From: Promicromonospora thailandica | GTDB taxonomy: Bacteria; Actinomycetota; Actinomycetes; Actinomycetales; Cellulomonadaceae | NCBI RefSeq assembly: GCF_024171955.1 | Contig: NZ_JAMTCS010000015.1 | Span: forward strand, 1-64,000 | Direction of reading: 5' to 3' | Length of the DNA: 64,000 nt | Part shown: piece by piece, positions 1 to 64,000 of the stretch | Layout of the letters: each line of letters starts with the position of its first letter | Numbering within the stretch: position 1 is the stretch's first letter | Notes under the pieces: model-generated | Told to the model about the DNA's origin: nothing | The model's input: the letters and a program-made list of their open reading frames with translations, nothing else | The model's database searches: none | Position numbers and translations under genes: made by a program

Positions 1-566
1 AGGACGCCGCGGCCTTGGGCGCCGGCGGCCCAGTGGGCCACGGTGGAGCCGGGGAAGTGTCCGCCGGGCTGGGTCAGGGTGATGCCGGGCAGGATCTGGA
101 GGTCGGTCTTCCAGGTCTGGACGGCGGGGTCGGTGCGGGCCAGCCAGTCGGCGTCGTCCTGGGCGACCAGGATCGGCACGCCGCCCAGGCGGCGGCTCCA
201 TTCGACCTGGACGCCGTACATGTGGGGGTGGCTGGCCACGATGCAGGCCAGGCCGCCGAGGTCCTGGACGGCGGCCACGGCGGTGTCGTCGAGGTAGCCG
301 GGTACGTCGAACAGGAGGTTGCCGGCGGGGGTGCGTACGAGCTTGGCGGTGGGGCCGATGCCGACGTCGGGCACGGTGGTCAGGCCGTACAGGTCGGGCT
401 CGAGCTCTTCGACGGCGATGCTCTGCCCGGCCGCGGCCAGCTCCTCCAACGTCGTCCAGTGCTGCCCGTCCGGCGGGACCAGCTCCCGCTCGTCGGCGCA
501 CACGGCGCACACGGGCCGCCGCGTCTCGTGCTCCACCCCGCACCTGCTGCAGATCCAGAACGTCAT
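1..566 (-). CDS. Zinc-ribbon plus metallo-beta-lactamase-fold protein (3' end outside window)
   Basis: The first 188 codons are visible; the C-terminus lies beyond the left edge. Residues 1-25 form a rubredoxin-like zinc ribbon with CxxC pairs at C6/C9 and C20/C23. A metallo-beta-lactamase-like fold follows: a strand ending LLFDVPGYLDD near residues 84-94, then SHPHMYG at 112-118 where the family normally has HxHxDH, then GGHFPGS near 167. H113 and H115 are kept but the following Asp-His pair is absent, so the metal site is altered or the enzyme is inactive. GAAGGGGGAG sits just before the ATG at 566 and decides the start. Substrate unknown; an MBL-fold hydrolase or redox protein is the best description. 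Confidence 0.7.
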   Translation of the reverse strand, partial: MTFWICSRCGVEHETRRPVCAVCADERELVPPDGQHWTTLEELAAAGQSIAVEELEPDLYGLTTVPDVGIGPTAKLVRTPAGNLLFDVPGYLDDTAVAAVQDLGGLACIVASHPHMYGVQVEWSRRLGGVPILVAQDDADWLARTDPAVQTWKTDLQILPGITLTQPGGHFPGSTVAHWAAGAQGRGV

Positions 567-630
567 CCGCTCCCCCTTCGCCGGCTCGCGCTCCGCGCCA
601 TCGTCGGAACCATCGTCGGACGAGCGGACG

Positions 631-660
631 CGGCTCGCCACGGGCACCCGTGGCGAGCCG
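631..660 (-). terminator. Perfect hairpin after the hydrolase gene
   Basis: CGGCTCGCCACGGG (631-644) is an exact reverse complement of 647-660. The hairpin begins 11 bases past the hydrolase stop codon. There is no T tract, as is usual for high-GC actinobacterial terminators. Confidence 0.7.
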
Positions 661-671
661 CACCCGTCGGC

Positions 672-1601
672 TCAGCGGACCTCGACGCGGCCCGCCGGGT
701 CGGCGGCGTCGGCGAGCTCGGAGACCGCCTCGGCCCAGGCGTCGTCCGCCACGCGCAGCGCGGTGCGCAGGTAGGCGGTGGACAGCCGCTGGATCAGGGC
801 CACCCGCTCCGGGCTCTCGTCCGTCGTCTCGGTCACCTGGTAGCCGGGGATGCCGCCGAGCGAGTGCTCCGCCCCGAACACGGTGAGCAGGGCCTTGCTG
901 CCCGGGCTCAGGTGGTACGGGTCGGCGAACCAGTCGGGGCCGCGCGTGGACAGCGCGGACTTGTCCTGGTCGCCGGCCACGACGAGCGTCGGCGTCGTCA
1001 TGCCGTCGAAGTCCGGGTTCATGAACGAGAAGTTCTCGGCCGCGAAGGGCGTGAGGTCGTCGCCGCCCGTACCCGGCGTCGCCAGCAGCACGCCGGCCGT
1101 GACGCGCGCGTCCGACAGGTCCTCGCCCGGCTGCCCGTCGGCGTCGAGGACCCGCGCGCCGAGCAGGGTGCTCGCCGTCTGACCGCCCCAGGAGTGGCCC
1201 GCGACGGCGATCCGGTCGCGGTCGAGGCGCCCGGCGAGCCCCGGCACGGCGGCCTCCACGGCGTCGAGGTGGTCCAGGACGGCTCGCAGGTCGTCGACGC
1301 GGAGGCGCCAGATGCGCGGGTACCGCGCGTCGTCGGGCGTGAGGCCGAGGGTGCGCGAGTCGAGGTGCGTCGGCTGGACCACGGCGAAGCCCTGCGCGGC
1401 CCAGTGGTCCACCAGCGGCGCGTAGCCGTCCAGGGACTCGCCGAACCCGTGCGAGAAGACGATCACCGGCAGGCTCGTGCCCGCGGCCGGCGCGGTGACG
1501 CGCACCCGGAGGTCCTCGCCGCGGTCCGCCGCCGTGGGCAGCACCACCGGGCGGACCGAGACGATCGGTGCGGACGTGGCCGCATGTGTCGTTGTGCTCA
1601 T
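672..1601 (-). CDS. Alpha/beta-hydrolase, chlorophyllase/dienelactone-hydrolase-like
   Basis: A 309-residue alpha/beta-hydrolase without signal peptide. The oxyanion strand reads VIVFSHGFGESLDGY, the nucleophile elbow is GHSWGG, the acid is probably the Asp in VVAGDQDKSA and the histidine is in FGAEHSLGG. This pattern matches predicted cytoplasmic esterases of the chlorophyllase-like group. The ATG at 1601 is preceded by AAGGGAAC, a good ribosome-binding site. It faces a TetR gene across a large inverted repeat (1633-1677), so it is probably the repressor's target. Its substrate cannot be read from sequence. Confidence 0.85.
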   Translation of the reverse strand: MSTTTHAATSAPIVSVRPVVLPTAADRGEDLRVRVTAPAAGTSLPVIVFSHGFGESLDGYAPLVDHWAAQGFAVVQPTHLDSRTLGLTPDDARYPRIWRLRVDDLRAVLDHLDAVEAAVPGLAGRLDRDRIAVAGHSWGGQTASTLLGARVLDADGQPGEDLSDARVTAGVLLATPGTGGDDLTPFAAENFSFMNPDFDGMTTPTLVVAGDQDKSALSTRGPDWFADPYHLSPGSKALLTVFGAEHSLGGIPGYQVTETTDESPERVALIQRLSTAYLRTALRVADDAWAEAVSELADAADPAGRVEVR

Positions 1602-1632
1602 GGAAGTTCCCTTCGAACCGTGCCAGACTGTT

Positions 1633-1677
1633 AAGCGGAACGCCGCTCCGATCAACATACGGAGCGCTGTTCCGCTT
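1633..1677. promoter_or_regulatory. Large nested palindrome, likely TetR operator
   Basis: The arm AAGCGGAACGCCGCTCCG (1633-1650) faces CGGAGCGCTGTTCCGCTT (1660-1677); 16 of 18 positions are complementary. Each arm is itself a near-palindrome of the form GGAGCGnnGTTCC, so the element can be read as two adjacent TetR sites in opposite orientation. It occupies the whole control region between the hydrolase and tetR genes. Confidence 0.75.
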
Positions 1678-1706
1678 GTCAACGCGTGCCCGAGAGAGGA
1701 CCTGTG

Positions 1707-2297
1707 ATGGAGGACACCGGCGAGCAGGCTGCTCCCCCGCGCAAGCGTGCCGACGCCCGGCGCAACGAGCAGGCGCTGCTGGAGGCCGCCGCGGCCGTCT
1801 TCGTCCGGTCCGGCGTGCAGGCGCCCGTGCGCGAGATCGCGGCCGAGGCAGGCGTGGGGATGGGCACCATCTACCGCCACTTCCCGCAGCGCGCCGACCT
1901 GGTGATCGCGGTGTACCGGCACCAGGTCGAGGCGTGCGCCGCCGCGGGGCCGGCCCTGCTCGAGTCCGCGCCCACGCCGCACGCCGCGCTGGGCCGGTGG
2001 GTCCGGCTCTTCGTCGAGTTCCTCGTCACCAAGCACGGGCTCGCGGGCGCGATGCGCGACGACGACGCCGGCTTCGCCGCCCTGCACGGCTACTTCCTCG
2101 ACCGGCTGGTGCCGGTGTGCGCGAGCCTGCTCGACGCCGCCGCGGCCGCCGGGGAGATCGAGACGGACGTCAGCGCCCTGAACCTCATGCACGGCATCGG
2201 CAACCTGTGCATCGGCGCCGACAAGGACCCGGGGTACGACGCCGGCCGGCTCGTCGACCTGCTGGTCGCGGGCCTGCGCCGGTCAGCCGTCGGCTGA
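1707..2297 (+). CDS. TetR-family repressor (SbtR-like C-terminal domain)
   Basis: A 196-residue repressor. The N-terminal helix-turn-helix runs through VREIAAEAGVGMGTIYRHF, followed by a helical ligand domain ending in HGIGNLCIGADKDPGYD, resembling the SbtR-type C-terminal family. An in-frame GTG lies at 1686, but GAGAGGA before the ATG at 1707 favours the shorter protein. It is divergent from the alpha/beta-hydrolase and shares the palindromic control region, so autoregulation and control of the hydrolase are likely. Its 3' end overlaps the convergent second TetR gene by 15 bases. Confidence 0.88.
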   Translation: MEDTGEQAAPPRKRADARRNEQALLEAAAAVFVRSGVQAPVREIAAEAGVGMGTIYRHFPQRADLVIAVYRHQVEACAAAGPALLESAPTPHAALGRWVRLFVEFLVTKHGLAGAMRDDDAGFAALHGYFLDRLVPVCASLLDAAAAAGEIETDVSALNLMHGIGNLCIGADKDPGYDAGRLVDLLVAGLRRSAVG

Positions 2298-2867
2298 GCC
2301 CGCCGGCGTCGTGGACGCGAGCACCCGCTCGACGAGGTCGTCGAGCACCGCCGCGTCGACCCGCCTGCCCTCGAACGTCACCAGCACGAGCACCGACCCC
2401 GTCAGCAGCGCGAGCGCGGGCTCCACGTCGCGCCGGGCGACGTGGGCGGCCAGGACCGCGCGCATCCCGGCGGTCCCGGTCTCGTAGAGGCGCGTGCGCA
2501 GGCGCGCGACCACGTCGCCCTCGTTCGCGTGCTCGACGACGCCCGCGAGCAGCCGGTCCAGGTGCCCGTGCGTGAGGTCGTCCGCGAAGTCCGCGAGCGC
2601 GGCGCGCAGGTCGGCGCGCAGGTCCCCGGTGGCGGCGGGGTGGTCCGCCTCGTCGCAGATCAGCTCGACGGCGGCCTCGACCAGGTCCAGCCGCGTGGGC
2701 CAGTGGGCGTAGACGGTGGCCTTCGCGTACCCGGCCCGCCGGGCCACGGCCGCGTGGGTGACGGCGTCCCAGCCGTCCTCGACCAGCAGCTCGCCGGTCG
2801 CGCGGACGACGTCGCGCCGGGTCCGGACCACGCGCGGGTCCAGCGCCTCCTCGGTCTCGCTCGCCAT
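2283..2867 (-). CDS. TetR-family repressor next to the lactonase-like gene
   Basis: A 194-residue regulator with recognition region AAVARRAGYAKATVYAHW at about residues 39-56 and a C-terminal domain with TGSVLVLVTFEGRR. It converges with the previous TetR gene (15-base overlap) and diverges from the metallo-beta-lactamase-fold enzyme at 2935. The 67-base space between the two holds a strong promoter and TTGAC/GTTCAA half-sites, so it probably represses that enzyme and itself. No clear ribosome-binding site precedes the ATG at 2867. Confidence 0.85.
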   Translation of the reverse strand: MASETEEALDPRVVRTRRDVVRATGELLVEDGWDAVTHAAVARRAGYAKATVYAHWPTRLDLVEAAVELICDEADHPAATGDLRADLRAALADFADDLTHGHLDRLLAGVVEHANEGDVVARLRTRLYETGTAGMRAVLAAHVARRDVEPALALLTGSVLVLVTFEGRRVDAAVLDDLVERVLASTTPAGSADG

Positions 2868-2897
2868 GGGCGCGATCCTACGACCTGCTGGACGCCG

Positions 2898-2927
2898 TTG
2901 ACACTTTCAGACGGCTAGTTCAATACT
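2898..2927 (+). promoter_or_regulatory. Promoter of the lactonase-like gene; predicted leaderless
   Basis: A perfect -35 box TTGACA (2898-2903) is followed after 18 bases by AATACT (2922-2927). The ATG lies seven bases further at 2935, so transcription should begin at or next to the start codon, and no ribosome-binding site is present. TTGAC at the -35 box and GTTCAA at 2917-2922 are inverted relative to each other and may form the repressor site. Confidence 0.65.
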
Positions 2928-2934
2928 GGCCGCC

Positions 2935-3735
2935 ATGACCATCAATGCCGCGGTCGACACGACCGTCACCGTGCACCAGCTGCCCACCGGCACGTACGAG
3001 ACCCCAGCCGCCCTGGCCTTCCGCGGCGGCTCCTTCCGCGAGCGCCGGCAGTTCGCGGCGACGGCGGTGCTCGTGCGGCACCCGCGCGGGGACGTGCTCG
3101 TGGACGCCGGCTTCGGGGCGCGCGCCGAGGAGCACATCCGGTCGCTGCCGCCCTACCGCCGCTCGCCCCACACGCTCGGGGCGACCGTGAGCGAGCAGCT
3201 GGACGCCGCGGGGTACGACCGGGCGCGGCTGGCCGGGGTGCTGCTGACCCACTCGCACTGGGACCACGTGAGCGGGCTCGACTCGCTGGACGTGCCGGTG
3301 CTGGTGACCGCGCAGGAGCTGCGGTACGCGGAGCACAGCCGCGGCGACGCCGTGTTCCGGCAGGTCGTCGCGGACCGCGAGGTGCGCACCTACGAGTTCG
3401 GGGGCCCCGCCCACCTCGGCTTCCCCGCCGCGCACGACCTGTACGGTGACGGCGCGATCGTCGTGGTGCCGGCGCCCGGGCACACGTCCGGGTCGGTCGT
3501 CGTGCTCGTGACGACGGGGGCGGGCGTGCGGTACGCGTTCGTGGGCGACCTGGCGTGGCAGCTCGAGGGCGTGACCCGTGGGGCGCAGCGCCCGCTGCTC
3601 ATGCGGCTGCTCGCGGACAGCGACCCGGGGCAGGTACGCCGGGACCTGGACCGCGTGCGTGCCCTGGGTCCGGGCACCCGGGTGGTGCCGGCGCACGACC
3701 TGCGGGCGTACGAGGGCATCCCACGCCTGGCGTGA
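2935..3735 (+). CDS. Metallo-beta-lactamase-fold hydrolase, AHL-lactonase-like
   Basis: A 266-residue cytoplasmic enzyme with a complete binuclear metal site: THSHWDH (H106, H108, D110, H111), H183 in PGHTSG, D205 in VGDLAW and H254 in VPAHD. Length and motif spacing resemble the AttM/AiiA lactonase branch of the MBL superfamily, where lactone rings are opened. The true substrate is not shown. It is divergent from a TetR repressor, consistent with a substrate-induced detoxification or quorum-quenching role. It starts at an ATG without ribosome-binding site, seven bases after the -10 box. Confidence 0.83.
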   Translation: MTINAAVDTTVTVHQLPTGTYETPAALAFRGGSFRERRQFAATAVLVRHPRGDVLVDAGFGARAEEHIRSLPPYRRSPHTLGATVSEQLDAAGYDRARLAGVLLTHSHWDHVSGLDSLDVPVLVTAQELRYAEHSRGDAVFRQVVADREVRTYEFGGPAHLGFPAAHDLYGDGAIVVVPAPGHTSGSVVVLVTTGAGVRYAFVGDLAWQLEGVTRGAQRPLLMRLLADSDPGQVRRDLDRVRALGPGTRVVPAHDLRAYEGIPRLA

Positions 3736-3801
3736 GCCTCCGCTCCCCGGATCCGGCTGCTCGGAGCCTGGGTTCCTGGTCCGGTGAGATGTCGGTGATG
3801 G

Positions 3802-4572
3802 TCAGCCCGCGACCGCGCGCCACCACCGCGCCCACGGGGGCGCCACCCGCCAGTTGAGGTGGAGGGTGCGCCAGGCGCGGTCGAGCCGCCGGCGGCGCTG
3901 GCGCCGTCCGCGCAGGCTGCGGGCCGAGACCCCCACCCGCCAGGTGCGGCACAGGCGGATGCGCCGGTCCGGGCCGAGCCGGAACGCCAGGTCGAGGTCG
4001 TCGTGCACCTCGGGGTCGTCGCGGACGACGTCGGCGCGCGCCGCCCGCCACGCGTCCGCGCGCACCGCCATGCACGACCCCCACAGGGCGGTGTGCCCGA
4101 GCGCCAGGTGGGCGAGCACGTAGTACGCGCCCAGGTACCCGACGGACAGGACCGTGCGCAGGCCGCGCGGCGCGTCGTGGAACAGGCCGGTGCCTGTGAG
4201 GGCATCCAGCCGGGGGTCTTCGGACATCCGCTCCACCACGGTGCGCACCCAGTCCGGGCCGGGCCGCGAGTCGGCGTCGAGCCGCGCGATGACGTCGCCC
4301 TTGGCGGCGTCGTACCCGGCCGCGGCGGCGGCCGGGATGCCGACGCGCGGTTCGGCGACGACGACGGCGCCCCACCGGTGCGCGACCGCGGCCGAGCCGT
4401 CGGACGACGCGTTGTCGACCACGACGACCTCCAGCGGCGCGATGCTCTGGCGCGCGAGCAGGGACAGGCAGACGTCCAGGGCCGCGGCGTCGTCGCGCAC
4501 GGGGACGACGACGGAGACGGTCAGCGCCGGCGGCGCTGTCCCGGGCCGTGACCCGGGCGCCGTGTCAGCCAC
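3802..4572 (-). CDS. Family 2 glycosyltransferase
   Basis: A 256-residue GT-A fold enzyme without membrane segments. It has the nucleotide-sugar start VSVVVPVRDDAAAL, VVVDNASSDGSA, and the metal-binding DxD in RLDADSRPGPDW (near 97-108). DPEVHDDLDLAFRL matches the acceptor-side ED region. The C-terminus is Arg/Trp-rich. Donor and acceptor are unknown. Its ATG overlaps the stop of the upstream membrane-protein gene by eight bases, so the two are translationally coupled. This suggests glycan or glycolipid synthesis at the membrane. Confidence 0.85.
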   Translation of the reverse strand: MADTAPGSRPGTAPPALTVSVVVPVRDDAAALDVCLSLLARQSIAPLEVVVVDNASSDGSAAVAHRWGAVVVAEPRVGIPAAAAAGYDAAKGDVIARLDADSRPGPDWVRTVVERMSEDPRLDALTGTGLFHDAPRGLRTVLSVGYLGAYYVLAHLALGHTALWGSCMAVRADAWRAARADVVRDDPEVHDDLDLAFRLGPDRRIRLCRTWRVGVSARSLRGRRQRRRRLDRAWRTLHLNWRVAPPWARWWRAVAG

Positions 4573-5104
4573 GGCCGGCCTCCGTGGGCCGGGCGGCGAG
4601 CACGATCCCCGCGGTCAGGGCGCCGAGCAGGCCGAACGCGAGGTCGCCGACCGTGTCCTGGTACCCGACGAAGATGTCGTCGTCGAGGAAGGTGTGCCCG
4701 GCCCACTCCCCCAGCTCCCACAGCACCGCGCCGAGCGCGCCGACCGCGGTGGTCAGCGCGACCAGCGCGGCGCCCGTGACGCGCCCGCGCACCAGCGCGA
4801 CCGTGCCGACGGCGGCCACCAGGCCCGTGCACACGGCGTGGACGAGGAGGTCGAGCCACGGGACGGCGTCGTACCACCCGAGCAGCGCCGCCCAGGCGGC
4901 GAACAGGAGGCTGCCGCCGAAGGCGAGGTCGAGCCCCGTCGGCAGGCCGAGCGCCCGCGGCACCACGGTGCCGCCGAGCACGAGGAACAGCAGGGCGCCC
5001 GCGACCCCGCCGATCACCGGCACGGCGACGACGACGCTGACCGCGGTGGCGGCCCGCACCAGGTCGCCGGGCACGGGGCCGTGCGCGACGGCGGTGGGGC
5101 GCAT
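4565..5104 (-). CDS. Small polytopic membrane protein, DUF2238/YjdF-like
   Basis: A 179-residue protein with four to five hydrophobic helices. Its most distinctive stretch is WELGEWAGHTFLDDD followed by VGYQDTVGDLAFGLLGA, the pattern of DUF2238 (YjdF-like) integral membrane proteins of unknown role. Acidic residues next to the tryptophan-rich helix could bind a metal, but that is speculation. It is first in a two-gene operon with a glycosyltransferase. Confidence 0.65.
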   Translation of the reverse strand: MRPTAVAHGPVPGDLVRAATAVSVVVAVPVIGGVAGALLFLVLGGTVVPRALGLPTGLDLAFGGSLLFAAWAALLGWYDAVPWLDLLVHAVCTGLVAAVGTVALVRGRVTGAALVALTTAVGALGAVLWELGEWAGHTFLDDDIFVGYQDTVGDLAFGLLGALTAGIVLAARPTEAGRG

Positions 5105-5275
5105 GGGGTCTCCGGGGCGTAGGCGGGGCGTGTCGGGCCGGTTTCGCCCAGTCTGGCACCGGGTCGGTTCACCCGCGCGGAATGCGCGGTCTGCGCCGCA
5201 CGCCGCGAGTCCTCGGGGCCGGGGCTACGTTCGAAGGACCACTTGGACGCACGCCTCTCTCCCCAGGAGGTAGCC

Positions 5276-6163
5276 ATGAGGCACACACCCCGCCCCGAGA
5301 ACCGCCCCGCCCGCCGGGCACGCCTGACCGCGGTCGTCGCCGGGCTCGCGTTGAGCGTGTCCGCCGTGTCCACCCTGGCCGGACCGCCGTCCTCGGCACG
5401 GCCGGACGGCCCGACGGCGGCCGAGCTCGGGCAGGTGAGCGCGGCCGTCGACGCGACGGGCGTCGACAACATCGCCTGGTACACCGACGACGAGCGCGGC
5501 ACGGTCGTCGTGACGGTGGGCTCCCCGGTGTCCGCGGCCGACCGCGACCGCCTGCGCGACGCCGCCGGGGGCACGCCCGACGCGGTCACGATCCGGGAGG
5601 CGCCGGGCCCGCTGCGGCCCGCACTCGGCAGCGGTGACGCCATCCACGGCCCGGACTACCGCTGCTCCGTCGGGTTCAACGTGCACACCGCCCGCAAGGA
5701 CTACCTGCTCACGGCGGGCCACTGCGGCGACGAGGTCGGCACCTGGTACGCCGACGAGGGCCTGACCGTGCTGGTCGGACCCACCGTCGACGCGAAGTAC
5801 CCCGGCAACGACTACGCGCTCGTGCGGTACGAGAACGACTCGATGCAGCGGCCCGGCGGCTTCAGCGCGGGCAAGGCCCACGTGGGCCAGGAGGCCACCC
5901 GGAACGGCTCGACCACCGGGAAGCACTGGGGCAAGGTCACCGCGCTCGACGTCACGGTGAAGTACGAGGGCGGCGACACGATGTACGGCATGATCCAGAC
6001 CGACATCTGCACCGAGCCGGGCGACTCCGGCGGGCCGCTGTACTCGGGCACCACCGGGCTGGGCATCACCTCGGGCGGCAGCGGCGACTGCGCCTCGGGC
6101 GGCGTCTCGTTCCACCAGCCGCTGCTGGAGGCGCTGAAGGACCACGGCGTCCGGCTCAACTGA
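5276..6163 (+). CDS. Secreted chymotrypsin-like serine protease (S1, streptogrisin type)
   Basis: A 295-residue preproprotein. A signal peptide with an Arg-rich n-region and hydrophobic core spans residues 1-36. A short propeptide of about 85 residues resembles the C-terminal half of alpha-lytic-protease pro-regions. The mature enzyme starts near residue 123. The triad is H149 (TAGHC), D179 (PGNDYALV) and S251 (EPGDSGGP), and disulphides C130-C150 and C245-C272 are expected. AGGAGG lies just before the ATG at 5276, which excludes an upstream in-frame ATG. No lectin or carbohydrate-binding domain is attached, unlike the larger protease at 31848. Confidence 0.9.
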   Translation: MRHTPRPENRPARRARLTAVVAGLALSVSAVSTLAGPPSSARPDGPTAAELGQVSAAVDATGVDNIAWYTDDERGTVVVTVGSPVSAADRDRLRDAAGGTPDAVTIREAPGPLRPALGSGDAIHGPDYRCSVGFNVHTARKDYLLTAGHCGDEVGTWYADEGLTVLVGPTVDAKYPGNDYALVRYENDSMQRPGGFSAGKAHVGQEATRNGSTTGKHWGKVTALDVTVKYEGGDTMYGMIQTDICTEPGDSGGPLYSGTTGLGITSGGSGDCASGGVSFHQPLLEALKDHGVRLN

Positions 6164-6215
6164 GCCGTCGGTCAGCGCTCGGGACCACCTCGGTCGTCGC
6201 CGGGGCCCCAGCGGT

Positions 6216-6575
6216 TCAGCGGAACAGGACGGTGTAGACCTTCGCGAGCAGTCCGTCGCGGACAAAGCCCATGTCCGTCCCGCGGACGACCGGGGGCGCC
6301 CCCTCGGGTCCGAGTGCCCACGCCAGGTAGCCCATGTCCTGGACCTGGTAGAAGTCGCCGTCCGGCCGGAACACGAGACCCGGCGCTCCGTCGAGGATCT
6401 CCCGCACCTTCAGGTCGAGCGCCTCGTGCCCCTCGACCCGGCCCTCCACGTCGGCGAAGACCACGTCCGGGGTGTACGTCCGGCGGATCGCCTCCGCCCG
6501 GCGAGCGGCGTCGCGCTCGCCGAAGACCTCCAGCAGGTTGGCGCGCATCAGCTTCTCGAGACCCGGGTCCGGCAT
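6216..6575 (-). CDS. SnoaL/NTF2-like protein
   Basis: A 119-residue protein with the alpha+beta cone pattern of SnoaL-like proteins: an N-terminal helix, RRTYTPDVVFADVEGRVEGH, then strands GLVFRPDGDFYQVQDMGYLAW and MGFVRDGLLAKVYTVLF at the end. Such proteins are small isomerases, hydrolases or ligand binders; no catalytic residue can be assigned here. An in-frame GTG at 6605 would add ten residues, but GGGAGGA before the ATG at 6575 supports the shorter form. It converges with the S1 protease gene. Confidence 0.7.
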   Translation of the reverse strand: MPDPGLEKLMRANLLEVFGERDAARRAEAIRRTYTPDVVFADVEGRVEGHEALDLKVREILDGAPGLVFRPDGDFYQVQDMGYLAWALGPEGAPPVVRGTDMGFVRDGLLAKVYTVLFR

Positions 6576-6682
6576 GAGATCCTCCCGATCTACGTGAACC
6601 TTCACTCGAAGCTAGGTTCGCGCAGGACGCCCGTCAAGACGCCACTCCACGCGTGGTAGTCGACCTACAACGGGCAGAGCAG

Positions 6683-6688
6683 TACGTT
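6683..6688 (+). promoter_or_regulatory. Leaderless promoter -10 of the coiled-coil membrane protein
   Basis: TACGTT lies six bases before the ATG at 6695. A weak -35 TCGACC (6660-6665) is 17 bases upstream. No ribosome-binding site follows, so the transcript should start at the ATG. Confidence 0.5.
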
Positions 6689-6694
6689 TCCCCC

Positions 6695-7549
6695 ATGAGC
6701 AGCGACAGCGACGCCCCGGCGAGCGAGGGCGGCGAGAAGACCGAGCGCATGGACCGCCTGCGGGCCCTGTTGACCAAGCCCATCAAGATTCCCGAGTCGG
6801 CGTCGAGCGACAGCGACGACGCCGACTACGCCGCCGCCGTGGCTGCGGCCACCCCGCCCGAGGGGACGTCCGAGGGGAAGCGTGCCCAGATGACCGCGCA
6901 GACGCCGAAGGGTGGCAAGGGTGCCAAGACTCCCGTCGAGACGCCGCCCGCCGTCAAGGCCGCCGCCGAGGCGCTGGACCGGCTCACCGACGAGGAGAAG
7001 GAGGCGGTCGTCGACGGTGCGGCCGGCCGGGGCCGGTCGCGGCGCACGTGGGCGGACGCCTACCTCGCCAAGCCGGACAAGCCCCTCACGCCCGAGGAGG
7101 TCCGTGCCGAGCTGACCATCTCCCTCAAGGAGCAGGGCACGGAGCTGCGCGAGCTGGTGACCAGGGAGGTCGCGTCCGTCCGCACGAAGCAGGCCGAAGC
7201 GCTCGAGCAGGCGGTCGCACAGGCCGTCGAGCAGGCCCTCGCCCAGGCCCGGGAGCACGCGGACGCCGCGGCCGACCGCGCCGTCACGGCGGCACGCGAG
7301 GAGTCGGACCGGCTGCGCGGGCGGCTCGACGAGCTCACCGCGACCACGGGCGCCCTGCGGACCGACCTCGACGCCGCGCGCGCTGCGGCGTCGAGCGCGC
7401 AGGCCGCCGCGGACGCCGCGGCCACCGCAGCGGACGAGGCGCGGCAGGCGGCCGGCGCGGCGGCGAAGAAGGCGGCCACCGCCAGCACGTTCGCCCTCGT
7501 CGGGATCGCGCTGGCGGTGGTGGCCGCCGTGCTCGCCGTGGTCCTGTGA
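6695..7549 (+). CDS. Tail-anchored coiled-coil protein, function unknown
   Basis: A 284-residue protein. Residues 1-100 are charged and probably disordered, with Ser/Asp and Lys runs. A conserved-looking patch SRRTWADAYLAKPDKPLTPEE lies at about 115-135. A long Ala/Glu-rich coiled coil covers roughly 140-260. A single C-terminal membrane helix (STFALVGIALAVVAAVLAVV) ends the protein almost at its last residue, so the body faces the cytoplasm. There is no signal peptide and no known domain recognised. The ATG at 6695 lacks a ribosome-binding site but sits six bases after a -10 box. Confidence 0.6.
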   Translation: MSSDSDAPASEGGEKTERMDRLRALLTKPIKIPESASSDSDDADYAAAVAAATPPEGTSEGKRAQMTAQTPKGGKGAKTPVETPPAVKAAAEALDRLTDEEKEAVVDGAAGRGRSRRTWADAYLAKPDKPLTPEEVRAELTISLKEQGTELRELVTREVASVRTKQAEALEQAVAQAVEQALAQAREHADAAADRAVTAAREESDRLRGRLDELTATTGALRTDLDAARAAASSAQAAADAAATAADEARQAAGAAAKKAATASTFALVGIALAVVAAVLAVVL

Positions 7550-7563
7550 CGTGACCGCCGACC

Positions 7564-7785
7564 TCAGCGAGGGTCGTCGAGGTCGGTACCGGCGCGCAGC
7601 ACGAAGCGCCGGTGCCGCCGGGGTGCACCGTGGGCGTGGCCGGCGTAGTGCACCGCCCTCTCCGTGGCCGGTGCGTACGTGACGCGGGAGCCGGCCACCA
7701 GCTCGTCGACGAGCGCGGCGAACGCCGCCTCGACCGGGGACGCGACGCGACCGCCCGGCACCTGACCTTCCGAGGTTTCGTACAT
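7564..7785 (-). CDS. Small hypothetical protein (73 aa)
   Basis: A 73-residue protein, acidic at first and basic near the C-terminus (GAPRRHRRFVLRAG). The central helix PVEAAFAALVDELVAGSRVTY is amphipathic. No family recognised. Support for the gene is its strong GC third-position pattern and a well-placed promoter: TGGACT (7816-7821), 17 bases, TAGGAT (7793-7798), then seven bases to the ATG at 7785. It is divergent from an alpha/beta-hydrolase 81 bases away. Confidence 0.55.
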   Translation of the reverse strand: MYETSEGQVPGGRVASPVEAAFAALVDELVAGSRVTYAPATERAVHYAGHAHGAPRRHRRFVLRAGTDLDDPR

Positions 7786-7866
7786 GTGTTCGATCCTATC
7801 CGTCGCCCCCTCGGGAGTCCACCTATGCGCTGGCCGTCTCGGGGCCGTCGCCGCTACCGTCGCCCG

Positions 7867-8622
7867 ATGATCCTCAGCCACGACACCACCGGCTCCGGCC
7901 CCGCCGTGCTGCTCCTGCACGCCGGCGTCGCCGACTCCCGCATGTGGGAGCCGCAGGTGGCCGCGCTCGCCCGCACGCACCGGGTGATCCGGTGCGACCT
8001 GCGCGGCTACGGCGCCACGCCCCTGACCGACGAGCCGTACGACGACGCGGGTGACGTGCGGGCCCTGCTCGACACGCTGGGCGAGAGCCGCGTGGCGATC
8101 GTCGGCGCCTCCTTCGGGGGCAACGTCGCCCTCCAGGTCGCCTCCGCCTGGCCCGACAGCGTCTCGCACCTGGTGCTGGTCAACGCCGCCTTCGAGCTGC
8201 CGGCCACCCGCTCCCTGCAGCGCTTCGTGCGCCGCGAGGACGCCCTCCTGGAGGCCGGCGACGTCGAGGGCGCCACCGAGCTCAACGTCGCCACGTGGGT
8301 GGGGCCCGAGGCCGACGACGAGGCGCGCGCACTGGTCCGCACCATGCAGCGGCACGCGTTCGAGGTCCAGCTCGGCGCGGGCGACGACGTGCGGCAGAAC
8401 CCCGGCCCGGAGATCGACCTCGACGCCGTCACCGCCCGCACCCTGATCGTCTCGGGCGGCCAGGACCTCGACCACTTCCGCGCCGTGGCCGGCCACCTCG
8501 CGGGGCACCTGCCCGGCGCCAAGCACGTGCAGCTCGGCTGGGCCGGGCACCTGCCCAGCCTGGAGCGCCCCGACGAGGTCACGGAGCTCGTCACGGACTT
8601 CCTGGCCGAGCAGGCCGCCTGA
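7867..8622 (+). CDS. Alpha/beta-hydrolase (carboxylesterase/lactonase type)
   Basis: A 251-residue hydrolase of the proline-iminopeptidase/enol-lactonase size class. The oxyanion loop is LLLHAGVADSRMW, the nucleophile S82 is in GASFGGN, the acid lies in SGGQDLDHF and the base in WAGHLPSLERP. The usual HG after the first strand is replaced by HAG, a common variant. There is no signal peptide. TACCGT at 7855-7860 lies six bases before the ATG at 7867 and no ribosome-binding site is present, so translation is probably leaderless. Substrate unknown. Confidence 0.82.
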   Translation: MILSHDTTGSGPAVLLLHAGVADSRMWEPQVAALARTHRVIRCDLRGYGATPLTDEPYDDAGDVRALLDTLGESRVAIVGASFGGNVALQVASAWPDSVSHLVLVNAAFELPATRSLQRFVRREDALLEAGDVEGATELNVATWVGPEADDEARALVRTMQRHAFEVQLGAGDDVRQNPGPEIDLDAVTARTLIVSGGQDLDHFRAVAGHLAGHLPGAKHVQLGWAGHLPSLERPDEVTELVTDFLAEQAA

Positions 8623-8665
8623 CCCGTGGCGACCGAACGCGACCCGGCTGCCGGGTGCGGCCGGC

Positions 8666-8871
8666 CTACCGGGCGGTGACCGTACCGTCGCGCAGCAGGG
8701 CCCAGGTGCGCGAGTCCGGCGAGAACAGGGCACGCCCGGTTCCAGCAGCACGGGTGCCACGTTGCCCCACCGGGCCCGCAGCCGCTCGTACACCGCGGCG
8801 GGCTCGGCGCTCGTCGTGGTCTCGATGAGCGGCGTCAGGTCCCCCAGGTCGGACAGGCGCTCGACATGCAC
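8666..8871 (-). pseudogene. Small gene broken by a one-base frameshift
   Basis: From a GTG at 8871, codons with G/C in the third position run through VERLSDLGDLTPLIE and RLRARWGNVAPVLLEP. The same quality of coding then continues one base out of phase with GRALFSPDSRTWALLRDG and a TAG at 8666-8668. The span of 206 bases equals 68 codons plus two, so one base is missing at about 8735-8742 (near GGAACCGGGCG). Restored, it would encode about 68 residues of unknown family. A real disruption or a sequencing error are both possible. The rest of 8623-8975 shows nothing else except the promoter side of the next gene. Confidence 0.5.
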
Positions 8872-8975
8872 CGGGCAGATGGCCGGATGGTCATCCGACC
8901 GCCATGCGATGGCTGTCTGCCGGTAATACCCCCGGTGGAGCGTGCTGTCCGGCACACCGACTCGAGGAGGACGGC

Positions 8976-9977
8976 ATGAGCACAGGGGTACGCAGGACGG
9001 TCGGCGCGGCAGCGGCGGCCGCGGTCCTGGCGATCGCGGCGGCGGGGACGGCCGCGCCGGGGGCGGCAGCGGGGACGGCAGCGACGGCAGCGAGCGCCGC
9101 CGCGGTGGCGCAGCGGTGGGCACCCGTTCACCACCAGGACGTGGACCAGACCGGGACCAACGCCCTCGGCGGCCGCTCGGACTACATCGCGGCGTATGAC
9201 TTCGACGGCGACCTGGACGCCCGCAACAACTGGGAGCACACCGGCGGCCAGCCGCTGGCCGCGACCGCGTACTACTCGGTGCTGGAGACGAGCACCCACT
9301 GGTTCGTGACGTACATGTTCTTCCACCCGCGGGACTGGTCGGACTCGATCTTCGACACGGAGCACGAGAACGACGCCGAGGGCGTCATGGTGGCGGTCCA
9401 GAAGGACGGGTCACCGTACGGGGTGCTGCGGGCAGCGGTGACGGTGGCGCACCGCGACTTCTACTCCTGGACGCCACAGGGCAGCACGTGGGGTGCCGGC
9501 GGCGAGTCGTTGGACGGCACGCTGCCGATGGTGGCGAGCCCGCACGACGGCCTGGCGCGCCCGGCCACCGCGCAGGAGGCCAAGGGTCACGGGCTCAAGG
9601 CACGCGGCGGCTACGACATCGTGGGCGACGGCGTGGTCTACCACCCGGGGGACCGCGCCGAGGTGCCGGAGCACCCGGACGACCGGGACGTGTCCTACCG
9701 CCTGGTGGACGTCCACGCACCGGGTGGCCTGTGGGCGCACCGTGCCGACGCCGCGCTGTTCGCGAGCCCGGGTACGTTCGCGGGTGACGCCTCGGGCAGC
9801 TGCGGCGACGGCGGGATCTCGTGCACGCAGAACTCCGCGAACGCCCCCTGGGGGTGGGACGACGGCGACGACGTGCCGGGTCGTGGTGCTCTGGCGACCG
9901 ACCCGGCGGGGTTGGTCGCGAGCTATTTCCGCATCCCGGAGCCTCTGGACCGGGCGTACGTGACGTACCCGTTCTGA
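8976..9977 (+). CDS. Secreted protein of unknown function
   Basis: A 333-residue protein with an Ala-rich signal peptide (cleavage near residue 30-37). The mature part is rich in Trp, Tyr, His and Asp: RWAPVHHQDVDQ, YDFDGDLDARNNWEH, TYMFFHPRDW and DTEHENDAEGVMVAV. The histidine/acid clusters could bind metal and loosely recall the HExD-like centres of Vps62- or NPP1-type secreted proteins, but the match is too weak to name. One Cys pair (SCGDGGISC) is present. GAGGAGG precedes the ATG at 8976, and a strong hairpin follows at once. Confidence 0.6.
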   Translation: MSTGVRRTVGAAAAAAVLAIAAAGTAAPGAAAGTAATAASAAAVAQRWAPVHHQDVDQTGTNALGGRSDYIAAYDFDGDLDARNNWEHTGGQPLAATAYYSVLETSTHWFVTYMFFHPRDWSDSIFDTEHENDAEGVMVAVQKDGSPYGVLRAAVTVAHRDFYSWTPQGSTWGAGGESLDGTLPMVASPHDGLARPATAQEAKGHGLKARGGYDIVGDGVVYHPGDRAEVPEHPDDRDVSYRLVDVHAPGGLWAHRADAALFASPGTFAGDASGSCGDGGISCTQNSANAPWGWDDGDDVPGRGALATDPAGLVASYFRIPEPLDRAYVTYPF

Positions 9978-10000
9978 CCCTCGACCTGAGGTCGAGGGTC
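9976..10000 (+). terminator. Hairpin terminator at the end of the secreted-protein gene
   Basis: GACCCTCGACCT (9976-9987) is exactly complementary to 9989-10000, starting within the stop codon. It is followed by CCCTCAACCTCAGGTCG, a partial reiteration of the stem sequence. Confidence 0.7.
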
Positions 10001-10040
10001 GTCAACCCTCAACCTCAGGTCGAACCTCAGACCGGGCACG

Positions 10041-10991
10041 TCAGGCCAGGCGGGCCGTCAGCGTCAGCTCCTGGCCGACGTCCAGCCGGACGTCGGCCAG
10101 GCGGACGCCCTCCGGGAGCCGGGCCCCCAGGTCGATGTCGCGCGCGGTGGCCGCGTCCACCCGGCCCTTGACGGTGCCCAGCAGCGCCGCCACGAGGGGG
10201 TTGCCGCTGGTGAGCTGCACGTCGCGGACCGCCAGCACCATGTCGGCGTCGACGCTGACCGACGCCGTGGCCTGCACGCGCGCCGACAGGAAGATGCCCT
10301 TCTTGATCGCGGCGTCGACCCGCAGGGTGGCCGAGCGCGGTCCGGTGGAGGTCAGGTCCAGGTCGAGGCCGGTCAGCGTGATGCCCTGCTGCAGCAGCAC
10401 GACCGCGAGGATGCCCCGCACGGTCGCGACCAGGCCGTCCTTGTCGACGGCGACCCGGGCGTGCCCCGAGACCGGGTGCTCGGCCGACGGCTCGACCGGC
10501 TCGGCGCCCACCCGGCCGTCGGCGCCCTCGACCCAGTCGAAGCGGAGCCCGGACAGCTCGGCCGTCACGTCGACCGGCAGGTCCACCACGACGAGCCGGT
10601 GCGCGTCCAGCCGGACGTGCCGGAGGGTCGCGGGCTCCCGGCGGACGACGTCGGGCCGCCAGGCCACCGACCCTCCCGCGCCCACCTGCCCCGGACCGGG
10701 CGCCGCCGGTGTGCCGTCGAACCGCACCACGACGCCCGACAGGTCGATCCGCGCCGAAGTCACGTCCGCGCCGTCGAGCACGGTCGTGACGGTGGCCCGG
10801 TCCAGCCCGGCGACGCGCTCGCCCAGCTCCTGGGCGAGCGTCTCGCGGACGCGGGCGGCGAGGTCGGCGCCGTCGACCGGGCGGGGCGCGGCGCCCAGCG
10901 GCACCGCTTCGGGTACGGGGCTGGTCGTAGGGCTGGGCACTGCGCGGTCGGCCGGCGTGACGGTGGCGGGGTGCTGGGCGGCGTCGGTCAT
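10041..10991 (-). CDS. DUF2993/LmeA-like protein, cytoplasmic form
   Basis: A 316-residue protein with a Pro/Thr-rich first 45 residues, then a beta-rich body repeating ARIDLSGVVVRFDGTP, LDAHRLVVVDLPVDV, GLDLDLTSTGPRSATLRVDA and VRDVQLTSGNPLVAALLG. The alternating strands and GNPLV segment resemble DUF2993 (LmeA-like) phospholipid-binding proteins, although no signal peptide or membrane helix is visible. ATG at 10991 chosen: TAGTGT at 10999-11004 sits seven bases before it, and no ribosome-binding site supports the in-frame GTG at 11021. Function unknown; assignment is moderate. Confidence 0.55.
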   Translation of the reverse strand: MTDAAQHPATVTPADRAVPSPTTSPVPEAVPLGAAPRPVDGADLAARVRETLAQELGERVAGLDRATVTTVLDGADVTSARIDLSGVVVRFDGTPAAPGPGQVGAGGSVAWRPDVVRREPATLRHVRLDAHRLVVVDLPVDVTAELSGLRFDWVEGADGRVGAEPVEPSAEHPVSGHARVAVDKDGLVATVRGILAVVLLQQGITLTGLDLDLTSTGPRSATLRVDAAIKKGIFLSARVQATASVSVDADMVLAVRDVQLTSGNPLVAALLGTVKGRVDAATARDIDLGARLPEGVRLADVRLDVGQELTLTARLA

Positions 10992-11048
10992 GGACGCGAC
11001 ACTATCCGGAGGCACCGACACCCACCGCCCCGCCGGCCGGGCGACGGG

Positions 11049-12053
11049 TCAGACCCGTCCGGCGTTGAGCCGTCGCTGCAGGGCCATGACGGCGCGTGAC
11101 TCCCGCGAGATCACACCGTCGACCGGGGTGCCGAGGTAGCGCTGCAGGGCGCTGATCGTCTGCGGGCCGATCTTGCCGTCGCGCTGACCGCCGGGCATGC
11201 CGATCCGGGCCTGGAGGGCGGCGATGACGCGGGAGCCCTGGGCGTCGGCCACCCAGCGCCAGCCGGTGGTGAGGCCGGGGTTGCGGTCGCGCCAGACGAC
11301 GCTCTGGGAGGAGACGACGCCGTCGACGGTGGTGCCCAGCTCCTGCTGGAGGCGCCGGGTCGTGGCCGAGCCCCAGGCGCCGTCGACCACGAGGCCACCG
11401 GGTTCGCCGGGGCTGGGCGGCGTGGAGCCGTCGCCGGTGCGGATGTCGTCGAGGCGGGCGTAGGCGTGCCGGCCGGGGCACGCGGTGGCCTTGACGTCGC
11501 GATGACCGTAGAGCGGTGCGGCGCTGGTCCACCAGCGGCCCTTGCCCTCGCCGTAGATGGCGGCGGCGGTGGAGACCTGCGCCGCCGTCGGCTGGCTGGT
11601 CTCGTAGTTGCCCGCGAGGCAGATGGACCGGGCGGTGCTGTTGCGCCCGCCCGTGTGGGTGCCGCGGCGGTTCCAGCTCACGCCCTGGTAGGCCCGCCCG
11701 GAGGGGAAGACGACCACGTTGTAGGAGATGCCGGTGCCGAACCGGGACTGGCCGACGCTCTCCAGCGCCCGCATCTGCTCGGCCTCCGCGGCGATGCTCG
11801 CGTCGGGCGAGAGCTGCGCCGTCACGGAGTGGTGCAGGAAGACCTCGACGGCGGGGCCGGTCAGGGTCAGGTCCCCGTCGGGGTAGCGCGCACCCCAGGA
11901 GGCGCGGGAGGCGATGCTTACGGCGGCCTGAGGTACCGCGGCGGGCTCGCCCGTCGGGTACTCCCCCGGCGCCTCGCCCGCGGGCTGGTCGTCGCTGCCG
12001 AGCACCTCCAGCACGTTCCCCTCGTCGTCCGTGATCTCGTAGAACGTCGACAT
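11049..12053 (-). CDS. PGRP-type N-acetylmuramoyl-L-alanine amidase with peptidoglycan-binding repeats
   Basis: A 334-residue protein. The first 50 residues are acidic and lack a signal peptide. Residues about 50-210 form a PGRP/amidase-2 domain: SRASWGARYP, zinc histidine in FLHHSVT, SYNVVVFPSGRAYQG, GTHTGGRNST, and YGHRDVKATACPG with the second zinc ligands. A Ser/Pro/Gly linker leads to two peptidoglycan-binding-1-like repeats (WGSATTRRLQQELG... and KIGPQTISALQRYLG). It should cleave the bond between muramic acid and L-Ala. GGGGG lies six bases before the ATG at 12053. With no export signal it may act like a phage endolysin, be released by lysis, or use another route. Confidence 0.85.
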   Translation of the reverse strand: MSTFYEITDDEGNVLEVLGSDDQPAGEAPGEYPTGEPAAVPQAAVSIASRASWGARYPDGDLTLTGPAVEVFLHHSVTAQLSPDASIAAEAEQMRALESVGQSRFGTGISYNVVVFPSGRAYQGVSWNRRGTHTGGRNSTARSICLAGNYETSQPTAAQVSTAAAIYGEGKGRWWTSAAPLYGHRDVKATACPGRHAYARLDDIRTGDGSTPPSPGEPGGLVVDGAWGSATTRRLQQELGTTVDGVVSSQSVVWRDRNPGLTTGWRWVADAQGSRVIAALQARIGMPGGQRDGKIGPQTISALQRYLGTPVDGVISRESRAVMALQRRLNAGRV

Positions 12054-12108
12054 GGCAGCCCCCAATGCTCCAGTTATGTCCTACTTGTCTGACCTGGCCC
12101 CCATGTCT

Positions 12109-12143
12109 ACCAGCGGGTGAACTTTCCGGCCACCCCCGCTGGT
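12109..12143. promoter_or_regulatory. Inverted repeat upstream of the GntR gene
   Basis: ACCAGCGG (12109-12116) and CCGCTGGT (12136-12143) are exact inverted copies 19 bases apart. The right arm lies just upstream of the -10 box of the gntR gene (TAGGGT, 12155-12160), a position suited to autorepression. Confidence 0.5.
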
Positions 12144-12154
12144 GGCACCGCTTG

Positions 12155-12160
12155 TAGGGT
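12155..12160 (+). promoter_or_regulatory. Leaderless -10 box of the GntR gene
   Basis: TAGGGT lies seven bases before the GTG at 12168 and no ribosome-binding site is present. This supports a leaderless transcript that begins at the GTG. Confidence 0.5.
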
Positions 12161-12167
12161 GGCGGAC

Positions 12168-12518
12168 GTGATCAGCATCGACGCCGACTCCCCGGTCCCG
12201 CCGTTCGAGCAGGTGCGCACGGCGCTCGCCCAGCAGATGGCGGACCGGACGCTGCCCGTCGGCACGCGGCTGCCGACGGTCCGGGCCCTGGCGGCCGAGC
12301 TCGGCATCGCGGTCAACACGGTGGCGCGGGCCTACCGGGAGCTTGAGTCCGCGGGCCTGGTCGAGACGCGGGGCCGGGCAGGCACGTTCGTCAGCGCGGC
12401 CGGCGACCAGCGGCTGGCCCGGGCCCAGGAGGCGGCGGCCCGCTACGCGGCGACCGTCCAGGGGCTCGGCATCGGCCGGGCGGAGGCGCTGGAGATCGTC
12501 GCGGCCGCCCTGCGGTAG
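12168..12518 (+). CDS. GntR regulator, short YtrA-like type
   Basis: A 116-residue protein consisting of a GntR winged helix (PFEQVRTALAQQMADRTLPV, LPTVRALAAELGIAVNTVAR, ESAGLVETRGRAGTFV) with only a short helical tail for dimerisation. This is the YtrA-like architecture, which usually lacks a large ligand domain and often controls ABC exporters or envelope-stress genes. None is adjacent here; the neighbours are a peptidoglycan amidase (divergent) and a DUF899 protein (downstream). GTG start chosen from the promoter position. Confidence 0.85.
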   Translation: MISIDADSPVPPFEQVRTALAQQMADRTLPVGTRLPTVRALAAELGIAVNTVARAYRELESAGLVETRGRAGTFVSAAGDQRLARAQEAAARYAATVQGLGIGRAEALEIVAAALR

Positions 12519-12526
12519 GCGTGGGG

Positions 12527-12553
12527 TGTCGATCTCGGCGCGGCTCGTTCGTC
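12527..12553 (+). promoter_or_regulatory. ECF-sigma-type promoter before the DUF899 gene
   Basis: TGTCGAT (12527-12533), 16 bases, CGTC (12550-12553). This matches the general form of ECF promoters, with TGTC at -35 and CGTC at -10 as reported for ECF41-type sigmas. It is about 90 bases upstream of the DUF899 start. Candidate only. Confidence 0.4.
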
Positions 12554-12642
12554 GAAGGTGTGCGGCGACCGATGAGCTCCGGCACGGGTCGTCGTCCGTA
12601 CGGGTGACCCGCCCGTCGAGCCGACCCAGCGAGGAGACCACC

Positions 12643-13404
12643 ATGACCACAGCTGAGACCACCGCCGTCCCGCCCGTCGTCGACCGCGCCGCCTGGCAGG
12701 CCGCCCGCGACGAGCTCCTCGTGCGGGAGAAGGCGCACACGCACGAGGGGGACGCGATCGCCGCGGCGCGCCGGCGTCTGCCGATGACCGAGGTCGACGC
12801 GGGCGCCGTCGTCGTCGGGCCGCAGGGGCCCACGACCCTGCTGGACCTGTTCGCGGGGCGCGAGGAGCTGGTGCTCTACAAGCACATGTGGCACGCCGGC
12901 GAGCCGTTCGAGAACCAGTGCGAGGGCTGCACCATGACCTACTGGGCGGTCCAGGACCCGGCTTACCTGACGGCCCGCGGCGTGTCGTTCGGGGTGGTCG
13001 CGCGGGCGCCCTGGCCCGAGCTCGCGCCCTTCGTCGAGTTCATGGGCTACCCGCAGCACTGGTACTCGGTGCGGGACACGGCCGAGGAGGTGCTGTCCGG
13101 CGGCGACTTCGGCACGTGGACGTGCTTCCTGCGGCAGGGCGAGAGGGTGTTCCTCACCAACACCGTCACGGGCCGGGGCGCGGAGGCGACCATGCCCGCC
13201 CTGTCCCTGCTGGACATGACGGCGCGCGGCCGCCGCGAGGCGTGGCAGGACTCCCCCGCGGGCTGGCCCGAGGGTCGTGCGCCGGGCTGGTTCTGGCGGG
13301 CCGACGAGACCGGCGCCGGGATCGGTCACGGCGGCCGCCCCGCGGTCCAGTGGGGCCGCCCGGGCGCCGCGGCGGTGGCACCCGGCGGGCGGCACCACCA
13401 CTGA
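12643..13404 (+). CDS. DUF899 thioredoxin-like protein
   Basis: A 253-residue cytoplasmic protein with the DUF899 signature: RDELLVREKAHTHEGDAIAA, RRRLPMTEVD, TTLLDLFAGREELVLYKHMW, and a Cys motif CEGCTMTYW at about residues 94-102, then TWTCFLRQGERVFLTNTVTG. The fold is thioredoxin-like with a CxxC in the expected place, suggesting a redox role. The exact reaction is unknown. The His-rich tail (GGRHHH) is unusual. GAGGAG precedes the ATG at 12643. An ECF-like promoter lies upstream. Confidence 0.8.
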   Translation: MTTAETTAVPPVVDRAAWQAARDELLVREKAHTHEGDAIAAARRRLPMTEVDAGAVVVGPQGPTTLLDLFAGREELVLYKHMWHAGEPFENQCEGCTMTYWAVQDPAYLTARGVSFGVVARAPWPELAPFVEFMGYPQHWYSVRDTAEEVLSGGDFGTWTCFLRQGERVFLTNTVTGRGAEATMPALSLLDMTARGRREAWQDSPAGWPEGRAPGWFWRADETGAGIGHGGRPAVQWGRPGAAAVAPGGRHHH

Positions 13405-13439
13405 CACGCGCAGCCGCCGGCGGGTGCGAGACTTCCGGC

Positions 13440-13862
13440 ATGCGCGACGACGAGTGGGCAGGACGGCGGGCGGAGGCGGTCCGGGTGCAGGCGGAGCGCC
13501 TGCGGGCGCGGCAGGACGCCGAGCACACCCGGGCCGAGGACATGCTGCGGCGGTTCACGGCCGCCGCGCACGCCGCGAAACTCGAGCCCGAACCCCTGGT
13601 GGTGCGGGGGTACGGGGGCCGCGGGACGGCGCGCACCGGCCTGCGGGGCTGGTACCTGCGCGTGGACCGCAGCGCCGCGGTGAGCACCGACGGCGGCTTC
13701 TACGTGCTCACCGCGCCGCTGAACCTGCTGGACCGCGTACGCGGCACGCGCCCCGAGCCGGCCCGCCCGCCCCTCACGCTCGGGGCGGGCGGCAAGGACG
13801 GCGAGTCGGTCCCGCTGGCCGACGCGCTGGAGCGCCTGCTGCCGGGCTGGCAGGACGGCTAG
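13440..13862 (+). CDS. Hypothetical protein (140 aa)
   Basis: A small basic protein with no membrane segment. Residues 1-50 form a charged, probably coiled helix (RRAEAVRVQAERLRARQDAE). The rest is beta-rich with RGWYLRVDRSAAVSTDGGFYVL and a C-terminal acidic helix (VPLADALERLLPGW). No family recognised. It follows the DUF899 gene by 35 bases without a ribosome-binding site, so it may be co-transcribed or have its own leaderless start. Confidence 0.6.
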   Translation: MRDDEWAGRRAEAVRVQAERLRARQDAEHTRAEDMLRRFTAAAHAAKLEPEPLVVRGYGGRGTARTGLRGWYLRVDRSAAVSTDGGFYVLTAPLNLLDRVRGTRPEPARPPLTLGAGGKDGESVPLADALERLLPGWQDG

Positions 13863-13882
13863 CCGTACCGGGTGAGGACCGG

Positions 13883-14899
13883 TCACGGACCGGTCAGGAG
13901 GCGCTCACGGCGCTGGTCGAGGTCCGCGAGCCGGCCGGCCACCTCGACGCTGCGTACCGTGACGGCCGCCTGTGCCCGGTCCACGGCGTCCAGGGCGTCA
14001 TGTACCCGGTCACCGGCGTCGTACGCACCGTCGACGAAGAAGCGGTGGAGGACCGCGGTGTCGAACAGGAAGTCGAACGGACCGAGGAACTGAACGGCCG
14101 CGAGCCGGTCCGCCCGGTCGTGGCCCACCCCGTCGATCTTCCTGGCCAGCTCGCGCAGTGACTCCCCGGCCTTGCGCATCAGCCCGGCGGCCTGGTCCAT
14201 CTGGTCAGCCTTGCGCCCGTCGGTGAGGAGGATCGGGCTCCTCCTGAACCGCCGCGTCCGGGCACGCCGCTCGGCCTGCGCCCGTCCCCACGCGTCGTCG
14301 AGGTGCCCCAGCGCGCCGACCAACGCCGTCCGGGCACGGTCCGCTGTGGCGGACAGCTCGTCCAGCTCGGCGAGCTCACGGCGCAGCACCTGGGACGCGT
14401 CCGCCAGGCGGCGCAGCTCCGGGACGGCGGGCGAAGCCGTCTGGATCGACCATGCCTCCGCGGCCGCGAGCGCGCCGGCGTACCAGGCGTCGACGTCGCC
14501 GAGACCCCGCAGGGTCGCGCGCACGGCCGCTATCTCGCGCTCCCGGTCGGCGATCGCGGTGCGGGCCGCCGCCGCGCGCGCCTCGGCCGCCCGCTGCTCG
14601 GTGCGACGGTCCGCGAGCAGCGCCGCGCGCCTGCCACGGACGACGGCCAGGATCGTCGAGGGAACGGGTCGCCCGAGCCGCCTGATCCCGGCCGTAGCGC
14701 GGTCCAGCGCGGCCGCGGCGTCCGTCAGCTCGGTGCGGGACCCGTCGAGCGCCGACCGCAGCACACCGAACCGTTCGGCGAGCGCGCGGTGCTCCGCCAC
14801 CGCCTCGGCGGCGGCGTCCAGCTCGGCCTGGAGCTGTCGCCCGTCACCCGGTGCGCGACGCGGTACGGCGGGCTGGTCCGGCCCGGCGGCCTCACGCAC
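13883..14899 (-). CDS. Coiled-coil protein, paralogue B
   Basis: A 338-residue soluble protein made mostly of long helices rich in Ala, Arg and Glu. It shares its full layout with the upstream neighbour: QAELDAAAEAVAEHRAL near the start, a central LRGLGDVDAWYAGALAAAEAW, KADQMDQAAGLMRKAGESL, and the end RRERLLTG. The two are tandem paralogues of unknown function. The GTG start at 14899 overlaps the upstream stop in the sequence GTGCGTGA, giving an eight-base overlap and translational coupling. No signal, membrane helix or nucleotide-binding motif was seen. Confidence 0.65.
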   Translation of the reverse strand: MREAAGPDQPAVPRRAPGDGRQLQAELDAAAEAVAEHRALAERFGVLRSALDGSRTELTDAAAALDRATAGIRRLGRPVPSTILAVVRGRRAALLADRRTEQRAAEARAAAARTAIADREREIAAVRATLRGLGDVDAWYAGALAAAEAWSIQTASPAVPELRRLADASQVLRRELAELDELSATADRARTALVGALGHLDDAWGRAQAERRARTRRFRRSPILLTDGRKADQMDQAAGLMRKAGESLRELARKIDGVGHDRADRLAAVQFLGPFDFLFDTAVLHRFFVDGAYDAGDRVHDALDAVDRAQAAVTVRSVEVAGRLADLDQRRERLLTGP

Positions 14900-15899
14900 C
14901 GGTCAGGAGGTGCTCGCGGCGGGCGCCGAGCTCGCCGAGGCGGGCCTCCAGGGCGGCCGCCCGGTCGGCGGCGCCCTGGCGCACGCCGCCGACGGCGACC
15001 TGCGCCGCACGGACCCGGTCACGGGCCTCGTTGATGCGGTTCATGACCGACCAGTCGCTGAAGATGTCGTCGAGCCACACGTCGAACGTGGCGCTCAGGC
15101 CGTCGACGCCGATGCCGCCGACACCGTCGCGGCCCAGGTCGCCGAGCTCGCGTGCCAGGGCGTGCAGCGCCTCGTCGGCGGTGCGCATCAGGGCGACGGC
15201 CTGGTCCATCTTCTCGCGCTTCACCAGGTCGGCGACGAAGCCCCCGCCGCCGAAGGTGTCGTAGGCGGCCCAGCCGCTCGCGCTGTCCAGGTGCTTCCGG
15301 GCGCCCGCCAAGGCCGCGCCGGCGACGTCCGCGGCGGCGACCACCTCCCGCACCTCGGTGAGCTCGGCGCGCGCCGCGCCGACCTCCGCCGCCAGACCGG
15401 TCAGCTCGCGCGCACCGTCGGCGCCGGAGCCGACCACCCACGACTCCTTCGCGGCGAGGGCCCGGTCCCGCCGTGCCCCGACGTCGCCCAGCCCGGCCAG
15501 GTCGGCGGCGACGACGGCGCTCTCGCGCTCCGCGACGGCGACGGCACGCCGCGCGGCGGCCACCTGGTACTCGGCGGCACGCTGCTCGGCGCGCTCGGCC
15601 TCCAGGCGCTCGTCCCGGTCGCCGCGCAGGGTCGCCCAGATCAGGGTGGGGCTGAGCTCCTCGAGCCGGCGCACATCGGCGGCCTCGCCCGCGAGCGCCT
15701 CCGTGGCGCGCGCCAGGCCCTTCTCGGCGGTCGCGAGCGCGGCGCGGGCCGACTCCAGCCGGCCGCTCAGGCGCCGGTGCTCGGCGACCGCCTGCTGGGC
15801 CGCCTCGAGCTCGGCCTGGATCTCGTGGCCGGGCCGCCGTGATCCGGGCTGCTGAGATCCGGGCTGCTGAGATCCGGACTGGTGCGCGTCCTGTGCCAT
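14892..15899 (-). CDS. Coiled-coil protein, paralogue A
   Basis: A 335-residue soluble helical protein. The N-terminus carries a short Gln/Ser/Pro/Gly repeat (SQQPG units from a 15-base DNA repeat at 15840-15885). Then come EIQAELEAAQQAVAEHRRL, two long coiled-coil blocks, LAGLGDVGARRDRALAAKESW, REKMDQAVALMRTADEAL and a C-terminal RREHLLTGA. It matches paralogue B along its length. No domain of known function was recognised. TACCCT (15906-15911 on the minus strand) lies six bases before the ATG at 15899, so the transcript is likely leaderless. It faces chrA across 17-bp repeats. Confidence 0.65.
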   Translation of the reverse strand: MAQDAHQSGSQQPGSQQPGSRRPGHEIQAELEAAQQAVAEHRRLSGRLESARAALATAEKGLARATEALAGEAADVRRLEELSPTLIWATLRGDRDERLEAERAEQRAAEYQVAAARRAVAVAERESAVVAADLAGLGDVGARRDRALAAKESWVVGSGADGARELTGLAAEVGAARAELTEVREVVAAADVAGAALAGARKHLDSASGWAAYDTFGGGGFVADLVKREKMDQAVALMRTADEALHALARELGDLGRDGVGGIGVDGLSATFDVWLDDIFSDWSVMNRINEARDRVRAAQVAVGGVRQGAADRAAALEARLGELGARREHLLTGA

Positions 15900-15927
15900 G
15901 GCGGCAGGGTATGCGGTCGCGTCGCAC

Positions 15928-15990
15928 CGCGACATGAAAGACATCGCGACATGAAAGGCATCGCGACACGAAAGGCGTCGCGACACGATG
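15928..15990. repeat. 17-bp tandem repeats between the coiled-coil operon and chrA
   Basis: Units start at 15928, 15945, 15962 and (partial) 15979, with consensus CGCGACATGAAAGGCAT. Each junction contains the palindrome TCGCGA or a close variant. They fill the space between two divergent leaderless genes, so they look like clustered regulator sites rather than coding sequence. Confidence 0.75.
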
Positions 15991-16028
15991 AGCGCCGCGG
16001 CACGGGGGACGCGAGACCCCGGGCCCGG

Positions 16029-16034
16029 TACGGT
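16029..16034 (+). promoter_or_regulatory. Leaderless -10 box of chrA
   Basis: TACGGT ends seven bases before the GTG at 16042. There is no ribosome-binding site. The 17-bp repeat array ends about 40 bases upstream. Confidence 0.5.
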
Positions 16035-16041
16035 CCGGGGT

Positions 16042-17271
16042 GTGACCACTCCCCCCGGCACGGCCCGCGAGGTGTTCGCCGTCTTCCTGCGGCTGGGCCT
16101 GACGTCGTTCGGCGGGCCGGTGGCCCACCTGGGCTACTTCCGCGAGGCCTTCGTGGTCCGCCGGCGCTGGCTCGGCGACCGTGCGTACGCCGACCTCGTC
16201 GCGCTGTGCCAGTTCCTGCCCGGCCCGGCGTCGAGCCAGGTGGGGATGGCGATCGGGCTGCGCCGTGCCGGGCTCCGGGGGCTGCTGGCGGCGTGGGCGG
16301 GGTTCACGCTGCCCTCGGCCGTGCTGCTGGTCGCGTTCGCGTACGGCGTGCTCGCCGGCGGGGACGCGGCCGGGAGCGGGTGGCTGGGCGGGCTCGAGGC
16401 CGCGGCCGTGGCGGTCGTGGCGCAGGCCGTGCTCGGCATGCGGCGCACGCTGGCGCCGGACGCACGCCGCGCGACCCTGGGGGCCGCGGCCATGGTCGCG
16501 ACGCTGCTCGCGCCCGCGGTGCCCGGGCTGCCGGTGGCGGTGGCTCAGGTCGGCGTCATCGTGCTGGCGGGCGTGGCGGGTCTGCTGTGGCTCCCGGGCG
16601 GTGGCGCCGCGGGTGACCCGCCCGGTGACGAGCCGTTCGCCGTGCCGGTCGGGCGGCGGGCCGCCGTCGTCTGCCTGGCCCTGCTCGCCACGCTGCTCGT
16701 GGCCCTGCCCCTGCTCGTGGCCGCCACCGGGGACGGGCTCGCCCGGCTCGCGGACCTCTTCGTCCGTGCCGGCTCCCTGGTGTTCGGCGGCGGGCACGTG
16801 GTGCTGCCGCTGCTGCAGGCCGAGACGGTGGCCACGGGCCTGGTGCCGCACGACCAGTTCCTCGCCGGGTACGGCGCCGCGCAGGCGGTTCCCGGCCCGC
16901 TGTTCACGTTCGCGGCCTACCTGGGCGCCGTGACGACGTCCGGGCCGACCGGCCTGGTGGGCGCCGCGACGGCGCTGGTGGCGGTCTTCCTGCCGTCGGC
17001 CCTGCTGGTGGTGGGGGCGCTCCCGTTCTGGGAGCGGCTGCGTCGCGCGCCCCGGGCCCGGCGCGTGCTGGCGGGCGTCAACGCGGGCGTGGTGGGGCTG
17101 CTGGGCGCCGCGCTGTACGACCCGGTGTTCACCCGGGGCGTGCTCGCCGCGGACGACCCGATGGTCGCGCTCGCGCTCGTCGTCGCGGCCTTCGTGGCCC
17201 TCACGACGTGGTCGGCTCCACCGTGGGCCGTGGTGGTCGCGGCGGGGCTCCTCGGCTGGGCGGTCCTCTGA
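16042..17271 (+). CDS. chrA: Chromate transporter ChrA, two-domain (long-chain) form
   Basis: A 409-residue membrane protein with two homologous CHR halves. The first has FLRLGLTSFGGPVAHLGYFR and LCQFLPGPASSQVGMAIG. The second has LFVRAGSLVFGGGHVVLPLL and GYGAAQAVPGPLFTFAAYLG. The halves are linked by a Gly/Pro-rich hydrophilic segment near residue 190. About ten to twelve membrane helices are expected. The family exports chromate by proton coupling or imports sulphate-like anions. GTG at 16042 is chosen because a -10 box lies seven bases upstream. The 17-bp repeats upstream may control it. Confidence 0.9.
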   Translation: MTTPPGTAREVFAVFLRLGLTSFGGPVAHLGYFREAFVVRRRWLGDRAYADLVALCQFLPGPASSQVGMAIGLRRAGLRGLLAAWAGFTLPSAVLLVAFAYGVLAGGDAAGSGWLGGLEAAAVAVVAQAVLGMRRTLAPDARRATLGAAAMVATLLAPAVPGLPVAVAQVGVIVLAGVAGLLWLPGGGAAGDPPGDEPFAVPVGRRAAVVCLALLATLLVALPLLVAATGDGLARLADLFVRAGSLVFGGGHVVLPLLQAETVATGLVPHDQFLAGYGAAQAVPGPLFTFAAYLGAVTTSGPTGLVGAATALVAVFLPSALLVVGALPFWERLRRAPRARRVLAGVNAGVVGLLGAALYDPVFTRGVLAADDPMVALALVVAAFVALTTWSAPPWAVVVAAGLLGWAVL

Positions 17272-17278
17272 GACGCCG

Positions 17279-18082
17279 TCAGCCCGCGGACCGTCCCAGG
17301 TCCTCCCAGCGCAGCCAGCCCGCAATCCGTTCGCGCGTGATCGGCAGCACGGCGTCGACGGCGAGGTCGCCCACGAGCACGCGCAGGGGCGGGTCGTCGA
17401 CGTCGGTCACGGCGAGCACCACGCGGGCCACCGCCTCCGGCGTCGACGAGCCGGGCGGGTGCCAGGCGGCGGCCCGCAGCGCGCCGTAGGCGGGCAGCGG
17501 CTCGGCCCGCACCGCGGACTCGCCGCGCCACTGGGTGTCCACCGGCCCGGGCTCCACGATCGTCACGTGCACGCCGAAGCCCGCGACCTCCTGCGCGAGC
17601 GCCTCGGACAGCCCCTCCAGCGCCCACTTGGACGCGCTGTACCCGCCGAGCCCGGGCCACGCGGCCACGCCGCTGGAGCTGGACACCTGGACCAGGTGCC
17701 CGGAGCCCTGCCCCCGCAGCACCGGCAGCGCGGCCTGGGTCACGTGCAGCACCCCGAGCAGGTTCACCTCGAGCTGCTCGCGCAGCTGGGCCGGGGTGAT
17801 CTCCTCGACGTACCCGAACAGGCCGTGACCGGCGTTGTTGACCACCACGTCGATGCGTCCGAACCGCGCGACGGCGGCCCGGACGGCGGCACCGGCCGCG
17901 GCGGCGTCGGTGACGTCCAGGCGCAGCGGCACGACGGCGTCCGGGTGCGCCGCGACCAGGTCGTCCAGCGCCCGCGGGTCCCGCGCCGTGGCGGCCACGC
18001 GGTCGCCGCGCTCCAGCGCCGCCGTCGCGATCGCGCGCCCGAGGCCCCGTCCCGCGCCGGTCACGAACCAGACCCGGCTCAC
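17279..18082 (-). CDS. Short-chain dehydrogenase/reductase
   Basis: A 267-residue classical SDR. Nucleotide-binding TGAGRGLG at about residues 8-15, NNAG, catalytic Ser in VQVSSSSGV and YSASK with the Tyr and Lys. The C-terminal region is long and substrate-specific (PGPVDTQWRGES). It probably uses NAD(P)H on an unidentified carbonyl or alcohol. The GTG start overlaps the stop of the upstream MDR oxidoreductase (GTGA, 18079-18082), so both reductases are made from one transcript. Confidence 0.87.
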   Translation of the reverse strand: MSRVWFVTGAGRGLGRAIATAALERGDRVAATARDPRALDDLVAAHPDAVVPLRLDVTDAAAAGAAVRAAVARFGRIDVVVNNAGHGLFGYVEEITPAQLREQLEVNLLGVLHVTQAALPVLRGQGSGHLVQVSSSSGVAAWPGLGGYSASKWALEGLSEALAQEVAGFGVHVTIVEPGPVDTQWRGESAVRAEPLPAYGALRAAAWHPPGSSTPEAVARVVLAVTDVDDPPLRVLVGDLAVDAVLPITRERIAGWLRWEDLGRSAG

Positions 18083-19014
18083 CGTGCGTCGCCCGGCCCG
18101 GTGGGCACGAGCACGACCTTGCCGCCCGCGTGGCCGCCGTCCACCAGCTCCGCCGCGCGGGCGGCCTCGGCCAGCGGCAGCACTGCGGCCACCGGCACGC
18201 TCACCTCGCCGCGGGCCACGAGCGCGGCCAGATCGGCAAGGTCGTCCGACGACGGCTCGGCCCGCTCGGAGAGCTCCACGCCCAGCGCGGGGCCCTCGGG
18301 GTCGGCCAGGGTCAGCACCCGGTCGGTGCCGCCGCGCAGCTCGATGCTGTCGGGCAGCACGCCCGCGCCGGCGGCGTCGAGCACCGCGTCGACCGCGGGC
18401 GCCGTGCCGGTGAGCGCCAGCAGCGCCCGAACGCGCCGCACCAGCCCCGGCCCGTACGTCGTGGGCGTCGCCCCGAAGCCCGCGACGCGGTCCTGGCGGG
18501 CGGCCGACGCCGTGCCCACCACGCGCACGCCCGCCGCGACGGCGAGCTGGGTCGCGATCCCCCCGACGCCGCCGCTCGCACCGTGCACCAGCAAGGTCTC
18601 GGCGGGCCGCGGCGCGAGGATGCGCAGCGCCCGCCGCGCCGCCTCGCCCGCCACGGGCAGCGCCGCCGCCTGGGCCGGGTCGACGCCGTCGGGCACCCGC
18701 GCCCACCGCTTCAGCACGGCCAGCTCCGCGGCGCCGCGGCTGGTCCAGCCCATGACCCGGTCGCCGACGGCGACCCCGGTGACGCCGTCGCCCACCTGGT
18801 CGACCACCCCGGCGACCTCGAGCCCCGGCACCCCCGGCAGGCGGGTGCGGAACGCAGACTCCATCGCCCCGGACCGGACCGTGCCGTCGAACGGGTTCAG
18901 GCCCACCGCCTCGACCCGCACCCGGACCCGGCCGGGCCCGGCCTCGGGCTCCGGGACCTGGCCCAGGTGCAGCACCTCCGGGCCGCCGAACCTGTCGTAG
19001 ACCACCGCTCGCAT
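18079..19014 (-). CDS. MDR-superfamily zinc-independent NADPH oxidoreductase
   Basis: A 311-residue quinone-oxidoreductase-type medium-chain reductase. N-terminal GroES-like domain with VYDRFGGPEVLHLGQVP and PGLEVAGVVDQVGDGV, cofactor domain with HGASGGVGGIATQLAV. The usual catalytic-zinc cysteines are absent, placing it with QOR-like enzymes that reduce enones or quinones. AGGAGAAC precedes the ATG at 19014. It is first in a two-gene operon with an SDR, suggesting successive reductions of a shared substrate. Confidence 0.87.
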   Translation of the reverse strand: MRAVVYDRFGGPEVLHLGQVPEPEAGPGRVRVRVEAVGLNPFDGTVRSGAMESAFRTRLPGVPGLEVAGVVDQVGDGVTGVAVGDRVMGWTSRGAAELAVLKRWARVPDGVDPAQAAALPVAGEAARRALRILAPRPAETLLVHGASGGVGGIATQLAVAAGVRVVGTASAARQDRVAGFGATPTTYGPGLVRRVRALLALTGTAPAVDAVLDAAGAGVLPDSIELRGGTDRVLTLADPEGPALGVELSERAEPSSDDLADLAALVARGEVSVPVAAVLPLAEAARAAELVDGGHAGGKVVLVPTGPGDAR

Positions 19015-19042
19015 GCCGTTCTCCTCTCGTGCCACCGGCACT

Positions 19043-20248
19043 CTACGGCGCCCACGACTGTGCCACCGGTGAGAGGAGCTCGGGATCGGACCCGGGGTCG
19101 GGGTCCGCCGCGAACCCCGCACCCGGTACCGGACCGGGCACGGTGAGCGTCGCGATGGCCGTGGTGACCGGGATGGCGAGCACGAGCCCGATCGACCCCA
19201 CGAGGGTGCGCACCACCTCCTCGGCGATCTCCCCCGAGGTCAGGGCCGCGACGGGCGACTGGTCCACGAGCCAGACCATCATCAGCAGCGGCAGCGCGGC
19301 GCCCACGTAGGCGAAGGCGATCGTGTAGACGGTCGAGGCGATGTGGTCGCGCCCGATCCGCATCGCCGAGGCGAACAGCTCGGCGCGCGAGGCGGCGGGC
19401 GCCACGGCGCGCAGCTCCCACACGGCCGAGGCCTGCGTGATCGTCACGTCGTTGAGCACGCCCAGGCCGGCCAGCACGATGCCGCACAGCGCGATGCCGC
19501 GCAGGTCCGCGCCGGGCGCGCTGGAGGGCAGGAACGCGGACGCCTCGTCGGTGGTGCCGGTGATCTGCGCGGCCCCGGACGCCCACGCGGCGATGCCTGC
19601 CGTCAGCGCGAGGCCGACGAGCGTGCCGAGCAGCGCCGTCGACGTCCGCGCGGACAGCCCGTGCGCCAGGTACAGCGTGGCGAACATGATGAGGCTGGCC
19701 GTCACGAGCGCCACGCCGAGCGCGTGCTGCCCGGCGAGCAGCGCCGGCAGGGTGAAGCCCAGGAGCACCACGAACGCGAGCCCGAGGCCGGCCATCGCGG
19801 CCAGGCCGCGCCACCGCGCCACCAGGAGCACCACCAGGGCGTAGGCGACCGCGAGCAGCGCGACAGGCAGCTCGCGCTGGAAGTCCAGGAAGACGAGCGG
19901 GTCGACGCCGGGCTGCGCCACCGCGGAGATGTCGACGGCGGTGATGCGGTCCCCCTCGGAGAGCGGCACCGACGGGCCGGGCGACTGCATCCGGGACTCC
20001 GCGCCGCCGGGCAGCTCCACCGGGATGCTGCCCGTGGCCGGGTCCGCGGAACCCGTCACGGTGACGTCGACGAACGACGTACCCTCGGCCCGCGCCGGCA
20101 CCCGGTCGGGCACGTCCGCGGCGCTCGGCCACAGCAGCCACAGGCCCGCCAGGGTCGCGAGCAGCGCCGACACCAGGATCGTGACCAGGAAGAACGTGGT
20201 CCGGGGCGCGGCGGGGCCCGCCGAGCCGTGCGAGGGAGCGTGCGCCAT
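19043..20248 (-). CDS. YibE/F-like membrane protein
   Basis: A 401-residue protein with one N-terminal membrane helix (residues ~17-40), an extracytoplasmic beta domain of about 80 residues, then seven or so hydrophobic helices. It has the YibE/F signature GLGVLNDVTITQASAVWEL and RIGRDHIASTVYTIAFAYVG. The family is of unknown function, with transport proposed by annotation. ATG at 20248 is chosen over an upstream GTG because AGGAT lies before it. The C-terminal tail is Asp/Pro-rich. It stands alone between two operons. Confidence 0.8.
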   Translation of the reverse strand: MAHAPSHGSAGPAAPRTTFFLVTILVSALLATLAGLWLLWPSAADVPDRVPARAEGTSFVDVTVTGSADPATGSIPVELPGGAESRMQSPGPSVPLSEGDRITAVDISAVAQPGVDPLVFLDFQRELPVALLAVAYALVVLLVARWRGLAAMAGLGLAFVVLLGFTLPALLAGQHALGVALVTASLIMFATLYLAHGLSARTSTALLGTLVGLALTAGIAAWASGAAQITGTTDEASAFLPSSAPGADLRGIALCGIVLAGLGVLNDVTITQASAVWELRAVAPAASRAELFASAMRIGRDHIASTVYTIAFAYVGAALPLLMMVWLVDQSPVAALTSGEIAEEVVRTLVGSIGLVLAIPVTTAIATLTVPGPVPGAGFAADPDPGSDPELLSPVAQSWAP

Positions 20249-20293
20249 GCCGACATCCTGACCCAGCACCGCGCGCTGGGCGCGGCGAGCGGG

Positions 20294-20707
20294 TCACCCG
20301 GCGAACGTCACCTCGACGAGGCGGCAGCGCCGCACCCAGTCCTCCAGGTCGACGGGCTGGGCCAGGTGCCCCGGGTTGGCGGGCTGGTTCAGGTCGGCCA
20401 CGATCTCGGTGAGCACCGCGCGCCGCTCCTGGTCGTCGACGACGGGGCGCGCCGTGGCCGGCAGGTCGGCCCGGACGCCGTGCTTGAGGTGGAAGGTGAA
20501 CGCGGGCCGCGCCACCAGGTTCACGTACCAGCTCGGCCGGTCCACCGTGCCGCTGCACAGGTAGGTCCGCCCCGCCACGTGGTAGAAGAAGATCTCGATG
20601 CGCCGGGGCAGCCCCGTGCGCCGCCCCGTGGTCGTGATGTCCACGATGCGCTGCCGGGTCGTGGCCGCCGGGGTGATCGCGATCGCGCTCCGTACCGCCT
20701 CGTCCAT
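20294..20707 (-). CDS. Deazaflavin(F420)-dependent nitroreductase-family protein
   Basis: A 137-residue split-beta-barrel protein resembling Ddn/Rv3547-type F420H2-dependent reductases: TTTGRRTGLPRRIEIFFY near residues 25-42, RTYLCSGTVDRPSWYVNLVARP and a middle FTFHLKHGVRADL. F420 dependence is inferred from family. It faces a TetR repressor, and the shared control region carries two copies of one operator, so it is very probably that repressor's target. Confidence 0.8.
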   Translation of the reverse strand: MDEAVRSAIAITPAATTRQRIVDITTTGRRTGLPRRIEIFFYHVAGRTYLCSGTVDRPSWYVNLVARPAFTFHLKHGVRADLPATARPVVDDQERRAVLTEIVADLNQPANPGHLAQPVDLEDWVRRCRLVEVTFAG

Positions 20708-20731
20708 CAGTGTGTCCTCTCAACAGGGTGC

Positions 20732-20790
20732 GAGCCGATCGACTCACCACCCACGGTAGGCGCTGTTAGGTTGTGAGTCAAGCGACTCAC
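20732..20790. promoter_or_regulatory. Paired TetR operators GAG(T/C)C-N4-GACTC
   Basis: Site 1 is GAGCC-GATC-GACTC (20732-20745). Site 2 is GAGTC-AAGC-GACTC (20775-20788), extended to GTGAGTC/GACTCAC (20773-20790). Their start points are 43 bases apart, about four helical turns. One lies on the reductase side and the other on the tetR side. Confidence 0.75.
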
Positions 20791-20824
20791 CTCACAGGTC
20801 GGCACGCTCCGGCATGATGGGCAC

Positions 20825-21448
20825 ATGGCGACAGGCACGGGCACCTACCACCAGCAGCTTGCGGAGCAGAAGCGGGGCGCGATCCTCGACGCGGCGACCC
20901 GCCTCTTCATGGCCGACGGCTACGCGGGCGCCTCGCTCGCCCGGGTCGCGCAGGACGCCGAGGTCTCCCGGGCCACCCTGTTCAAGCAGTTCCCCACCAA
21001 GGCGAGCCTGTTCGAGGCCGTGGTCACCCACCAGTGGGCCGCGACGTCGGACGACCGCGACACCCCGGAACCCGGCGACCTGGCCCGGGGCCTGCGCACC
21101 TACGGCCGGCGGTACGCCGCCCTCATGTCCCGGCCCGAGATGGTGGGCCTGTACCGCCTGGTGATCGCCGAGATGCCGCGCTTCCCGCAGGTGGCGCAGA
21201 CCCAGTTCGAGACCGGCAAGATGCCGTTCTTCCGGGAGCTGGAGGACTACCTGCGGGCCGAGCACGCCGCCGGCACCGCGCGCGTCGACGACGCCGTCCT
21301 GGCCGCGTCCAACTTCCTGGGCATGGTCGGCGGCTACGCCTTCTGGCCCCGCCTCATGGTGGTGGGCTGGGACCCCACGCCCGCCGAGGTCGAGCACGCC
21401 GTCGACGAGGCGGTGGCCACCGCGGTCGCGCGGTACTCGGTGGCCTGA
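20825..21448 (+). CDS. TetR-family repressor (AefR-like)
   Basis: A 207-residue regulator. The helix-turn-helix AQDAEVSRATLFKQFPTK is followed by an AefR-type ligand domain with MSRPEMVGLYRLVIAEMPRFPQ and FFRELEDYLRAEHAAG. It is divergent from the deazaflavin-dependent reductase with two matching operators between them. The ATG at 20825 lacks a ribosome-binding site and follows a CATGAT -10-like box by six bases. Confidence 0.88.
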   Translation: MATGTGTYHQQLAEQKRGAILDAATRLFMADGYAGASLARVAQDAEVSRATLFKQFPTKASLFEAVVTHQWAATSDDRDTPEPGDLARGLRTYGRRYAALMSRPEMVGLYRLVIAEMPRFPQVAQTQFETGKMPFFRELEDYLRAEHAAGTARVDDAVLAASNFLGMVGGYAFWPRLMVVGWDPTPAEVEHAVDEAVATAVARYSVA

Positions 21449-21467
21449 GGGGTGAGCCGAGCCGCGC

Positions 21468-22990
21468 TCAGAACAGCCCGTCGAGGATCGTCGAGGTGTC
21501 GACAGGCACGCCGCACGCCGAGCTGTACGACGCCGTCCCCTCGGCGGCCGGCTCGCCGTCGAGGGCGATCCGGCAGGTGATGTCCTCGGCCTCGCCCTGG
21601 GCGGTGACCGTCAGGGAGAGCAGCTGCGACTCGACGGGCAGGCGCCCCGTCCACGGCGTGCGCACGGTGAACCCCTCGCCGTTGGTCTGCTGACCCTGCT
21701 GGGTGCCGCCGTCGTCGGTGGTGCTGACCACGCCCGCGTACGTCACCTGCACCACCTCCCCCGCCCTCGGGGTCACGATCTCGATCTCGACGGTGTGCGG
21801 CGCGTCCGCGGCCTCCAGCGGCTCGCCCGACAGGCTGTACGTACCGCTCGCGACCGTGTCGGCGTCGTCGCGCAGGAGCGGGACCAGCCAGGACGCGCCC
21901 GCGACGAGCAGGGCGACCGCGCCGGCCGCGGCGGCCCAGCGCACGCCGGCCCCGCGCACACCAACCCGGCGCCGTGGGGCGGGCCGGGCGGTCGTGGCGC
22001 GGTGCGCATCGTCGCCGACGCGCGTGACGGGCACGGCGTCCACGCGGGTCCCCGAGCCGCCGTCCCCCGCCTCACCGAGCACCTCCGTGACCGGCGAGCC
22101 GTCCCGCGACCTGAGCTCCGCCAGCTCGCGGGCCCGCTCGGCCACCAGCGGGCCGACGCCCGCCGGCAGCTGCCACGGCACCACCCCGCCGGACGCCGGG
22201 CTGAGGCGGTCGAGCACCTCGCCCACCGCGGGCCGGGCGGCAGGATCCTTGCGCAGGCAGTCGGCCACCAGGTCGCGCAGCGTCTCGGGGACCTCCCCGA
22301 GGTCCGCTTCCTCGTGCACCACGCGGTAGACGACGGCCTCGGTCGGGCCCCCGCCGAACGGCGAGCGGCCCGTGGCCGCGAAGTGCAGCACGCACCCGAG
22401 GGCGAACACGTCGGACGCCGGGCCGGCCTCCTGGCCGCGCACCTGCTCGGGCGACATGTAGGCGGCCGTACCGAGCACGTCGCCCGAGGTGGTCACCGAC
22501 GTCGCCTCGACCGCACGGGCGATGCCGAAGTCGATGACGCGGGGCCCGTCGGCCGTCAGCAGCACGTTGGCGGGCTTGAGGTCCCGGTGCACCAGGCCTG
22601 CGGCGTGGATGGCGTCCAGCGCCTCGGTGAGCCCCGCGCCGAGGGCCCGCACGGCCTGCGTGCCGAGCACGCCGTTGCGCGTCACGGCCTCGTGCAGCGA
22701 GGGGCCGGGCACGTACGCCGTCGCCATCCAGGGCCGCTCGGCGTAGGCGTCGGCGTCGACCACCTCGGCGGTGTGGTAGCCGCCGACGCGGCGCGCGGCG
22801 TCGACCTCCCGCGCGAACCGCACCCGGAACTCGTCCCCGGCGGCCAGCCCGGGGTGGATCACCTTGACGGCGACCACGCGGCCGCCGCGCGACCGGCCGA
22901 CGAACACCTGGCCCATGCCGCCCGCCGCGAGCCGGCCCAGCAGCACGTAGGGCCCGGCCTGTGCGGGGTCGCCCGCCCGCAGGGACCCGA

Positions 22991-22994
<4 letters not shown>
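21468..22994 (-). CDS. Membrane Ser/Thr protein kinase with MmpS-like outer domain (second of pair)
   Basis: A 508-residue PknB-type kinase. Kinase domain at about 14-270: GRLAAGGMGQVFVG, VAVKVIHPG with the ATP lysine, HRDLKPANVLL, DFGIARAVE, and AYMSPEQVRG. A Pro/Arg-rich juxtamembrane region leads to a membrane helix (WAAAAGAVALLVAGASWLV, ~355-375). The outer domain of about 130 residues contains TPWTGRLP, DITCRIALDGEPAAEG and a second Cys (SSACGVP), the pattern of MmpS-type beta domains. The GTG start overlaps the upstream kinase stop (GTGA). No PASTA repeats, so it should not sense peptidoglycan in the PknB manner. Confidence 0.88.
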
Positions 22995-24700
<1,706 letters not shown>

Positions 24701-24758
24701 ACCGTGCTCCCTGCCCTCGTCGTACCCGTCCGGCCTCCGCGGCGGCGGGTGCCCCAGT

Positions 24759-24797
24759 GATCGTAGAGGGCGATCGTAGAGGGCGATCGTCGAGGGC
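24759..24797. repeat. 13-bp tandem repeat in the kinase promoter
   Basis: Three units of GATCGTAGAGGGC (24759-24771, 24772-24784, 24785-24797, the last with one change). On the minus strand units 1 and 2 each present TACGAT, a plausible -10 box, about 60-80 bases upstream of the first kinase start. Confidence 0.65.
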
Positions 24798-24839
24798 GTG
24801 ACCAGCCCGGTCGACCGGGCGGGCCGGGGCGGGCGGGTC

Positions 24840-25676
24840 TCAGGCCGCGGGCCGGCGGAGCAGGTCGAGGAGCGCGGCGGCGGCGCCGTCGTCGTCGACC
24901 GTCCCGGTGACCCGGTCGGCCACGGCGCGCACGGCCTCCGGCGCCTGCCCCATGGCGATCGCGGTGCCCGCCCAGGCCAGCATCTCCAGGTCGCTCTCGC
25001 CGTCGCCGAGCGCGTAGGTCGCCGAGCGCGCCGTGCCGAGCTCGGCGCGGATGTGCTCCAGCGCGGTCGCCTTGCTCACGCCGGGGGCCGTGACGTCGAC
25101 CCAGTCGACGCGCACGGGGTGCGCCGTGACCCCGGCGGCGCGCAGCGTGGGTGCCAGCCGCTGAGCCCACTGGCCGTGCACGACGAGGCGCGGCGTGGGC
25201 CGGGACCACAGCCCGGCCGCCTCGCCGACGACCTCCTGGTAGCCGGCGAGCTGCTGCGCGGGGAACCGGTCGGAGACCCGGTAGCCCGTGCCCACCACCT
25301 CGGCCGCGACCCGCAGGTCGGGCCGGGTGCGGGAGACCAGCCGGACCACGGGCTCGGCGTCCAGGGGCACCACCTCGGCCACCGTGAACCCGTCCCGGTG
25401 CAGCTGGGCGCGCACCGCCCCGTTGGCCGCGACCACCCAGCCCTCGCGGACGCCGAGGTGCCGGGCCACCTGGACGGCGCCGACCAGCGAGCGCCCGGTC
25501 GCGATCACCACGTGGTGGCCTGCCGCCCGGACCGCGGCCACGGCGTCGAGCACCGCGGCGCCGGGCCGCCGGCCGGGTCTGGCCAGCGTGCCCGTGACGT
25601 CGCAGGCGACGAGCGCGGGCGTGCGGCCCGGCTCGCCCGACAGTGCGGCGGTGGCCCCGGAGGCGGTCGCGGTCAC
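24840..25676 (-). CDS. HAD-superfamily Cof-type phosphatase with altered motif I
   Basis: A 278-residue protein. Motif I is ACDVTGTLARPG: nucleophile D26 is present but the usual second Asp (DxD) is Thr28. Motif II is VIATGRSL, followed by a Cof-type C2 cap, then GVSKATALEHI and motif IV LGDGESDLEML. The Thr is as in P-type ATPases (DKTGT) and would weaken phosphatase acid-base catalysis. GTG at 25676 has AGGGG seven bases upstream; an ATG at 25718 would add 14 residues. Likely a sugar- or nucleotide-phosphatase relative. Confidence 0.78.
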   Translation of the reverse strand: MTATASGATAALSGEPGRTPALVACDVTGTLARPGRRPGAAVLDAVAAVRAAGHHVVIATGRSLVGAVQVARHLGVREGWVVAANGAVRAQLHRDGFTVAEVVPLDAEPVVRLVSRTRPDLRVAAEVVGTGYRVSDRFPAQQLAGYQEVVGEAAGLWSRPTPRLVVHGQWAQRLAPTLRAAGVTAHPVRVDWVDVTAPGVSKATALEHIRAELGTARSATYALGDGESDLEMLAWAGTAIAMGQAPEAVRAVADRVTGTVDDDGAAAALLDLLRRPAA

Positions 25677-25784
25677 GATATTCCCCTGGTGATAGGTGTT
25701 CCGCACATCTTTACCCATACTGGGACATTTTGGAACTTGCGTCCCGGGGCGCGGACGCGGCCGTCACCTGCGTCGGGGGCCAGG

Positions 25785-26546
25785 TCAGAGGTCGAACCCG
25801 CCCGAGACCTCGATGTCCTGCGCCGTGATCCAGCGGGCGCCGTCCGACAGCAGGAAGGCGATGACAGATCCTACGTCGTCGCTCTCGCCGATCCGGCCCA
25901 GCGCGGTGCGCTCCGCCAGCGGCGCGACCAGCTCCGGGTACCTCTCGAACGCGTCCCCGCCGAGCCGGGTGCGGGTGGGGCCCGGCGAGACGGAGTTGAC
26001 CCGGATGCCGCGCCCGCTCAGCTCCTTGGCGAGGTACCGCGACAGCACCACGACGGCGCCCTTCATCGACCCGTAGGCCGAGTACCCCTCCGACAGGTTC
26101 GTGCGGCCCGCCGAGCTGCTGGCGGTGTTCACGACCGAGCCGCCGTCGGCGATCAGCGGCAGCAGCGTCTGCGTCAGCAGGTAGGGCCCCTTGAACAGCA
26201 CTCGGTAGGTGCGGTCGAGCTGCTCCTCGGTGAGATCCGGGAACGGCGTGCCGCCGCCGAAGCCCGCGTTGTTCACCAGGCCCGTGACCTGCCGCTCGCC
26301 CCAGGTGTCCGCGAGCGCCCGCTCCAGGTCGGCACGGAAGCCGCCGAACGACGCGCTGTCGCCGACGTCGAGCGGGAGCGCCACGGCCCGGCCGCCGGCC
26401 TCCTCGATGCGCCGGACTGTCTCCAGGGCGCCGTCCTTGTTGCTGTTGTACGTGACGACGACGCCCGAGCGTTCCGCGGCCCGGACCGCCGTGGCCTGCC
26501 CGATGCCGGAGCTGGCTCCGACGACGACGGTGATCGGCATGTCCAT
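25785..26546 (-). CDS. Short-chain dehydrogenase/reductase (FabG-like)
   Basis: A 253-residue classical SDR: VVVGASSGIGQATAV at residues 7-21, NNAGFGGG, catalytic Ser in NTASSSAG, Tyr/Lys in YSAYGSMKGA, and the C-terminal SDGARWITAQDIEVSGGF typical of FabG-like reductases. YNSNKDG after the second strand points to NADP preference. GGGGGACAGG precedes the ATG at 26546. It appears to be a single-gene unit; substrate unknown. Confidence 0.88.
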   Translation of the reverse strand: MDMPITVVVGASSGIGQATAVRAAERSGVVVTYNSNKDGALETVRRIEEAGGRAVALPLDVGDSASFGGFRADLERALADTWGERQVTGLVNNAGFGGGTPFPDLTEEQLDRTYRVLFKGPYLLTQTLLPLIADGGSVVNTASSSAGRTNLSEGYSAYGSMKGAVVVLSRYLAKELSGRGIRVNSVSPGPTRTRLGGDAFERYPELVAPLAERTALGRIGESDDVGSVIAFLLSDGARWITAQDIEVSGGFDL

Positions 26547-26679
26547 GTCCTGTCCCCCAGGTGTTGTCCGATGCTGCCGGAGGTGCCCCCGGCTCCTGAC
26601 CAGTCAACGCCGACAGGGGTGGCCGGGGCGACGACGTTCCTCCCGTGTCCTTGCCTGATCCTGCTCCCTGATCCCTGCT

Positions 26680-26695
26680 GCCGGGCTCGCCCGGC
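26680..26695 (-). terminator. Short hairpin after the carboxypeptidase gene
   Basis: GCCGGG (26680-26685) and CCCGGC (26690-26695) flank a CTCG loop directly beyond the stop codon. Short but GC-only. Confidence 0.4.
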
Positions 26696-27541
26696 TCAGC
26701 GCGCGTAGTCCCCGCCCGGCACCCCGAACGCCTCCTCGAGGGTGCTCACGCCGGTGGCGCGCAGGTGCTCCGCGAGCTCACGGCCCACCCAGCGCAGGTG
26801 CCACGGTTCGGGGGCGTACCCGGTGACCGCCTGGTTGCCGGGCGTGTACCGCACGAGGAACCCGTGCTCGGCGGCGTGGCCGGCCACCCAGCGCCCCTCC
26901 GGCGTGCCGCCGAAGCACGCCTCGAAGTCGCAGCCCGGCGTGGTGGTGCCGCCGACGTCGACGGCGAGCCCCGTCTGGTGCTCGCTGTACCCGGGACGGG
27001 CGGACACCTCGTCCGCCTCCCGCGCGCCGAGCTGCGCCACCCAGCCGTCGTACACGGCCGCCTGCTTCGCGTACCCGCGGTAGGCGCTGCGCAGGGTCAG
27101 GTGCACGCCGTCGGCGTCGGCCGCGTCGAGCAGCGCGGCGAGGTCGGGCGCGGCGTCGGGCCGCACGAGGTAGCCGCGCACCGTGACCAGGTCGGGCTCG
27201 TGGTCCACCGGGTCGAGCGGCGAGCGCTTGTTCACCACCACCCAGGGGCTGGCGGGGTCGGACGTCGAGTGCGCCGTGAGGTCCGGGCCCGCGGGCTGGG
27301 TACCGGCATCGGCTGCGGTGCCCGCGCCGTCCGACGAGGGTGCGACGGCACCGTCCGGCGCCCCGGACGCGGCGGGCGGGCGTGAGCCGGGTCCTGTCCC
27401 GGCGTCGGCCCCGGCGACGCCGGAACAGGCGGTCACGAGCATCACCGCCGCGGCGGCGAGCGCCACGGCGGGCCAGGCGGGGCCGGGTGGGACGGGACGG
27501 GCCGAGGACGCGCGGGAGGGGCGGGGCAGCAGGGTGGTCAT
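26696..27541 (-). CDS. D-Ala-D-Ala carboxypeptidase lipoprotein, M15/VanY-like
   Basis: A 281-residue predicted lipoprotein: after an n-region of about 25 residues the lipobox VTAC puts the lipidated Cys at 39. A Pro/Ala/Gly-rich tether follows. The M15 zinc peptidase domain holds RSAYRGYAKQAAVYDGW, the zinc motif SEHQTGLAVDV and EPWHLRWVGREL with the catalytic Glu and third His. It should trim the terminal D-Ala of peptidoglycan stem peptides at the outer face of the membrane. It diverges from an ECF sigma gene 53 bases away, so the pair may be linked by envelope stress. Confidence 0.87.
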   Translation of the reverse strand: MTTLLPRPSRASSARPVPPGPAWPAVALAAAAVMLVTACSGVAGADAGTGPGSRPPAASGAPDGAVAPSSDGAGTAADAGTQPAGPDLTAHSTSDPASPWVVVNKRSPLDPVDHEPDLVTVRGYLVRPDAAPDLAALLDAADADGVHLTLRSAYRGYAKQAAVYDGWVAQLGAREADEVSARPGYSEHQTGLAVDVGGTTTPGCDFEACFGGTPEGRWVAGHAAEHGFLVRYTPGNQAVTGYAPEPWHLRWVGRELAEHLRATGVSTLEEAFGVPGGDYAR

Positions 27542-27594
27542 GCCTGCATCGGTGTGCGCCCCGGGGCCCGCGATGGCAGCGCCGCGGGTGTGAC

Positions 27595-28221
27595 GTGGCC
27601 GACAGCGCGCACCTGTCATGGGCGGCCCGCTGCCGGACACACTGGGGTCGGAAGCACGTCTCACGACCGGAGCGGACCCTGCGCACCCACCTGCCCACCG
27701 ACCTGCCCCCCGACCCCGGGCCCGAACCTCTCACGCCCGCGGCCACCGAGGAGCTGTTCGCCGCGCACGCCCGCGGCGTGTACCGCTATGCCCGCGCCCG
27801 CCTGCCCGCGGCGGAGGCGGAGGACGTGGTGGCCGAGGTCTTCGCGATCGCGTGGCGCAAGGGCGAGCTGCCGGACAACCCCCGCGCGTGGCTCCTGGGC
27901 GTGGCCCGCCGCGTGCTGGCGAACCAGGTGCGCGCCCAGCAGCGCCGGACCGCGCTGGCCGAGCGCGTGCGCACCCACCCGGTACCGCCGGGGCAGGACG
28001 ACGCCCGCCTGGTCGGGGAGCTGGACGAGCTGCGGCGTGCCCTGGACCTGCTGCGCCCGGCCGACCGCGAGGTGATCGCGCTGCTCGCGGCCGCAGAGCT
28101 CTCGACGGCCGAGGTCGCGCAGGTGCTCGGCTGCACGACGGCGTCCGCGGCCACCCGGGTGCACCGCGCGCGCCGCCGCCTGCGCGCCGCCTACGAGAAG
28201 CTGACCGAGGAGGGGTGCTGA
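27595..28221 (+). CDS. ECF RNA polymerase sigma factor
   Basis: Region 2 is ELFAAHARGVYRYARARLP with EDVVAEVFAIAWRKG; region 4 is RPADREVIALLAAAELSTAE with GCTTASAATRVHRARRRL. The core is about 165 residues. The start is uncertain: the region before the core has no ATG or well-placed ribosome-binding site. The in-frame GTG at 27595 is given as the longest sensible start; a CTG near 27681 behind CGGAGCGG is an alternative. The next gene, one base downstream, encodes a one-helix membrane protein that may be its anti-sigma factor. Confidence 0.82.
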   Translation: MADSAHLSWAARCRTHWGRKHVSRPERTLRTHLPTDLPPDPGPEPLTPAATEELFAAHARGVYRYARARLPAAEAEDVVAEVFAIAWRKGELPDNPRAWLLGVARRVLANQVRAQQRRTALAERVRTHPVPPGQDDARLVGELDELRRALDLLRPADREVIALLAAAELSTAEVAQVLGCTTASAATRVHRARRRLRAAYEKLTEEGC

Positions 28222-28222
28222 C

Positions 28223-29119
28223 ATGGACAGCCCGAGCACGAACGGCACCGGCACGGACGACGCCCTGGCCCGGGCGCGCGCGGCCCTGCGCGGCGTCGAC
28301 ACCGAGCTGGACCTGGACCGCGTGCGCGCACGCTCGCTGGCCCGCGCCCGAGCCGCCGCGGGTGCGGCGGACGACCCGGCACGCCCGTCCGCCGTGGACG
28401 CCGGCGCCTCCGTGGAGGTCCTGGTGCACGGGGCCGGTCGCCGCGGCGCGCGGACCCGGCGCCCCCGGGCCTGGGCCCTGGCTGCGGCTGCCGCCGTGGT
28501 GGTCGTGGTGAGCCTCGCGGCGACATACCTGACCACGCAGGGCGGCCTGCCGGGCGTGCTGCCGGGCTCGCCCGTCCCGGCCCTGCCCGGCCCGGCCGAC
28601 AGGTCGCCATCACCGGGCCCGACGGTCTGGCTCACGCCCGCCGAGGCGATCGACCGGGCGGCCACGGCGACGTCGTTCGCCGGCTGCGAGCTGACCACGA
28701 GCTCGACCCTGGACGGGGGCCCGGTGCTGCGGACCGACCAGGCGTCGGCGTCGGTGGGCGCGCCCAAGGTGGCGCTGGACGAGAAGCCGCTGGCCGTGCT
28801 CCAGCAGGTGACCGTGGGCACGGTGCTCGGCCTGCCGGCCTTCGACGGCACGGACCAGGAGCTGGCCGACGAGCTCCTGCTCGACGACGACGGCGGCCGC
28901 GTGCTCGCGCGCGTGCGGCTGTTCCCCGCGAGCCCGCTCGTGCTGGGCGGCGACGTGACCCGGATCGACCTCCTGATCGACACCACCACGTGGCTGCCGC
29001 GCGCCGCGGTGGTGTCGGCCCGGTCCGGCCAGGCCGCCTACGAGGTGCGCAGCGAGCTCAGGTGGGCGGGCTGCACAGGGCCGAGCATGGCGCCCACGGG
29101 CGGCACCGACGGCCCCTGA
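28223..29119 (+). CDS. Single-pass membrane protein, probable anti-sigma partner
   Basis: A 298-residue protein. About 95 cytoplasmic residues with acidic and Arg-rich helices ([19 protein letters not shown]) precede one membrane helix ([20 protein letters not shown], ~90-109). An outer domain of about 190 residues follows, with a Cys pair ([10 protein letters not shown] and RWAGCTGPS). The gene begins one base after the sigma stop. Position and topology fit anti-sigma factors, but no zinc-binding HxxxCxxC motif is present. It may instead be a CU044_5270-type protein of unknown role that is commonly paired with ECF sigmas. Confidence 0.65.
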
Positions 29120-29196
29120 GCGCACGGCCAGAGACTGCCGATCCCGGACCCGTCCCGAGGGGTGGACGGTTTTCCGGCCACATGCCGGTCGGGCCG

Positions 29197-29202
29197 TACG
29201 AT
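29197..29202 (+). promoter_or_regulatory. -10 box for the riboswitch-metE transcript
   Basis: TACGAT ends seven bases before the predicted 5' edge of the aptamer at 29210, so the transcript would begin with the riboswitch itself. No convincing -35 box is visible. Confidence 0.45.
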
Positions 29203-29209
29203 CCGCACA

Positions 29210-29315
29210 ATCATCCAGAGCGGTCGAGAGTCCTGGCTCCACGACACCGCAGCAACCTACCTCCGAGGCGCCACGCTCGGGGCAAGGTGCTAACGCCAGG
29301 TCCGATGGAGCTGAT
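29210..29315 (+). ncRNA. SAM riboswitch (S-box/SAM-I-like) controlling metE
   Basis: Hallmarks in order: P1 start ATCATCCAGAG (29210-29220), P2 GCGGT (29220-29224) with ACCGC (29246-29250), conserved GCAGCAACC (29249-29257), P3 CCGAG/CTCGG (29262-29280), AAGGTGCTAACGCCAGG (29284-29300), where GCCAGG can pair with CCTGGC (29232-29237 region), and P1 close TGAT (29312-29315). The P1 3' side carries GGAG (29307-29310), the ribosome-binding site nine bases before the metE ATG. SAM binding should therefore hide that site and block methionine synthase translation. Family assignment is by eye. Confidence 0.85.
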
Positions 29316-29319
29316 ACGC

Positions 29320-31710
29320 ATGGCAGTCACCCACCCGCACCTTCCCGGCGCGACGATCCTCGGCTACCCGAGGATCGGCCGCCGGCGGGAGCTCAAGCGC
29401 GCCGTCGAGTCCTTCTGGGCCGGCCGCACCACCCTCGACGACCTGGAGGCCACCGCGCGCGACCTGCGCCGGAGCACCGCGCGACACCTCACCGGCCTCG
29501 GCCTCGACACCCCCGGGGCGGTACCCGGCTCCTTCTCCTTCTACGACCAGGTGCTCGACGTGGTCGCCCTGCTCGGCGCGGTCCCCGACCGCTTCGCCGA
29601 CCTCACCACGGACGGGGGCCGCCTCCCGCTCGAGGCCTACTTCACCGTGGCCCGCGGCGAGGGCGACCGGCCCCCGCTCGAGATGACCAAGTGGTTCGAC
29701 ACCAACTACCACTACCTGGTCCCGGAGATCGGCCCGGACACCCCGGTCGGCTTCGCCGACGACCGCGTGGTCCGGGAGTTCACCGAGCTCGCCCACCCGG
29801 ACGACGGCGGCCGCCCGGTCGTCACCCGGCCCGTGCTCGTCGGCCCGGTGACGTTCCTGCTGCTCAGCAAGGCCGCCGACGGCGCCCCCGACGACTTCCG
29901 CCCCCTGGACCGCCTCGACGACGTGGTCGCCGCGTACGCCGAGCTGCTGCGGGCGCTGGCCGCGGCGGGCGCCCCGTGGGTCCAGCTCGACGAGCCCGCC
30001 CTCGTCACCGACCTCCTGGGCGTGCCCTTCGACGAGGTGGCCGACGCCGTACGCCGCGCCTACACCGCGCTGGCGACCGACCTCTCCCCCGCGACCGAAC
30101 CCGCCCTCCCGGCACAGCGGCCCGCGATCCTGGTCGCCGCGCCCTACGGCGACCTGCGCTCCGCCGCGGGCGACGGCCTCGCCCTGCTGGCGGGCACCGA
30201 CGTCGAGGCGATCGCGGTCGACCTGGTGCGCGGCGCCGTCCCGACGGGCCCCGTGCCCGGCCTGGAGACCAAGACGCTCGTCGCCGGGGTGATCGACGGG
30301 CACAACGTCTGGCGCGCCGACCTCGACACCCGCCTGGCCACCCTGGAGGCCCTGGCGGCGCCCGGCTCCGGCGTCGGCGCGGGGGCGCTGTCCGTCGGCA
30401 CCTCGACGTCGCTGCTGCACGTGCCGCACGACACCGCCGACGAGCCCCGCCTGGACGCGGGCCTGCGGTCCTGGCTCGCGTTCGCCGACCAGAAGGTGGC
30501 CGAGGTGGTCACGCTGGCCACGGGCCTGGCCGAGGGCCGGGCAGCGGTCGCCGACCGGCTCGCGGAGTCGACGGCGGCGGCGCGGTCCCGCGCGGCGGCG
30601 CCCGGCGTCGTCGTCCCGCAGGTGCGGGCGCGGACCGCCGCGCTCACCGCCGCCGACGCCGAGCGCGCGCCGTACGCGGAGCGCGCCGCCGCCCAGCGGG
30701 CGCGCCTGGACCTGCCGCCCCTGCCGACCACGACCATCGGGTCGTTCCCGCAGACGGCGCAGATCCGCGGCGCGCGGGCGGCGTGGGTGCGGGGCGAGCT
30801 GTCCGACGCCGACTACACCGCGGCGATGCGCGCCGAGATCGCGAGCACGGTCGCGCTCCAGGAGGAGCTGGGCCTGGACGTGCTGGTGCACGGCGAGCCC
30901 GAGCGCAACGACATGGTGCAGTACTTCGCCGAGCAGCTCGACGGGTTCGCGACGACGGTCAACGGGTGGGTGCAGTCCTACGGGTCGCGCTGCGTACGAC
31001 CGCCGATCCTGTGGGGCGACGTGTCCCGGCCCGCGCCGCTGACGGTGTCGTGGACGGCGTACGCGGCGTCGCTCACGAGCAAGCCGGTCAAGGGCATGCT
31101 CACGGGCCCGGTCACGATCCTGGCCTGGTCGTTCGTGCGCGACGACCTGCCGCTCGGCGACACCGCCGACCAGGTGGCGCTGGCGCTGCGGGACGAGGTG
31201 GACGACCTGGAGGCGGCGGGCATCGCCGTCGTGCAGGTGGACGAGCCCGCGCTGCGCGAGCTGCTGCCCCTGCGCGCCGCCGACCACGCGGACTACCTGG
31301 CCTGGTCGGTGCGCTCGTTCCGGCTGGCGACGGCCGGGGCCGGCCCGGCCACGCAGGTGCACACCCACCTGTGCTACTCGGAGTTCGGGCAGGTGATCGG
31401 CGCGATCGACGGGCTCGACGCCGACGTCACGTCCGTGGAGGCGGCGCGCTCCCGCATGGAGATCGTGCCCGAGCTGGCCGACGCGGGCTACGCGCGCGGC
31501 ATCGGGCCGGGCGTGTACGACATCCACAGCCCGCGCGTGCCGTCGGTCGAGGAGGTCACCGAGCTGGTGACGCTCGCGGCCAAGGCGATCGACCCGGCCC
31601 TGGTGTGGGTCAACCCGGACTGCGGCCTCAAGACGCGCGCGCACGCGGAGACGAGGCAGTCGTTGGCGAACCTGGTCACGGCGACCAGGACGGTCCGCGC
31701 CACCCTCTGA
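29320..31710 (+). CDS. metE: Cobalamin-independent methionine synthase
   Basis: A 796-residue cytoplasmic enzyme that moves the methyl group of 5-methyltetrahydropteroyltriglutamate to homocysteine. N-terminal barrel with [20 protein letters not shown] and [19 protein letters not shown]-terminal catalytic barrel with [10 protein letters not shown], zinc ligands in [10 protein letters not shown] and [11 protein letters not shown], and [14 protein letters not shown]. Length is normal (about 750-800). The ATG at 29320 follows GGAG by nine bases, and that GGAG lies in the closing helix of the SAM riboswitch. A giant hairpin ends the transcript. Confidence 0.97.
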
Positions 31711-31723
31711 CCCCCCACGGCTC

Positions 31724-31837
31724 GCCGAGATAGAACCCTGGCGAGGTAGAACTGCAGCGAGGTAGAACCGCAGCGCACCTGGGTGCGCTGCGGTTCTACC
31801 TCGCTGCAGTTCTACTTCGCTGCAGTTCTACCTCGGC
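31724..31837. terminator. Giant hairpin of tandem 16-mers between metE and the lytic protease gene
   Basis: Arms 31724-31778 and 31783-31837 are 55 bases each and nearly complementary, with a CTGG loop. Each arm is itself about three copies of a 16-base unit (GAGGTAGAACTGCAGC on the left; its complement GTTCTACCTCGCTGCA on the right). It lies between two converging genes and could stop transcription from both sides. Its internal periodicity is much more than a terminator needs. Confidence 0.75.
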
Positions 31838-31847
31838 AGATCGGGGG

Positions 31848-33446
31848 TCAGCCGACGCGCCACTTCTGGGCCGCGGTGCCGTTGCAGGTCCAGATCTGCA
31901 GCGGTGTGCCGTCCGCGCTGTTGCTGTTCGGCACGTCGACGCACTTGTTCGCGAGGATCGAGACCAGGTCGCCGGCCCCGCTCAGGGTGAACCGCTGCGC
32001 CGCGTTGCCGCTGCAGTTGGCGAGCTGCACCGCGGTGCCGTCGGCGGTGTTGCCCCACGCGACGTCCATGCACAGGCCGCCCGCGCGCAGCGTGCCGTCG
32101 GAGTGGAACGTCCAGCGCTGCGCGGCCGTGCCGTTGCAGGTCCACAGCTGCAGGCGTTTGCCGTCGGTGAACTCCGAGTTCGGCACGTCGATGCACTTGT
32201 TCGCCAGGCCCACGAGCGGCCGCCCACCGCTGCCACCCGACGTCGTGGTGAGCTGCAGGCCGTAGTTGCTCAGGATCGGGTTGAGCGGCTGGTAGATGAA
32301 CCGGCCGTTCGTGGAGCAGTCACCGATGCGGCCCGACGTGACGCCCTGGGCCTGGTTGCCCGAGATCACCGAGCCGCCGGAGTCGCCGCCCTCGGCGCAG
32401 GCCGACCCGGTCGCCATGCCGGGGATGTCGCCGTTGCCGTAGTTGATGGTCACGTTCTTCTCCTGGATGACGCCGCAGCGCCAGCCCGTGGTGCGGCCCG
32501 ACCGGCACACCGACGCGCCGATCCCCTGCTCCGCGGAGCCCGCGACGGCCACGGTGCCGCCCGCGTAGTTGTTCACCGCCGGGGTGGGCGTCCACGCGCT
32601 GGTGGTGCCGACCCACGCCCAGTCGCGCCCGGGGAAGGTCGAACCGCGGTAGGTGCCGAGGGCCGTGCCGTCCGGGGCGTTGACCGGGTCGCCCGTCGAG
32701 CCGCAGTGCCCGGCCGTGACGAACCCGCCCGACACCGCGAACCCGATCGAGCAGAGGGTCACGTACCCGTTGCCGAGCGGCTTGTGGAACTCGTCGCCGC
32801 CGCGGATGTCGCGCGCCGTCTGCGGCGCCACCGCGGACTTCTCCACCCGCACCACGTCGGCCGGCACGCCCGCCCGGGCGACCATCGCCTTCGCGGCCGC
32901 GAGGTCGGCGGCCTCGACGACCACCTCGTTGGTCGTGGGGTCGGCGTACCAGGCGTGCACGGAGGCGGGCGCCCCGACGTCGTCCAGGGACTCCTTCCAG
33001 GACGTCAGGGTGTCCAGCCCGTGCTCGACGACGACGGCGTCCGCCCCCGCGCGCTCGGCGACGGCGGCGGCCGCCCGGCTGGTCACGGCCACGCGCGGGG
33101 CGTCGGCGCCCCGGGGCAGCCACGTGCCGGCGTAGTCCTCGCCGAGCGTCGCGGCCAGGTGCGCCTCGACGATCGCCGCCTCGGCGTCGAGCGCCAGGCG
33201 CTCGGGGATCTCGGCGCGGGTGAGGCCGAGGTCGCGCTCCATCGCGCGGACCTGGCCGTCGGGCAGGTCGGCGGCGGTGACGCCCGCCGCGCCGCTGGTG
33301 CTGCTGGTGCTGCCGGCGATGCCCGTCGTGGCGGCCGAGGGCGACGCTGCCCCCGCCGCGGACGCGCCGGTGAACGCCGTACCGACCACGAGTGCGGCGG
33401 CTGACAGCGCTATCAGGGAACGGGACGTTCTCAGGGTTCGTGACAT
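31848..33446 (-). CDS. Secreted lytic serine protease with ricin-B lectin domain
   Basis: A 532-residue preproprotein. Signal peptide about 1-34; pro-region about 55-210 of the alpha-lytic type (two lobes); catalytic S1 domain about 211-400 with H247 (TAGHC), D275 (GRDWAWV) and S356 (GGDSGGS); Gly/Ser linker; then a beta-trefoil ricin-B/CBM13 lectin (410-532) with repeated CIDVPNS, QLWTCNGTAAQRW and QIWTCNGTAAQKW. The layout matches yeast-lytic proteases of Oerskovia/Rarobacter type, whose lectin binds mannan. GAGGAG precedes the ATG at 33446. Codons 11-15 overlap a LacI-type operator. Confidence 0.93.
   Translation of the reverse strand: MSRTLRTSRSLIALSAAALVVGTAFTGASAAGAASPSAATTGIAGSTSSTSGAAGVTAADLPDGQVRAMERDLGLTRAEIPERLALDAEAAIVEAHLAATLGEDYAGTWLPRGADAPRVAVTSRAAAAVAERAGADAVVVEHGLDTLTSWKESLDDVGAPASVHAWYADPTTNEVVVEAADLAAAKAMVARAGVPADVVRVEKSAVAPQTARDIRGGDEFHKPLGNGYVTLCSIGFAVSGGFVTAGHCGSTGDPVNAPDGTALGTYRGSTFPGRDWAWVGTTSAWTPTPAVNNYAGGTVAVAGSAEQGIGASVCRSGRTTGWRCGVIQEKNVTINYGNGDIPGMATGSACAEGGDSGGSVISGNQAQGVTSGRIGDCSTNGRFIYQPLNPILSNYGLQLTTTSGGSGGRPLVGLANKCIDVPNSEFTDGKRLQLWTCNGTAAQRWTFHSDGTLRAGGLCMDVAWGNTADGTAVQLANCSGNAAQRFTLSGAGDLVSILANKCVDVPNSNSADGTPLQIWTCNGTAAQKWRVG
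33402..33415. promoter_or_regulatory. LacI-type operator copy inside the protease signal-peptide codons
   Basis: TGACAGCGCTATCA differs at one position from the perfect palindrome TGACAGCGCTGTCA upstream of the mannosidase. It lies 31-44 bases downstream of the protease start codon, a place where a repressor could block elongation. Confidence 0.55.
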
Positions 33447-33490
33447 GGTGTGCTCCTCGTCAGGCCTGGGGAACCTCGTGTGTGCCTGGG

Positions 33491-33496
33491 AGCGTA
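33491..33496 (-). promoter_or_regulatory. Possible -10 box of the lytic protease gene
   Basis: On the minus strand TACGCT lies 44 bases before the ATG at 33446, with a weak TTCTGG about 18 bases further upstream as -35. The rest of 33447-33612 shows no gene. Confidence 0.35.
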
Positions 33497-33612
33497 TTGA
33501 CGCCCCGTCAGACCCAGAACGCCTGCGCCGTCACCATGTGCAAACTACGTAACCCGGACGCGGTACAACCCGTAGCCCAGCCCTCAGCGTCCACCTTTTC
33601 ACCCACCACCAA

Positions 33613-33680
33613 CGAGGTCGGTCGGTTGCCTCGAGATCGGTCCATCGATGGACCGATCTCGAGGCAACCGACCGACCTCG
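33613..33680. terminator. 68-base perfect palindrome after the mannosidase gene
   Basis: Bases 33613-33646 are an exact reverse complement of 33647-33680: 34-base arms without mismatch, centred on ATCGAT. It lies 16 bases beyond the stop of the GH92 gene, and RNA made from either strand folds into one long hairpin. Termination is the likely role. Confidence 0.75.
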
Positions 33681-33695
33681 CCGGTGCGGCCTCCG

Positions 33696-36600
33696 CTAGC
33701 CGCAGGCGCCGCCCGCGTACGGGGCCGTCACCGTCTGCGTCGCCTTCTGGCCGTCGACGGTCGTCGTGACGACGGCCGTGACCGCACCCGTGCCGATCTG
33801 CGCCGAGCCGGCCTCGAACGTCACCTCGCCGGTGCCGTCCAGCGTCCGCGTCCCGAAGTCGGACGTCACCGTGACCGACGCCGCCGCGTCGCCGGACGAG
33901 CCCTCGACCTGCACCCGCAGGGCGCCGTCCCCGTCGGCGCAGACCGGGGTGGCCCACACCGTGATGCTGTCGGCGGCGTCCTCGGCCTGAGCCTCGGCGC
34001 GGGTCCGCGGGTCCGGCGTCGCGGTGCCGAGCGGCACCTCGTCGGCGCCCGCACCCTGGTCGGCGAGCAGCTCCAGCTCGGCCAGCGACAGGTCGCCGTC
34101 GCCGGCCGTCGCCGTCACCACGAGGCGCAGGTGCTCGTACGGCTCGGGATCGTCGTCCACCTGGAACGCGCGCGTCTGCAGCGCCCAGCGGAACTGCTGC
34201 CGGGTGCGCTCGTCGAGCACGGTCCAGCGCTCGCCGTCGTGCGAGCCCTCCAGCCGCCAGGCCGACGGCGTCGCCGTGCCCTCGGCGCCCGAGGTGAGCG
34301 TGTAGGTGCCCACCGCGGCCGCCGCGCCGGAGCCGTCCCACGTGACCGTCGGCGTGCCGGTGGCGAACGTGGCGCGCGAGTCGGACGTGTCGTCCACCAG
34401 AGCCGCGGCGTCCGTGCCGTCGGAGACCGTGACCCGGCCCGCGGGCGTGGCGTCCCGGGCCGGGGTCGGCAACGCGTCGCCCTCGGTGAGCGACGGCGGC
34501 GCGTCGTCCTCCCCGGTGCCCCACGCCGAAGGCTCCGGACCCATCACGAAGTCGATCCGGGCACCGCCGGTCAGGTCGTCCCGGGACAGCGACGTCGACG
34601 TGCGCCGCTTCCCGTCCACGCGCAGCGACTGCACGTAGACGTTCTCGACGGAGTTGTCCCGCGCCGTGATCACCACGTCGCCGTCGGGCCGGTGCACCGT
34701 GGCCTTCTCGAACAGCGGCGAGCCGACCGCGTACTGGTCGGAGCCCACCTGCAGCGGGTAGAAGCCGAGCGCGGCGAAGATCCACCACGACGACATCTCG
34801 CCGTTGTCCTCGTCGCCCGGGTAGCCCTGGCCGATCTCGCTGCCCACGAACAGGCGGCGCGTGACCTCCCGGACGATCTCCTGGGTCTTGTGGGGCGCGC
34901 CCGCGGCGTCGTACAGCCACGGGATGTGGTGGGACACCTGGTTGCTCATGCCCCACTGCCCCAGCCGGATGTCCCGCGCCTCGCGCATCTCGTGGATGAC
35001 GCCGCCGTAGCCGCCCGTGTGGGTGGCGTCCTCGGGCGTGGCGAAGAACTCGTCGAGCTTGTCCTCCAGCCCCTCCCGGCCGCCGTACAGGTTGCCCAGG
35101 CCGCGCGGGTCCTGCGGTGCGTGGAACGAGAAGTTCCAGCCGCTGGTCTCGGTGTAGCCGCCGCCCCACGTGCGCGGGTCGTACTCGTTCGGCGCGTTGA
35201 GGAACGTGCCGTCGGCGTGCCGCGGCTGGAAGAAGCCGATCCGCTCGTCGAAGAGCTCGCCGTAGTGCGTGGCACGCTCCAGGAAGTAGGCCGACTCCTC
35301 GCGCAGCTGCGCGCGCCGCTCGCGCGGGGTGCGCTTGTCCGCCGCGAGCGCCGCGGCCATGTTGCCGATGCCGAAGTCGTTGATCAGCCCCTCCAGGCCC
35401 CACGAGACCGACTCGTGCGTGCTCTCGGGCGTGAACCCGAGGAACGGCGAGGTCTCCAGGCCCTTGCGGCCCACCGCGTCGTTCGGCGGCGCGACGGTGC
35501 CGTTCTTCAGCGCGGCGTCGTAGGCGTCGAGCGCCGTGCGCGTCGGCAGGGCGCCCTTGAGGTAGGCCTCCGCGAACGCGACGTCGGACGAGGTGCCCGT
35601 CATGAGGTCGGCGTAGCCCGGCGAGGACCAGCGGGCGATCCAGCCGCCGTCGCGGTACTGCTGCACGAACCCGTCCACCAGCTCCTTCGCGACGTCCGGG
35701 TACAGGAACGAGTACGCGGGCCACGCGGTGCGGTAGGTGTCCCAGAACCCGTTGTTGACGTAGATCTTGCCGTCGACGACCTCGGCGTTCGTCTCGGTGT
35801 CCGTGGCCTCGCCCGACGGCGCGGACACGGGGCTCGCGTACCGGTACACGGGCTTGCGCGCGGTGCCGGTGTTCTCGAACTGGGAGTTCGGGTACAGGTT
35901 GAGGCGGTACAGGTTGGAGTACAGCGTCACGAGCTGGTCCTCGGTGCCGCCCTGGGTCTCGACCACGCCGAGGCGGTCGTCCCACTGCTCCTGCGCGGCG
36001 TGCCGCACCGCGGCGAACGAGCGGTCCGCGACCTCCAGCCGCAGGTTGGCGCGCGCCTGCTCCAGCCCGATGAACGAGGTGGCCACGCGCAGCTCGACCG
36101 TGCGGTCGCGGCCCGTGGGGAACGTCGCGTAGCGCGCGCCGTCGCGGTCGCCGGCGGCCCGGCCGACGGCGGACGGCGCCCGGTCGAACGTGCCCGCCAC
36201 GTACATCCGGGTGCGCCCGACGGACAGTCCGCTGCCGTTCTCGACCCAGCCGGTCAGCTCGCCGGTGGCGGTGTCGAACGACAGCTTCGAGGCACCGGCC
36301 ACGCGGTCGACGAGCACGTGCCCGGTGCCGTCCGCGGCGTCCTTCGGGAACGTGTACCGCAGCACGGCGGCGTGGTCGCTGGGCGTCACCTCGGCCCGGA
36401 CGCCGTTCACGAACGTCACGCCGTAGTAGTCGGGGCGCGCCGTCTCGTCGGCGTGGTCGAACGCCAGGCCGCGCGCCCGCAGCCCGGCGTCGGGCACGCC
36501 CGCGCCGGTGGCGGGCTGGAAGGCGAGCTGGTTGCGGTCGCCCATCCAGGGGCTGGGCTCGTGCGAGATGCCGATGCCCTGCAGCACCGGGCGGTTCTGC

Positions 36601-37991
36601 GCGTCGTTGGCGGCCTGGTACTCGTACAGCCAGGTCTGCGAGGACGCGTTGGTCAGCGGCGTCCAGAAGTTGAAGCCGTTGGGCACGGCCGTGGCGGGCA
36701 CGTTGTTGCCGCGCGAGAACGACCCGCTGGACAGCGTGCCGCGGCGCGTGTCCACGTAGCCCGTGGGGCTGCTCGCGTCGATCCGCTGGGGGTGGGCCTC
36801 GATCGTCACGTCGTCGAGCCAGCCCGCGAACCGCGAGCCGACGGCACCGCCGCCGTTGTCGTAGCCGAGCAGGATCTGGTCCACGGTCTTGCCGCGGGCC
36901 ACCGGCCCGAGGTCGACCCGCACGGAGTTCCACTGGTCGGCGTAGAGGATCTTGCCGGCGCCCTGGCCCCCGGGGGTCGCGGCCGTGCCGTGCGCGTCGC
37001 GCGCCCGCAGGCCCGACAGGTAGGTGCCGTCGGTGAACCGCAGGTCCACGCTCGTGTAGGTCGACGGGTACTGCAGGTCGGCGAGCAGCTCGGGGAAGAT
37101 CTTCCAGCTCAGCCGGGTGTCGCGGCCCACGCGCACGTCCACGTCGTCGTACAGGACGTTGGTCGCGTACGCCTCCCCGTCGCCCAGGTGGCCGCCCTCG
37201 TAGCGCAGCGACCGGGTGCCGGTGAAACCCACCTCCGTCTTGTTGGTCCAGCTCACCGTCTGCGGCCCGGAGCCGACGGCGGTGACCATGGGCTGTCGCG
37301 CGGGCTGCTCGGTGAGGTCCTCGGAGAGGTCCCAGTCGGCGAGCTGCGTGCCGTCGGAGCCGTTGTTGCGCGTGATGTCGAGCCGGAACCACGTGTAGGG
37401 CTCGGTGGCCGCGTCCAGCTCGAAGACCCGGCGCTGGAACCGCTCGGTGAACCGCTCGTCGGTGCGCTCGTCGAGCGTCTGCCAGGTCTCGCCGTCCGTC
37501 GAGCCCTGCAGGGTCCACGACCGGGGGTCGCGGTCGGCGAAGTCGTTGGCCGAGGTCAGCGAGTAGCCGGTCAGCGCGGTGGGCTCGGACGTCTCGTAGG
37601 TGATCCAGCCCGTCCGGGCGAACGTGAGCCACTTGGTGGCCGACGACCAGTCGGCCAGGTTCGCGGCGGTCTCGTTCGGCGGGTTCTCGCCGCTGGCCGC
37701 GACGTCGCCCACGCGGTCGAGCACGCTGCCGGGCAGGCCCGGCACGAACTCGCCGACGTTCTGCTGCCACGGGGCGCCGCCCCGCTCGGCGGGCGTCGAC
37801 TCGAGCGGCGCGGTGTCGCCCTCCTCGAACGAGGTGGTGAAGTCGCCGCGGGCGGGCGCACCGCCGGACCCTGGTGGAGCCCCCGGTGCGGCGGCCGCCC
37901 CGCCGGCCGGGATCGCGAGCAGGAGGGCGAGCGCGCCGGAGAGTGCGGCGGCCGCCCGCCGGGACCTGGCCCGGCCGGTGACTGATGACAT
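33696..37991 (-). CDS. Secreted GH92 alpha-mannosidase with carbohydrate-binding-like modules
   Basis: A 1431-residue exported enzyme. Signal peptide 1-35 (ALSGALALLLAIPAGGAAAA). An F5/8-type (discoidin/CBM32-like) module near 75-200 (RSWTLQGSTDGETWQTLDER), then a galactose-binding-like domain to about 400. GH92 domains follow from about 430: RRGTLSSGSFSRGNNVPATA, GYADLMTGTSSDVAFAEAYL and the calcium/catalytic GYPGDEDNGEMSSWW with ALGFYPLQVGSDQYAVGSP. A second discoidin-like domain and a beta domain end the protein. GH92 enzymes are calcium-dependent exo-alpha-mannosidases. GGAGACCCCT precedes the ATG at 37991. No cell-wall anchor seen. Confidence 0.95.
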   Translation of the reverse strand: MSSVTGRARSRRAAAALSGALALLLAIPAGGAAAAPGAPPGSGGAPARGDFTTSFEEGDTAPLESTPAERGGAPWQQNVGEFVPGLPGSVLDRVGDVAASGENPPNETAANLADWSSATKWLTFARTGWITYETSEPTALTGYSLTSANDFADRDPRSWTLQGSTDGETWQTLDERTDERFTERFQRRVFELDAATEPYTWFRLDITRNNGSDGTQLADWDLSEDLTEQPARQPMVTAVGSGPQTVSWTNKTEVGFTGTRSLRYEGGHLGDGEAYATNVLYDDVDVRVGRDTRLSWKIFPELLADLQYPSTYTSVDLRFTDGTYLSGLRARDAHGTAATPGGQGAGKILYADQWNSVRVDLGPVARGKTVDQILLGYDNGGGAVGSRFAGWLDDVTIEAHPQRIDASSPTGYVDTRRGTLSSGSFSRGNNVPATAVPNGFNFWTPLTNASSQTWLYEYQAANDAQNRPVLQGIGISHEPSPWMGDRNQLAFQPATGAGVPDAGLRARGLAFDHADETARPDYYGVTFVNGVRAEVTPSDHAAVLRYTFPKDAADGTGHVLVDRVAGASKLSFDTATGELTGWVENGSGLSVGRTRMYVAGTFDRAPSAVGRAAGDRDGARYATFPTGRDRTVELRVATSFIGLEQARANLRLEVADRSFAAVRHAAQEQWDDRLGVVETQGGTEDQLVTLYSNLYRLNLYPNSQFENTGTARKPVYRYASPVSAPSGEATDTETNAEVVDGKIYVNNGFWDTYRTAWPAYSFLYPDVAKELVDGFVQQYRDGGWIARWSSPGYADLMTGTSSDVAFAEAYLKGALPTRTALDAYDAALKNGTVAPPNDAVGRKGLETSPFLGFTPESTHESVSWGLEGLINDFGIGNMAAALAADKRTPRERRAQLREESAYFLERATHYGELFDERIGFFQPRHADGTFLNAPNEYDPRTWGGGYTETSGWNFSFHAPQDPRGLGNLYGGREGLEDKLDEFFATPEDATHTGGYGGVIHEMREARDIRLGQWGMSNQVSHHIPWLYDAAGAPHKTQEIVREVTRRLFVGSEIGQGYPGDEDNGEMSSWWIFAALGFYPLQVGSDQYAVGSPLFEKATVHRPDGDVVITARDNSVENVYVQSLRVDGKRRTSTSLSRDDLTGGARIDFVMGPEPSAWGTGEDDAPPSLTEGDALPTPARDATPAGRVTVSDGTDAAALVDDTSDSRATFATGTPTVTWDGSGAAAAVGTYTLTSGAEGTATPSAWRLEGSHDGERWTVLDERTRQQFRWALQTRAFQVDDDPEPYEHLRLVVTATAGDGDLSLAELELLADQGAGADEVPLGTATPDPRTRAEAQAEDAADSITVWATPVCADGDGALRVQVEGSSGDAAASVTVTSDFGTRTLDGTGEVTFEAGSAQIGTGAVTAVVTTTVDGQKATQTVTAPYAGGACG

Positions 37992-38009
37992 AGGGGTCTC
38001 CTCGTCGGC

Positions 38010-38023
38010 TGACAGCGCTGTCA
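38010..38023. promoter_or_regulatory. LacI-type operator of the mannosidase gene
   Basis: TGACAGCGCTGTCA is a perfect 14-base palindrome. With the promoter TTGACA/TACGTT just upstream, it covers about +1 to +14 of the predicted transcript, the classical position for a LacI-family repressor. The adjacent LacI gene ends 33 bases away. Confidence 0.8.
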
Positions 38024-38030
38024 AACGCAG

Positions 38031-38060
38031 AACGTAGGTGCAGGTCAGGCCCCGTGTCAA
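38031..38060 (-). promoter_or_regulatory. Promoter of the mannosidase gene
   Basis: On the minus strand TTGACA (38055-38060) and TACGTT (38031-38036) are 18 bases apart. The -35 box overlaps the last codon of the upstream lacI-type gene, so the mannosidase gene has its own start inside the operon end. Confidence 0.65.
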
Positions 38061-39061
38061 CGGGGCGGACGCTCCCCGCTGCCGCGCGGGAGCACCCTCG
38101 TGGGCAGCACCACGAGCTCGACCGGGCGGTCGGGCTCGGCGGAGCGTGCCACGGCGAGCTCGGCGGCCCGCCGGCCCATCTCGACGGCGTCGTACGCCAC
38201 CACCGTGATGCCCAGCAGGTCGGCCAGCTCGAAGTCGTCGAAGCCCACCACGGCCACCTCGTCGCCGCCCGGCACCTCGTGCAGGGCCTGGAGCGTGCCG
38301 ACGGTGGCCCGGTTGTTCGCCGCGAGCACCGCGGTGGGCGGCTCGGGCGAGGCGAGCAGCTCGGCCGCGAGGTCCCGGGCGGCGGCCGCGGAGTGCGCGC
38401 CGGAGCGCAGCCAGCGCCCGGCGTCGGGCACCCCGGCCTCCGCCATCACGGCCAGGAACTCGGCGCTGCGCTCCTGGTAGGTCCACAGGTGCGGCTCGTC
38501 GCCCACGAACCCGATGCGGCGGTGACCGTGCTCCAGCAGGTGCAGGGTCGCGGCGCGCGCCCCGCCCCGGTTGTCGATGACGACGGTGTCGACGTCCATC
38601 CCGGCGGCGGGCCGGTCCACCACGACCACGGTGAGGCCGGCGGCGATCTCCCCGCGCAGGGCCGAGTGGTCGGCGCCCGCGGGCGTCACGATGAGGGCGC
38701 CCACCCGCCGCTCCAGGAGCTCGCCGGTCAGCGAGCCCTCCCGCTCCGGGTCCTCGTCGGACGACGCCGTCAGGAGCTGCAGCCCGTGCTCGCGCAGCTC
38801 GCGCTCGATGCCGCTGGCCAGGGCGGAGTAGAACTCGTTGGCCAGGTCGCCCGTGATGAACCCGACCAGCCGGGAGAACCCGCCGCGCGCCAGGTCGGCC
38901 GCGACGGCGTTGCGCCGGAAGCCCAGCGAGACGGCGGCGTCCCGCACCCGCTCACGCGTCGCGGGGGCCACGTTGGGCTCCCCGTTGAGCACGCGCGAGG
39001 CGGTCTTGAGGCTCACCCCGGCGGCCTCGGCCACCACCGCGAGCGTCGGACGACGGATCAT
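38057..39061 (-). CDS. LacI-family repressor
   Basis: A 334-residue regulator. Helix-turn-helix TLAVVAEAAGVSLKTASRVL with hinge helix RNAVAADLARGG, then a periplasmic-binding-protein-like sugar domain (LVGFITGDLANEFYSALASG, HRRIGFVGDEPHLW, AVVGFDDFELADLLGITVV). It is the fifth gene of a run that begins with the ROK regulator, one base after the permease stop, and lies directly upstream of the mannosidase whose start carries a perfect LacI-type palindrome. Mannose or a manno-oligosaccharide is the inferred inducer. Confidence 0.92.
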   Translation of the reverse strand: MIRRPTLAVVAEAAGVSLKTASRVLNGEPNVAPATRERVRDAAVSLGFRRNAVAADLARGGFSRLVGFITGDLANEFYSALASGIERELREHGLQLLTASSDEDPEREGSLTGELLERRVGALIVTPAGADHSALRGEIAAGLTVVVVDRPAAGMDVDTVVIDNRGGARAATLHLLEHGHRRIGFVGDEPHLWTYQERSAEFLAVMAEAGVPDAGRWLRSGAHSAAAARDLAAELLASPEPPTAVLAANNRATVGTLQALHEVPGGDEVAVVGFDDFELADLLGITVVAYDAVEMGRRAAELAVARSAEPDRPVELVVLPTRVLPRGSGERPPR

Positions 39062-39062
39062 G

Positions 39063-40247
39063 TCACACCTCTCTGCGCTTCCGCACGAGCATGTCGATGA
39101 TGATGGCCAGCAGCAGCACCGCGCCGGTCACCATGTAGCGGGCCGCCTGGTCCACGTTCATCAGCGTGAGGCCGTTGGCGATGGACTGGATGACGAGCAC
39201 GCCGAGCACCGCCGACCACGCGCTGCCCCGCCCGCCGAACAGGCTCGTGCCGCCGATCACCGCGGCGGCGATGGCGACCAGGTACGTGTCGGCGCCGCCG
39301 GTGCCCTGGTTGGCCGCGCCGAGGCGGCCCGCGGCGAGCACGCCGCCGAGCGCCGCGAGCGTCGAGCACGCCACGAAGCAGAGCACCACGGTGCTCCGGA
39401 CCGGCACGCCGGCGAGCGTCGCGGCCCGCCGGTCGCCGCCCACGGCGCGCACCGACCGGCCCCAGCGGGTGCGCCGCAGCAGCACGTCCGCGACCACGAC
39501 CAGCCCCGCGAACAGCACCACGGAGTACCCGATGCCGCGCGCCGCGCCGAGGTAGGCGACGATCACCGACAGCACGGCGGCCAGCCCGCCCGTGCGCACC
39601 AGCACCTGGCCCACGCTCGCCGCGGGCAGGTCGGCCCGGCGACGGCGCGCCCGGGCGGTCACCTGCACGACCGCCGACGTGACGACGACCACCGCCACGA
39701 GCGCCCAGGCCACGCCGGTGGGCAGGAAGCCCTGCTGGACCGACCGCACGAACCACGACTCGAAGGGCAGGTTGATCGACCCGAGCGGGCCGAGCACCCG
39801 CAGCTGCACCCCCGCCAGGAACAGCAGGCCGGCCAGCGTGAACACGAAGCTCGGCAGCCCCAGCCGGGTCGACAGCAGGCCGTAGCCCAGGCCCACCACG
39901 ACCCCGCACGCGAGCGCCGCGAGGATCGCGAGCGCCACGGGCCACCCGAGGGTCACGGAGCCGACGGCGACGACGGCGGCGGCGAGCCCGCTGAGCGACC
40001 CGACCGACAGGTCGATCTGGCCCACGAGCAGCACGAGCACGACGCCGAGGGCGATGACGCCCACGGGCGCGCTCTGCAGCGTGAGGTTGACGAGGTTCTC
40101 GGGGGCGAGGAAGGCGGGGTTGACGGCGCCGAGCACGATCCAGACCGCGGCGAGGGCCGCCACGATCGGCAGCAGGCTGCTGCCGCCGCGCACGCGCTGC
40201 CAGACGGCGCCGGGCAGGCCGGCCCCGGGCTGGCCCGTGGCGCTCAT
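39063..40247 (-). CDS. CUT2 sugar ABC transporter permease (XylH/RbsC-like)
   Basis: A 394-residue membrane protein with about ten helices. Family features are NLVNLTLQSAPVGVIALGV, LVGQIDLSVGSLSGLAAAV and the cytoplasmic coupling loop GGDRRAATLAGVPVRSTV near residue 280, then AAVIGGTSLFGGRGS. Size and an extra middle segment (ARARRRRADLP) resemble XylH. The ATG overlaps the ATPase stop (ATGA, 40244-40247), so transporter subunits are made together. Substrate probably a pentose or hexose released outside; mannose is plausible from context only. Confidence 0.9.
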   Translation of the reverse strand: MSATGQPGAGLPGAVWQRVRGGSSLLPIVAALAAVWIVLGAVNPAFLAPENLVNLTLQSAPVGVIALGVVLVLLVGQIDLSVGSLSGLAAAVVAVGSVTLGWPVALAILAALACGVVVGLGYGLLSTRLGLPSFVFTLAGLLFLAGVQLRVLGPLGSINLPFESWFVRSVQQGFLPTGVAWALVAVVVVTSAVVQVTARARRRRADLPAASVGQVLVRTGGLAAVLSVIVAYLGAARGIGYSVVLFAGLVVVADVLLRRTRWGRSVRAVGGDRRAATLAGVPVRSTVVLCFVACSTLAALGGVLAAGRLGAANQGTGGADTYLVAIAAAVIGGTSLFGGRGSAWSAVLGVLVIQSIANGLTLMNVDQAARYMVTGAVLLLAIIIDMLVRKRREV

Positions 40248-41029
40248 CGGCGCACCCCCCTGATGTCGGGCCGGGTCTCGCGCCGGGCGCCGGGCCGTAC
40301 CGCTCCGGTCATGGCGGCGAGCAGGTCCTCGTAGGAGGCGTCGCCGTCGAACACGTCGTGCACGCGCCCGAGGCGCAGCACCACGATGCGGTCGGCGACG
40401 GCCTGCAGGTCGCCGGCCTGGTGGCTGACCAGGACGACGGCGTGGCCGCGCTCGCGCAGCCGGACGATGAGGTTGAGCACCTGCGCGGTCTGGCGGACGC
40501 CGAGGGAGGCGGTGGGCTCGTCGAGCACGACGACGCGCGGGGAGCCGAGCAGGGCGCGTGCGACGGCGACGACCTGGCGCTGCCCGCCGGACAGGGTGCG
40601 CACGGGGTCGCGCACGGAGGGCACGCTGGCGGCGAGCTGGTCGAGCAGGCGCCAGGCCTCGCGCTCCATGGCGACCTCGTCGAGCAGCGGGCCGCGCAGG
40701 GTCTCGTGCCCGAGGAACAGGTTCTCGACGACGTCGAGGTCGTCCACGAGGGCGAGCTCCTGGAAGACGGCGGCGATGCCGAGGGCGCGGGCGGCGGCGG
40801 GCGAGTCGAGCACGACGGACCGGCCCTCCAGCAGCACCTCCCCCGCGTCGGGGCGGTGGGCGCCGGCGAGCACGCCGGCGAGGGTGGACTTGCCGGCGCC
40901 GTTGTCGCCGACGACGGCGAGCACCTCGTGCTCGCGCACGTCGACGTCGACGTCGACCAGGGCACGGACGCCACCGAACCGCTTGGAGACGCCGCGCACC
41001 GAGAGGAGGGGCACCTGGGGCTCGCTCAT
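40244..41029 (-). CDS. CUT2 sugar ABC transporter ATPase, single-domain
   Basis: A 261-residue ATPase with Walker A GDNGAGKST, Q-loop FQELALVDDL, signature LSGGQRQ, Walker B VVVLDEPTASLG and switch His in VLVSHQAGD. Most CUT2 ATPases (RbsA, XylG) are two fused copies of about 500 residues; this one has only one, like FrcA-type proteins, so it should act as a homodimer. It overlaps both neighbours by ATGA. Confidence 0.92.
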   Translation of the reverse strand: MSEPQVPLLSVRGVSKRFGGVRALVDVDVDVREHEVLAVVGDNGAGKSTLAGVLAGAHRPDAGEVLLEGRSVVLDSPAAARALGIAAVFQELALVDDLDVVENLFLGHETLRGPLLDEVAMEREAWRLLDQLAASVPSVRDPVRTLSGGQRQVVAVARALLGSPRVVVLDEPTASLGVRQTAQVLNLIVRLRERGHAVVLVSHQAGDLQAVADRIVVLRLGRVHDVFDGDASYEDLLAAMTGAVRPGARRETRPDIRGVRR

Positions 41030-42180
41030 CCGTCCGCCTCCCCCGTCGCGCCCACGAGCCCGGCGCGCTCGCAGGCGGCCTCGTAGGCCGGGACGCAGAT
41101 CTCGTCGGTCGAGTAGACGTGACCGTCGACGATGACGTGCTCGACGTCGGCCGCGGCCACCGCCCGGGGGGCGAGCAGCACCGTGGGCACGCCCTGCGTG
41201 ACGGCGGTGGTGCGGGGGTCCTGCCCGCGCAGCACGCGCACGGCGAGCTCGGCGGCGGTGGCTGCCTGCTGGTCGGTGGCCTTGTAGACGGTCATGAACT
41301 GGTCGCCCGCGACGATGCGCTGCACGGCGGACAGCTCGCCGTCCTGCCCGGTGGTGACGGGCACGGGGTCGAGGCCCGCGGCCTTGGCGGCCGCGACGGC
41401 ACCTCCGGCGATGGCGTCGTTGGCGGCGAGGATGCCGTCGACGCGGCCGGGGTACTGGCTGAGCATGGCCTCGGTCCACTCGGTGGCCTTGTCGGGGCTC
41501 CAGTCGGGCGTGTAGTGCTCGGCGAGCACGTCGATGTCCTCTCCGTCGAGGGCGCGGCGGGTGCCCTGGGCGATCGCCAGGGCGTTGGGGTCGGTGGCCG
41601 AGCCGTGCGCGAGCAGCACCCCGGGCCGCCCGCCGTCGTCCCGTCCGGCCGCCCGGTCCAGGACGGTGCCGGCCAGGGCCGAGCCCAGCAGGAAGCCGAT
41701 GAACTCGTAGTCGTACGACACGTAGTAGTCCGCGCCGTCCACGAACCGATCGTAGGCGATGACCTGGGCGCCGAGGCGGTTGGCCTGCGCCACGATGCCG
41801 ACGGCCGCGACGGTGTCGACGGCGTCGAGCACCAGCACGTCGGCGCCCTGGGCGAGCATGGACTCGGCCTGCTGGAGCTGCGCGGCGGCGTCCTGCGCGG
41901 CGTTGGCGTACAGCACGGTGCAGCCCGGGCAGCGGCGGCCGGTCACGGCGACGAAGGTGGGCCGGTCGGAGGCCTCGTAGCGCGCGGTCTGCGCCTCGGG
42001 CAGCAGGAGCCCGATGGTCCCCTCGACCGTGCCGGTCGCGACACGTCCGCCGCCGCCCCCGGCCCCGCACCCGGCGAGCAGCAGGCCGAGCCCCACGACC
42101 CCGGCCACGACCCCCCGCACCCTCCGGTGGGTGGGCGAGGACCCCGCACTCAGCGGGGCCGGAGGACGGGTGCGGGTCAT
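41026..42180 (-). CDS. Sugar-binding lipoprotein of the CUT2 ABC transporter
   Basis: A 384-residue lipoprotein: signal segment GVVAGVVGLGLLLAGC with lipidated Cys38. The body is a periplasmic-binding-protein type I fold as in XylF: IGLLLPEAQTARYEASDRP, a Cys pair RRCPGCTV, LVLDAVDTVAAVGIV, GILAANDAIAGGAVAA and VTTGQDGELSAVQRI. It captures sugar at the outer membrane face and feeds the permease at 39063. Start and stop overlap the ROK and ATPase genes by four bases each. Confidence 0.9.
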   Translation of the reverse strand: MTRTRPPAPLSAGSSPTHRRVRGVVAGVVGLGLLLAGCGAGGGGGRVATGTVEGTIGLLLPEAQTARYEASDRPTFVAVTGRRCPGCTVLYANAAQDAAAQLQQAESMLAQGADVLVLDAVDTVAAVGIVAQANRLGAQVIAYDRFVDGADYYVSYDYEFIGFLLGSALAGTVLDRAAGRDDGGRPGVLLAHGSATDPNALAIAQGTRRALDGEDIDVLAEHYTPDWSPDKATEWTEAMLSQYPGRVDGILAANDAIAGGAVAAAKAAGLDPVPVTTGQDGELSAVQRIVAGDQFMTVYKATDQQAATAAELAVRVLRGQDPRTTAVTQGVPTVLLAPRAVAAADVEHVIVDGHVYSTDEICVPAYEAACERAGLVGATGEADG

Positions 42181-43361
42181 GTGGTCACCCCCAGGGAGCC
42201 GTTCGCGCGCGCCTGGTCGAGGGCCGCGGCCAGCGCGCCGCGCACGCCCGCGTCGGCGCCCAGCAGCGAGCGCACGACGTCGACGGGCCCGCGCGAGGTG
42301 GCCACGACGCGCTGCCCGAGCGCGGTGCGCAGGGGCTCGAGCAGCAGGTCGCCGGCCTCGGCGAGCTGCCCGCCGATGACCACGACGTCCGGGTCCACCA
42401 GGTTGCACAGGTTGGCCAGCGCGACCCCGAGGTGCCGGCCGGCGTCGAAGACGACCCGGCGGCAGCCCGCGTCGCCGTCCCGCGCGCGGGTCACGAGGTC
42501 GGCGAGCGTGAGGTGGCCTGCGTCGGGCGGCAGCATGGACAGCAGGCTGCCCGCGCCCACCAGCATCTCGAGGCAGCCGCGGTTGCCGCAGCGGCACACG
42601 GGGCCGCTCTCGTCCACGGACACGTGCCCGATCTCGCCGGCCACGCCGGACCGCCCGTGCACCGCCCGGCCGCCCAGCACCAGCCCGCCGCCCACGCCGT
42701 GCGAGACGCGCACGTAGGCGACCGAGTCGTGGCCGGCGCCGGCGCCGAACCGGGCCTCGGCGATGGCGGCGAGCGTGGAGTCGTTGTCGGTGGTCACGGG
42801 CACGCCGAGCTCGGCCTCCAGCGCGTCGTCGACACGCACGCCGTCCCAGCCCCGCATCATGCCGACGGTGACGACCTCGCCGGTGCGGATGTCGACGGGC
42901 GCGGGCACGCCGACGCCGACGGCGAGCAGCTCGTCCGGGTCGGCGTCCACGTCCAGCAGCATCTCGCGCACGAGCATCGCCGTGCGCTGCAGGCCGGCGT
43001 CGGCGCGGTGGTCGGGCGCGAGCGGCATGCGCTGCTCGGCCAGGACGCGCATGGAGGCGTCGGCCAGCGCGACGCTCAGGGACCGCTGGCCGAACCGGAT
43101 GCCCGCCACGAGGCCGAGGTTCCGCGCGAGCGTGACCTGGAGCGCGCGCCGCCCGTTGCGGATGGACTGCGCGGTGTGCAGCACGCCGGCGGCCGAGAGC
43201 TCCTTGACGATGTTCGAGATGGTGGCCGGGGACAGCCCTGTGACGCCGGCCAGCTCGATCTGCGTGAGGGAGCCACGCTGCTGGACGGCGCTCACGATCC
43301 GGGCTCGGTTGGCCTCACGCAGTGAGGTCTGCGAACCCGGGGTCACCCGATCCGCGCGCAC
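42177..43361 (-). CDS. ROK-family transcriptional repressor
   Basis: A 394-residue regulator of the XylR/NagC type. N-terminal winged helix IELAGVTGLSPATISNIVKE, then the ROK sugar domain with VGVGVPAPVDIRTGEV, SHGVGGGLVLGG and the zinc motif GHVSVDESGPVC, CRCGNRGCLE. It heads the CUT2 transporter operon. GTG start at 43361: the minus strand has TACCCT (43369-43374) seven bases before it and no ribosome-binding site. A palindrome at 43415-43426, between it and the divergent CUT1 transporter, is a likely binding site, so it may control both transporters. Confidence 0.9.
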   Translation of the reverse strand: MRADRVTPGSQTSLREANRARIVSAVQQRGSLTQIELAGVTGLSPATISNIVKELSAAGVLHTAQSIRNGRRALQVTLARNLGLVAGIRFGQRSLSVALADASMRVLAEQRMPLAPDHRADAGLQRTAMLVREMLLDVDADPDELLAVGVGVPAPVDIRTGEVVTVGMMRGWDGVRVDDALEAELGVPVTTDNDSTLAAIAEARFGAGAGHDSVAYVRVSHGVGGGLVLGGRAVHGRSGVAGEIGHVSVDESGPVCRCGNRGCLEMLVGAGSLLSMLPPDAGHLTLADLVTRARDGDAGCRRVVFDAGRHLGVALANLCNLVDPDVVVIGGQLAEAGDLLLEPLRTALGQRVVATSRGPVDVVRSLLGADAGVRGALAAALDQARANGSLGVTT

Positions 43362-43414
43362 AGCGCCCAGGGTAACCGCCTTCCTGGGTGCTCCGAGGGC
43401 TTTGGATACACGAA

Positions 43415-43426
43415 CTGAACGTTCAG
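43415..43426. promoter_or_regulatory. Palindrome between the two sugar-transporter operons
   Basis: CTGAACGTTCAG is a perfect 12-base palindrome located about 40 bases upstream of each divergent promoter. It is a candidate ROK operator. Confidence 0.55.
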
Positions 43427-43457
43427 GTCACGATCGGGCGACGCTTGCGTTCACTTC

Positions 43458-43486
43458 TTGACACCAAGACGCCCCCGCCGTTCGAT
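43458..43486 (+). promoter_or_regulatory. Promoter of the CUT1 transporter operon
   Basis: TTGACA (43458-43463), 17 bases, TTCGAT (43481-43486). This leaves a 5' leader of about 115 bases before the ATG at 43607, in contrast to the leaderless genes around it. No riboswitch was recognised in the leader. Confidence 0.6.
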
Positions 43487-43606
43487 AGGACCCGGGTTCA
43501 CGGGCGTACAGGCGCGCCCGGCCGGCCCCAGGCACGACGTCGTCCCACGGAGGTGGCGGCTCCCTGGCCGGTGCTCCAGCGACCGAGGAAGGTTGAGGGA
43601 CCCCAG

Positions 43607-44893
43607 ATGCGAGTGAACCGGAGGACGACCGCGACGGTGGCGACAGCCGCCGTGCTCGGTCTCACGCTGGCCGCGTGCGGCGGCGGTGGCACCAGCGGCG
43701 ACGGTGGCGGCGAAGGCGGCGGCAACGAGGTCGAGGTGTTCACCTGGTGGGCGGCCGGCTCCGAGAAGGCGGGTCTCGACGCGCTCGTCGGCGTGTTCGA
43801 CGAGCAGCACCCCGACATCGAGTTCGTCAACGGCGCCGTCGCCGGCGGCGCGGGCTCCGCGGCGAAGGACCTGCTGCAGACCCGCCTGCAGGCGCAGGAC
43901 CCGCCGGACACGTTCCAGGCGCACGCGGGCGCCGAGCTGCAGGACTACATCGACGCCGCGCAGATCGAGGACGTCTCCGACCTGTACGACGAGTTCGGCC
44001 TCGCGGACGCGTTCCCGGCCGACCTGGTCGACCGGCTCTCCTCGGAGGACGGCGCGATCTACTCGATCCCGTCGAACATCCACCGCGCGAACGTCGTCTG
44101 GGCCAACCCGACGGTGCTCGAGGAGAACGACATCGACCCCGAGGCGCAGTACGAGGACCTGGACGCCTGGATCGCCGACCTCGAGAAGCTCGACGAGGCC
44201 GGCGTCACGCCGATCTCGGTGGGCACCACCTGGACCCAGGTGCACCTGCTGGAGACCGTGCTCCTGGCCGACCTCGGCCCCGAGGCGTACTCGGGCCTGT
44301 GGGACGGCAGCACCGACTGGGAGGGTGCGGAGGTCACCGCGGCGCTCGAGGACTTCGAGACGATCATGGGCCTGACCAACGACGACCGCGACGGCCTCGA
44401 CTGGCCCGAGGCGACCCAGATGGTGATCGACGGCAGCGCCGCGTTCAACGTCATGGGCGACTGGGCGGTGGCCGCGTTCGAGGAGCAGGACAAGGTGCTC
44501 GGCACGGACTTCACCGCGGCCCCGGTGCCCGGCACCGACGGCACGTTCGACTTCCTGGCCGACTCCTTCACGCTGCCGGTGGGCGCCCCCAACCCGGACG
44601 GCTCGAAGGCGTGGCTCGAGACGGTCGGCTCGCTGGAGGGCCAGGTCGCGTTCAACAAGGCCAAGGGCTCCATCCCGGCGCGCACCGACGCCGACCCGGC
44701 CGAGTTCTCCGAGTACCAGCAGACCGCCATCGAGTCGTTCGCGAACGACACGATCGTGTCCTCGCTGGCGCACGGCGCCGCGGCCCCGGTCGCGACGTTG
44801 ACCGCGATCTCGGACGCCACCAGCAAGTTCACCACCGGCGCGGCCGACCTCGCCGGGTACCAGTCCGAGCTGGCCGCGGCCGCTCAGGGCTGA
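43607..44893 (+). CDS. CUT1 sugar-binding lipoprotein, glucose/mannose (GtsA)-like
   Basis: A 428-residue lipoprotein with lipobox LAAC and Cys24, then a Gly/Glu-rich tether. The ligand domain shows VEVFTWWAAGSEKAGLDAL, VAGGAGSAAKDLLQTRLQA, PPDTFQAHAGAELQDY, SIPSNIHRANVVWANP and MGDWAVAAFEEQDKVLG. These resemble the glucose/mannose-type GtsA binding proteins, so mono- or short manno-/gluco-saccharides are the likely ligands. GAGGGA precedes the ATG. A hairpin after the stop may raise its level relative to the permeases. Confidence 0.9.
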   Translation: MRVNRRTTATVATAAVLGLTLAACGGGGTSGDGGGEGGGNEVEVFTWWAAGSEKAGLDALVGVFDEQHPDIEFVNGAVAGGAGSAAKDLLQTRLQAQDPPDTFQAHAGAELQDYIDAAQIEDVSDLYDEFGLADAFPADLVDRLSSEDGAIYSIPSNIHRANVVWANPTVLEENDIDPEAQYEDLDAWIADLEKLDEAGVTPISVGTTWTQVHLLETVLLADLGPEAYSGLWDGSTDWEGAEVTAALEDFETIMGLTNDDRDGLDWPEATQMVIDGSAAFNVMGDWAVAAFEEQDKVLGTDFTAAPVPGTDGTFDFLADSFTLPVGAPNPDGSKAWLETVGSLEGQVAFNKAKGSIPARTDADPAEFSEYQQTAIESFANDTIVSSLAHGAAAPVATLTAISDATSKFTTGAADLAGYQSELAAAAQG

Positions 44894-44923
44894 CGCCCCG
44901 CGCCGTCACCCGCGCACACGCCG

Positions 44924-44953
44924 CGCGCCGTCGGGCCCCCGCCCGGCGGCGCG
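44924..44953 (+). promoter_or_regulatory. Intercistronic hairpin after the binding-protein gene
   Basis: CGCGCCGTCGGGC (44924-44936) pairs with GCCCGGCGGCGCG (44941-44953) with one G-U pair and a CCCC loop. It sits 31 bases after the binding-protein stop. Such hairpins often stabilise the upstream mRNA or partly stop transcription, so that the binding protein exceeds the permeases. Confidence 0.6.
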
Positions 44954-45012
44954 TGGCCGCGCCCACCACCACACCTGAGCCACCACCGAAGCCACCACCG
45001 AGGTAGCCCCGC

Positions 45013-45915
45013 ATGCTCAAGAAACTGCGGCGAGTCGGACCACCCCTCCTGCTGCTCGCCCCGTCCCTGATCCTCGTCGGCGTCTTCGTCTACGGGCTGA
45101 TCGCCGCCAACTTCTCCACGTCCTTCACGGACAGCCACACCGCCGCGCAGGCCACGAGGCAGAAGCCCACCGCCTTCGTGTGGTTCACGAACTACCTCGA
45201 CCTCCTGGCCAGCGAGGACTTCCAGCACTCGCTGATGAACCTGCTGCTGTACACGGTGGTGTTCCTCGTCGGCACGATGGTCATGGGCTTCCTGTGGGCC
45301 TGGATGCTGGAGAAGCCCGTCAAGGGCGAAGGCCTGTTCCGCTCGGTGTACCTCTTCCCGATGGCGGTCTCGTTCGTCGCCTCCGGCGTGGTGTGGCGGT
45401 GGCTCCTGAACTCCAACCAGGACGAGCAGGCCTCCGGCCTGAACCGGCTGTTCCAGATCGTCGGCCTCGACGTGCTGCAGAACAACTGGTGGAACAACAT
45501 CACCTTCGGCATCGTCGCCATCGCGATCCCCGCGATCTGGCAGCTGTCGGGCTATGTGATGGCGCTGTTCCTGGCCGGGTTCCGCGGCATCCCCGACGAG
45601 CTGCGCGAGGCCGCCCGGATGGACGGCGCCAGCGAGTGGAAGCTGTACCGGCACGTGCTGTTCCCGCAGCTCTCGCCCGTCGCACTGTCCGCCCTGATCA
45701 TCATCGGCCACATGTCGCTCAAGGCGTTCGACCTCATCATGTCGATCTCCAAGCCGGCCAACTACCAGACCAAGGTGCCGGCCGTGGACATGTTCGTGTT
45801 CAAGTCGAGCTTCGACTACGCGAACGCCGCCGCCGTCGGCTCCATCCTGCTGATCATCGTGGCGCTCGTCATCGTGCCGTACCTGATCCGCACGAACCGC
45901 GAGGAGAAGCGATGA
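45013..45915 (+). CDS. CUT1 ABC transporter permease, MalF/GtsB-like
   Basis: A 300-residue protein with six membrane helices starting at residue 10. The EAA coupling motif is EAARMDGASEWKLYRHVLFP near 198-217. Other segments typical of the glucose/mannose type are FPMAVSFVASGVVWRWLLN and AFDLIMSISKPANYQTKVPA. GAGGT precedes the ATG at 45013. The stop overlaps the next permease gene (ATGA). No ATPase gene is in this operon, so a shared MsmK-type ATPase encoded elsewhere must energise it. Confidence 0.93.
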   Translation: MLKKLRRVGPPLLLLAPSLILVGVFVYGLIAANFSTSFTDSHTAAQATRQKPTAFVWFTNYLDLLASEDFQHSLMNLLLYTVVFLVGTMVMGFLWAWMLEKPVKGEGLFRSVYLFPMAVSFVASGVVWRWLLNSNQDEQASGLNRLFQIVGLDVLQNNWWNNITFGIVAIAIPAIWQLSGYVMALFLAGFRGIPDELREAARMDGASEWKLYRHVLFPQLSPVALSALIIIGHMSLKAFDLIMSISKPANYQTKVPAVDMFVFKSSFDYANAAAVGSILLIIVALVIVPYLIRTNREEKR

Positions 45916-46805
45916 CCGCCGCCGCCGAACAGCTCACGGCGCCGCGCCAGGCCGTGGGCGGGCCCGGCCCCCGCGTGGCGCGCAGCCGCTACTCGCTGGC
46001 GCGCACGCTGCGCTACGCCGCCCTGATCTTCTTCCTCGTGGTCGTGCTGGTCCCGGTGTACGTGCTGCTCGTGACGAGCTTCAAGGGCACCGGCGACGCC
46101 GACCCGAGCCGCGCCTGGGCGCTGCCCCAGATCTGGACGCTGGAGAACTGGGCCACCGCGTGGACCGCGCTGTCCCCCTCGATCGTGCGCACCGTCGCCG
46201 TGGTGGTGCCCAGCGCGGTCATCGCGGCGTTCCTCGGCTCGCTGAACGGGTTCGTGCTGGCCCGGTGGAGCTTCCGCGGCGCGGACATCGTGTTCACCGT
46301 GATCCTGTTCGGCATGTTCATCCCGTACCAGGCGGTGATGATCCCGCTCACCCAGCTCGTGCTGGACCTGGGCATCCCCACCGGCGTGCCCACCCTGATC
46401 CTGCTGCACGTGGTCTACGGCATCCCGATCACGACGCTGATCTTCCGCAACTACTACGCCACGGTGCCGCACGAGCTCATCGAGGCGGGCCGGGTCGACG
46501 GCGCGGGCATGCTGCGCACCTACTGGTCCATCGTGCTGCCCCTGTCGGTCCCGAGCTTCGTGGTCGTGCTCATCTGGCAGTTCACCTCGGCCTGGAACGA
46601 CTTCCTGTTCGCGGTGTTCTTCTCGTCGTCGCAGAACGGCCCGGTGACCGTGGCCCTGAACAACCTCGCCAACGGCGCGCTGCTGCAGAACTACGGCGTC
46701 TCCATGGCGGGCGCCCTGTTCGCGTCGCTGCCCACCCTGATCGTCTACATCATCCTGGGCAAGTACTTCGTCGGCGGCCTGATGTCGGGGTCGGTCAAGG
46801 GCTGA
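45912..46805 (+). CDS. CUT1 ABC transporter permease, MalG/GtsC-like
   Basis: A 297-residue protein with six helices; the EAA motif is EAGRVDGAGMLRTYWSIVLP near 192-211. It pairs with the preceding permease to form the channel (heterodimer). FGMFIPYQAVMIPLTQLV and WNDFLFAVFFSSS are family-typical. It is translationally coupled by the ATGA overlap and is the last gene of the operon, ending 18 bases before the converging hydrolase gene. Confidence 0.93.
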   Translation: MTAAAEQLTAPRQAVGGPGPRVARSRYSLARTLRYAALIFFLVVVLVPVYVLLVTSFKGTGDADPSRAWALPQIWTLENWATAWTALSPSIVRTVAVVVPSAVIAAFLGSLNGFVLARWSFRGADIVFTVILFGMFIPYQAVMIPLTQLVLDLGIPTGVPTLILLHVVYGIPITTLIFRNYYATVPHELIEAGRVDGAGMLRTYWSIVLPLSVPSFVVVLIWQFTSAWNDFLFAVFFSSSQNGPVTVALNNLANGALLQNYGVSMAGALFASLPTLIVYIILGKYFVGGLMSGSVKG

Positions 46806-46823
46806 GGCCCGCTCGGGCCCCGT

Positions 46824-47807
46824 TCAGGCCACCCCCAGCGCCCGCGCGAGCCATGCCGTGCGGGCGCTGCGCGCCGCCACGGACAGCCGGGCGGCCGGCA
46901 CGGCCACGTCGAACCCGTGGAAGCCCCCGGGCCACACGTGCAGCTCGGCGTCTCCGCCGGCCGCCCAGATCCGCGACGCGTACCGCACGTCCTCGTCGCG
47001 GAACACCTCGGCCGACCCCACGTCGACGAACGTGGGCGGCAGGCCGGACAGGTCCTCGGCCACGGCGGGCGACGCGTACGGCAGCACGCCGTCCCGCCCG
47101 CCCTCGTGCCCCTCGCCCAGCAGCGCCGCCCAGCCGAACGCGTTCTGCTCCCGCGTCCAGGTGGCGGGCCCACCCGCGTACTGGTGGCTCGAGGTCGTGT
47201 CGTCGCGGTGGTCCAGCATGGGGCACGACAGCACCTGCGCGGCGACCCGCGGGCCGCCGCGGTCGCGGGCCAGCAGCGTGACGCCGGCCGCCACGCCGCC
47301 ACCCGCGCTGACCCCCGCCACCACGAGGCGCGCCGGGTCGACGCCGAGCTCGCCCGCGTGCTCGGCCAGCCAGCACAGCGCCCGGTACCCGTCCTCGACC
47401 CCGGCGGGCGCGGGGTGCTCGGGGGCCAGCCGGTAGTCCACCGTCACGACCACCGCGCCGAACCGCTCCAGCCAGTCGAGCGGTACGTCGATCTGGGAGA
47501 ACCGGTCCCCCATCACCATGCCGCCGCCGTGCAGCCACAGGACGGCGGGCGCGAGGACGCCCGGCGCCCGCCGGGCCGGGCGCAGCACCGTCAGCGCCAC
47601 GGGTCCGCCGTCCGGCGCGGTGGTGCCGACGTCGCGCCGCTCGGCGCCCCGGCCTGCGAGGACGGCGGCGACGGTGTCCGGCGGCGTCGCCGCGAACCCG
47701 CGGATCTGCGGCAGGGTGGCGGCGGTCAGGTCGACGGCCCCGACGGCCTCGACCACGGGTGCGAGCTCCGGGTCGAACGGCGGTCGGGCCGGGCGCACGA
47801 GCGCCAT
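46824..47807 (-). CDS. Alpha/beta-hydrolase, hormone-sensitive-lipase-like esterase
   Basis: A 327-residue cytoplasmic esterase of family IV. It has the oxyanion motif WLHGGGMVMGD, VDYRLAPEHPAPAGVEDGY, the nucleophile in GVSAGGGVA, the acid region DVGSAEVFRDEDV and the His in WPGGFHGFDV. It probably cleaves short-chain esters. ATG at 47807 shares its A with the stop of the upstream monooxygenase gene (TGATG), so the two are co-translated. The pair is divergent from an AraC regulator. Confidence 0.88.
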   Translation of the reverse strand: MALVRPARPPFDPELAPVVEAVGAVDLTAATLPQIRGFAATPPDTVAAVLAGRGAERRDVGTTAPDGGPVALTVLRPARRAPGVLAPAVLWLHGGGMVMGDRFSQIDVPLDWLERFGAVVVTVDYRLAPEHPAPAGVEDGYRALCWLAEHAGELGVDPARLVVAGVSAGGGVAAGVTLLARDRGGPRVAAQVLSCPMLDHRDDTTSSHQYAGGPATWTREQNAFGWAALLGEGHEGGRDGVLPYASPAVAEDLSGLPPTFVDVGSAEVFRDEDVRYASRIWAAGGDAELHVWPGGFHGFDVAVPAARLSVAARSARTAWLARALGVA

Positions 47808-48112
47808 CAGAACGTCGCCTTCCCGCCGACGGGCACCTCGTCGACGTAGGCCGACTCCCCGCCGAGCAGCGGCTGCAGGGCCGTGATCACGGCCTGCGCC
47901 TCGGGCGTCGCGGCGAACGCGCCGTGCGCCTCCTCGGTCGTCCAGCCCTCGGTCACGTGCACCGTGTCGGGGTCGGACGCGGACCGGCCGACGAGGAAGA
48001 CGACGCAGTCCGGGTGGGTCATGGCCGGCGCCGCGAGCAGCAGGTCGACCACCGCCCGCCCCTGTCCGGGACGGGTGGTCATGGTGGCGTGGAAGCCGTG
48101 TCCGACGTTCAT
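47807..48112 (-). CDS. Antibiotic-biosynthesis-monooxygenase-fold protein (ABM)
   Basis: A 101-residue ferredoxin-like alpha+beta protein: HGFHATMTTRPGQGRAVVDL, a middle CVVFLVGRSASDPDTVHVTE and WTTEEAHGAFAATPEAQAVI. This matches dimeric ABM-domain proteins that act as cofactor-free oxygenases or quinol-modifying enzymes. The exact reaction is unknown. GAGGAG precedes the ATG at 48112. It is first in a two-gene unit with the HSL-type esterase. Confidence 0.75.
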   Translation of the reverse strand: MNVGHGFHATMTTRPGQGRAVVDLLLAAPAMTHPDCVVFLVGRSASDPDTVHVTEGWTTEEAHGAFAATPEAQAVITALQPLLGGESAYVDEVPVGGKATF

Positions 48113-48297
48113 ACGATTCTCCTCGGTGTCCGGTCGGTGCGGCGTCCGGACCCCTGACGGCCCGGCGCCTCCCGACCCCTCCATCACACCGCCGGGGCCC
48201 CTCCGCGGACCAGATCGATCGTCGCAGAGGCTTGCCTGATCCTCTCCGCACCGCCCGGATCGTGCCCTCCACCGGGTCGTCGTGGCACGATGGCGCC

Positions 48298-49188
48298 GTG
48301 AGCCTCCAGGAGCTGCGCACTCTGATCGACCGCCACGCCCGGCCCCGCACGGTCGAGACCGCGCTGGAGGACGTCCACGTCTCGGCCGTGCGCAGGGCCG
48401 AGCCGGAGGCGCCGAGCATGTCCGGCGTGGTCTGGGCACTGATCGCCCAGGGCACCAAGCGGCTCGCGGTCGGCGACCGCGTGCTCGAGTACGGCGCGGG
48501 CCAGTACCTCGTGGCGAGCGTGGACCTGCCGGTCACGGGCGAGTTCCTGCGGGTCTCCCCCGACCGGCCCGCGCTCGGCGTCGGCATGGTGCTGCGCCCC
48601 GCCCTCATCGCCGAGCTGCTGCTGCAGGCGCCGCCCGGCGCGCTGCCGCCGCTGGGCGGGCCCGCGCCGGGCCTGGCGGTCAGCGACGCGCCCGCCGAGC
48701 TGGTGGACGCCGCCGTGCGGCTCGTGCGCCTGCTCGACCGGCCGCGCGACGCCGCCGTCCTGGCGCCCTTGCTGCGCCGCGAGATCCTCTGGCACCTGGT
48801 CACGGGCGAGCAGGGCGCCACCGTGCGCCAGCTCGGCCTGGTCGACAGCGGGCTGGCGCACGTGTCCCGCGCCGTCGGCTGGATCAAGGAGCACTACGCC
48901 GAGCCGTTCCGGGTGCAGGACGTGGCCGCCCTGTCCGGCATGAGCGTGTCCGCGTTCCACCGCAGCTTCCAGGCGGTGACCGCGATGAGCCCCATCCAGT
49001 TCCAGAAGCGCATCCGGCTGCAGCAGGCACGGCTGCTCCTGGCCGCCCGTCCGCGGGACGTGACGGGGGTCGGGCAGCGCGTCGGCTACGAGAGCCCGTC
49101 GCAGTTCAGCCGCGAGTACCGCCGCCAGTTCGGGCTGCCGCCGAGCCAGGACGCCCTGCGCCTGCGCGACGCCGCACGGGCCGGCTGA
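48298..49188 (+). CDS. AraC-family regulator (AraC_N type)
   Basis: A 296-residue activator. An N-terminal cupin-like AraC_N domain (GVVWALIAQGTKRLAVGDRV, QYLVASVDLPVTGEF) is followed by two helix-turn-helix motifs (VQDVAALSGMSVSAFHRSFQ and VGQRVGYESPSQFSREYRR). Proteins of this group usually activate neighbouring oxidoreductase or hydrolase genes, here probably the divergent ABM/esterase pair. GTG at 48298 lies six bases after CACGAT with no ribosome-binding site. Confidence 0.88.
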   Translation: MSLQELRTLIDRHARPRTVETALEDVHVSAVRRAEPEAPSMSGVVWALIAQGTKRLAVGDRVLEYGAGQYLVASVDLPVTGEFLRVSPDRPALGVGMVLRPALIAELLLQAPPGALPPLGGPAPGLAVSDAPAELVDAAVRLVRLLDRPRDAAVLAPLLRREILWHLVTGEQGATVRQLGLVDSGLAHVSRAVGWIKEHYAEPFRVQDVAALSGMSVSAFHRSFQAVTAMSPIQFQKRIRLQQARLLLAARPRDVTGVGQRVGYESPSQFSREYRRQFGLPPSQDALRLRDAARAG

Positions 49189-49191
49189 ACC

Positions 49192-51072
49192 TCAGCGCGA
49201 CTCCGGCACGGACGTCCCCGCGCTCTCGTGCAGTGCCCGGATCAGGGACTGCGCGTCGTAGGGGCCGCTGTGCCGGCGTCCGTTGACGAAGAACGTGGGC
49301 ACCGCCGAGACGTCCATCGCCTCGGCGTCGAGCACGTCGTCGCGCACGCGCGCGGCGACCTCGGGCGAGACCAGGTCCCGCTCGAACCGGTCGACGTCGA
49401 GCCCGAGCTCCGCCGCCCGCCGCACGATGTCGGACGGGAGCTGGTTCTCCTGGTCGGTGAGCAGGCTGTGCTCCATCTCGAAGAACTTGCCCTGCAGCGC
49501 CGCGGCCTCGGACGCCTCGGCCGCCGCCACCGCGTTCGGGTGGTAGCGGTCCAGCGGCGCGTGCCGCCACACGTACCGCAGGTCGTCGCCCAGCTCGCGG
49601 TGCACCTCCTGGATGGCGCCGGACGCCTTGGAGCAGAACCCGCACTGGAAGTCGCCGTACTCGACGAGCGTGAAGCGCGCGTCCGGCCTGCCGTAGACGT
49701 GATCCCGTGCCGGGTCGACCGGCCGCAGCAGCACCGAGCCCGCCTCCTTCGCGGGGTGCAGCCGGTCGGAGACCCGGAACACCACCGCGGCGACCAGGAA
49801 GGCCACCACCGACGCCGACAGCACGCCCACGCGGGCCTCGTTCTGCACGCCGGGGTCGTCGATCGCCAGGTCCACGATGAACAGCGAGATGGTGAACCCG
49901 ATGCCGCACAGCGCGCCGCCGCCCGCCAGCCGGTCGAGCGAGAGGCCGGGCCCGAGCTCACCCACGCCCAGCGCCCGCATGACCGCGCCGGACCCCAGCA
50001 CGCCCACCAGCTTGCCGACCACCAGACCCACGACGATGCCCCAGGTCACCGCCGAGCCGGCCGCCGCGGCCAGGATCTCGCCGTCGATCCGGACCCCCGC
50101 GTTGGCCAGCGCGAACAGCGGCAGGATCACGTACGCGACGTACGGCGCGTACGCGGACTGCAGCCGCTCGTTGATGGAGATGGACTCGCGCAGGCTGTTC
50201 GCCGCGGCCCGCGCGTAGTCGCTGTTCGGCGACTGCCGGAACGTGCGCGCGAGGGTCAGCGCGTGCTCCACGTCCCGCCGGCTGGGCCGGTACACCGGCA
50301 CGAGCAGCGCGATGGCCACGCCGGCGAGCGTCGGGTGCACGCCCGAGGCGAGGAACGCGCCCCACACGACGATGGAGAGCGTGGCATAGATGGGCCCGCG
50401 ACCGGTGGGCACGTAGCGTGTCAGGTACACGCCCACCAGCCCGACGGCGGCCACGAGCAGCGGCAGCGGGTCGAACCGCTCGGTGTACACCAGGGCGATG
50501 ATGCTCAGGGCGCCGATGTCGTCGACCACCGCGAGCGCCAGCAGGAACACGCGCAGCCGTCCGGGTGCGCGCGGCCCGATGAGCGCGAGCGCGCCGACGA
50601 CGAACGCGGTGTCGGTCGAGATCACGACGCCCCAGGCGCTCTCCCAGCCGGTGCCGCGCGCGATGAGCACGTAGAGGACGGCGGGCACGACGAGCCCGGC
50701 GACGGCGGCGATCACGGGCACCATGGCGCGGGACCAGCTCGTGAGCTCGCCGATGGCGAACTCGCGCCGGACCTCGAGCCCGACGGTGAAGAAGAACAGC
50801 GCCATCAGGGCGTCGTTGACGAGGGCGTGCAGGGTGAACTCGAGCTGGAGCTCGCCCACGCCGACGGTGAGGTGGGTCTCCCAGAACTCGCTGTACGACT
50901 CGTAGGAGACGTTGGCCCACAGGATGGCGCCGAGGGTGCCGACGAGCAGGAGGAGGGCGCCGAGGCGGCTCTGGCCCAGGGCTCGCACCCAGGTGGCTAT
51001 CGACGGCCAGCCGGGTCCCGGCCGGTGCGTCTCGGGGTCGGGTGACCGCTCGATCACGGTGAGGTTGGCCAT
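49192..51072 (-). CDS. nhaA: Na+/H+ antiporter NhaA fused to a DsbA-like thioredoxin domain
   Basis: A 626-residue fusion. Residues ~28-438 form NhaA with about twelve helices: ALMALFFFTVGLEVRREF, STDTAFVVGALALIGPRAP, the ion-binding pair D184/D185 in AVVDDIGALS, and GIGFTISLFIVDLAI. Residues ~455-620 form a DsbA/DSBA-like domain with VEYGDFQCGFCSKASG (CGFC at 477-480), a helical insert and the cis-Pro loop SAVPTFFVNGRRHSG. It should exchange Na+ for H+. The thiol domain may sense redox or fold exported proteins. GGAGACCCG precedes the ATG at 51072. Confidence 0.93.
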   Translation of the reverse strand: MANLTVIERSPDPETHRPGPGWPSIATWVRALGQSRLGALLLLVGTLGAILWANVSYESYSEFWETHLTVGVGELQLEFTLHALVNDALMALFFFTVGLEVRREFAIGELTSWSRAMVPVIAAVAGLVVPAVLYVLIARGTGWESAWGVVISTDTAFVVGALALIGPRAPGRLRVFLLALAVVDDIGALSIIALVYTERFDPLPLLVAAVGLVGVYLTRYVPTGRGPIYATLSIVVWGAFLASGVHPTLAGVAIALLVPVYRPSRRDVEHALTLARTFRQSPNSDYARAAANSLRESISINERLQSAYAPYVAYVILPLFALANAGVRIDGEILAAAAGSAVTWGIVVGLVVGKLVGVLGSGAVMRALGVGELGPGLSLDRLAGGGALCGIGFTISLFIVDLAIDDPGVQNEARVGVLSASVVAFLVAAVVFRVSDRLHPAKEAGSVLLRPVDPARDHVYGRPDARFTLVEYGDFQCGFCSKASGAIQEVHRELGDDLRYVWRHAPLDRYHPNAVAAAEASEAAALQGKFFEMEHSLLTDQENQLPSDIVRRAAELGLDVDRFERDLVSPEVAARVRDDVLDAEAMDVSAVPTFFVNGRRHSGPYDAQSLIRALHESAGTSVPESR

Positions 51073-51194
51073 CGGGTCTCCTGTGGTGCGGGTGCGGCCG
51101 GTGGGGTGGTCGCTGAGGTGAAAGGTAGTCCCGCCCACGCTAGTGCGCGCCCGGTGCGGGGCCGGGCGACTTCACCCGCACTACGCTGACGCGC

Positions 51195-52220
51195 ATGGCG
51201 CCAGAACCACAGCTCGACCCGGTGCTTGAGCCGACGCCGGAGCCGGGCAGCGACTTCCGGGCGGTCGGCATCGACGACGACACCCGCCTGGTGTACCGGT
51301 ACGTGCTGGCGCAGGGCACGGTGCGGGTCGCGGACGTGGCGAGGGACGTGCCCCTGGCCGGGACCGACGCGGGCGCGATGCTGGCGCGGCTGCGGGCCGC
51401 GGGGCTGATCAACCGGACGGCGGGCAACGAGGGCGAGTACACGGCGGTGGACCCGCGCGTGGCGCTGCGGGCGCTGACCGACCGGACCGCGGCGCGGCTC
51501 GACCGGGTGCGGGCGACGATCCCGGACCTGGCGGGCCTGTTCGAGCAGACGGCGGACACGGCGGGCCCGGGCGGCGGGGTGCACGTCATCGACGACCCGG
51601 CGCTGATCGGCGCCTGGTACACGCGGCTGGAGCACGAGGTCACGGCCGAGTTCATGGCGTTCGACCGGCCGCCGTACGTGCTGGCGAGCGAGAACCCCGT
51701 GGAGCCGCTGGTGCTGGAGCGGGGCGTGGTGTGGCGGGCGGTGTACGCGGCCGAGGTGCTGGACCGGCCGGGGGCGTGGGCGGAGATCCGGCACGCGGCC
51801 GCGGCGGGCGAGCAGGCGCGGGTCGCGCGCAGCCTGCCCACGAAGCTGGCGATCGCGGACCGGCGGACGGCGCTGGTGAGCTCGGACCTGGACCCGCGCC
51901 GGCCGGCCGCCGTCGTGGTCGAGGGCGGGCCGCTGGTGGACCTGCTGTGCGCCGCCTTCGAGGCGGTGTGGGCGGACGCGGTGGAGATCCCGGCGGCCGA
52001 CGACCTGGCGGGGGCCGCCGCCCCGGACCGGGGTCCGGGCAAGGACGACCGGGCGCTGCTGGCGCTCCTCGCGTCGGGGGCGAAGGACGAGGCGATCGCG
52101 CGCGAGCTGGGACTGTCGGAGCGTACGCTGCGGCGGCGGACCACGGACCTCCTGCGGCGGCTCGGAGCGGCCAACCGGTTCCAGGCGGGCGTCCAGGCGG
52201 TGCGCCGGGGCTGGCTGTGA
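51195..52220 (+). CDS. TrmB/LuxR-type transcriptional regulator
   Basis: A 341-residue protein. Residues 20-100 form a winged helix of TrmB-like kind (VYRYVLAQGTVRVADVARDV, LRAAGLINRT). A central domain with phospholipase-D-like traits follows (EVTAEFMAFDRPPYV). A C-terminal LuxR helix-turn-helix ends it (LALLASGAKDEAIARELGLS, RTLRRRTTDLLRRLGAANRF). TACGCT (51182-51187) lies seven bases before the ATG at 51195, so it is leaderless. It is upstream of and parallel to the giant subtilase, a common pairing in actinobacteria, and probably regulates it. Confidence 0.83.
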   Translation: MAPEPQLDPVLEPTPEPGSDFRAVGIDDDTRLVYRYVLAQGTVRVADVARDVPLAGTDAGAMLARLRAAGLINRTAGNEGEYTAVDPRVALRALTDRTAARLDRVRATIPDLAGLFEQTADTAGPGGGVHVIDDPALIGAWYTRLEHEVTAEFMAFDRPPYVLASENPVEPLVLERGVVWRAVYAAEVLDRPGAWAEIRHAAAAGEQARVARSLPTKLAIADRRTALVSSDLDPRRPAAVVVEGGPLVDLLCAAFEAVWADAVEIPAADDLAGAAAPDRGPGKDDRALLALLASGAKDEAIARELGLSERTLRRRTTDLLRRLGAANRFQAGVQAVRRGWL

Positions 52221-52268
52221 CACCGGGTGAAAAGCACCGTCCTGCGTGACGCGCGTGTAAACATCTTC

Positions 52269-52282
52269 GGCCGGTACCGGCC
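52269..52282. promoter_or_regulatory. Palindrome upstream of the giant subtilase gene
   Basis: GGCCGGTACCGGCC is a perfect 14-base palindrome 64 bases before the subtilase start. It is followed by further GGCC-centred half-sites (AGTGGCCGA, TCCGGCCAT), suggesting a cluster of regulator sites. Confidence 0.45.
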
Positions 52283-52345
52283 AGTGGCCGATTCCGGCCA
52301 TTACGCCCATTGCCCACCGGCCCGGGCGGCGGCTAGACAGCCCCC

Positions 52346-55300
52346 ATGCAACCTCTGTTCTCCGGCCCGCGCCGGGGTCTCCTCCTCGGGAGCACCCTGG
52401 TCTCGGCCTCCCTGGTCCTGTCCTCCGGAGCCGCCGTCGCGGCGCCGGGCACCCCACCGGACACCGCCCCCGGCGACGCGCCGGTGCGGGTCGTCATCGA
52501 GCTCGACACACCCACGGCCGCCGACGTCGTCGGCCAGGAGGAGCTCGCCGCCGCCCGGGCCGCGGGCTCCGTCTCGGCGAGCGCCCGCAGCGCGTTCGCG
52601 GCCGACTACCGCGCGGCCGTCGAGGAGGTCACCGACGCGCAGGAGACCGTCACGACCCGGATCGAGCGGGCGGGCGTCGAGCTCGAGGACGCCGAGGCGG
52701 TCACCGGCCTGCTGTCCGCGGTCGTGGCCACCGTCGACCCGGCGGACCTCGCCGCGCTGCGCTCCGCGCCCGGCGTCGCCCGGGTCACCGAGGCGGCAGC
52801 CGTGCGCATCCTCGGCGACGAGGCGAACATCCCCGCCACCGGGGCACCGCACGTCTGGGAGCGCGACGACGCGGACGGCGTGCCCGTCAAGGGCGAGGGC
52901 CGCACCGTCGCGATCATCGACACCGGCATCGACTACACGCTGGCCGACCTGGGCGGCGGCTTCGGCCCCGGCCACCGGGTCGTGGACGGCTACGACTTCG
53001 CCAACGACGACGCCGACCCCATGGACGACCACATGCACGGCACGCACGTGGCCGGCATCGTCGGCGCGGGCGGCGACAACCTCACCGGCATGGCGCCCGA
53101 CGTGACGCTCACGCCGTGGAAGGCGCTCGACTACCGCGGCTCCGGCACCACGGACGACCTGCTGCTCGCGCTGGAGGCCGCCACCGACCCGCTGGGCGAG
53201 CACCCGGCCGACGTGGTCAACATGAGCCTCGGCACGCCGGGCGACGGCACCGACCCGCTGGGCCGGGCCTCGACCGCCGCCGCCCGCCAGGGTGTCGTCG
53301 TCGTGGCCGCGGCCGGCAACTCCGGGCCGTACGGCCAGAGCATCGGCTCCCCCGCCGCCGCCGAGGGCGTCATCGCCGTGGGCGCGCAGGTCACGGGCGT
53401 GTCCGACCCGACGCTGACGCTGCTCGGCACGGGCCCCCGCGGCACGAGGCGTCCGCTGGACGTGACGCGGTTCCCGATGTCAGCCAACCCGCCGGCCAAG
53501 GGCGTCACGGCCCGCCTGGTCGACGTCGGGGACGGCCTCGAGGAGGAGGACTACGAGCAGGCCGGCGACGTGCGCGGCGCGATCGTCGTCATGCAGAGCC
53601 TGACCGTGGGCACCCTGGGCGAGGTGCTCGGCCCGCACCTGCTGCAGGCGCAGCTCGCCGAGGAGCACGGCGCCGTGGCGGCCCTGCTGTACTCGCCGAG
53701 CCCGACCGACCCGGGGGGCGACGGCGGCGTCGGCCCGCAGGGCACCGCCAGCGTGCTGTCGGGCGGCGGGTTCGACCTGCGCCGCGAGAGCCTGGTCATG
53801 ATGAACATCGACTCGTCCCTGTACCAGACCTTCAAGGACGAGGTCGCGGCCGGCACGGCCCGCGGCACCATCGGCGCGGTGGACCAGACCGACCGGGTCA
53901 CGGACTTCAGCTCCCGCGGCCCGAGCGACGCCATGACGCTCAAGCCCGAGATCGTGGCACCCGGGTTCGAGATCATGTCCGACATCCCGGCCGACCTCGA
54001 GGTGGAGGGCAACCAGTACCGGCTGTCCGGCACGTCGATGGCCGCCCCGCACGTCGCGGGCGCCGCGGCCCTGCTCGCGCAGGCCCGTCCCGAGCTGTCG
54101 GGCGAGCAGCTCCGCGCGACCCTCGTCGGCAGCGCGCAGCCGCTCGACTCCGCCGACGCCGACGCGTCGCCGTCCACCCAGGGCGCCGGCAGGCTCGACG
54201 TCGCGGCCGCCGTCGACCAGCGGGTCACCGCGTCGCCCGACGCGCTCTCGCTCGGCCTGGCCGACATGGGCAGCACGCCCACGCGCACCAGCACCGTCGT
54301 GCTGCGCAACTCCGGGAAGAAGGCCGTCACCGTGCGCCTGGCCGCCGAGCCGTCGGCCGACAGCACGGGCACCGCGAAGCTGTCGGCCCGGTCCGTGCGG
54401 ATCGCCGCGGGCCGCAGCGCGTCGGTCGAGCTCACCGTCACGCCGCAGGCGGGCGGCGTGATCGACGCCGAGACGTCCGGCGTGCTCGTCGGCACGGCCT
54501 CCGACGGCGGCACCGTGCGCGTCCCGTACGCGCTGTACGTACGGCCGCTGCAGGTCCAGTCGTCGCCGACGCTGGCCACCGGCAGCAGCGAGGTGTTCGT
54601 CTACGCCCCGATGGCCCCGGAGGCACCGCCCACCGTGCGGGCCACGGCGCCGTCCGGAGCGCAGTACACCACCGCGCTGACCACCGTCAGCGGCAACCCC
54701 GGCTGGTTCCGCGGCACCGTGCCGCTGGACGAGCCCGGCACCTACGGGCTCGACGCGCGCGCCACCATCGCCGGGCGCACCGTGACCGGCACGGGCGGCG
54801 TGCAGGCCGAGGGCTCCGACCAGGCCGGCGCCTGGGAGCAGGTCGGCCTGTCGGGCGCGGCCCGCGAGCTGGCCACCTCCCCCACGGCCCCGGGCACCGG
54901 CCTGGCCATGATCGGCAGCGGCGTGCACCCGTTCGTCACCACCGACCAGGGCGCCACCTGGGAGCGCGTGCGCAGCATGCCCGTCGCGGACGGCTGGGGC
55001 ATCCCCGTGGCCGACACCGCGACGCCCGGCGGCTTCTACGTGGCCCTGAACGGCACCGCGGGCCGGGTCGTGCTCGACCCCTCGTACTCCGGCCGCATCG
55101 TGCACACCGCGGACGCCGGGCGCACCTGGACCGTGCTGCCGTTCCCGGACGTCGCGATCGAGGAGCTCGTCGCCCAGGGTGACGCGCTGGCCGCCGTCAC
55201 GCCGGACGGTCTCTACCTCAGCCGGGACGGCGGGCAGCGCTGGCGCCGCGTCGCACCGGCCTGGACCGGCTTCGTCAACGGCGCCGCCTTCGCGGGCGAC

Positions 55301-57040
55301 GACCTGCTGATCGCCACGCTGGACGGCGTCTACCGCGTCGCCGACGTGCTGTCCGGGGGCAGCGAGGTCATCCAGACCTACGCCACCACCGACTACATCG
55401 ACCGCCCGCAGGGTGTCGTGGCCGACGGTTCCGCCGCCGTGGTGGTGCTCGGCGACGGCGTCTCGATGACCTCGCGCGACTCGGGGGCCACCTGGACCAA
55501 GGGCGCCGACACGGACCAGTCCTACGTCACGGTCACCACGCTGACGGAGGGCACCGTGTACGCCATGGGCCTGACGACCTACAGCACGAGCACCGACCTC
55601 GGCACCACCTGGGAGACGCACCCGCTGCCCGTGTACGGGCCGCTGGCCACCGACGTGGACCACTGGCCGGGCACCCCGGCCGACCACCTCGTGGTCGCGA
55701 TGGAGGGCGCCGGGTACTACACCACGCAGGACGGCGAGGAGTGGACCAAGACGGGCGTCTCCGGCTCCGACGTGTCGGACGTGCACGCGGGCGTCGACGC
55801 CGAGGGTGAGCCGGTGCTGCGCGCCGTCGACTACGAGGGCCTGCACCAGCGCTCGCTGGCCGACCTCGACGAGGGCACGCAGGACTGGGGCTCGATCGGC
55901 CACGAGGGCATCATCGGCCGGCAGGTCACCGCCGTGACGCAGTCGCCGCTGGGCGACCACGACGTCTGGGCGGTCGGCTCCAGCGCCAACGGCCTGGGCC
56001 GCATCCTCACCACGGGCGCCGGCGGGGCCGACGCCGACCTCGAGGTGGTGGGCCCCAACAGCGGGTACGCGCCCACCACGGTGGCGGTCTCCCCGCACGC
56101 CGAGGACACGGTGCTCGTGGGCTACGAGGCGGACGGCGCGGCGGGCCTCATGGTCTCCACGGACCGGTTCGAGACGTGGACCACCTACAACCACCGGATG
56201 CTCGTCGAGCAGATCGTGCCCGACCCGTCCGACGCCCGCAGGGTGTGGCTCGCGACGTCGTCCGGCGCCTACCGCTCCGACGACCTCGGCAAGACGCTCA
56301 CGCGCCTGACCGAGGACCCCGCCCGGTCCGTGTGGGTGGACCCGGCCGATCCCCGGCACGTGGTGGTCGGGGAGCTGCCCGGTATCCGGGTCAGCCGCGA
56401 CGGCGGGAAGACCTTCGCCGACGCGGAGGTGCCCAACACCTCCGCCGGGGTCACGTCGTTCGCGTCCGTCGAGGTGCCGGACGGCCCCGCGGCGGGCCGC
56501 GAGCTGCTGGTCGCGGGCGCGGCCCGCTGGCGCCCGTACGGCCTGGCGGCCAACGGGGCGGGCGTGCTCGTCTCGGCCGACGGCGGCGCCACGTGGGTGC
56601 CGGCGTCGCAGGGTCTGACGGCGATGTCGGTGCGGTCGCTGACCGTGAGCCCCGACGGCGCCTGGCTCTACGCGGGCACCGACGAGGGCGGCGTGCACCG
56701 TACCGCCGTCGCCGACCTGGTCCCGGGCGACCTGCTGCCGGGCACCACCAGCACGGAGATCGCGGCGCCCGCCTCGGTCCACCTGCTGGAGCCGTTCCTG
56801 GTGCGGGTCACCGTCTCGGCGCAGGACGAGACGCCGTCCGGCCGGGTGAAGGTCACCGTGGCCCGCGAGGGCGACCGCCACCCGTACGAGCGCACCGTCA
56901 CGCTGCGCAAGGGCAAGGCCGAGGTGCTGGTGCCGCCGCTGCTGAAGGCCGGTGACTGGACGATCACCGCGAGCTACGCGGGGACGGACGACCTCGGGGC
57001 GTCCGAGGCGACGTCGGCCCTGGAGGTGCGACGGCGCTGA
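52346..57040 (+). CDS. Giant secreted subtilase with C-terminal beta-propeller-like repeats
   Basis: A 1564-residue exported S8 protease. Signal peptide 1-33; inhibitor-I9-like propeptide ~45-155; catalytic domain with D192 (IIDTGID), H231 (HGTHVAG), oxyanion N325 (AAGNSG) and S564 (SGTSMAAPHVAG). A PA domain is inserted at about 380-515. A fibronectin-like/Ig-like stretch (~620-800) follows. Then a long region (~820-1460) repeats DQGATWERV, DAGRTWTVLP, DGGQRWRRV, DSGATWTKG and DGGATWVPA, the Asp-box pattern of BNR/sialidase-like propellers. A beta-sandwich ends the protein (RVKVTVAREGDRHPYERTV). No ribosome-binding site; TAGACA lies seven bases before the ATG. Confidence 0.93.
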   Translation: MQPLFSGPRRGLLLGSTLVSASLVLSSGAAVAAPGTPPDTAPGDAPVRVVIELDTPTAADVVGQEELAAARAAGSVSASARSAFAADYRAAVEEVTDAQETVTTRIERAGVELEDAEAVTGLLSAVVATVDPADLAALRSAPGVARVTEAAAVRILGDEANIPATGAPHVWERDDADGVPVKGEGRTVAIIDTGIDYTLADLGGGFGPGHRVVDGYDFANDDADPMDDHMHGTHVAGIVGAGGDNLTGMAPDVTLTPWKALDYRGSGTTDDLLLALEAATDPLGEHPADVVNMSLGTPGDGTDPLGRASTAAARQGVVVVAAAGNSGPYGQSIGSPAAAEGVIAVGAQVTGVSDPTLTLLGTGPRGTRRPLDVTRFPMSANPPAKGVTARLVDVGDGLEEEDYEQAGDVRGAIVVMQSLTVGTLGEVLGPHLLQAQLAEEHGAVAALLYSPSPTDPGGDGGVGPQGTASVLSGGGFDLRRESLVMMNIDSSLYQTFKDEVAAGTARGTIGAVDQTDRVTDFSSRGPSDAMTLKPEIVAPGFEIMSDIPADLEVEGNQYRLSGTSMAAPHVAGAAALLAQARPELSGEQLRATLVGSAQPLDSADADASPSTQGAGRLDVAAAVDQRVTASPDALSLGLADMGSTPTRTSTVVLRNSGKKAVTVRLAAEPSADSTGTAKLSARSVRIAAGRSASVELTVTPQAGGVIDAETSGVLVGTASDGGTVRVPYALYVRPLQVQSSPTLATGSSEVFVYAPMAPEAPPTVRATAPSGAQYTTALTTVSGNPGWFRGTVPLDEPGTYGLDARATIAGRTVTGTGGVQAEGSDQAGAWEQVGLSGAARELATSPTAPGTGLAMIGSGVHPFVTTDQGATWERVRSMPVADGWGIPVADTATPGGFYVALNGTAGRVVLDPSYSGRIVHTADAGRTWTVLPFPDVAIEELVAQGDALAAVTPDGLYLSRDGGQRWRRVAPAWTGFVNGAAFAGDDLLIATLDGVYRVADVLSGGSEVIQTYATTDYIDRPQGVVADGSAAVVVLGDGVSMTSRDSGATWTKGADTDQSYVTVTTLTEGTVYAMGLTTYSTSTDLGTTWETHPLPVYGPLATDVDHWPGTPADHLVVAMEGAGYYTTQDGEEWTKTGVSGSDVSDVHAGVDAEGEPVLRAVDYEGLHQRSLADLDEGTQDWGSIGHEGIIGRQVTAVTQSPLGDHDVWAVGSSANGLGRILTTGAGGADADLEVVGPNSGYAPTTVAVSPHAEDTVLVGYEADGAAGLMVSTDRFETWTTYNHRMLVEQIVPDPSDARRVWLATSSGAYRSDDLGKTLTRLTEDPARSVWVDPADPRHVVVGELPGIRVSRDGGKTFADAEVPNTSAGVTSFASVEVPDGPAAGRELLVAGAARWRPYGLAANGAGVLVSADGGATWVPASQGLTAMSVRSLTVSPDGAWLYAGTDEGGVHRTAVADLVPGDLLPGTTSTEIAAPASVHLLEPFLVRVTVSAQDETPSGRVKVTVAREGDRHPYERTVTLRKGKAEVLVPPLLKAGDWTITASYAGTDDLGASEATSALEVRRR

Positions 57041-57078
57041 GCCGGTGACCTGCTCGACCCGCACGACCTGATGGCCGT

Positions 57079-57113
57079 CGTCGGCCCCCCTGGCTCAGCC
57101 CCGGGGGCCGACG
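57079..57113. terminator. Bidirectional hairpin between the subtilase and HxlR genes
   Basis: CGTCGGCCCCC (57079-57089) pairs exactly with GGGGGCCGACG (57103-57113) around a 13-base loop. It lies between converging genes. Confidence 0.65.
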
Positions 57114-57180
57114 GCGGCCGTCGCGCGGTCCGCCACCGTCGCGAAGCTCTCGCGCGCGCCGCCCGCGTGACGCCGTGGCG

Positions 57181-57588
57181 TCACTCCGCGTGCGCGCCCG
57201 ACCGCAGCGTCTCGGCGGCCGTGGCCTCCAGCAGGTCGGCGAGCGCCCGCAGCCGGACGGCGACCTGCTCGCCCAGCGGGGTCAGCCCGTACTCGACGCG
57301 CGGCGGGATCGTGGTCACCACGTCCCGGGTGACCATGCCGTCCCGCTCCAGGGCCTGGAGGGTCTGGGACAGCATCTTCTCGCTCACGCCCTCCACCTTG
57401 CGGCGCAGCGCGTTGAACCGGTAGGGCCCCTCGCCCAGGGCCAGCAGCGCGAGCGAGGCCCACTTGGACGTGACCACCTCGAACGCGGCGCGCGACGTGC
57501 ACCCGCGCGCGAACACGTCGACCACGAGCTCCTGGGTGGGGCCGTCCACAGCGCTGGCGTCCGTGGCGCTCGGGTCCGTGGTGTCCAT
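57181..57588 (-). CDS. HxlR-family regulator (QorR/YtfH-like)
   Basis: A 135-residue winged-helix protein with the HxlR signature: CTSRAAFEVVTSKWASLALL, FNALRRKVEGVSEKMLSQTL, LERDGMVTRDV and PPRVEYGLTPLG. One Cys (C31-33 region) near the N-terminus is conserved in redox-sensing QorR types. It is divergent from a quinone-reductase-like gene, its usual partner. TACCCT (57596-57601, minus strand) lies seven bases before the ATG at 57588, which argues against longer in-frame starts. Confidence 0.88.
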   Translation of the reverse strand: MDTTDPSATDASAVDGPTQELVVDVFARGCTSRAAFEVVTSKWASLALLALGEGPYRFNALRRKVEGVSEKMLSQTLQALERDGMVTRDVVTTIPPRVEYGLTPLGEQVAVRLRALADLLEATAAETLRSGAHAE

Positions 57589-57623
57589 GTGGTCCAGGGT
57601 ACCGCCGCGCCATCGGAATGTGG

Positions 57624-57645
57624 TGTACTTTCGATTCGTTAGTGC
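57624..57645. promoter_or_regulatory. HxlR-type operator candidate
   Basis: GTACTTTCGATTCGTTAGTGC (57624-57644) has imperfect inverted ends, GTACT against AGTGC. HxlR/QorR sites in other bacteria have the general form GTAC-N-AGTAC. It lies between the hxlR and quinone-reductase starts. Confidence 0.45.
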
Positions 57646-57690
57646 TATCTGCCCGTAACCGTCCGAGCACACCCGCCCTGGAGAGACTCA

Positions 57691-58551
57691 ATGACCACCT
57701 ATGCCGTCACCGGCGCCACCGGACACCTCGGCCGCCTCGCCGTCGCGGAGCTGCTGCGCCGCGGCGTCGCCCCCGCGGACGTCGTCACGATCGCCCGCAC
57801 CCCCGCCAAGGCCGCCGACCTCGCCGACCTCGGCGTCCAGGTGCGCGAGGGCGACTACGACCGCCCGGAGACGCTGCCCGCGGCGCTCGCCGGCGTGCAG
57901 CGGCTGCTGCTCGTCTCGGGCAGCGACCCGGGCAACCGCGTCGCCCAGCACACGGCCGTGATCGACGCCGCGAGCGCCGCCGGCGTCGAGCGCATCGCGT
58001 ACACGAGCATCATCAACGCGGACGACACCACCAGCCCGCTCGCGGGCGAGCACCAGGGCACCGAGCGGGTGCTGCGCGCGTCCGGCGTGCCGCTGTCGCT
58101 GCTGCGCAACGCCTGGTACCACGAGAACTACACCGAGCGCCTGGACGAGTTCCTGCAGCGCGGCGAGATCGTCGGCGCCGCCGCGGACGGCCCGATCTCG
58201 GCCGCCTCGCGCGCCGACTTCGCGGCGGCGGCCGTCGCGGCGCTCCAGGGGGACGACGGCGACGTCGTCGTCCACGAGCTCGGCGGCACGCCGTACACGC
58301 TGGCGGAGCTGGCCGCGACGATCACCGAGGTGACGGGTACCACGGTGCGCTACCGCGACCTCCCGGCGGACGACCTCGCCGCCGAGCTGCGCACCGCGGG
58401 GCTCGACGCGGGCACGGCCGGGTTCGTCGCCGCGCTGGACGCGTCGATCGCCGCGGGCGCGCTCGACTCCACGAGCGACGACCTGGCGCGGCTCCTGGGC
58501 CGCCCGGCCACACCGCTCGCCGACGCCGTCCGCGCGGCCGCCCAGGGCTGA
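57691..58551 (+). CDS. NAD(P)H:quinone oxidoreductase type 2-like (QorB/NmrA family)
   Basis: A 286-residue atypical SDR. The NADP motif is VTGATGHLGRLAVAELLRRG, followed by RTPAKAADLADLGVQVREGD, YTSIINADDTTSPLAGEHQG and LRNAWYHENYTERL, all in the QorB/YtfG pattern. It should reduce quinones by two electrons and protect against redox stress. GGAGAG precedes the ATG at 57691. It faces its probable repressor of the HxlR family across a likely operator. Confidence 0.88.
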   Translation: MTTYAVTGATGHLGRLAVAELLRRGVAPADVVTIARTPAKAADLADLGVQVREGDYDRPETLPAALAGVQRLLLVSGSDPGNRVAQHTAVIDAASAAGVERIAYTSIINADDTTSPLAGEHQGTERVLRASGVPLSLLRNAWYHENYTERLDEFLQRGEIVGAAADGPISAASRADFAAAAVAALQGDDGDVVVHELGGTPYTLAELAATITEVTGTTVRYRDLPADDLAAELRTAGLDAGTAGFVAALDASIAAGALDSTSDDLARLLGRPATPLADAVRAAAQG

Positions 58552-58584
58552 GCCCGACTGGACAGGTCGTGCGTGAATGGTGGC

Positions 58585-59598
58585 ATGCGAGGAGCGATCA
58601 TTCATGGGCCCGGGGACGTCCGCTTCGAGGAGCGGGCGGACCCCGAGGTCGTGGAACCCACCGACGCCGTGGTCCGGACCGTGGCCACCTGCGTGTGCGG
58701 GTCGGACCTGTGGCGGTACCGCGGCATCACCCCGGTCAGGCGGCCGACGCCGATCGGACACGAGTACGTCGGCGTCGTCGAGCAGGTCGGGGCGGCCGTG
58801 ACGACCGTCCGGCCCGGTGACTTCGTCGTCGGCGGGTTCCTGCACAGCGACAACACCTGCGCGGTCTGCCGCGCGGGCATGCAGGCCAACTGCCTGCACG
58901 GCGGGGGCTACGACGGCTGCCAGTCGGAGTACGTCCGCGTCCCCAACGCCGACGGCACCCTGGTGGCGACGCCCGGCACGCCGGACCCGGACCTGGTGCC
59001 GAGCCTGCTGAGCCTGTCGGACGTGATGTGCACGGGCTGGCACGCCGCCGTCTCGGCGGGGGTTCGACCGGGTTCGAGCGTCGTGGTGGTGGGTGACGGC
59101 GCCGTCGGGCTCAGCGGGGTGCTGGCCGCGGCGCAGCTCGGCGCCACCACCATCGTCGCCATGAGCCGGCACGAGCCCCGCCAGCGCGTCGCACGCGAGT
59201 TCGGGGCCACGCACGTCGTGGCCGAGCGCGGCGAGGAGGGCCTGGCGCAGGTGCGTGACCTCACCGAGGGCATCGGTGCCGACGCGGTCCTGGAGTGCGT
59301 CGGCACCGGGGAGGCCCGGGCCCAGTCGGTCGAGCTGGTGCGGCCGGGCGGCACGATCGGCATCGTCGGCGTGCCGCACGGCGACCTGCCCGTGGACTCC
59401 CTGTTCTGGGGGAACAAGGGGCTGCGGGGCGGCGTCGCGCCCGTCCGGGCGTACCTGCCGCACCTGCTCGACCTGGTGTGGCGGCGGGAGATCGACCCCG
59501 GCCGGGTCTTCGACCTCACGCTGCCCCTGTCCGAGGTGGCGCAGGCCTACCGCGCCATGGACGAGCGCCGGGCGATCAAGGTGCTCCTGGAGGCGTGA
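58585..59598 (+). CDS. Zinc-dependent alcohol dehydrogenase (MDR)
   Basis: A 337-residue MDR with both metal sites. Catalytic ligands are Cys in TCVCGSDLWRY and the HE pair in PIGHEYVGVVE. The structural site is reduced to NTCAVCRAGMQANC, with three Cys visible. The coenzyme motif is VVGDGAVGLSGVLAA. ATG at 58585 is taken over a GTG at 58573 since neither has a ribosome-binding site. It resembles YjgB/Tdh-like dehydrogenases of sugar alcohols or aldehydes. The 3' end overlaps the converging PepSY gene by 23 bases. Confidence 0.88.
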   Translation: MRGAIIHGPGDVRFEERADPEVVEPTDAVVRTVATCVCGSDLWRYRGITPVRRPTPIGHEYVGVVEQVGAAVTTVRPGDFVVGGFLHSDNTCAVCRAGMQANCLHGGGYDGCQSEYVRVPNADGTLVATPGTPDPDLVPSLLSLSDVMCTGWHAAVSAGVRPGSSVVVVGDGAVGLSGVLAAAQLGATTIVAMSRHEPRQRVAREFGATHVVAERGEEGLAQVRDLTEGIGADAVLECVGTGEARAQSVELVRPGGTIGIVGVPHGDLPVDSLFWGNKGLRGGVAPVRAYLPHLLDLVWRREIDPGRVFDLTLPLSEVAQAYRAMDERRAIKVLLEA

Positions 59599-61060
59599 CG
59601 CCGCTGGTCGTGCCGCTGCGCCGCAGGCCCAGCAGCACGTCGAGCACCACGAAACCGGCCAGCGTCCAGCCCACCAGGGGCAGCCACCAGCCGACCAGGA
59701 CCGCCCCGGCGAGCACCGCGGCGACGCCCCACCACGGCGCGCCGCGCAGCACGTCCCGCTCCGGCGGCGGCCCGCCCCGCAGCGGGGTGGGCCGCCGCCG
59801 CCACCACATGAGGTAGCCGAGCACCACGAGCGCGGCGATGCCGCTCGCCAGGACGAACAGCGCGAGCTGGTGGGGCAGGCCGAACAGGGACCCCATGTGG
59901 GCGTCGATGCCCCAGCGGGCGAGCTTCGCGGCGAGCGGGAACTCCGAGAAGTCGACCCGGTGCACCGCGCGCAGCGTCGCGGGGTCCACCGCCACCGCGT
60001 CCACCTCGGTGGGGTAGCTGCGCTGGATCTCCTGCACCACCCAGGCGCTGCCGGGCGCCGCGGGCGGCGTGATCTCGACCAGACCGGTGTTCACGTTGAC
60101 GGCCTGCGCCGTGGCGAGCACGGCGTCGAACAGTGCGGGATCCACCTCTCCCACGGGAGCACCTCCGGGGCCGGCCGCGCCGTGGCCCGCGTGCTCGCCG
60201 GCGCCGGCCGCCTGCGCGTCCCCGCCGGGCAGGTCCGTGTCGACCGCGGGCGTGCCCCAGTCGAGCGCGCCGCGCAGGGTGTCGACGTTGCCGCCCGCGT
60301 ACTGCGACCAGGTGATGCCGGTGGCCGAGAGGAACAGGGCGCCGAGCACCACCCAGAACCCCACGGACGTGTGCCAGGTGAACAGCGCGCGGTACCCCCG
60401 GCGTCCCCGCGCGGGGCGCACGAAGTCCTTCCGGGCCCGCGACCGCCGCACCCGCGCGACCCAGAGGCCGAGCCCCGCGAGCGCCACGACCCCGAGCCAG
60501 GACGCGGCGAGCTCGCTGTAGAGCCTGCCGGGCTCGCCGAGGTGCAGGTTGCGGTGGAGCTGGTCGAGCCACGTGCGCAGCGGCAGGGCGCCGCTGGTGC
60601 CGTACACGGTGAGGTCGCCGCGCACCTCCCCCGTGCCGGGGTCGACGAGCACGGCACGGGACTCGCTCTCGCCGAGCCGGGCGTCGGCGAACATGACGCG
60701 CGTGGTGTCGCCGGGTCCGGGCGCGGGGCGGACCGCGGACGGCGTCGCGCCGGGGTCGCCCACGTGGTCGCGGGCGATCTCGACCTGGTCGGCGAGGCTC
60801 AGCCGGGTGCTCGTGACGGGCGCGGTCAGCTCGTGCCGGTAGACCACCTGCTCGAGGGCCGGGGTCAGGGCGTACAGGGCGCCGCTCACGGCGGCGACCA
60901 GGATGAACGGCCCCACGAGGAGCCCCGCGTAGAAGTGCAGGCGCAGCAGGAGGGCGCCGAACCAGCCGGGTCGCCCGGCAGCGCGCCGGGGTGGTGGTGG
61001 GGTCGGTGTCGTGTCGGTCGTCGGGTCGGTGGTCGTGCGGGAGGTCGTCTGCGTGGTCAC
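59576..61060 (-). CDS. PepSY-associated membrane protein
   Basis: A 494-residue PepSY_TM protein with four membrane helices (near 35-60, 190-210, 235-258, 395-420), plus a C-terminal hydrophobic pair. Outer PepSY-like domains contain VVYRHELTAPVTSTRLSLAD and VDAVAVDPATLRAVHRVDF. Histidines LHFYAGLLVGP, DQLHRNLHLGE, TWHTSVGFW and DAHMGSLFGLPHQ lie in or near helices. The family is linked to iron/siderophore reduction or copper handling. An internal AGAGEHAGHGAAGPGG segment looks metal-binding. Start ATG at 61060. Confidence 0.85.
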   Translation of the reverse strand: MTTQTTSRTTTDPTTDTTPTPPPPRRAAGRPGWFGALLLRLHFYAGLLVGPFILVAAVSGALYALTPALEQVVYRHELTAPVTSTRLSLADQVEIARDHVGDPGATPSAVRPAPGPGDTTRVMFADARLGESESRAVLVDPGTGEVRGDLTVYGTSGALPLRTWLDQLHRNLHLGEPGRLYSELAASWLGVVALAGLGLWVARVRRSRARKDFVRPARGRRGYRALFTWHTSVGFWVVLGALFLSATGITWSQYAGGNVDTLRGALDWGTPAVDTDLPGGDAQAAGAGEHAGHGAAGPGGAPVGEVDPALFDAVLATAQAVNVNTGLVEITPPAAPGSAWVVQEIQRSYPTEVDAVAVDPATLRAVHRVDFSEFPLAAKLARWGIDAHMGSLFGLPHQLALFVLASGIAALVVLGYLMWWRRRPTPLRGGPPPERDVLRGAPWWGVAAVLAGAVLVGWWLPLVGWTLAGFVVLDVLLGLRRSGTTSGVTPPGAP

Positions 61061-61180
61061 GTCTGGCCGCCTTCGGGTCTGAGGGCAGCACGGACCGGCC
61101 CGGGCCGCCTGCCCAGGGCGCGACGGCGCGCGCAGGGGCGGCGGCGCGGCGGAGCCGGCCGGTGCTCGGGAGGTGCTGGG

Positions 61181-61816
61181 TCAGGTCGCGCGCGGGAGCG
61201 GCGGACCGCGCCGCCGGGACGGCGACACCTCGGGCCGGGCGGGGAAGGATCCGGTGAACCAGTCGGGCACGGCCACGCGCACGACGGGGGCGGGCGGGGC
61301 GACGTCGGCGCGGGAGGGCAGGGCGCGCCGCAGCCGGCCGGCGAGGCGGGCGGCCTGCTCGCGCAGCCGGTCGAGCAGGCGTTCGCCGCCGTACAGCGCG
61401 GCCACGGTCACGGCCGCCGCGACACCGTGCCAGAGCCACATGGCGGGCCCGGCGAGCAGCAGGTCGGGCAGGTAGGGCGAGGGGTCGGCGCCCGCGGCCG
61501 GGGCGGGCAGCGTGTACCCGCCGTGGGCGGCGTGCCCGGCCGGGGCGACGGCGGCGGTCGCGCCGAGCACGAACAGGGTGTGGAACAGCACCTGGCTCAG
61601 CGCGACGGACACGACGGTGCGCCACAGCGCGACGCGGCGGCCCGCCAGCGCCGTGCACACCGTCAGGGACAGCGCCCAGGGCACGACCAGGCCGAGCCAG
61701 CCCGGCGCGGCGCCGCCGCCCGCGAGGTGCGAGAGCAGGGCGGCCGCCGTGGCCACCGACGCGACGACGGGTCCGCGCAGGTCGCGCGGTCGTCGTGGCC
61801 GGTGGGGCGGGGTCAT
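61181..61816 (-). CDS. Membrane protein, partner of PepSY protein
   Basis: A 211-residue protein with four or five hydrophobic helices in residues 15-150. Histidines lie at membrane edges (LSHLAGGG, QVLFHTLF, AGHAAHGGYT and WLWHGVAAA), followed by an Arg/Pro-rich tail. No family recognised with confidence, but His-rich small membrane proteins are often found with PepSY_TM genes in actinobacterial metal-related clusters. It lies between the FCD-GntR gene (four bases upstream) and the PepSY gene, all on the minus strand, so the three could be one operon. Confidence 0.6.
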   Translation of the reverse strand: MTPPHRPRRPRDLRGPVVASVATAAALLSHLAGGGAAPGWLGLVVPWALSLTVCTALAGRRVALWRTVVSVALSQVLFHTLFVLGATAAVAPAGHAAHGGYTLPAPAAGADPSPYLPDLLLAGPAMWLWHGVAAAVTVAALYGGERLLDRLREQAARLAGRLRRALPSRADVAPPAPVVRVAVPDWFTGSFPARPEVSPSRRRGPPLPRAT

Positions 61817-61820
61817 GGCG

Positions 61821-62558
61821 TCATTCTGGTGCAGGAGGGGCGTCCGTGCCCAGGGTCGCCGGCGGCGCGTCCGCGGCGAGCGCGCCGCGCACCTCGCGCA
61901 CGATGCGGGCCATCGCCTGCTCGGCCGTGACGGCGTCGCCGGCGGCCACGGCGCGGGCCACGTCCTCGTGCGCGTCGAGCGCCTCCGGCACGGGGCGCGC
62001 CGGCATGAGCCCGAGGTGCCGCCGCCCGGAGAGGACCACGGCGACGACGTCGGACAGCGCGCTGAAGAGCTCGTTGCCGCTGTGCCGCAGCAGGAGCTCG
62101 TGCAGGCGGACGTCGAGCGCGAGGAACGGGTCGCCGTCTCCCTGGCCGGCCTCGCCGAGCTCGCGCAGGCGCCGTGCGGTGGCGACGAGCTCGTCGCGGA
62201 CCGCGGCGGGGGCGGCCCGGGCGGCCCCGGCCGCGGCGAGCGGCTCGACGGCCTGGCGCAGCTCGGTGAGCGAGCGCAGCTGGGCCGCACGGCCGGGGCC
62301 GTCCAGCCGCCACGCGATGACCCGGGGGTCGAGCACGTTCCACGCGTCGTGGGGCAGCACGACGATGCCGACCCGCGGGCCGGACCGGACCAGGCCGAGG
62401 CCTTCGAGCAGGCGCATCGCCTCGCGCGCGACGGTGCGGGAGACACCGAACTCGGCGCCGATGCCGTCGAGCGTGAGCGCGGTCCCCGGGGGCAGCTCGC
62501 CGCCGGTGACGCGCCGGCCCAGCGTGTCGAGGACGGGACTGTGCAGCACCGGAGGCAT
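61821..62558 (-). CDS. GntR-family regulator, FCD (FadR) subfamily; likely gluconate repressor
   Basis: A 245-residue regulator. Winged helix LTLDGIGAEFGVSRTVAREA and LEGLGLVRSGPRVGIVV, then an all-helical FCD ligand domain with metal-type residues (LALDVRLHELLLRHSGN, AHEDVARAVAAGDAVTAEQA). It is divergent from gluconokinase and a GntP permease, and a TGGT-GTC-ACCA palindrome covers their start, so it is a gluconate-responsive repressor by inference. TAGAGT (62565-62570, minus strand) lies six bases before the ATG at 62558. Confidence 0.9.
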   Translation of the reverse strand: MPPVLHSPVLDTLGRRVTGGELPPGTALTLDGIGAEFGVSRTVAREAMRLLEGLGLVRSGPRVGIVVLPHDAWNVLDPRVIAWRLDGPGRAAQLRSLTELRQAVEPLAAAGAARAAPAAVRDELVATARRLRELGEAGQGDGDPFLALDVRLHELLLRHSGNELFSALSDVVAVVLSGRRHLGLMPARPVPEALDAHEDVARAVAAGDAVTAEQAMARIVREVRGALAADAPPATLGTDAPPAPE

Positions 62559-62579
62559 CCTCCCACTCTAGTTGAGCCG

Positions 62580-62617
62580 ATTGGTGATATGAATCACGTC
62601 GTTATGGTGTCACCAAT
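62580..62617. promoter_or_regulatory. Operator-promoter of the gluconate genes
   Basis: ATTGGTGA (62580-62587) and TCACCAAT (62610-62617) are exact inverted copies. Inside the second lies TGGTGTCACCA (62605-62615), the TGGT-N3-ACCA form typical of FCD-GntR sites. The -35 TTGGTG (62581-62586) and -10 TATGGT (62603-62608) of the kinase gene are covered by these arms, so binding would block the promoter. Confidence 0.75.
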
Positions 62618-63167
62618 GGGTGAGGATGGGGGGATGGACACAGACGTCACCGCACCCCGGGCCCTCGTCGTGATGGGGGTGGCCGGTTCGGGCAAGACCA
62701 CGGTCGCCGCCCTGCTGGCCGGCCGCCTGGGGGCGTCGTTCGCCGAGGGCGACGACTTCCACTCCCCCGAGAACGTGGCGAAGATGGCCGCCGGGCACGC
62801 CCTCGACGACGCCGACCGCCTCCCCTGGCTGCGCGGCATCCGCGACTGGTTCGCCGCCGAGCTGGCCGCCGGGCGCAGCGCGGTGGTGCCGTGCAGCGCC
62901 CTGCGCCGCGACTACCGGGAGCTCCTGGAGACCGCGGGCCCGCCCGGCACCGTCCGGTTCGTGCACCTCACGGGCTCCTACGACCTGCTCCGCACCCGGA
63001 TCCAGGGCCGCGCCGGCCACTTCATGAAGCCCGAGATGCTCGACGGCCAGCTCGCCACGCTGGAGCCCCTGGCGGACGACGAGCCCGGCTTCGCCGTCGA
63101 CGTCGCGCCCCGGCCCGACCAGATCGTCGACGAGATCCTCCGCCTGCTCGACCCGGAGGACCACTGA
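62616..63167 (+). CDS. gntK: Gluconokinase
   Basis: A 183-residue P-loop kinase that turns gluconate into 6-phosphogluconate. Walker A MGVAGSGKTTVAALLA, EGDDFHSPENVAKMAAGHAL, DRLPWLRGIRDWF, PCSALRRDYRELL and HFMKPEMLDGQLATLEP are all diagnostic. Start uncertain: the ATG at 62616 fits a leaderless transcript (seven bases after TATGGT), while the ATG at 62634 has GAGGAT upstream. The stop overlaps the permease start (TGATG). Confidence 0.95.
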   Translation: MGEDGGMDTDVTAPRALVVMGVAGSGKTTVAALLAGRLGASFAEGDDFHSPENVAKMAAGHALDDADRLPWLRGIRDWFAAELAAGRSAVVPCSALRRDYRELLETAGPPGTVRFVHLTGSYDLLRTRIQGRAGHFMKPEMLDGQLATLEPLADDEPGFAVDVAPRPDQIVDEILRLLDPEDH

Positions 63168-64000
63168 TGCCGCTCTCCCCCACCCTCGTCCCGGCGGCCG
63201 CCGACGCCGCCGCGCCCGCCGCCTCGACCCCGCAGCTCGTCGTGGCCGCCGTGGCCGGCATCGCCGTCATCGTCGCGCTCATCGTGTGGCTCAAGATGCA
63301 CCCGTTCCTGGCCCTGGTGCTCGGGTCCGGCGTGCTCGCGCTCGCGGCCGGCATCGGCCTGGGCGACACGTTCACCAGCTTCACCGCGGGGCTCGGCAGC
63401 ACCGTGGCCGGCGTCGGCGTGCTCATCGCGCTCGGCGCGATCATCGGCAAGCTGCTCATCGACTCCGGCGGCGCCGACCGGATCGTCGACACGATCCTCG
63501 ACCGCACCCCGGCCCAGCGCCTGCCGTGGGCCATGGCCCTCATCGCCTTCGTGGTCGGCATCCCGCTGTTCTTCGAGGTCGGCGTGGTGCTGCTCATCCC
63601 GGTCGTGATGATCGTGGCGCGCCGGCTGCGGTCCAACCCGGTGCTGGTCGGCATCCCCGCCCTCGCCGGGCTCTCCGCGCTGCACGGCCTGGTGCCGCCG
63701 CACCCCGGCCCCCTGCTCGCGATCGACGCGCTCGGCGCGAACCTGGGCCTCACCCTCGGGCTCGGGCTGCTGGTCGCCGTACCGACCGTGGTGGTCGCCG
63801 GTCCGCTGCTCGCGATCCCGCTGACCCGCTGGGTGCGGCTGGCACCGCCCGACACCGTGCTGGGCGTGCCCGAAGCACCCGTGGCCGGCGACGCGCCCGA
63901 CGGCGCCACCCCGGCGCGCACGCCGTCGTTCGGCGTGTCGGTGCTGGTGGTCCTGCTGCCCGTCGTCCTCATGCTGGCCCGCTCCGTGACCGAGATCGCC
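63167..64000 (+). CDS. gntP: Gluconate:H+ symporter, GntP family (3' end outside window)
   Basis: The first 278 codons are visible. The first helix (VVAAVAGIAVIVALIVWL) follows an Ala/Pro-rich segment. The family signature is in ALGAIIGKLLIDSGGADRIVD, FVVGIPLFFEVGVVLLIPVV and GLSALHGLVPPHPGPLLAI. About seven of the expected 12-14 helices are within the window. GGAGGACC precedes the ATG, which shares its A with the gluconokinase stop. It brings gluconate in for the kinase, completing the uptake-and-phosphorylation pair. Confidence 0.95.
   Translation, partial: MPLSPTLVPAAADAAAPAASTPQLVVAAVAGIAVIVALIVWLKMHPFLALVLGSGVLALAAGIGLGDTFTSFTAGLGSTVAGVGVLIALGAIIGKLLIDSGGADRIVDTILDRTPAQRLPWAMALIAFVVGIPLFFEVGVVLLIPVVMIVARRLRSNPVLVGIPALAGLSALHGLVPPHPGPLLAIDALGANLGLTLGLGLLVAVPTVVVAGPLLAIPLTRWVRLAPPDTVLGVPEAPVAGDAPDGATPARTPSFGVSVLVVLLPVVLMLARSVTEIA

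What the first reader, a model, noticed from the sequence alone, without database searches (positions are those of the whole stretch)
31848..46805. Candidate mannoprotein/N-glycan utilisation locus
A lectin-bearing yeast-lytic-type protease, a 1431-residue GH92 mannosidase, a LacI repressor, a CUT2 transporter, a ROK repressor and a GtsA-like CUT1 transporter lie together. The protease could cleave mannoprotein, the mannosidase strip mannose, and the transporters import it. The protease and mannosidase families are known; their joining into one regulated predation-like unit is inference.
Basis: partly seen in the sequence, partly recalled or inferred. Interest (0 to 1): 0.75.

Follow-up and report, generated by a model that had tools for sequence, protein, structure and literature searches.

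The report
Yeast-mannan regulon including a lectin protease
A soil actinobacterium appears to control a sugar-binding protease and mannan-cutting enzymes with one repressor, so that it could dismantle the mannoprotein coat of yeast or fungal cells as a single programme.

Summary
The locus is three modules: a glucose-binding-type CUT1 importer; a ROK-CUT2 module resembling Streptomyces rok7B7-xylFGH (probably not mannose); and LacI-GH92-protease. The new evidence is a perfect palindrome, TGACAGCGCTGTCA, 18 bp before the GH92 start, the only exact copy in the 5.4-Mb genome. One-mismatch copies lie in codons 11-15 of the protease and at three of four GH76 (mannanase-family) genes. In the genus, 19 of 30 fetched GH76 loci carry one (300 control palindromes: mean 0.03, maximum 4). 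In another genus whose LacI has the same recognition helix, 6 of one genome's 12 sites stand at GH92 genes or a unit containing GH92, one at GH81, one 133 bp before a homologous lectin protease; but only 1 of 5 proteases there has an exact site. This supports a LacI regulon for alpha-mannan/mannoprotein that includes the protease. Gene order is not random: 12 of 13 Promicromonospora genomes keep the locus with the protease, 9 with GH92 between. Binding, induction and yeast lysis are untested.

The parts
31848..33446 (-). Secreted alpha-lytic-type serine protease: signal peptide, prodomain, S1 domain (His247, Asp275, Ser356), ricin-B/CBM13-type lectin domain (about residues 411-532)
   Evidence: Pfam PF02983, PF00652; PDB matches 2pfe, 2ea3 for the protease and 1isv for the lectin; triad positions; orthologue (82-87%) in 12 of 13 genus genomes, own included
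33402..33415 (.). LacI-type operator copy, 1 mismatch (TGATAGCGCTGTCA read with the gene), in protease codons 11-15
   Evidence: exact same letters in 10 of 12 Promicromonospora proteases, 2 mismatches to the palindrome in the other two; rare ATA and TCA codons kept in 11 of 12
33607..33686 (.). Near-perfect 40-bp inverted repeat between GH92 stop and protease start, probable terminator
33696..37991 (-). Secreted multi-domain GH92 alpha-mannosidase, 1431 aa; alpha-1,2 signature Trp482, His1000-Glu1001; general acid Glu948
   Evidence: Pfam; 7nsn 1280 bits; residue mapping against PMC10167667 passages
38010..38023 (.). Perfect 14-bp palindrome TGACAGCGCTGTCA, proposed LacI operator, 18 bp before GH92 ATG
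   Evidence: only exact copy in the genome; 8 of 9 genus genomes with this GH92 have a copy at <=2 mismatches; 8 of 8 loci L017-L024 at <=1
38057..39061 (-). LacI-family regulator, recognition helix GVSLKTASR
   Evidence: Pfam; helix identical in LacI relatives of unnamed genera g5, g7, g14 and in Cellulosimicrobium, Oerskovia and Isoptericola
39063..40247 (-). CUT2 permease (GguB-like, below NCBIfam cut-off)
40244..41029 (-). CUT2 single-domain ATPase
41026..42180 (-). CUT2 binding lipoprotein, XylF/ChvE-like
42177..43361 (-). ROK-family regulator with winged HTH (Rok7B7-like context)
43362..43606 (.). Divergent ROK/CUT1 promoter region, strongly conserved, no LacI operator copy at <=3 mismatches in this genome
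43607..44893 (+). CUT1 binding lipoprotein, nearest solved relative the glucose-binding protein 2b3b
45013..45915 (+). CUT1 permease (GlcT-like, below cut-off)
45912..46805 (+). CUT1 permease (GlcU-like, below cut-off)

Best explanation
The LacI regulator at 38057-39061 represses a dispersed regulon for alpha-mannan and mannoprotein by binding TGACA-NCGN-TGTCA. Here the site lies just before GH92 and in the first codons of the protease; elsewhere in the genome copies stand at three GH76 genes. A mannose-derived inducer would release it. The protease would be held on the mannose-rich coat by its lectin domain and cut the protein. GH76 would cut the alpha-1,6 backbone and GH92 would trim alpha-1,2-mannose. 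The glucose-binding-type CUT1 system, with an ATPase encoded elsewhere, would import the monosaccharide. ROK-CUT2 is a linked module of the rok7B7-xylFGH type, probably for another aldose. Shown: gene content, conserved order, operator distribution, conserved LacI recognition helix, GH92 signature residues. Inferred: that this LacI binds these sites, the inducer, the lectin's sugar, and growth on yeast or fungal walls.
For: Exact operator only at GH92 genome-wide; the 11 sites at <=1 mismatch include the protease and three of four GH76 genes. 19 of 30 fetched GH76 loci of the genus carry one; 300 composition-matched control palindromes average 0.03, maximum 4. In the window, 200 control palindromes average 0.010 copies and none has two, against 2 observed. 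The protease copy has the same letters in 10 of 12 genomes, including 3 without the neighbouring GH92, where the protease directly follows LacI. Genus g5: in G016 all 12 exact TGACANCGNTGTCA sites were inspected; 5 are at GH92 genes, 1 before a two-gene unit ending in GH92, 1 at GH81, and 1 lies 133 bp before the homologous lectin protease. LacI helix GVSLKTASR is identical there. In Cellulosimicrobium and Oerskovia, sites also lie at CUT1/ROK and at an AGE-family epimerase.
Against: No binding or expression data. The protease site lies inside coding sequence, and rare codons 2 and 6 are also conserved, so a 5' codon effect could explain part of it. Of five g5 proteases examined, one has an exact site (G016), two (both G040) only 2-mismatch ones, two (G056, G071) none. 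In genera g7 and g14 the protease has only 2-mismatch copies or none, in a signal peptide reading LTAL that favours such letters. Outside the genus GH76 is rarely linked: in nine g5, g7 and g14 genomes 1 of 10 GH76 matches has an exact site within 1 kb, and the three g14 genomes have no GH76 at all. Within the genus, the 12 top-scoring GH76 loci (L124-L135) have it in 4. Of the other own-genome sites, three lie well inside ORFs (GH38, DUF554, a binding protein) and look like chance, and one precedes a multicopper oxidase. The CUT1/ROK promoter here has no copy.
Confidence: 0.64

Rival explanations
1. Only GH92 and the GH76 genes are in the LacI regulon. The protease is a neighbour with its own control, and its operator-like codons reflect signal-peptide coding and 5' codon bias.
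For: The site is within coding sequence; codons 2 and 6 are also rare and conserved; related genera encode LTAL at the same place with weaker copies. Two of five g5 proteases have no copy. A strong hairpin separates it from GH92.
Against: Same letters in 10 of 12 genomes; in G016 an exact site lies 133 bp upstream, outside coding sequence, where coding cannot explain it. LacI and protease stay adjacent without GH92 in 3 genomes.
Confidence: 0.25
2. The locus serves high-mannose N-glycans of plant or other glycoproteins rather than yeast or fungal walls.
For: GH92 enzymes also act on mannose-rich glycans (PMC10167667 and PMC5930347 passages); a general protease could free glycopeptides.
Against: GH76 is aimed at the alpha-1,6 backbone of yeast mannan (family knowledge), and in G016 the same palindrome stands at a GH81 gene, a beta-1,3-glucanase family by family knowledge.
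Confidence: 0.25
3. The core is a rok7B7-xylFGH pentose-uptake locus, and GH92 and protease are hitchhikers.
For: The CUT2 binding protein best matches XylF; the same ROK-CUT2 set lies near GH92 in 22 of 28 Streptomyces loci; XylFGH/Rok7B7 are a xylose system there (PMC8966007, PMC4848846 passages).
Against: The palindrome sits at GH92 and GH76 genes; none of the own-genome sites inspected was at a xylanase family. Protease-CUT1 linkage exists without ROK or CUT2 in genus g14 (4 of 4 loci).
Confidence: 0.12

Closest known systems
Rarobacter faecitabidus protease I (yeast-lytic, mannose-binding)
   Same: Serine protease with a C-terminal CBM13/ricin-type repeat domain (described in PMC1458353 passages)
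   Different: Nothing on its gene context was in the passages I saw.
Neobacillus novalis GH92 alpha-1,2-mannosidase (7nsn)
   Same: Related over residues 20-1310, same +1 triad and general acid (PMC10167667 passages)
   Different: The alignment stops at residue 1310 of 1431; the C-terminal end is unmatched
Streptomyces rok7B7-xylFGH
   Same: ROK regulator beside a XylF-type CUT2 operon (PMC8966007, PMC4848846 passages)
   Different: Here followed by LacI and GH92; single-domain ATPase; binding protein scores 171.8 against the xylF cut-off of 389.55; no direct comparison with the S. coelicolor proteins was made
Streptomyces lavendulae yeast predation programme
   Same: GH92 mannosidases induced with yeast, mean 16.1-fold (PMC13170338 passages)
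   Different: The words protease, peptidase, LacI, repressor, regulon and operon do not occur in its main text
LacI-family ManR regulons
   Same: LacI regulators of mannose and mannosides are listed in PMC4052901 (passages)
   Different: The words mannan and mannosidase do not occur in that paper's main text

Membership tests
GH92 alpha-1,2-mannosidase | GH92 catalytic and N-terminal domains over Pfam cut-off | tested here: met
   436.9 and 123.8 bits against 24.6 and 34.5
GH92 alpha-1,2-mannosidase | +1 triad Trp, His-Glu and general acid Glu | tested here: met
   Trp482, His1000-Glu1001, Glu948 (PMC10167667 passages)
GH92 alpha-1,2-mannosidase | Activity on alpha-1,2-mannobiose or yeast mannan | not testable with these tools
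   needs enzyme assay
Alpha-lytic protease type | Prodomain and His-Asp-Ser triad | tested here: met
   PF02983 49.8 bits against 23.4; GHCG, GRD and GDSGG aligned with 2pfe, positions
Rarobacter protease I-type yeast-lytic protease | C-terminal ricin-B/CBM13 lectin | tested here: met
   PF00652 96.2 bits
Rarobacter protease I-type yeast-lytic protease | Mannose binding and yeast lysis | not testable with these tools
   needs binding and lysis assays
Rarobacter protease I-type yeast-lytic protease | Sequence orthology to protease I | not tested
LacI-regulated mannan regulon | LacI HTH and palindromic operator near the regulator gene | tested here: met
LacI-regulated mannan regulon | Operator enriched at pathway genes and conserved in the genus | tested here: met
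LacI-regulated mannan regulon | Same gene set under the operator in other genera | tested here: inconclusive
   GH92 and one lectin protease in g5, but 1 of 10 GH76 matches in nine g5, g7, g14 genomes
LacI-regulated mannan regulon | DNA binding and inducer response | not testable with these tools
   needs EMSA or RNA-seq
XylFGH xylose transporter | Binding protein over the xylF equivalog cut-off | tested here: not met
   171.8 against 389.55 bits
GlcSTU/GtsABC glucose importer | Binding protein over the GlcS cut-off | tested here: not met
   132.1 against 500 bits

The most novel reading that the evidence does not exclude
One LacI-type repressor runs a fungal cell-wall attack regulon shared by at least two actinobacterial genera. 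It couples mannan-cutting enzymes (GH92, in Promicromonospora also GH76), in the other genus also a GH81 (beta-1,3-glucanase family) gene, and a lectin-guided protease to the same operator. In Promicromonospora the protease operator is built into its own signal-peptide codons, so repression acts as a roadblock after the start codon.
Probability: 0.45. Interest if true: 0.72.

Novelty: new variant of a known kind. Interest (0 to 1): 0.58.

Why it matters
Yeast-lytic proteases, mannanases and glucanases of these bacteria are described as separate enzymes in the texts I saw; a single operator joining them would turn 'predation-like' from a guess into a testable regulon. It gives an exact DNA motif with which to find further members, including large proteins of unknown role (DUF218, PAP2, no-family ORFs) that share it in the second genus.

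Tried and rejected
Rejected: CUT2 as a mannose importer (XylF/ChvE-like). Rejected as regulatory evidence: the operator copies well inside GH38, DUF554 and one binding-protein ORF. I first took the G006 LacI as truncated (match 1-237); one search aligns residues 1-334, so I make no claim that it is broken; notes 3 and 6 still carry the earlier or looser wording. The sigma-70 promoter scan found nothing and the terminator scan no more than its shuffles. Rfam at gathering thresholds found only a SAM riboswitch before metE. The ten paper searches listed no description of this regulon; the library is partial, and of the papers I saw listings, and passages of seven (PMC13170338, PMC1458353, PMC8966007, PMC4848846, PMC10167667, PMC5930347, PMC4052901). 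Not done: structure prediction, expression, binding.

Limits of the counts: one search scanned 19 of the 80 named loci; searches used the 30 fetched of 46 GH76 matches, searching the whole fetched stretch of about 4 kb; in G040 4 of 10 and in G056 6 of 10 sites were looked at, in G016 12 of 12; the match list was cut off within G010, and sites of G010-G012 at the locus come. One search sampled 200 genomes of the family. One search searched nine chosen genomes for the exact degenerate pattern only.
Full report
What is there. The window is part of a 5.38-Mb, 24-contig genome, 75% G+C over the window, whose GH92 is 79-82% identical (best segment) to that of four named Promicromonospora. Reading along the minus strand: ROK regulator, CUT2 binding protein, single-domain ATPase, permease, LacI, GH92, lectin protease. 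The CUT1 binding protein and two permeases run the other way from the ROK gene. ROK through LacI are joined by ATGA overlaps or a 1-bp gap. GH92 and protease are separated by a near-perfect 40-bp hairpin (-87 kcal/mol, z -13.4), so the protease is probably transcribed on its own.

The enzymes. GH92 is closest to the Neobacillus novalis alpha-1,2-mannosidase 7nsn (1280 bits) and keeps its +1 triad and general acid (Trp482, His1000-Glu1001, Glu948, passages of PMC10167667 and PMC5930347). The protease has an alpha-lytic prodomain, a trypsin-like domain with the triad, and a ricin-B lectin. A review describes Rarobacter protease I with a mannose-binding domain of this family (PMC1458353 passages). 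The sugar bound here is inference: the best-scoring solved lectin relatives are xylanase and plant-lectin domains.

The transporters. CUT1's binding protein is nearest the glucose-binding protein 2b3b. The CUT2 binding protein is nearest XylF, with ChvE also high. ROK plus CUT2 resembles rok7B7-xylFGH of Streptomyces, which is a xylose system (PMC8966007, PMC4848846 passages). In the named loci the same ROK-CUT2 set lies near GH92 in 22 of 28 Streptomyces loci; some of the other six are cut by contig ends. So mannose import by CUT2 is not supported. CUT1 relatives lie near GH92 in Cellulosimicrobium, Oerskovia, Isoptericola, Pseudokineococcus, Glaciibacter, Phytoactinopolyspora and a Nocardioides MAG.

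Gene order. In the 80 named loci the protease is beside GH92 in 4, all four of the Promicromonospora loci. Across the genus the orthologous protease is in 12 of 13 genomes, each time with CUT1, ROK and LacI in the same stretch; the full CUT2 set was seen in 11 of 12, G004 (83% complete) showing no CUT2 binding protein or ATPase there. GH92 lies between LacI and protease in 9 of 12; in G002, G003 and G005 the protease follows LacI directly. G006 has neither the orthologous protease nor a GH76 match, and in the 18 kb examined keeps only a LacI relative between nhaA and metE, without an operator copy. In genus g14 the protease stands divergently beside a CUT1 binding protein (79-85% identical) in 4 of 4 loci, without ROK, CUT2, LacI or GH92 in the stretch. 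In genus g7 it stands without the other genes of the set in 5 of 5 loci examined.

The operator. TGACAGCGCTGTCA lies 18 bp before the GH92 start and is the only exact copy in the genome; 11 sites exist at <=1 mismatch. By inspection they stand: before GH92; in protease codons 11-15; 94 bp before one GH76, over the start codon of a second, and in codons 38-42 of a third; in the signal peptide of a GH97; 101 bp before a CUT1-type binding protein; before a multicopper oxidase; and well inside GH38, DUF554 and another binding-protein ORF. The last three look like chance. Start codons of these genes are my choice by signal peptide and ribosome-binding site. The genome has four GH76 matches.

Conservation in the genus. 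GH92 sites at <=2 mismatches are present in 8 of 9 genus genomes with this GH92 and at <=1 in 8 of 8 loci L017-L024 of other genera. The protease site has the same letters in 10 of 12 genomes; G001 and G009 have two mismatches to the palindrome. Of 514 protease codon columns only five have a rare commonest codon, at codons 2, 6, 11, 12 and 15. Three fall in the operator, two do not, so a 5' codon effect is not excluded. Among 30 fetched GH76 loci (of 46 matches), 19 have a site at <=1 mismatch and 21 at <=2; control palindromes average 0.03, maximum 4. The 12 top-scoring GH76 loci (L124-L135) have it in only 4; the other 18 in 17.

Another genus of the family. Genus g5 (unnamed, 2.2-2.8 Mb) has 39-54% identical homologues of the protease in four sampled genomes. 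Three of them were searched and carry 10-12 exact TGACANCGNTGTCA sites each, with none for the reversed control pattern. In G016 all 12 were inspected: five at GH92 genes, one before a two-gene unit ending in GH92, one at GH81, one before a protein with weak GDE_C/MGH1-like matches, one DUF218, one PAP2, one without a family, and one 133 bp before the lectin protease. Some lie in gaps with another gene on the far side (aspartyl-type tRNA synthetase, FTR1, SpoU), which I did not count as targets. In G056 a cluster has five sites around four GH92 genes, and another site lies 522 bp before a GH76 match. Of the four G040 sites examined one is at GH92, one at PAP2, one at DUF218, and one at an RCC1-repeat protein near a GH97. 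Of five g5 proteases, G016 has an exact site, the two of G040 have 2-mismatch ones, G056 and G071 none.

The regulator there. The best LacI of the three g5 genomes (48-50% identical) keeps the recognition helix GVSLKTASR, while the second LacI relatives of three g7 genomes do not. G016's LacI gene lies about 6 kb from the last GH92-cluster site, G040's and G056's 13 and 26 kb from the nearest cluster sites. In g7 and g14 there are only 1-3 exact sites per genome; in G025, G058 and G063 one lies within about 240 bp of the LacI gene. GH76 is not linked to exact sites in g7 (0 of 6 matches), is absent from the three g14 genomes, and is linked in 1 of 4 g5 matches: the GH76 link is shown for Promicromonospora only.

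Named relatives. In two Cellulosimicrobium, a site also lies between CUT1 and ROK, and in two others before an AGE-family epimerase; in Oerskovia enterophila sites lie at LacI, CUT1 and GH92; in Isoptericola cucumis at two GH92 genes. In this genome the CUT1/ROK promoter region is conserved but has no copy.

Reading. The simplest account is a LacI regulon for mannan and mannoprotein that includes the protease, with membership changing between genera. A 2026 paper reports GH92 induction in Streptomyces preying on yeast (PMC13170338 passages), which fits the biology but not this regulator. What is not shown: binding, inducer, lectin specificity, growth on yeast.

Noticed in passing
31724-31837: A 56-bp-arm hairpin (-108 kcal/mol, z -15.0) between the convergent protease and metE, built of repeats like GAGGTAGAACTGCAGC. 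The own genome has 63 matches to a 26-base piece at <=2 mismatches (control 0), often as facing inverted pairs: a dispersed hairpin repeat family.
   Followed up: partly
29208-29311: SAM riboswitch (Rfam RF00162) before metE.
   Followed up: no
52346-57040: Large subtilase-family ORF with PA, BNR/sortilin-like and Big_3_5 matches, 1564 aa.
   Followed up: no
L260 and L259 (G016, G056): Clusters of four very large GH92 genes with the same palindrome in most gaps between genes.
   Followed up: yes
L263, L270, L271: Large proteins with DUF218 plus Big_3, or PAP2, preceded by the same palindrome in two g5 genomes; possible new members of a cell-wall regulon.
   Followed up: partly
L183:3242-4558: GH125 alpha-mannosidase on the same small contig (C20) as two GH76 genes and a GntR-type regulator with a LacI-like sensor domain.
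   Followed up: no
43400-43480: Block around TTGGTGTCAAGAAATGAACGCAAGCG (minus strand) between CUT1 and ROK kept in Promicromonospora and two Cellulosimicrobium; possible ROK operator or divergent promoter.
   Followed up: partly
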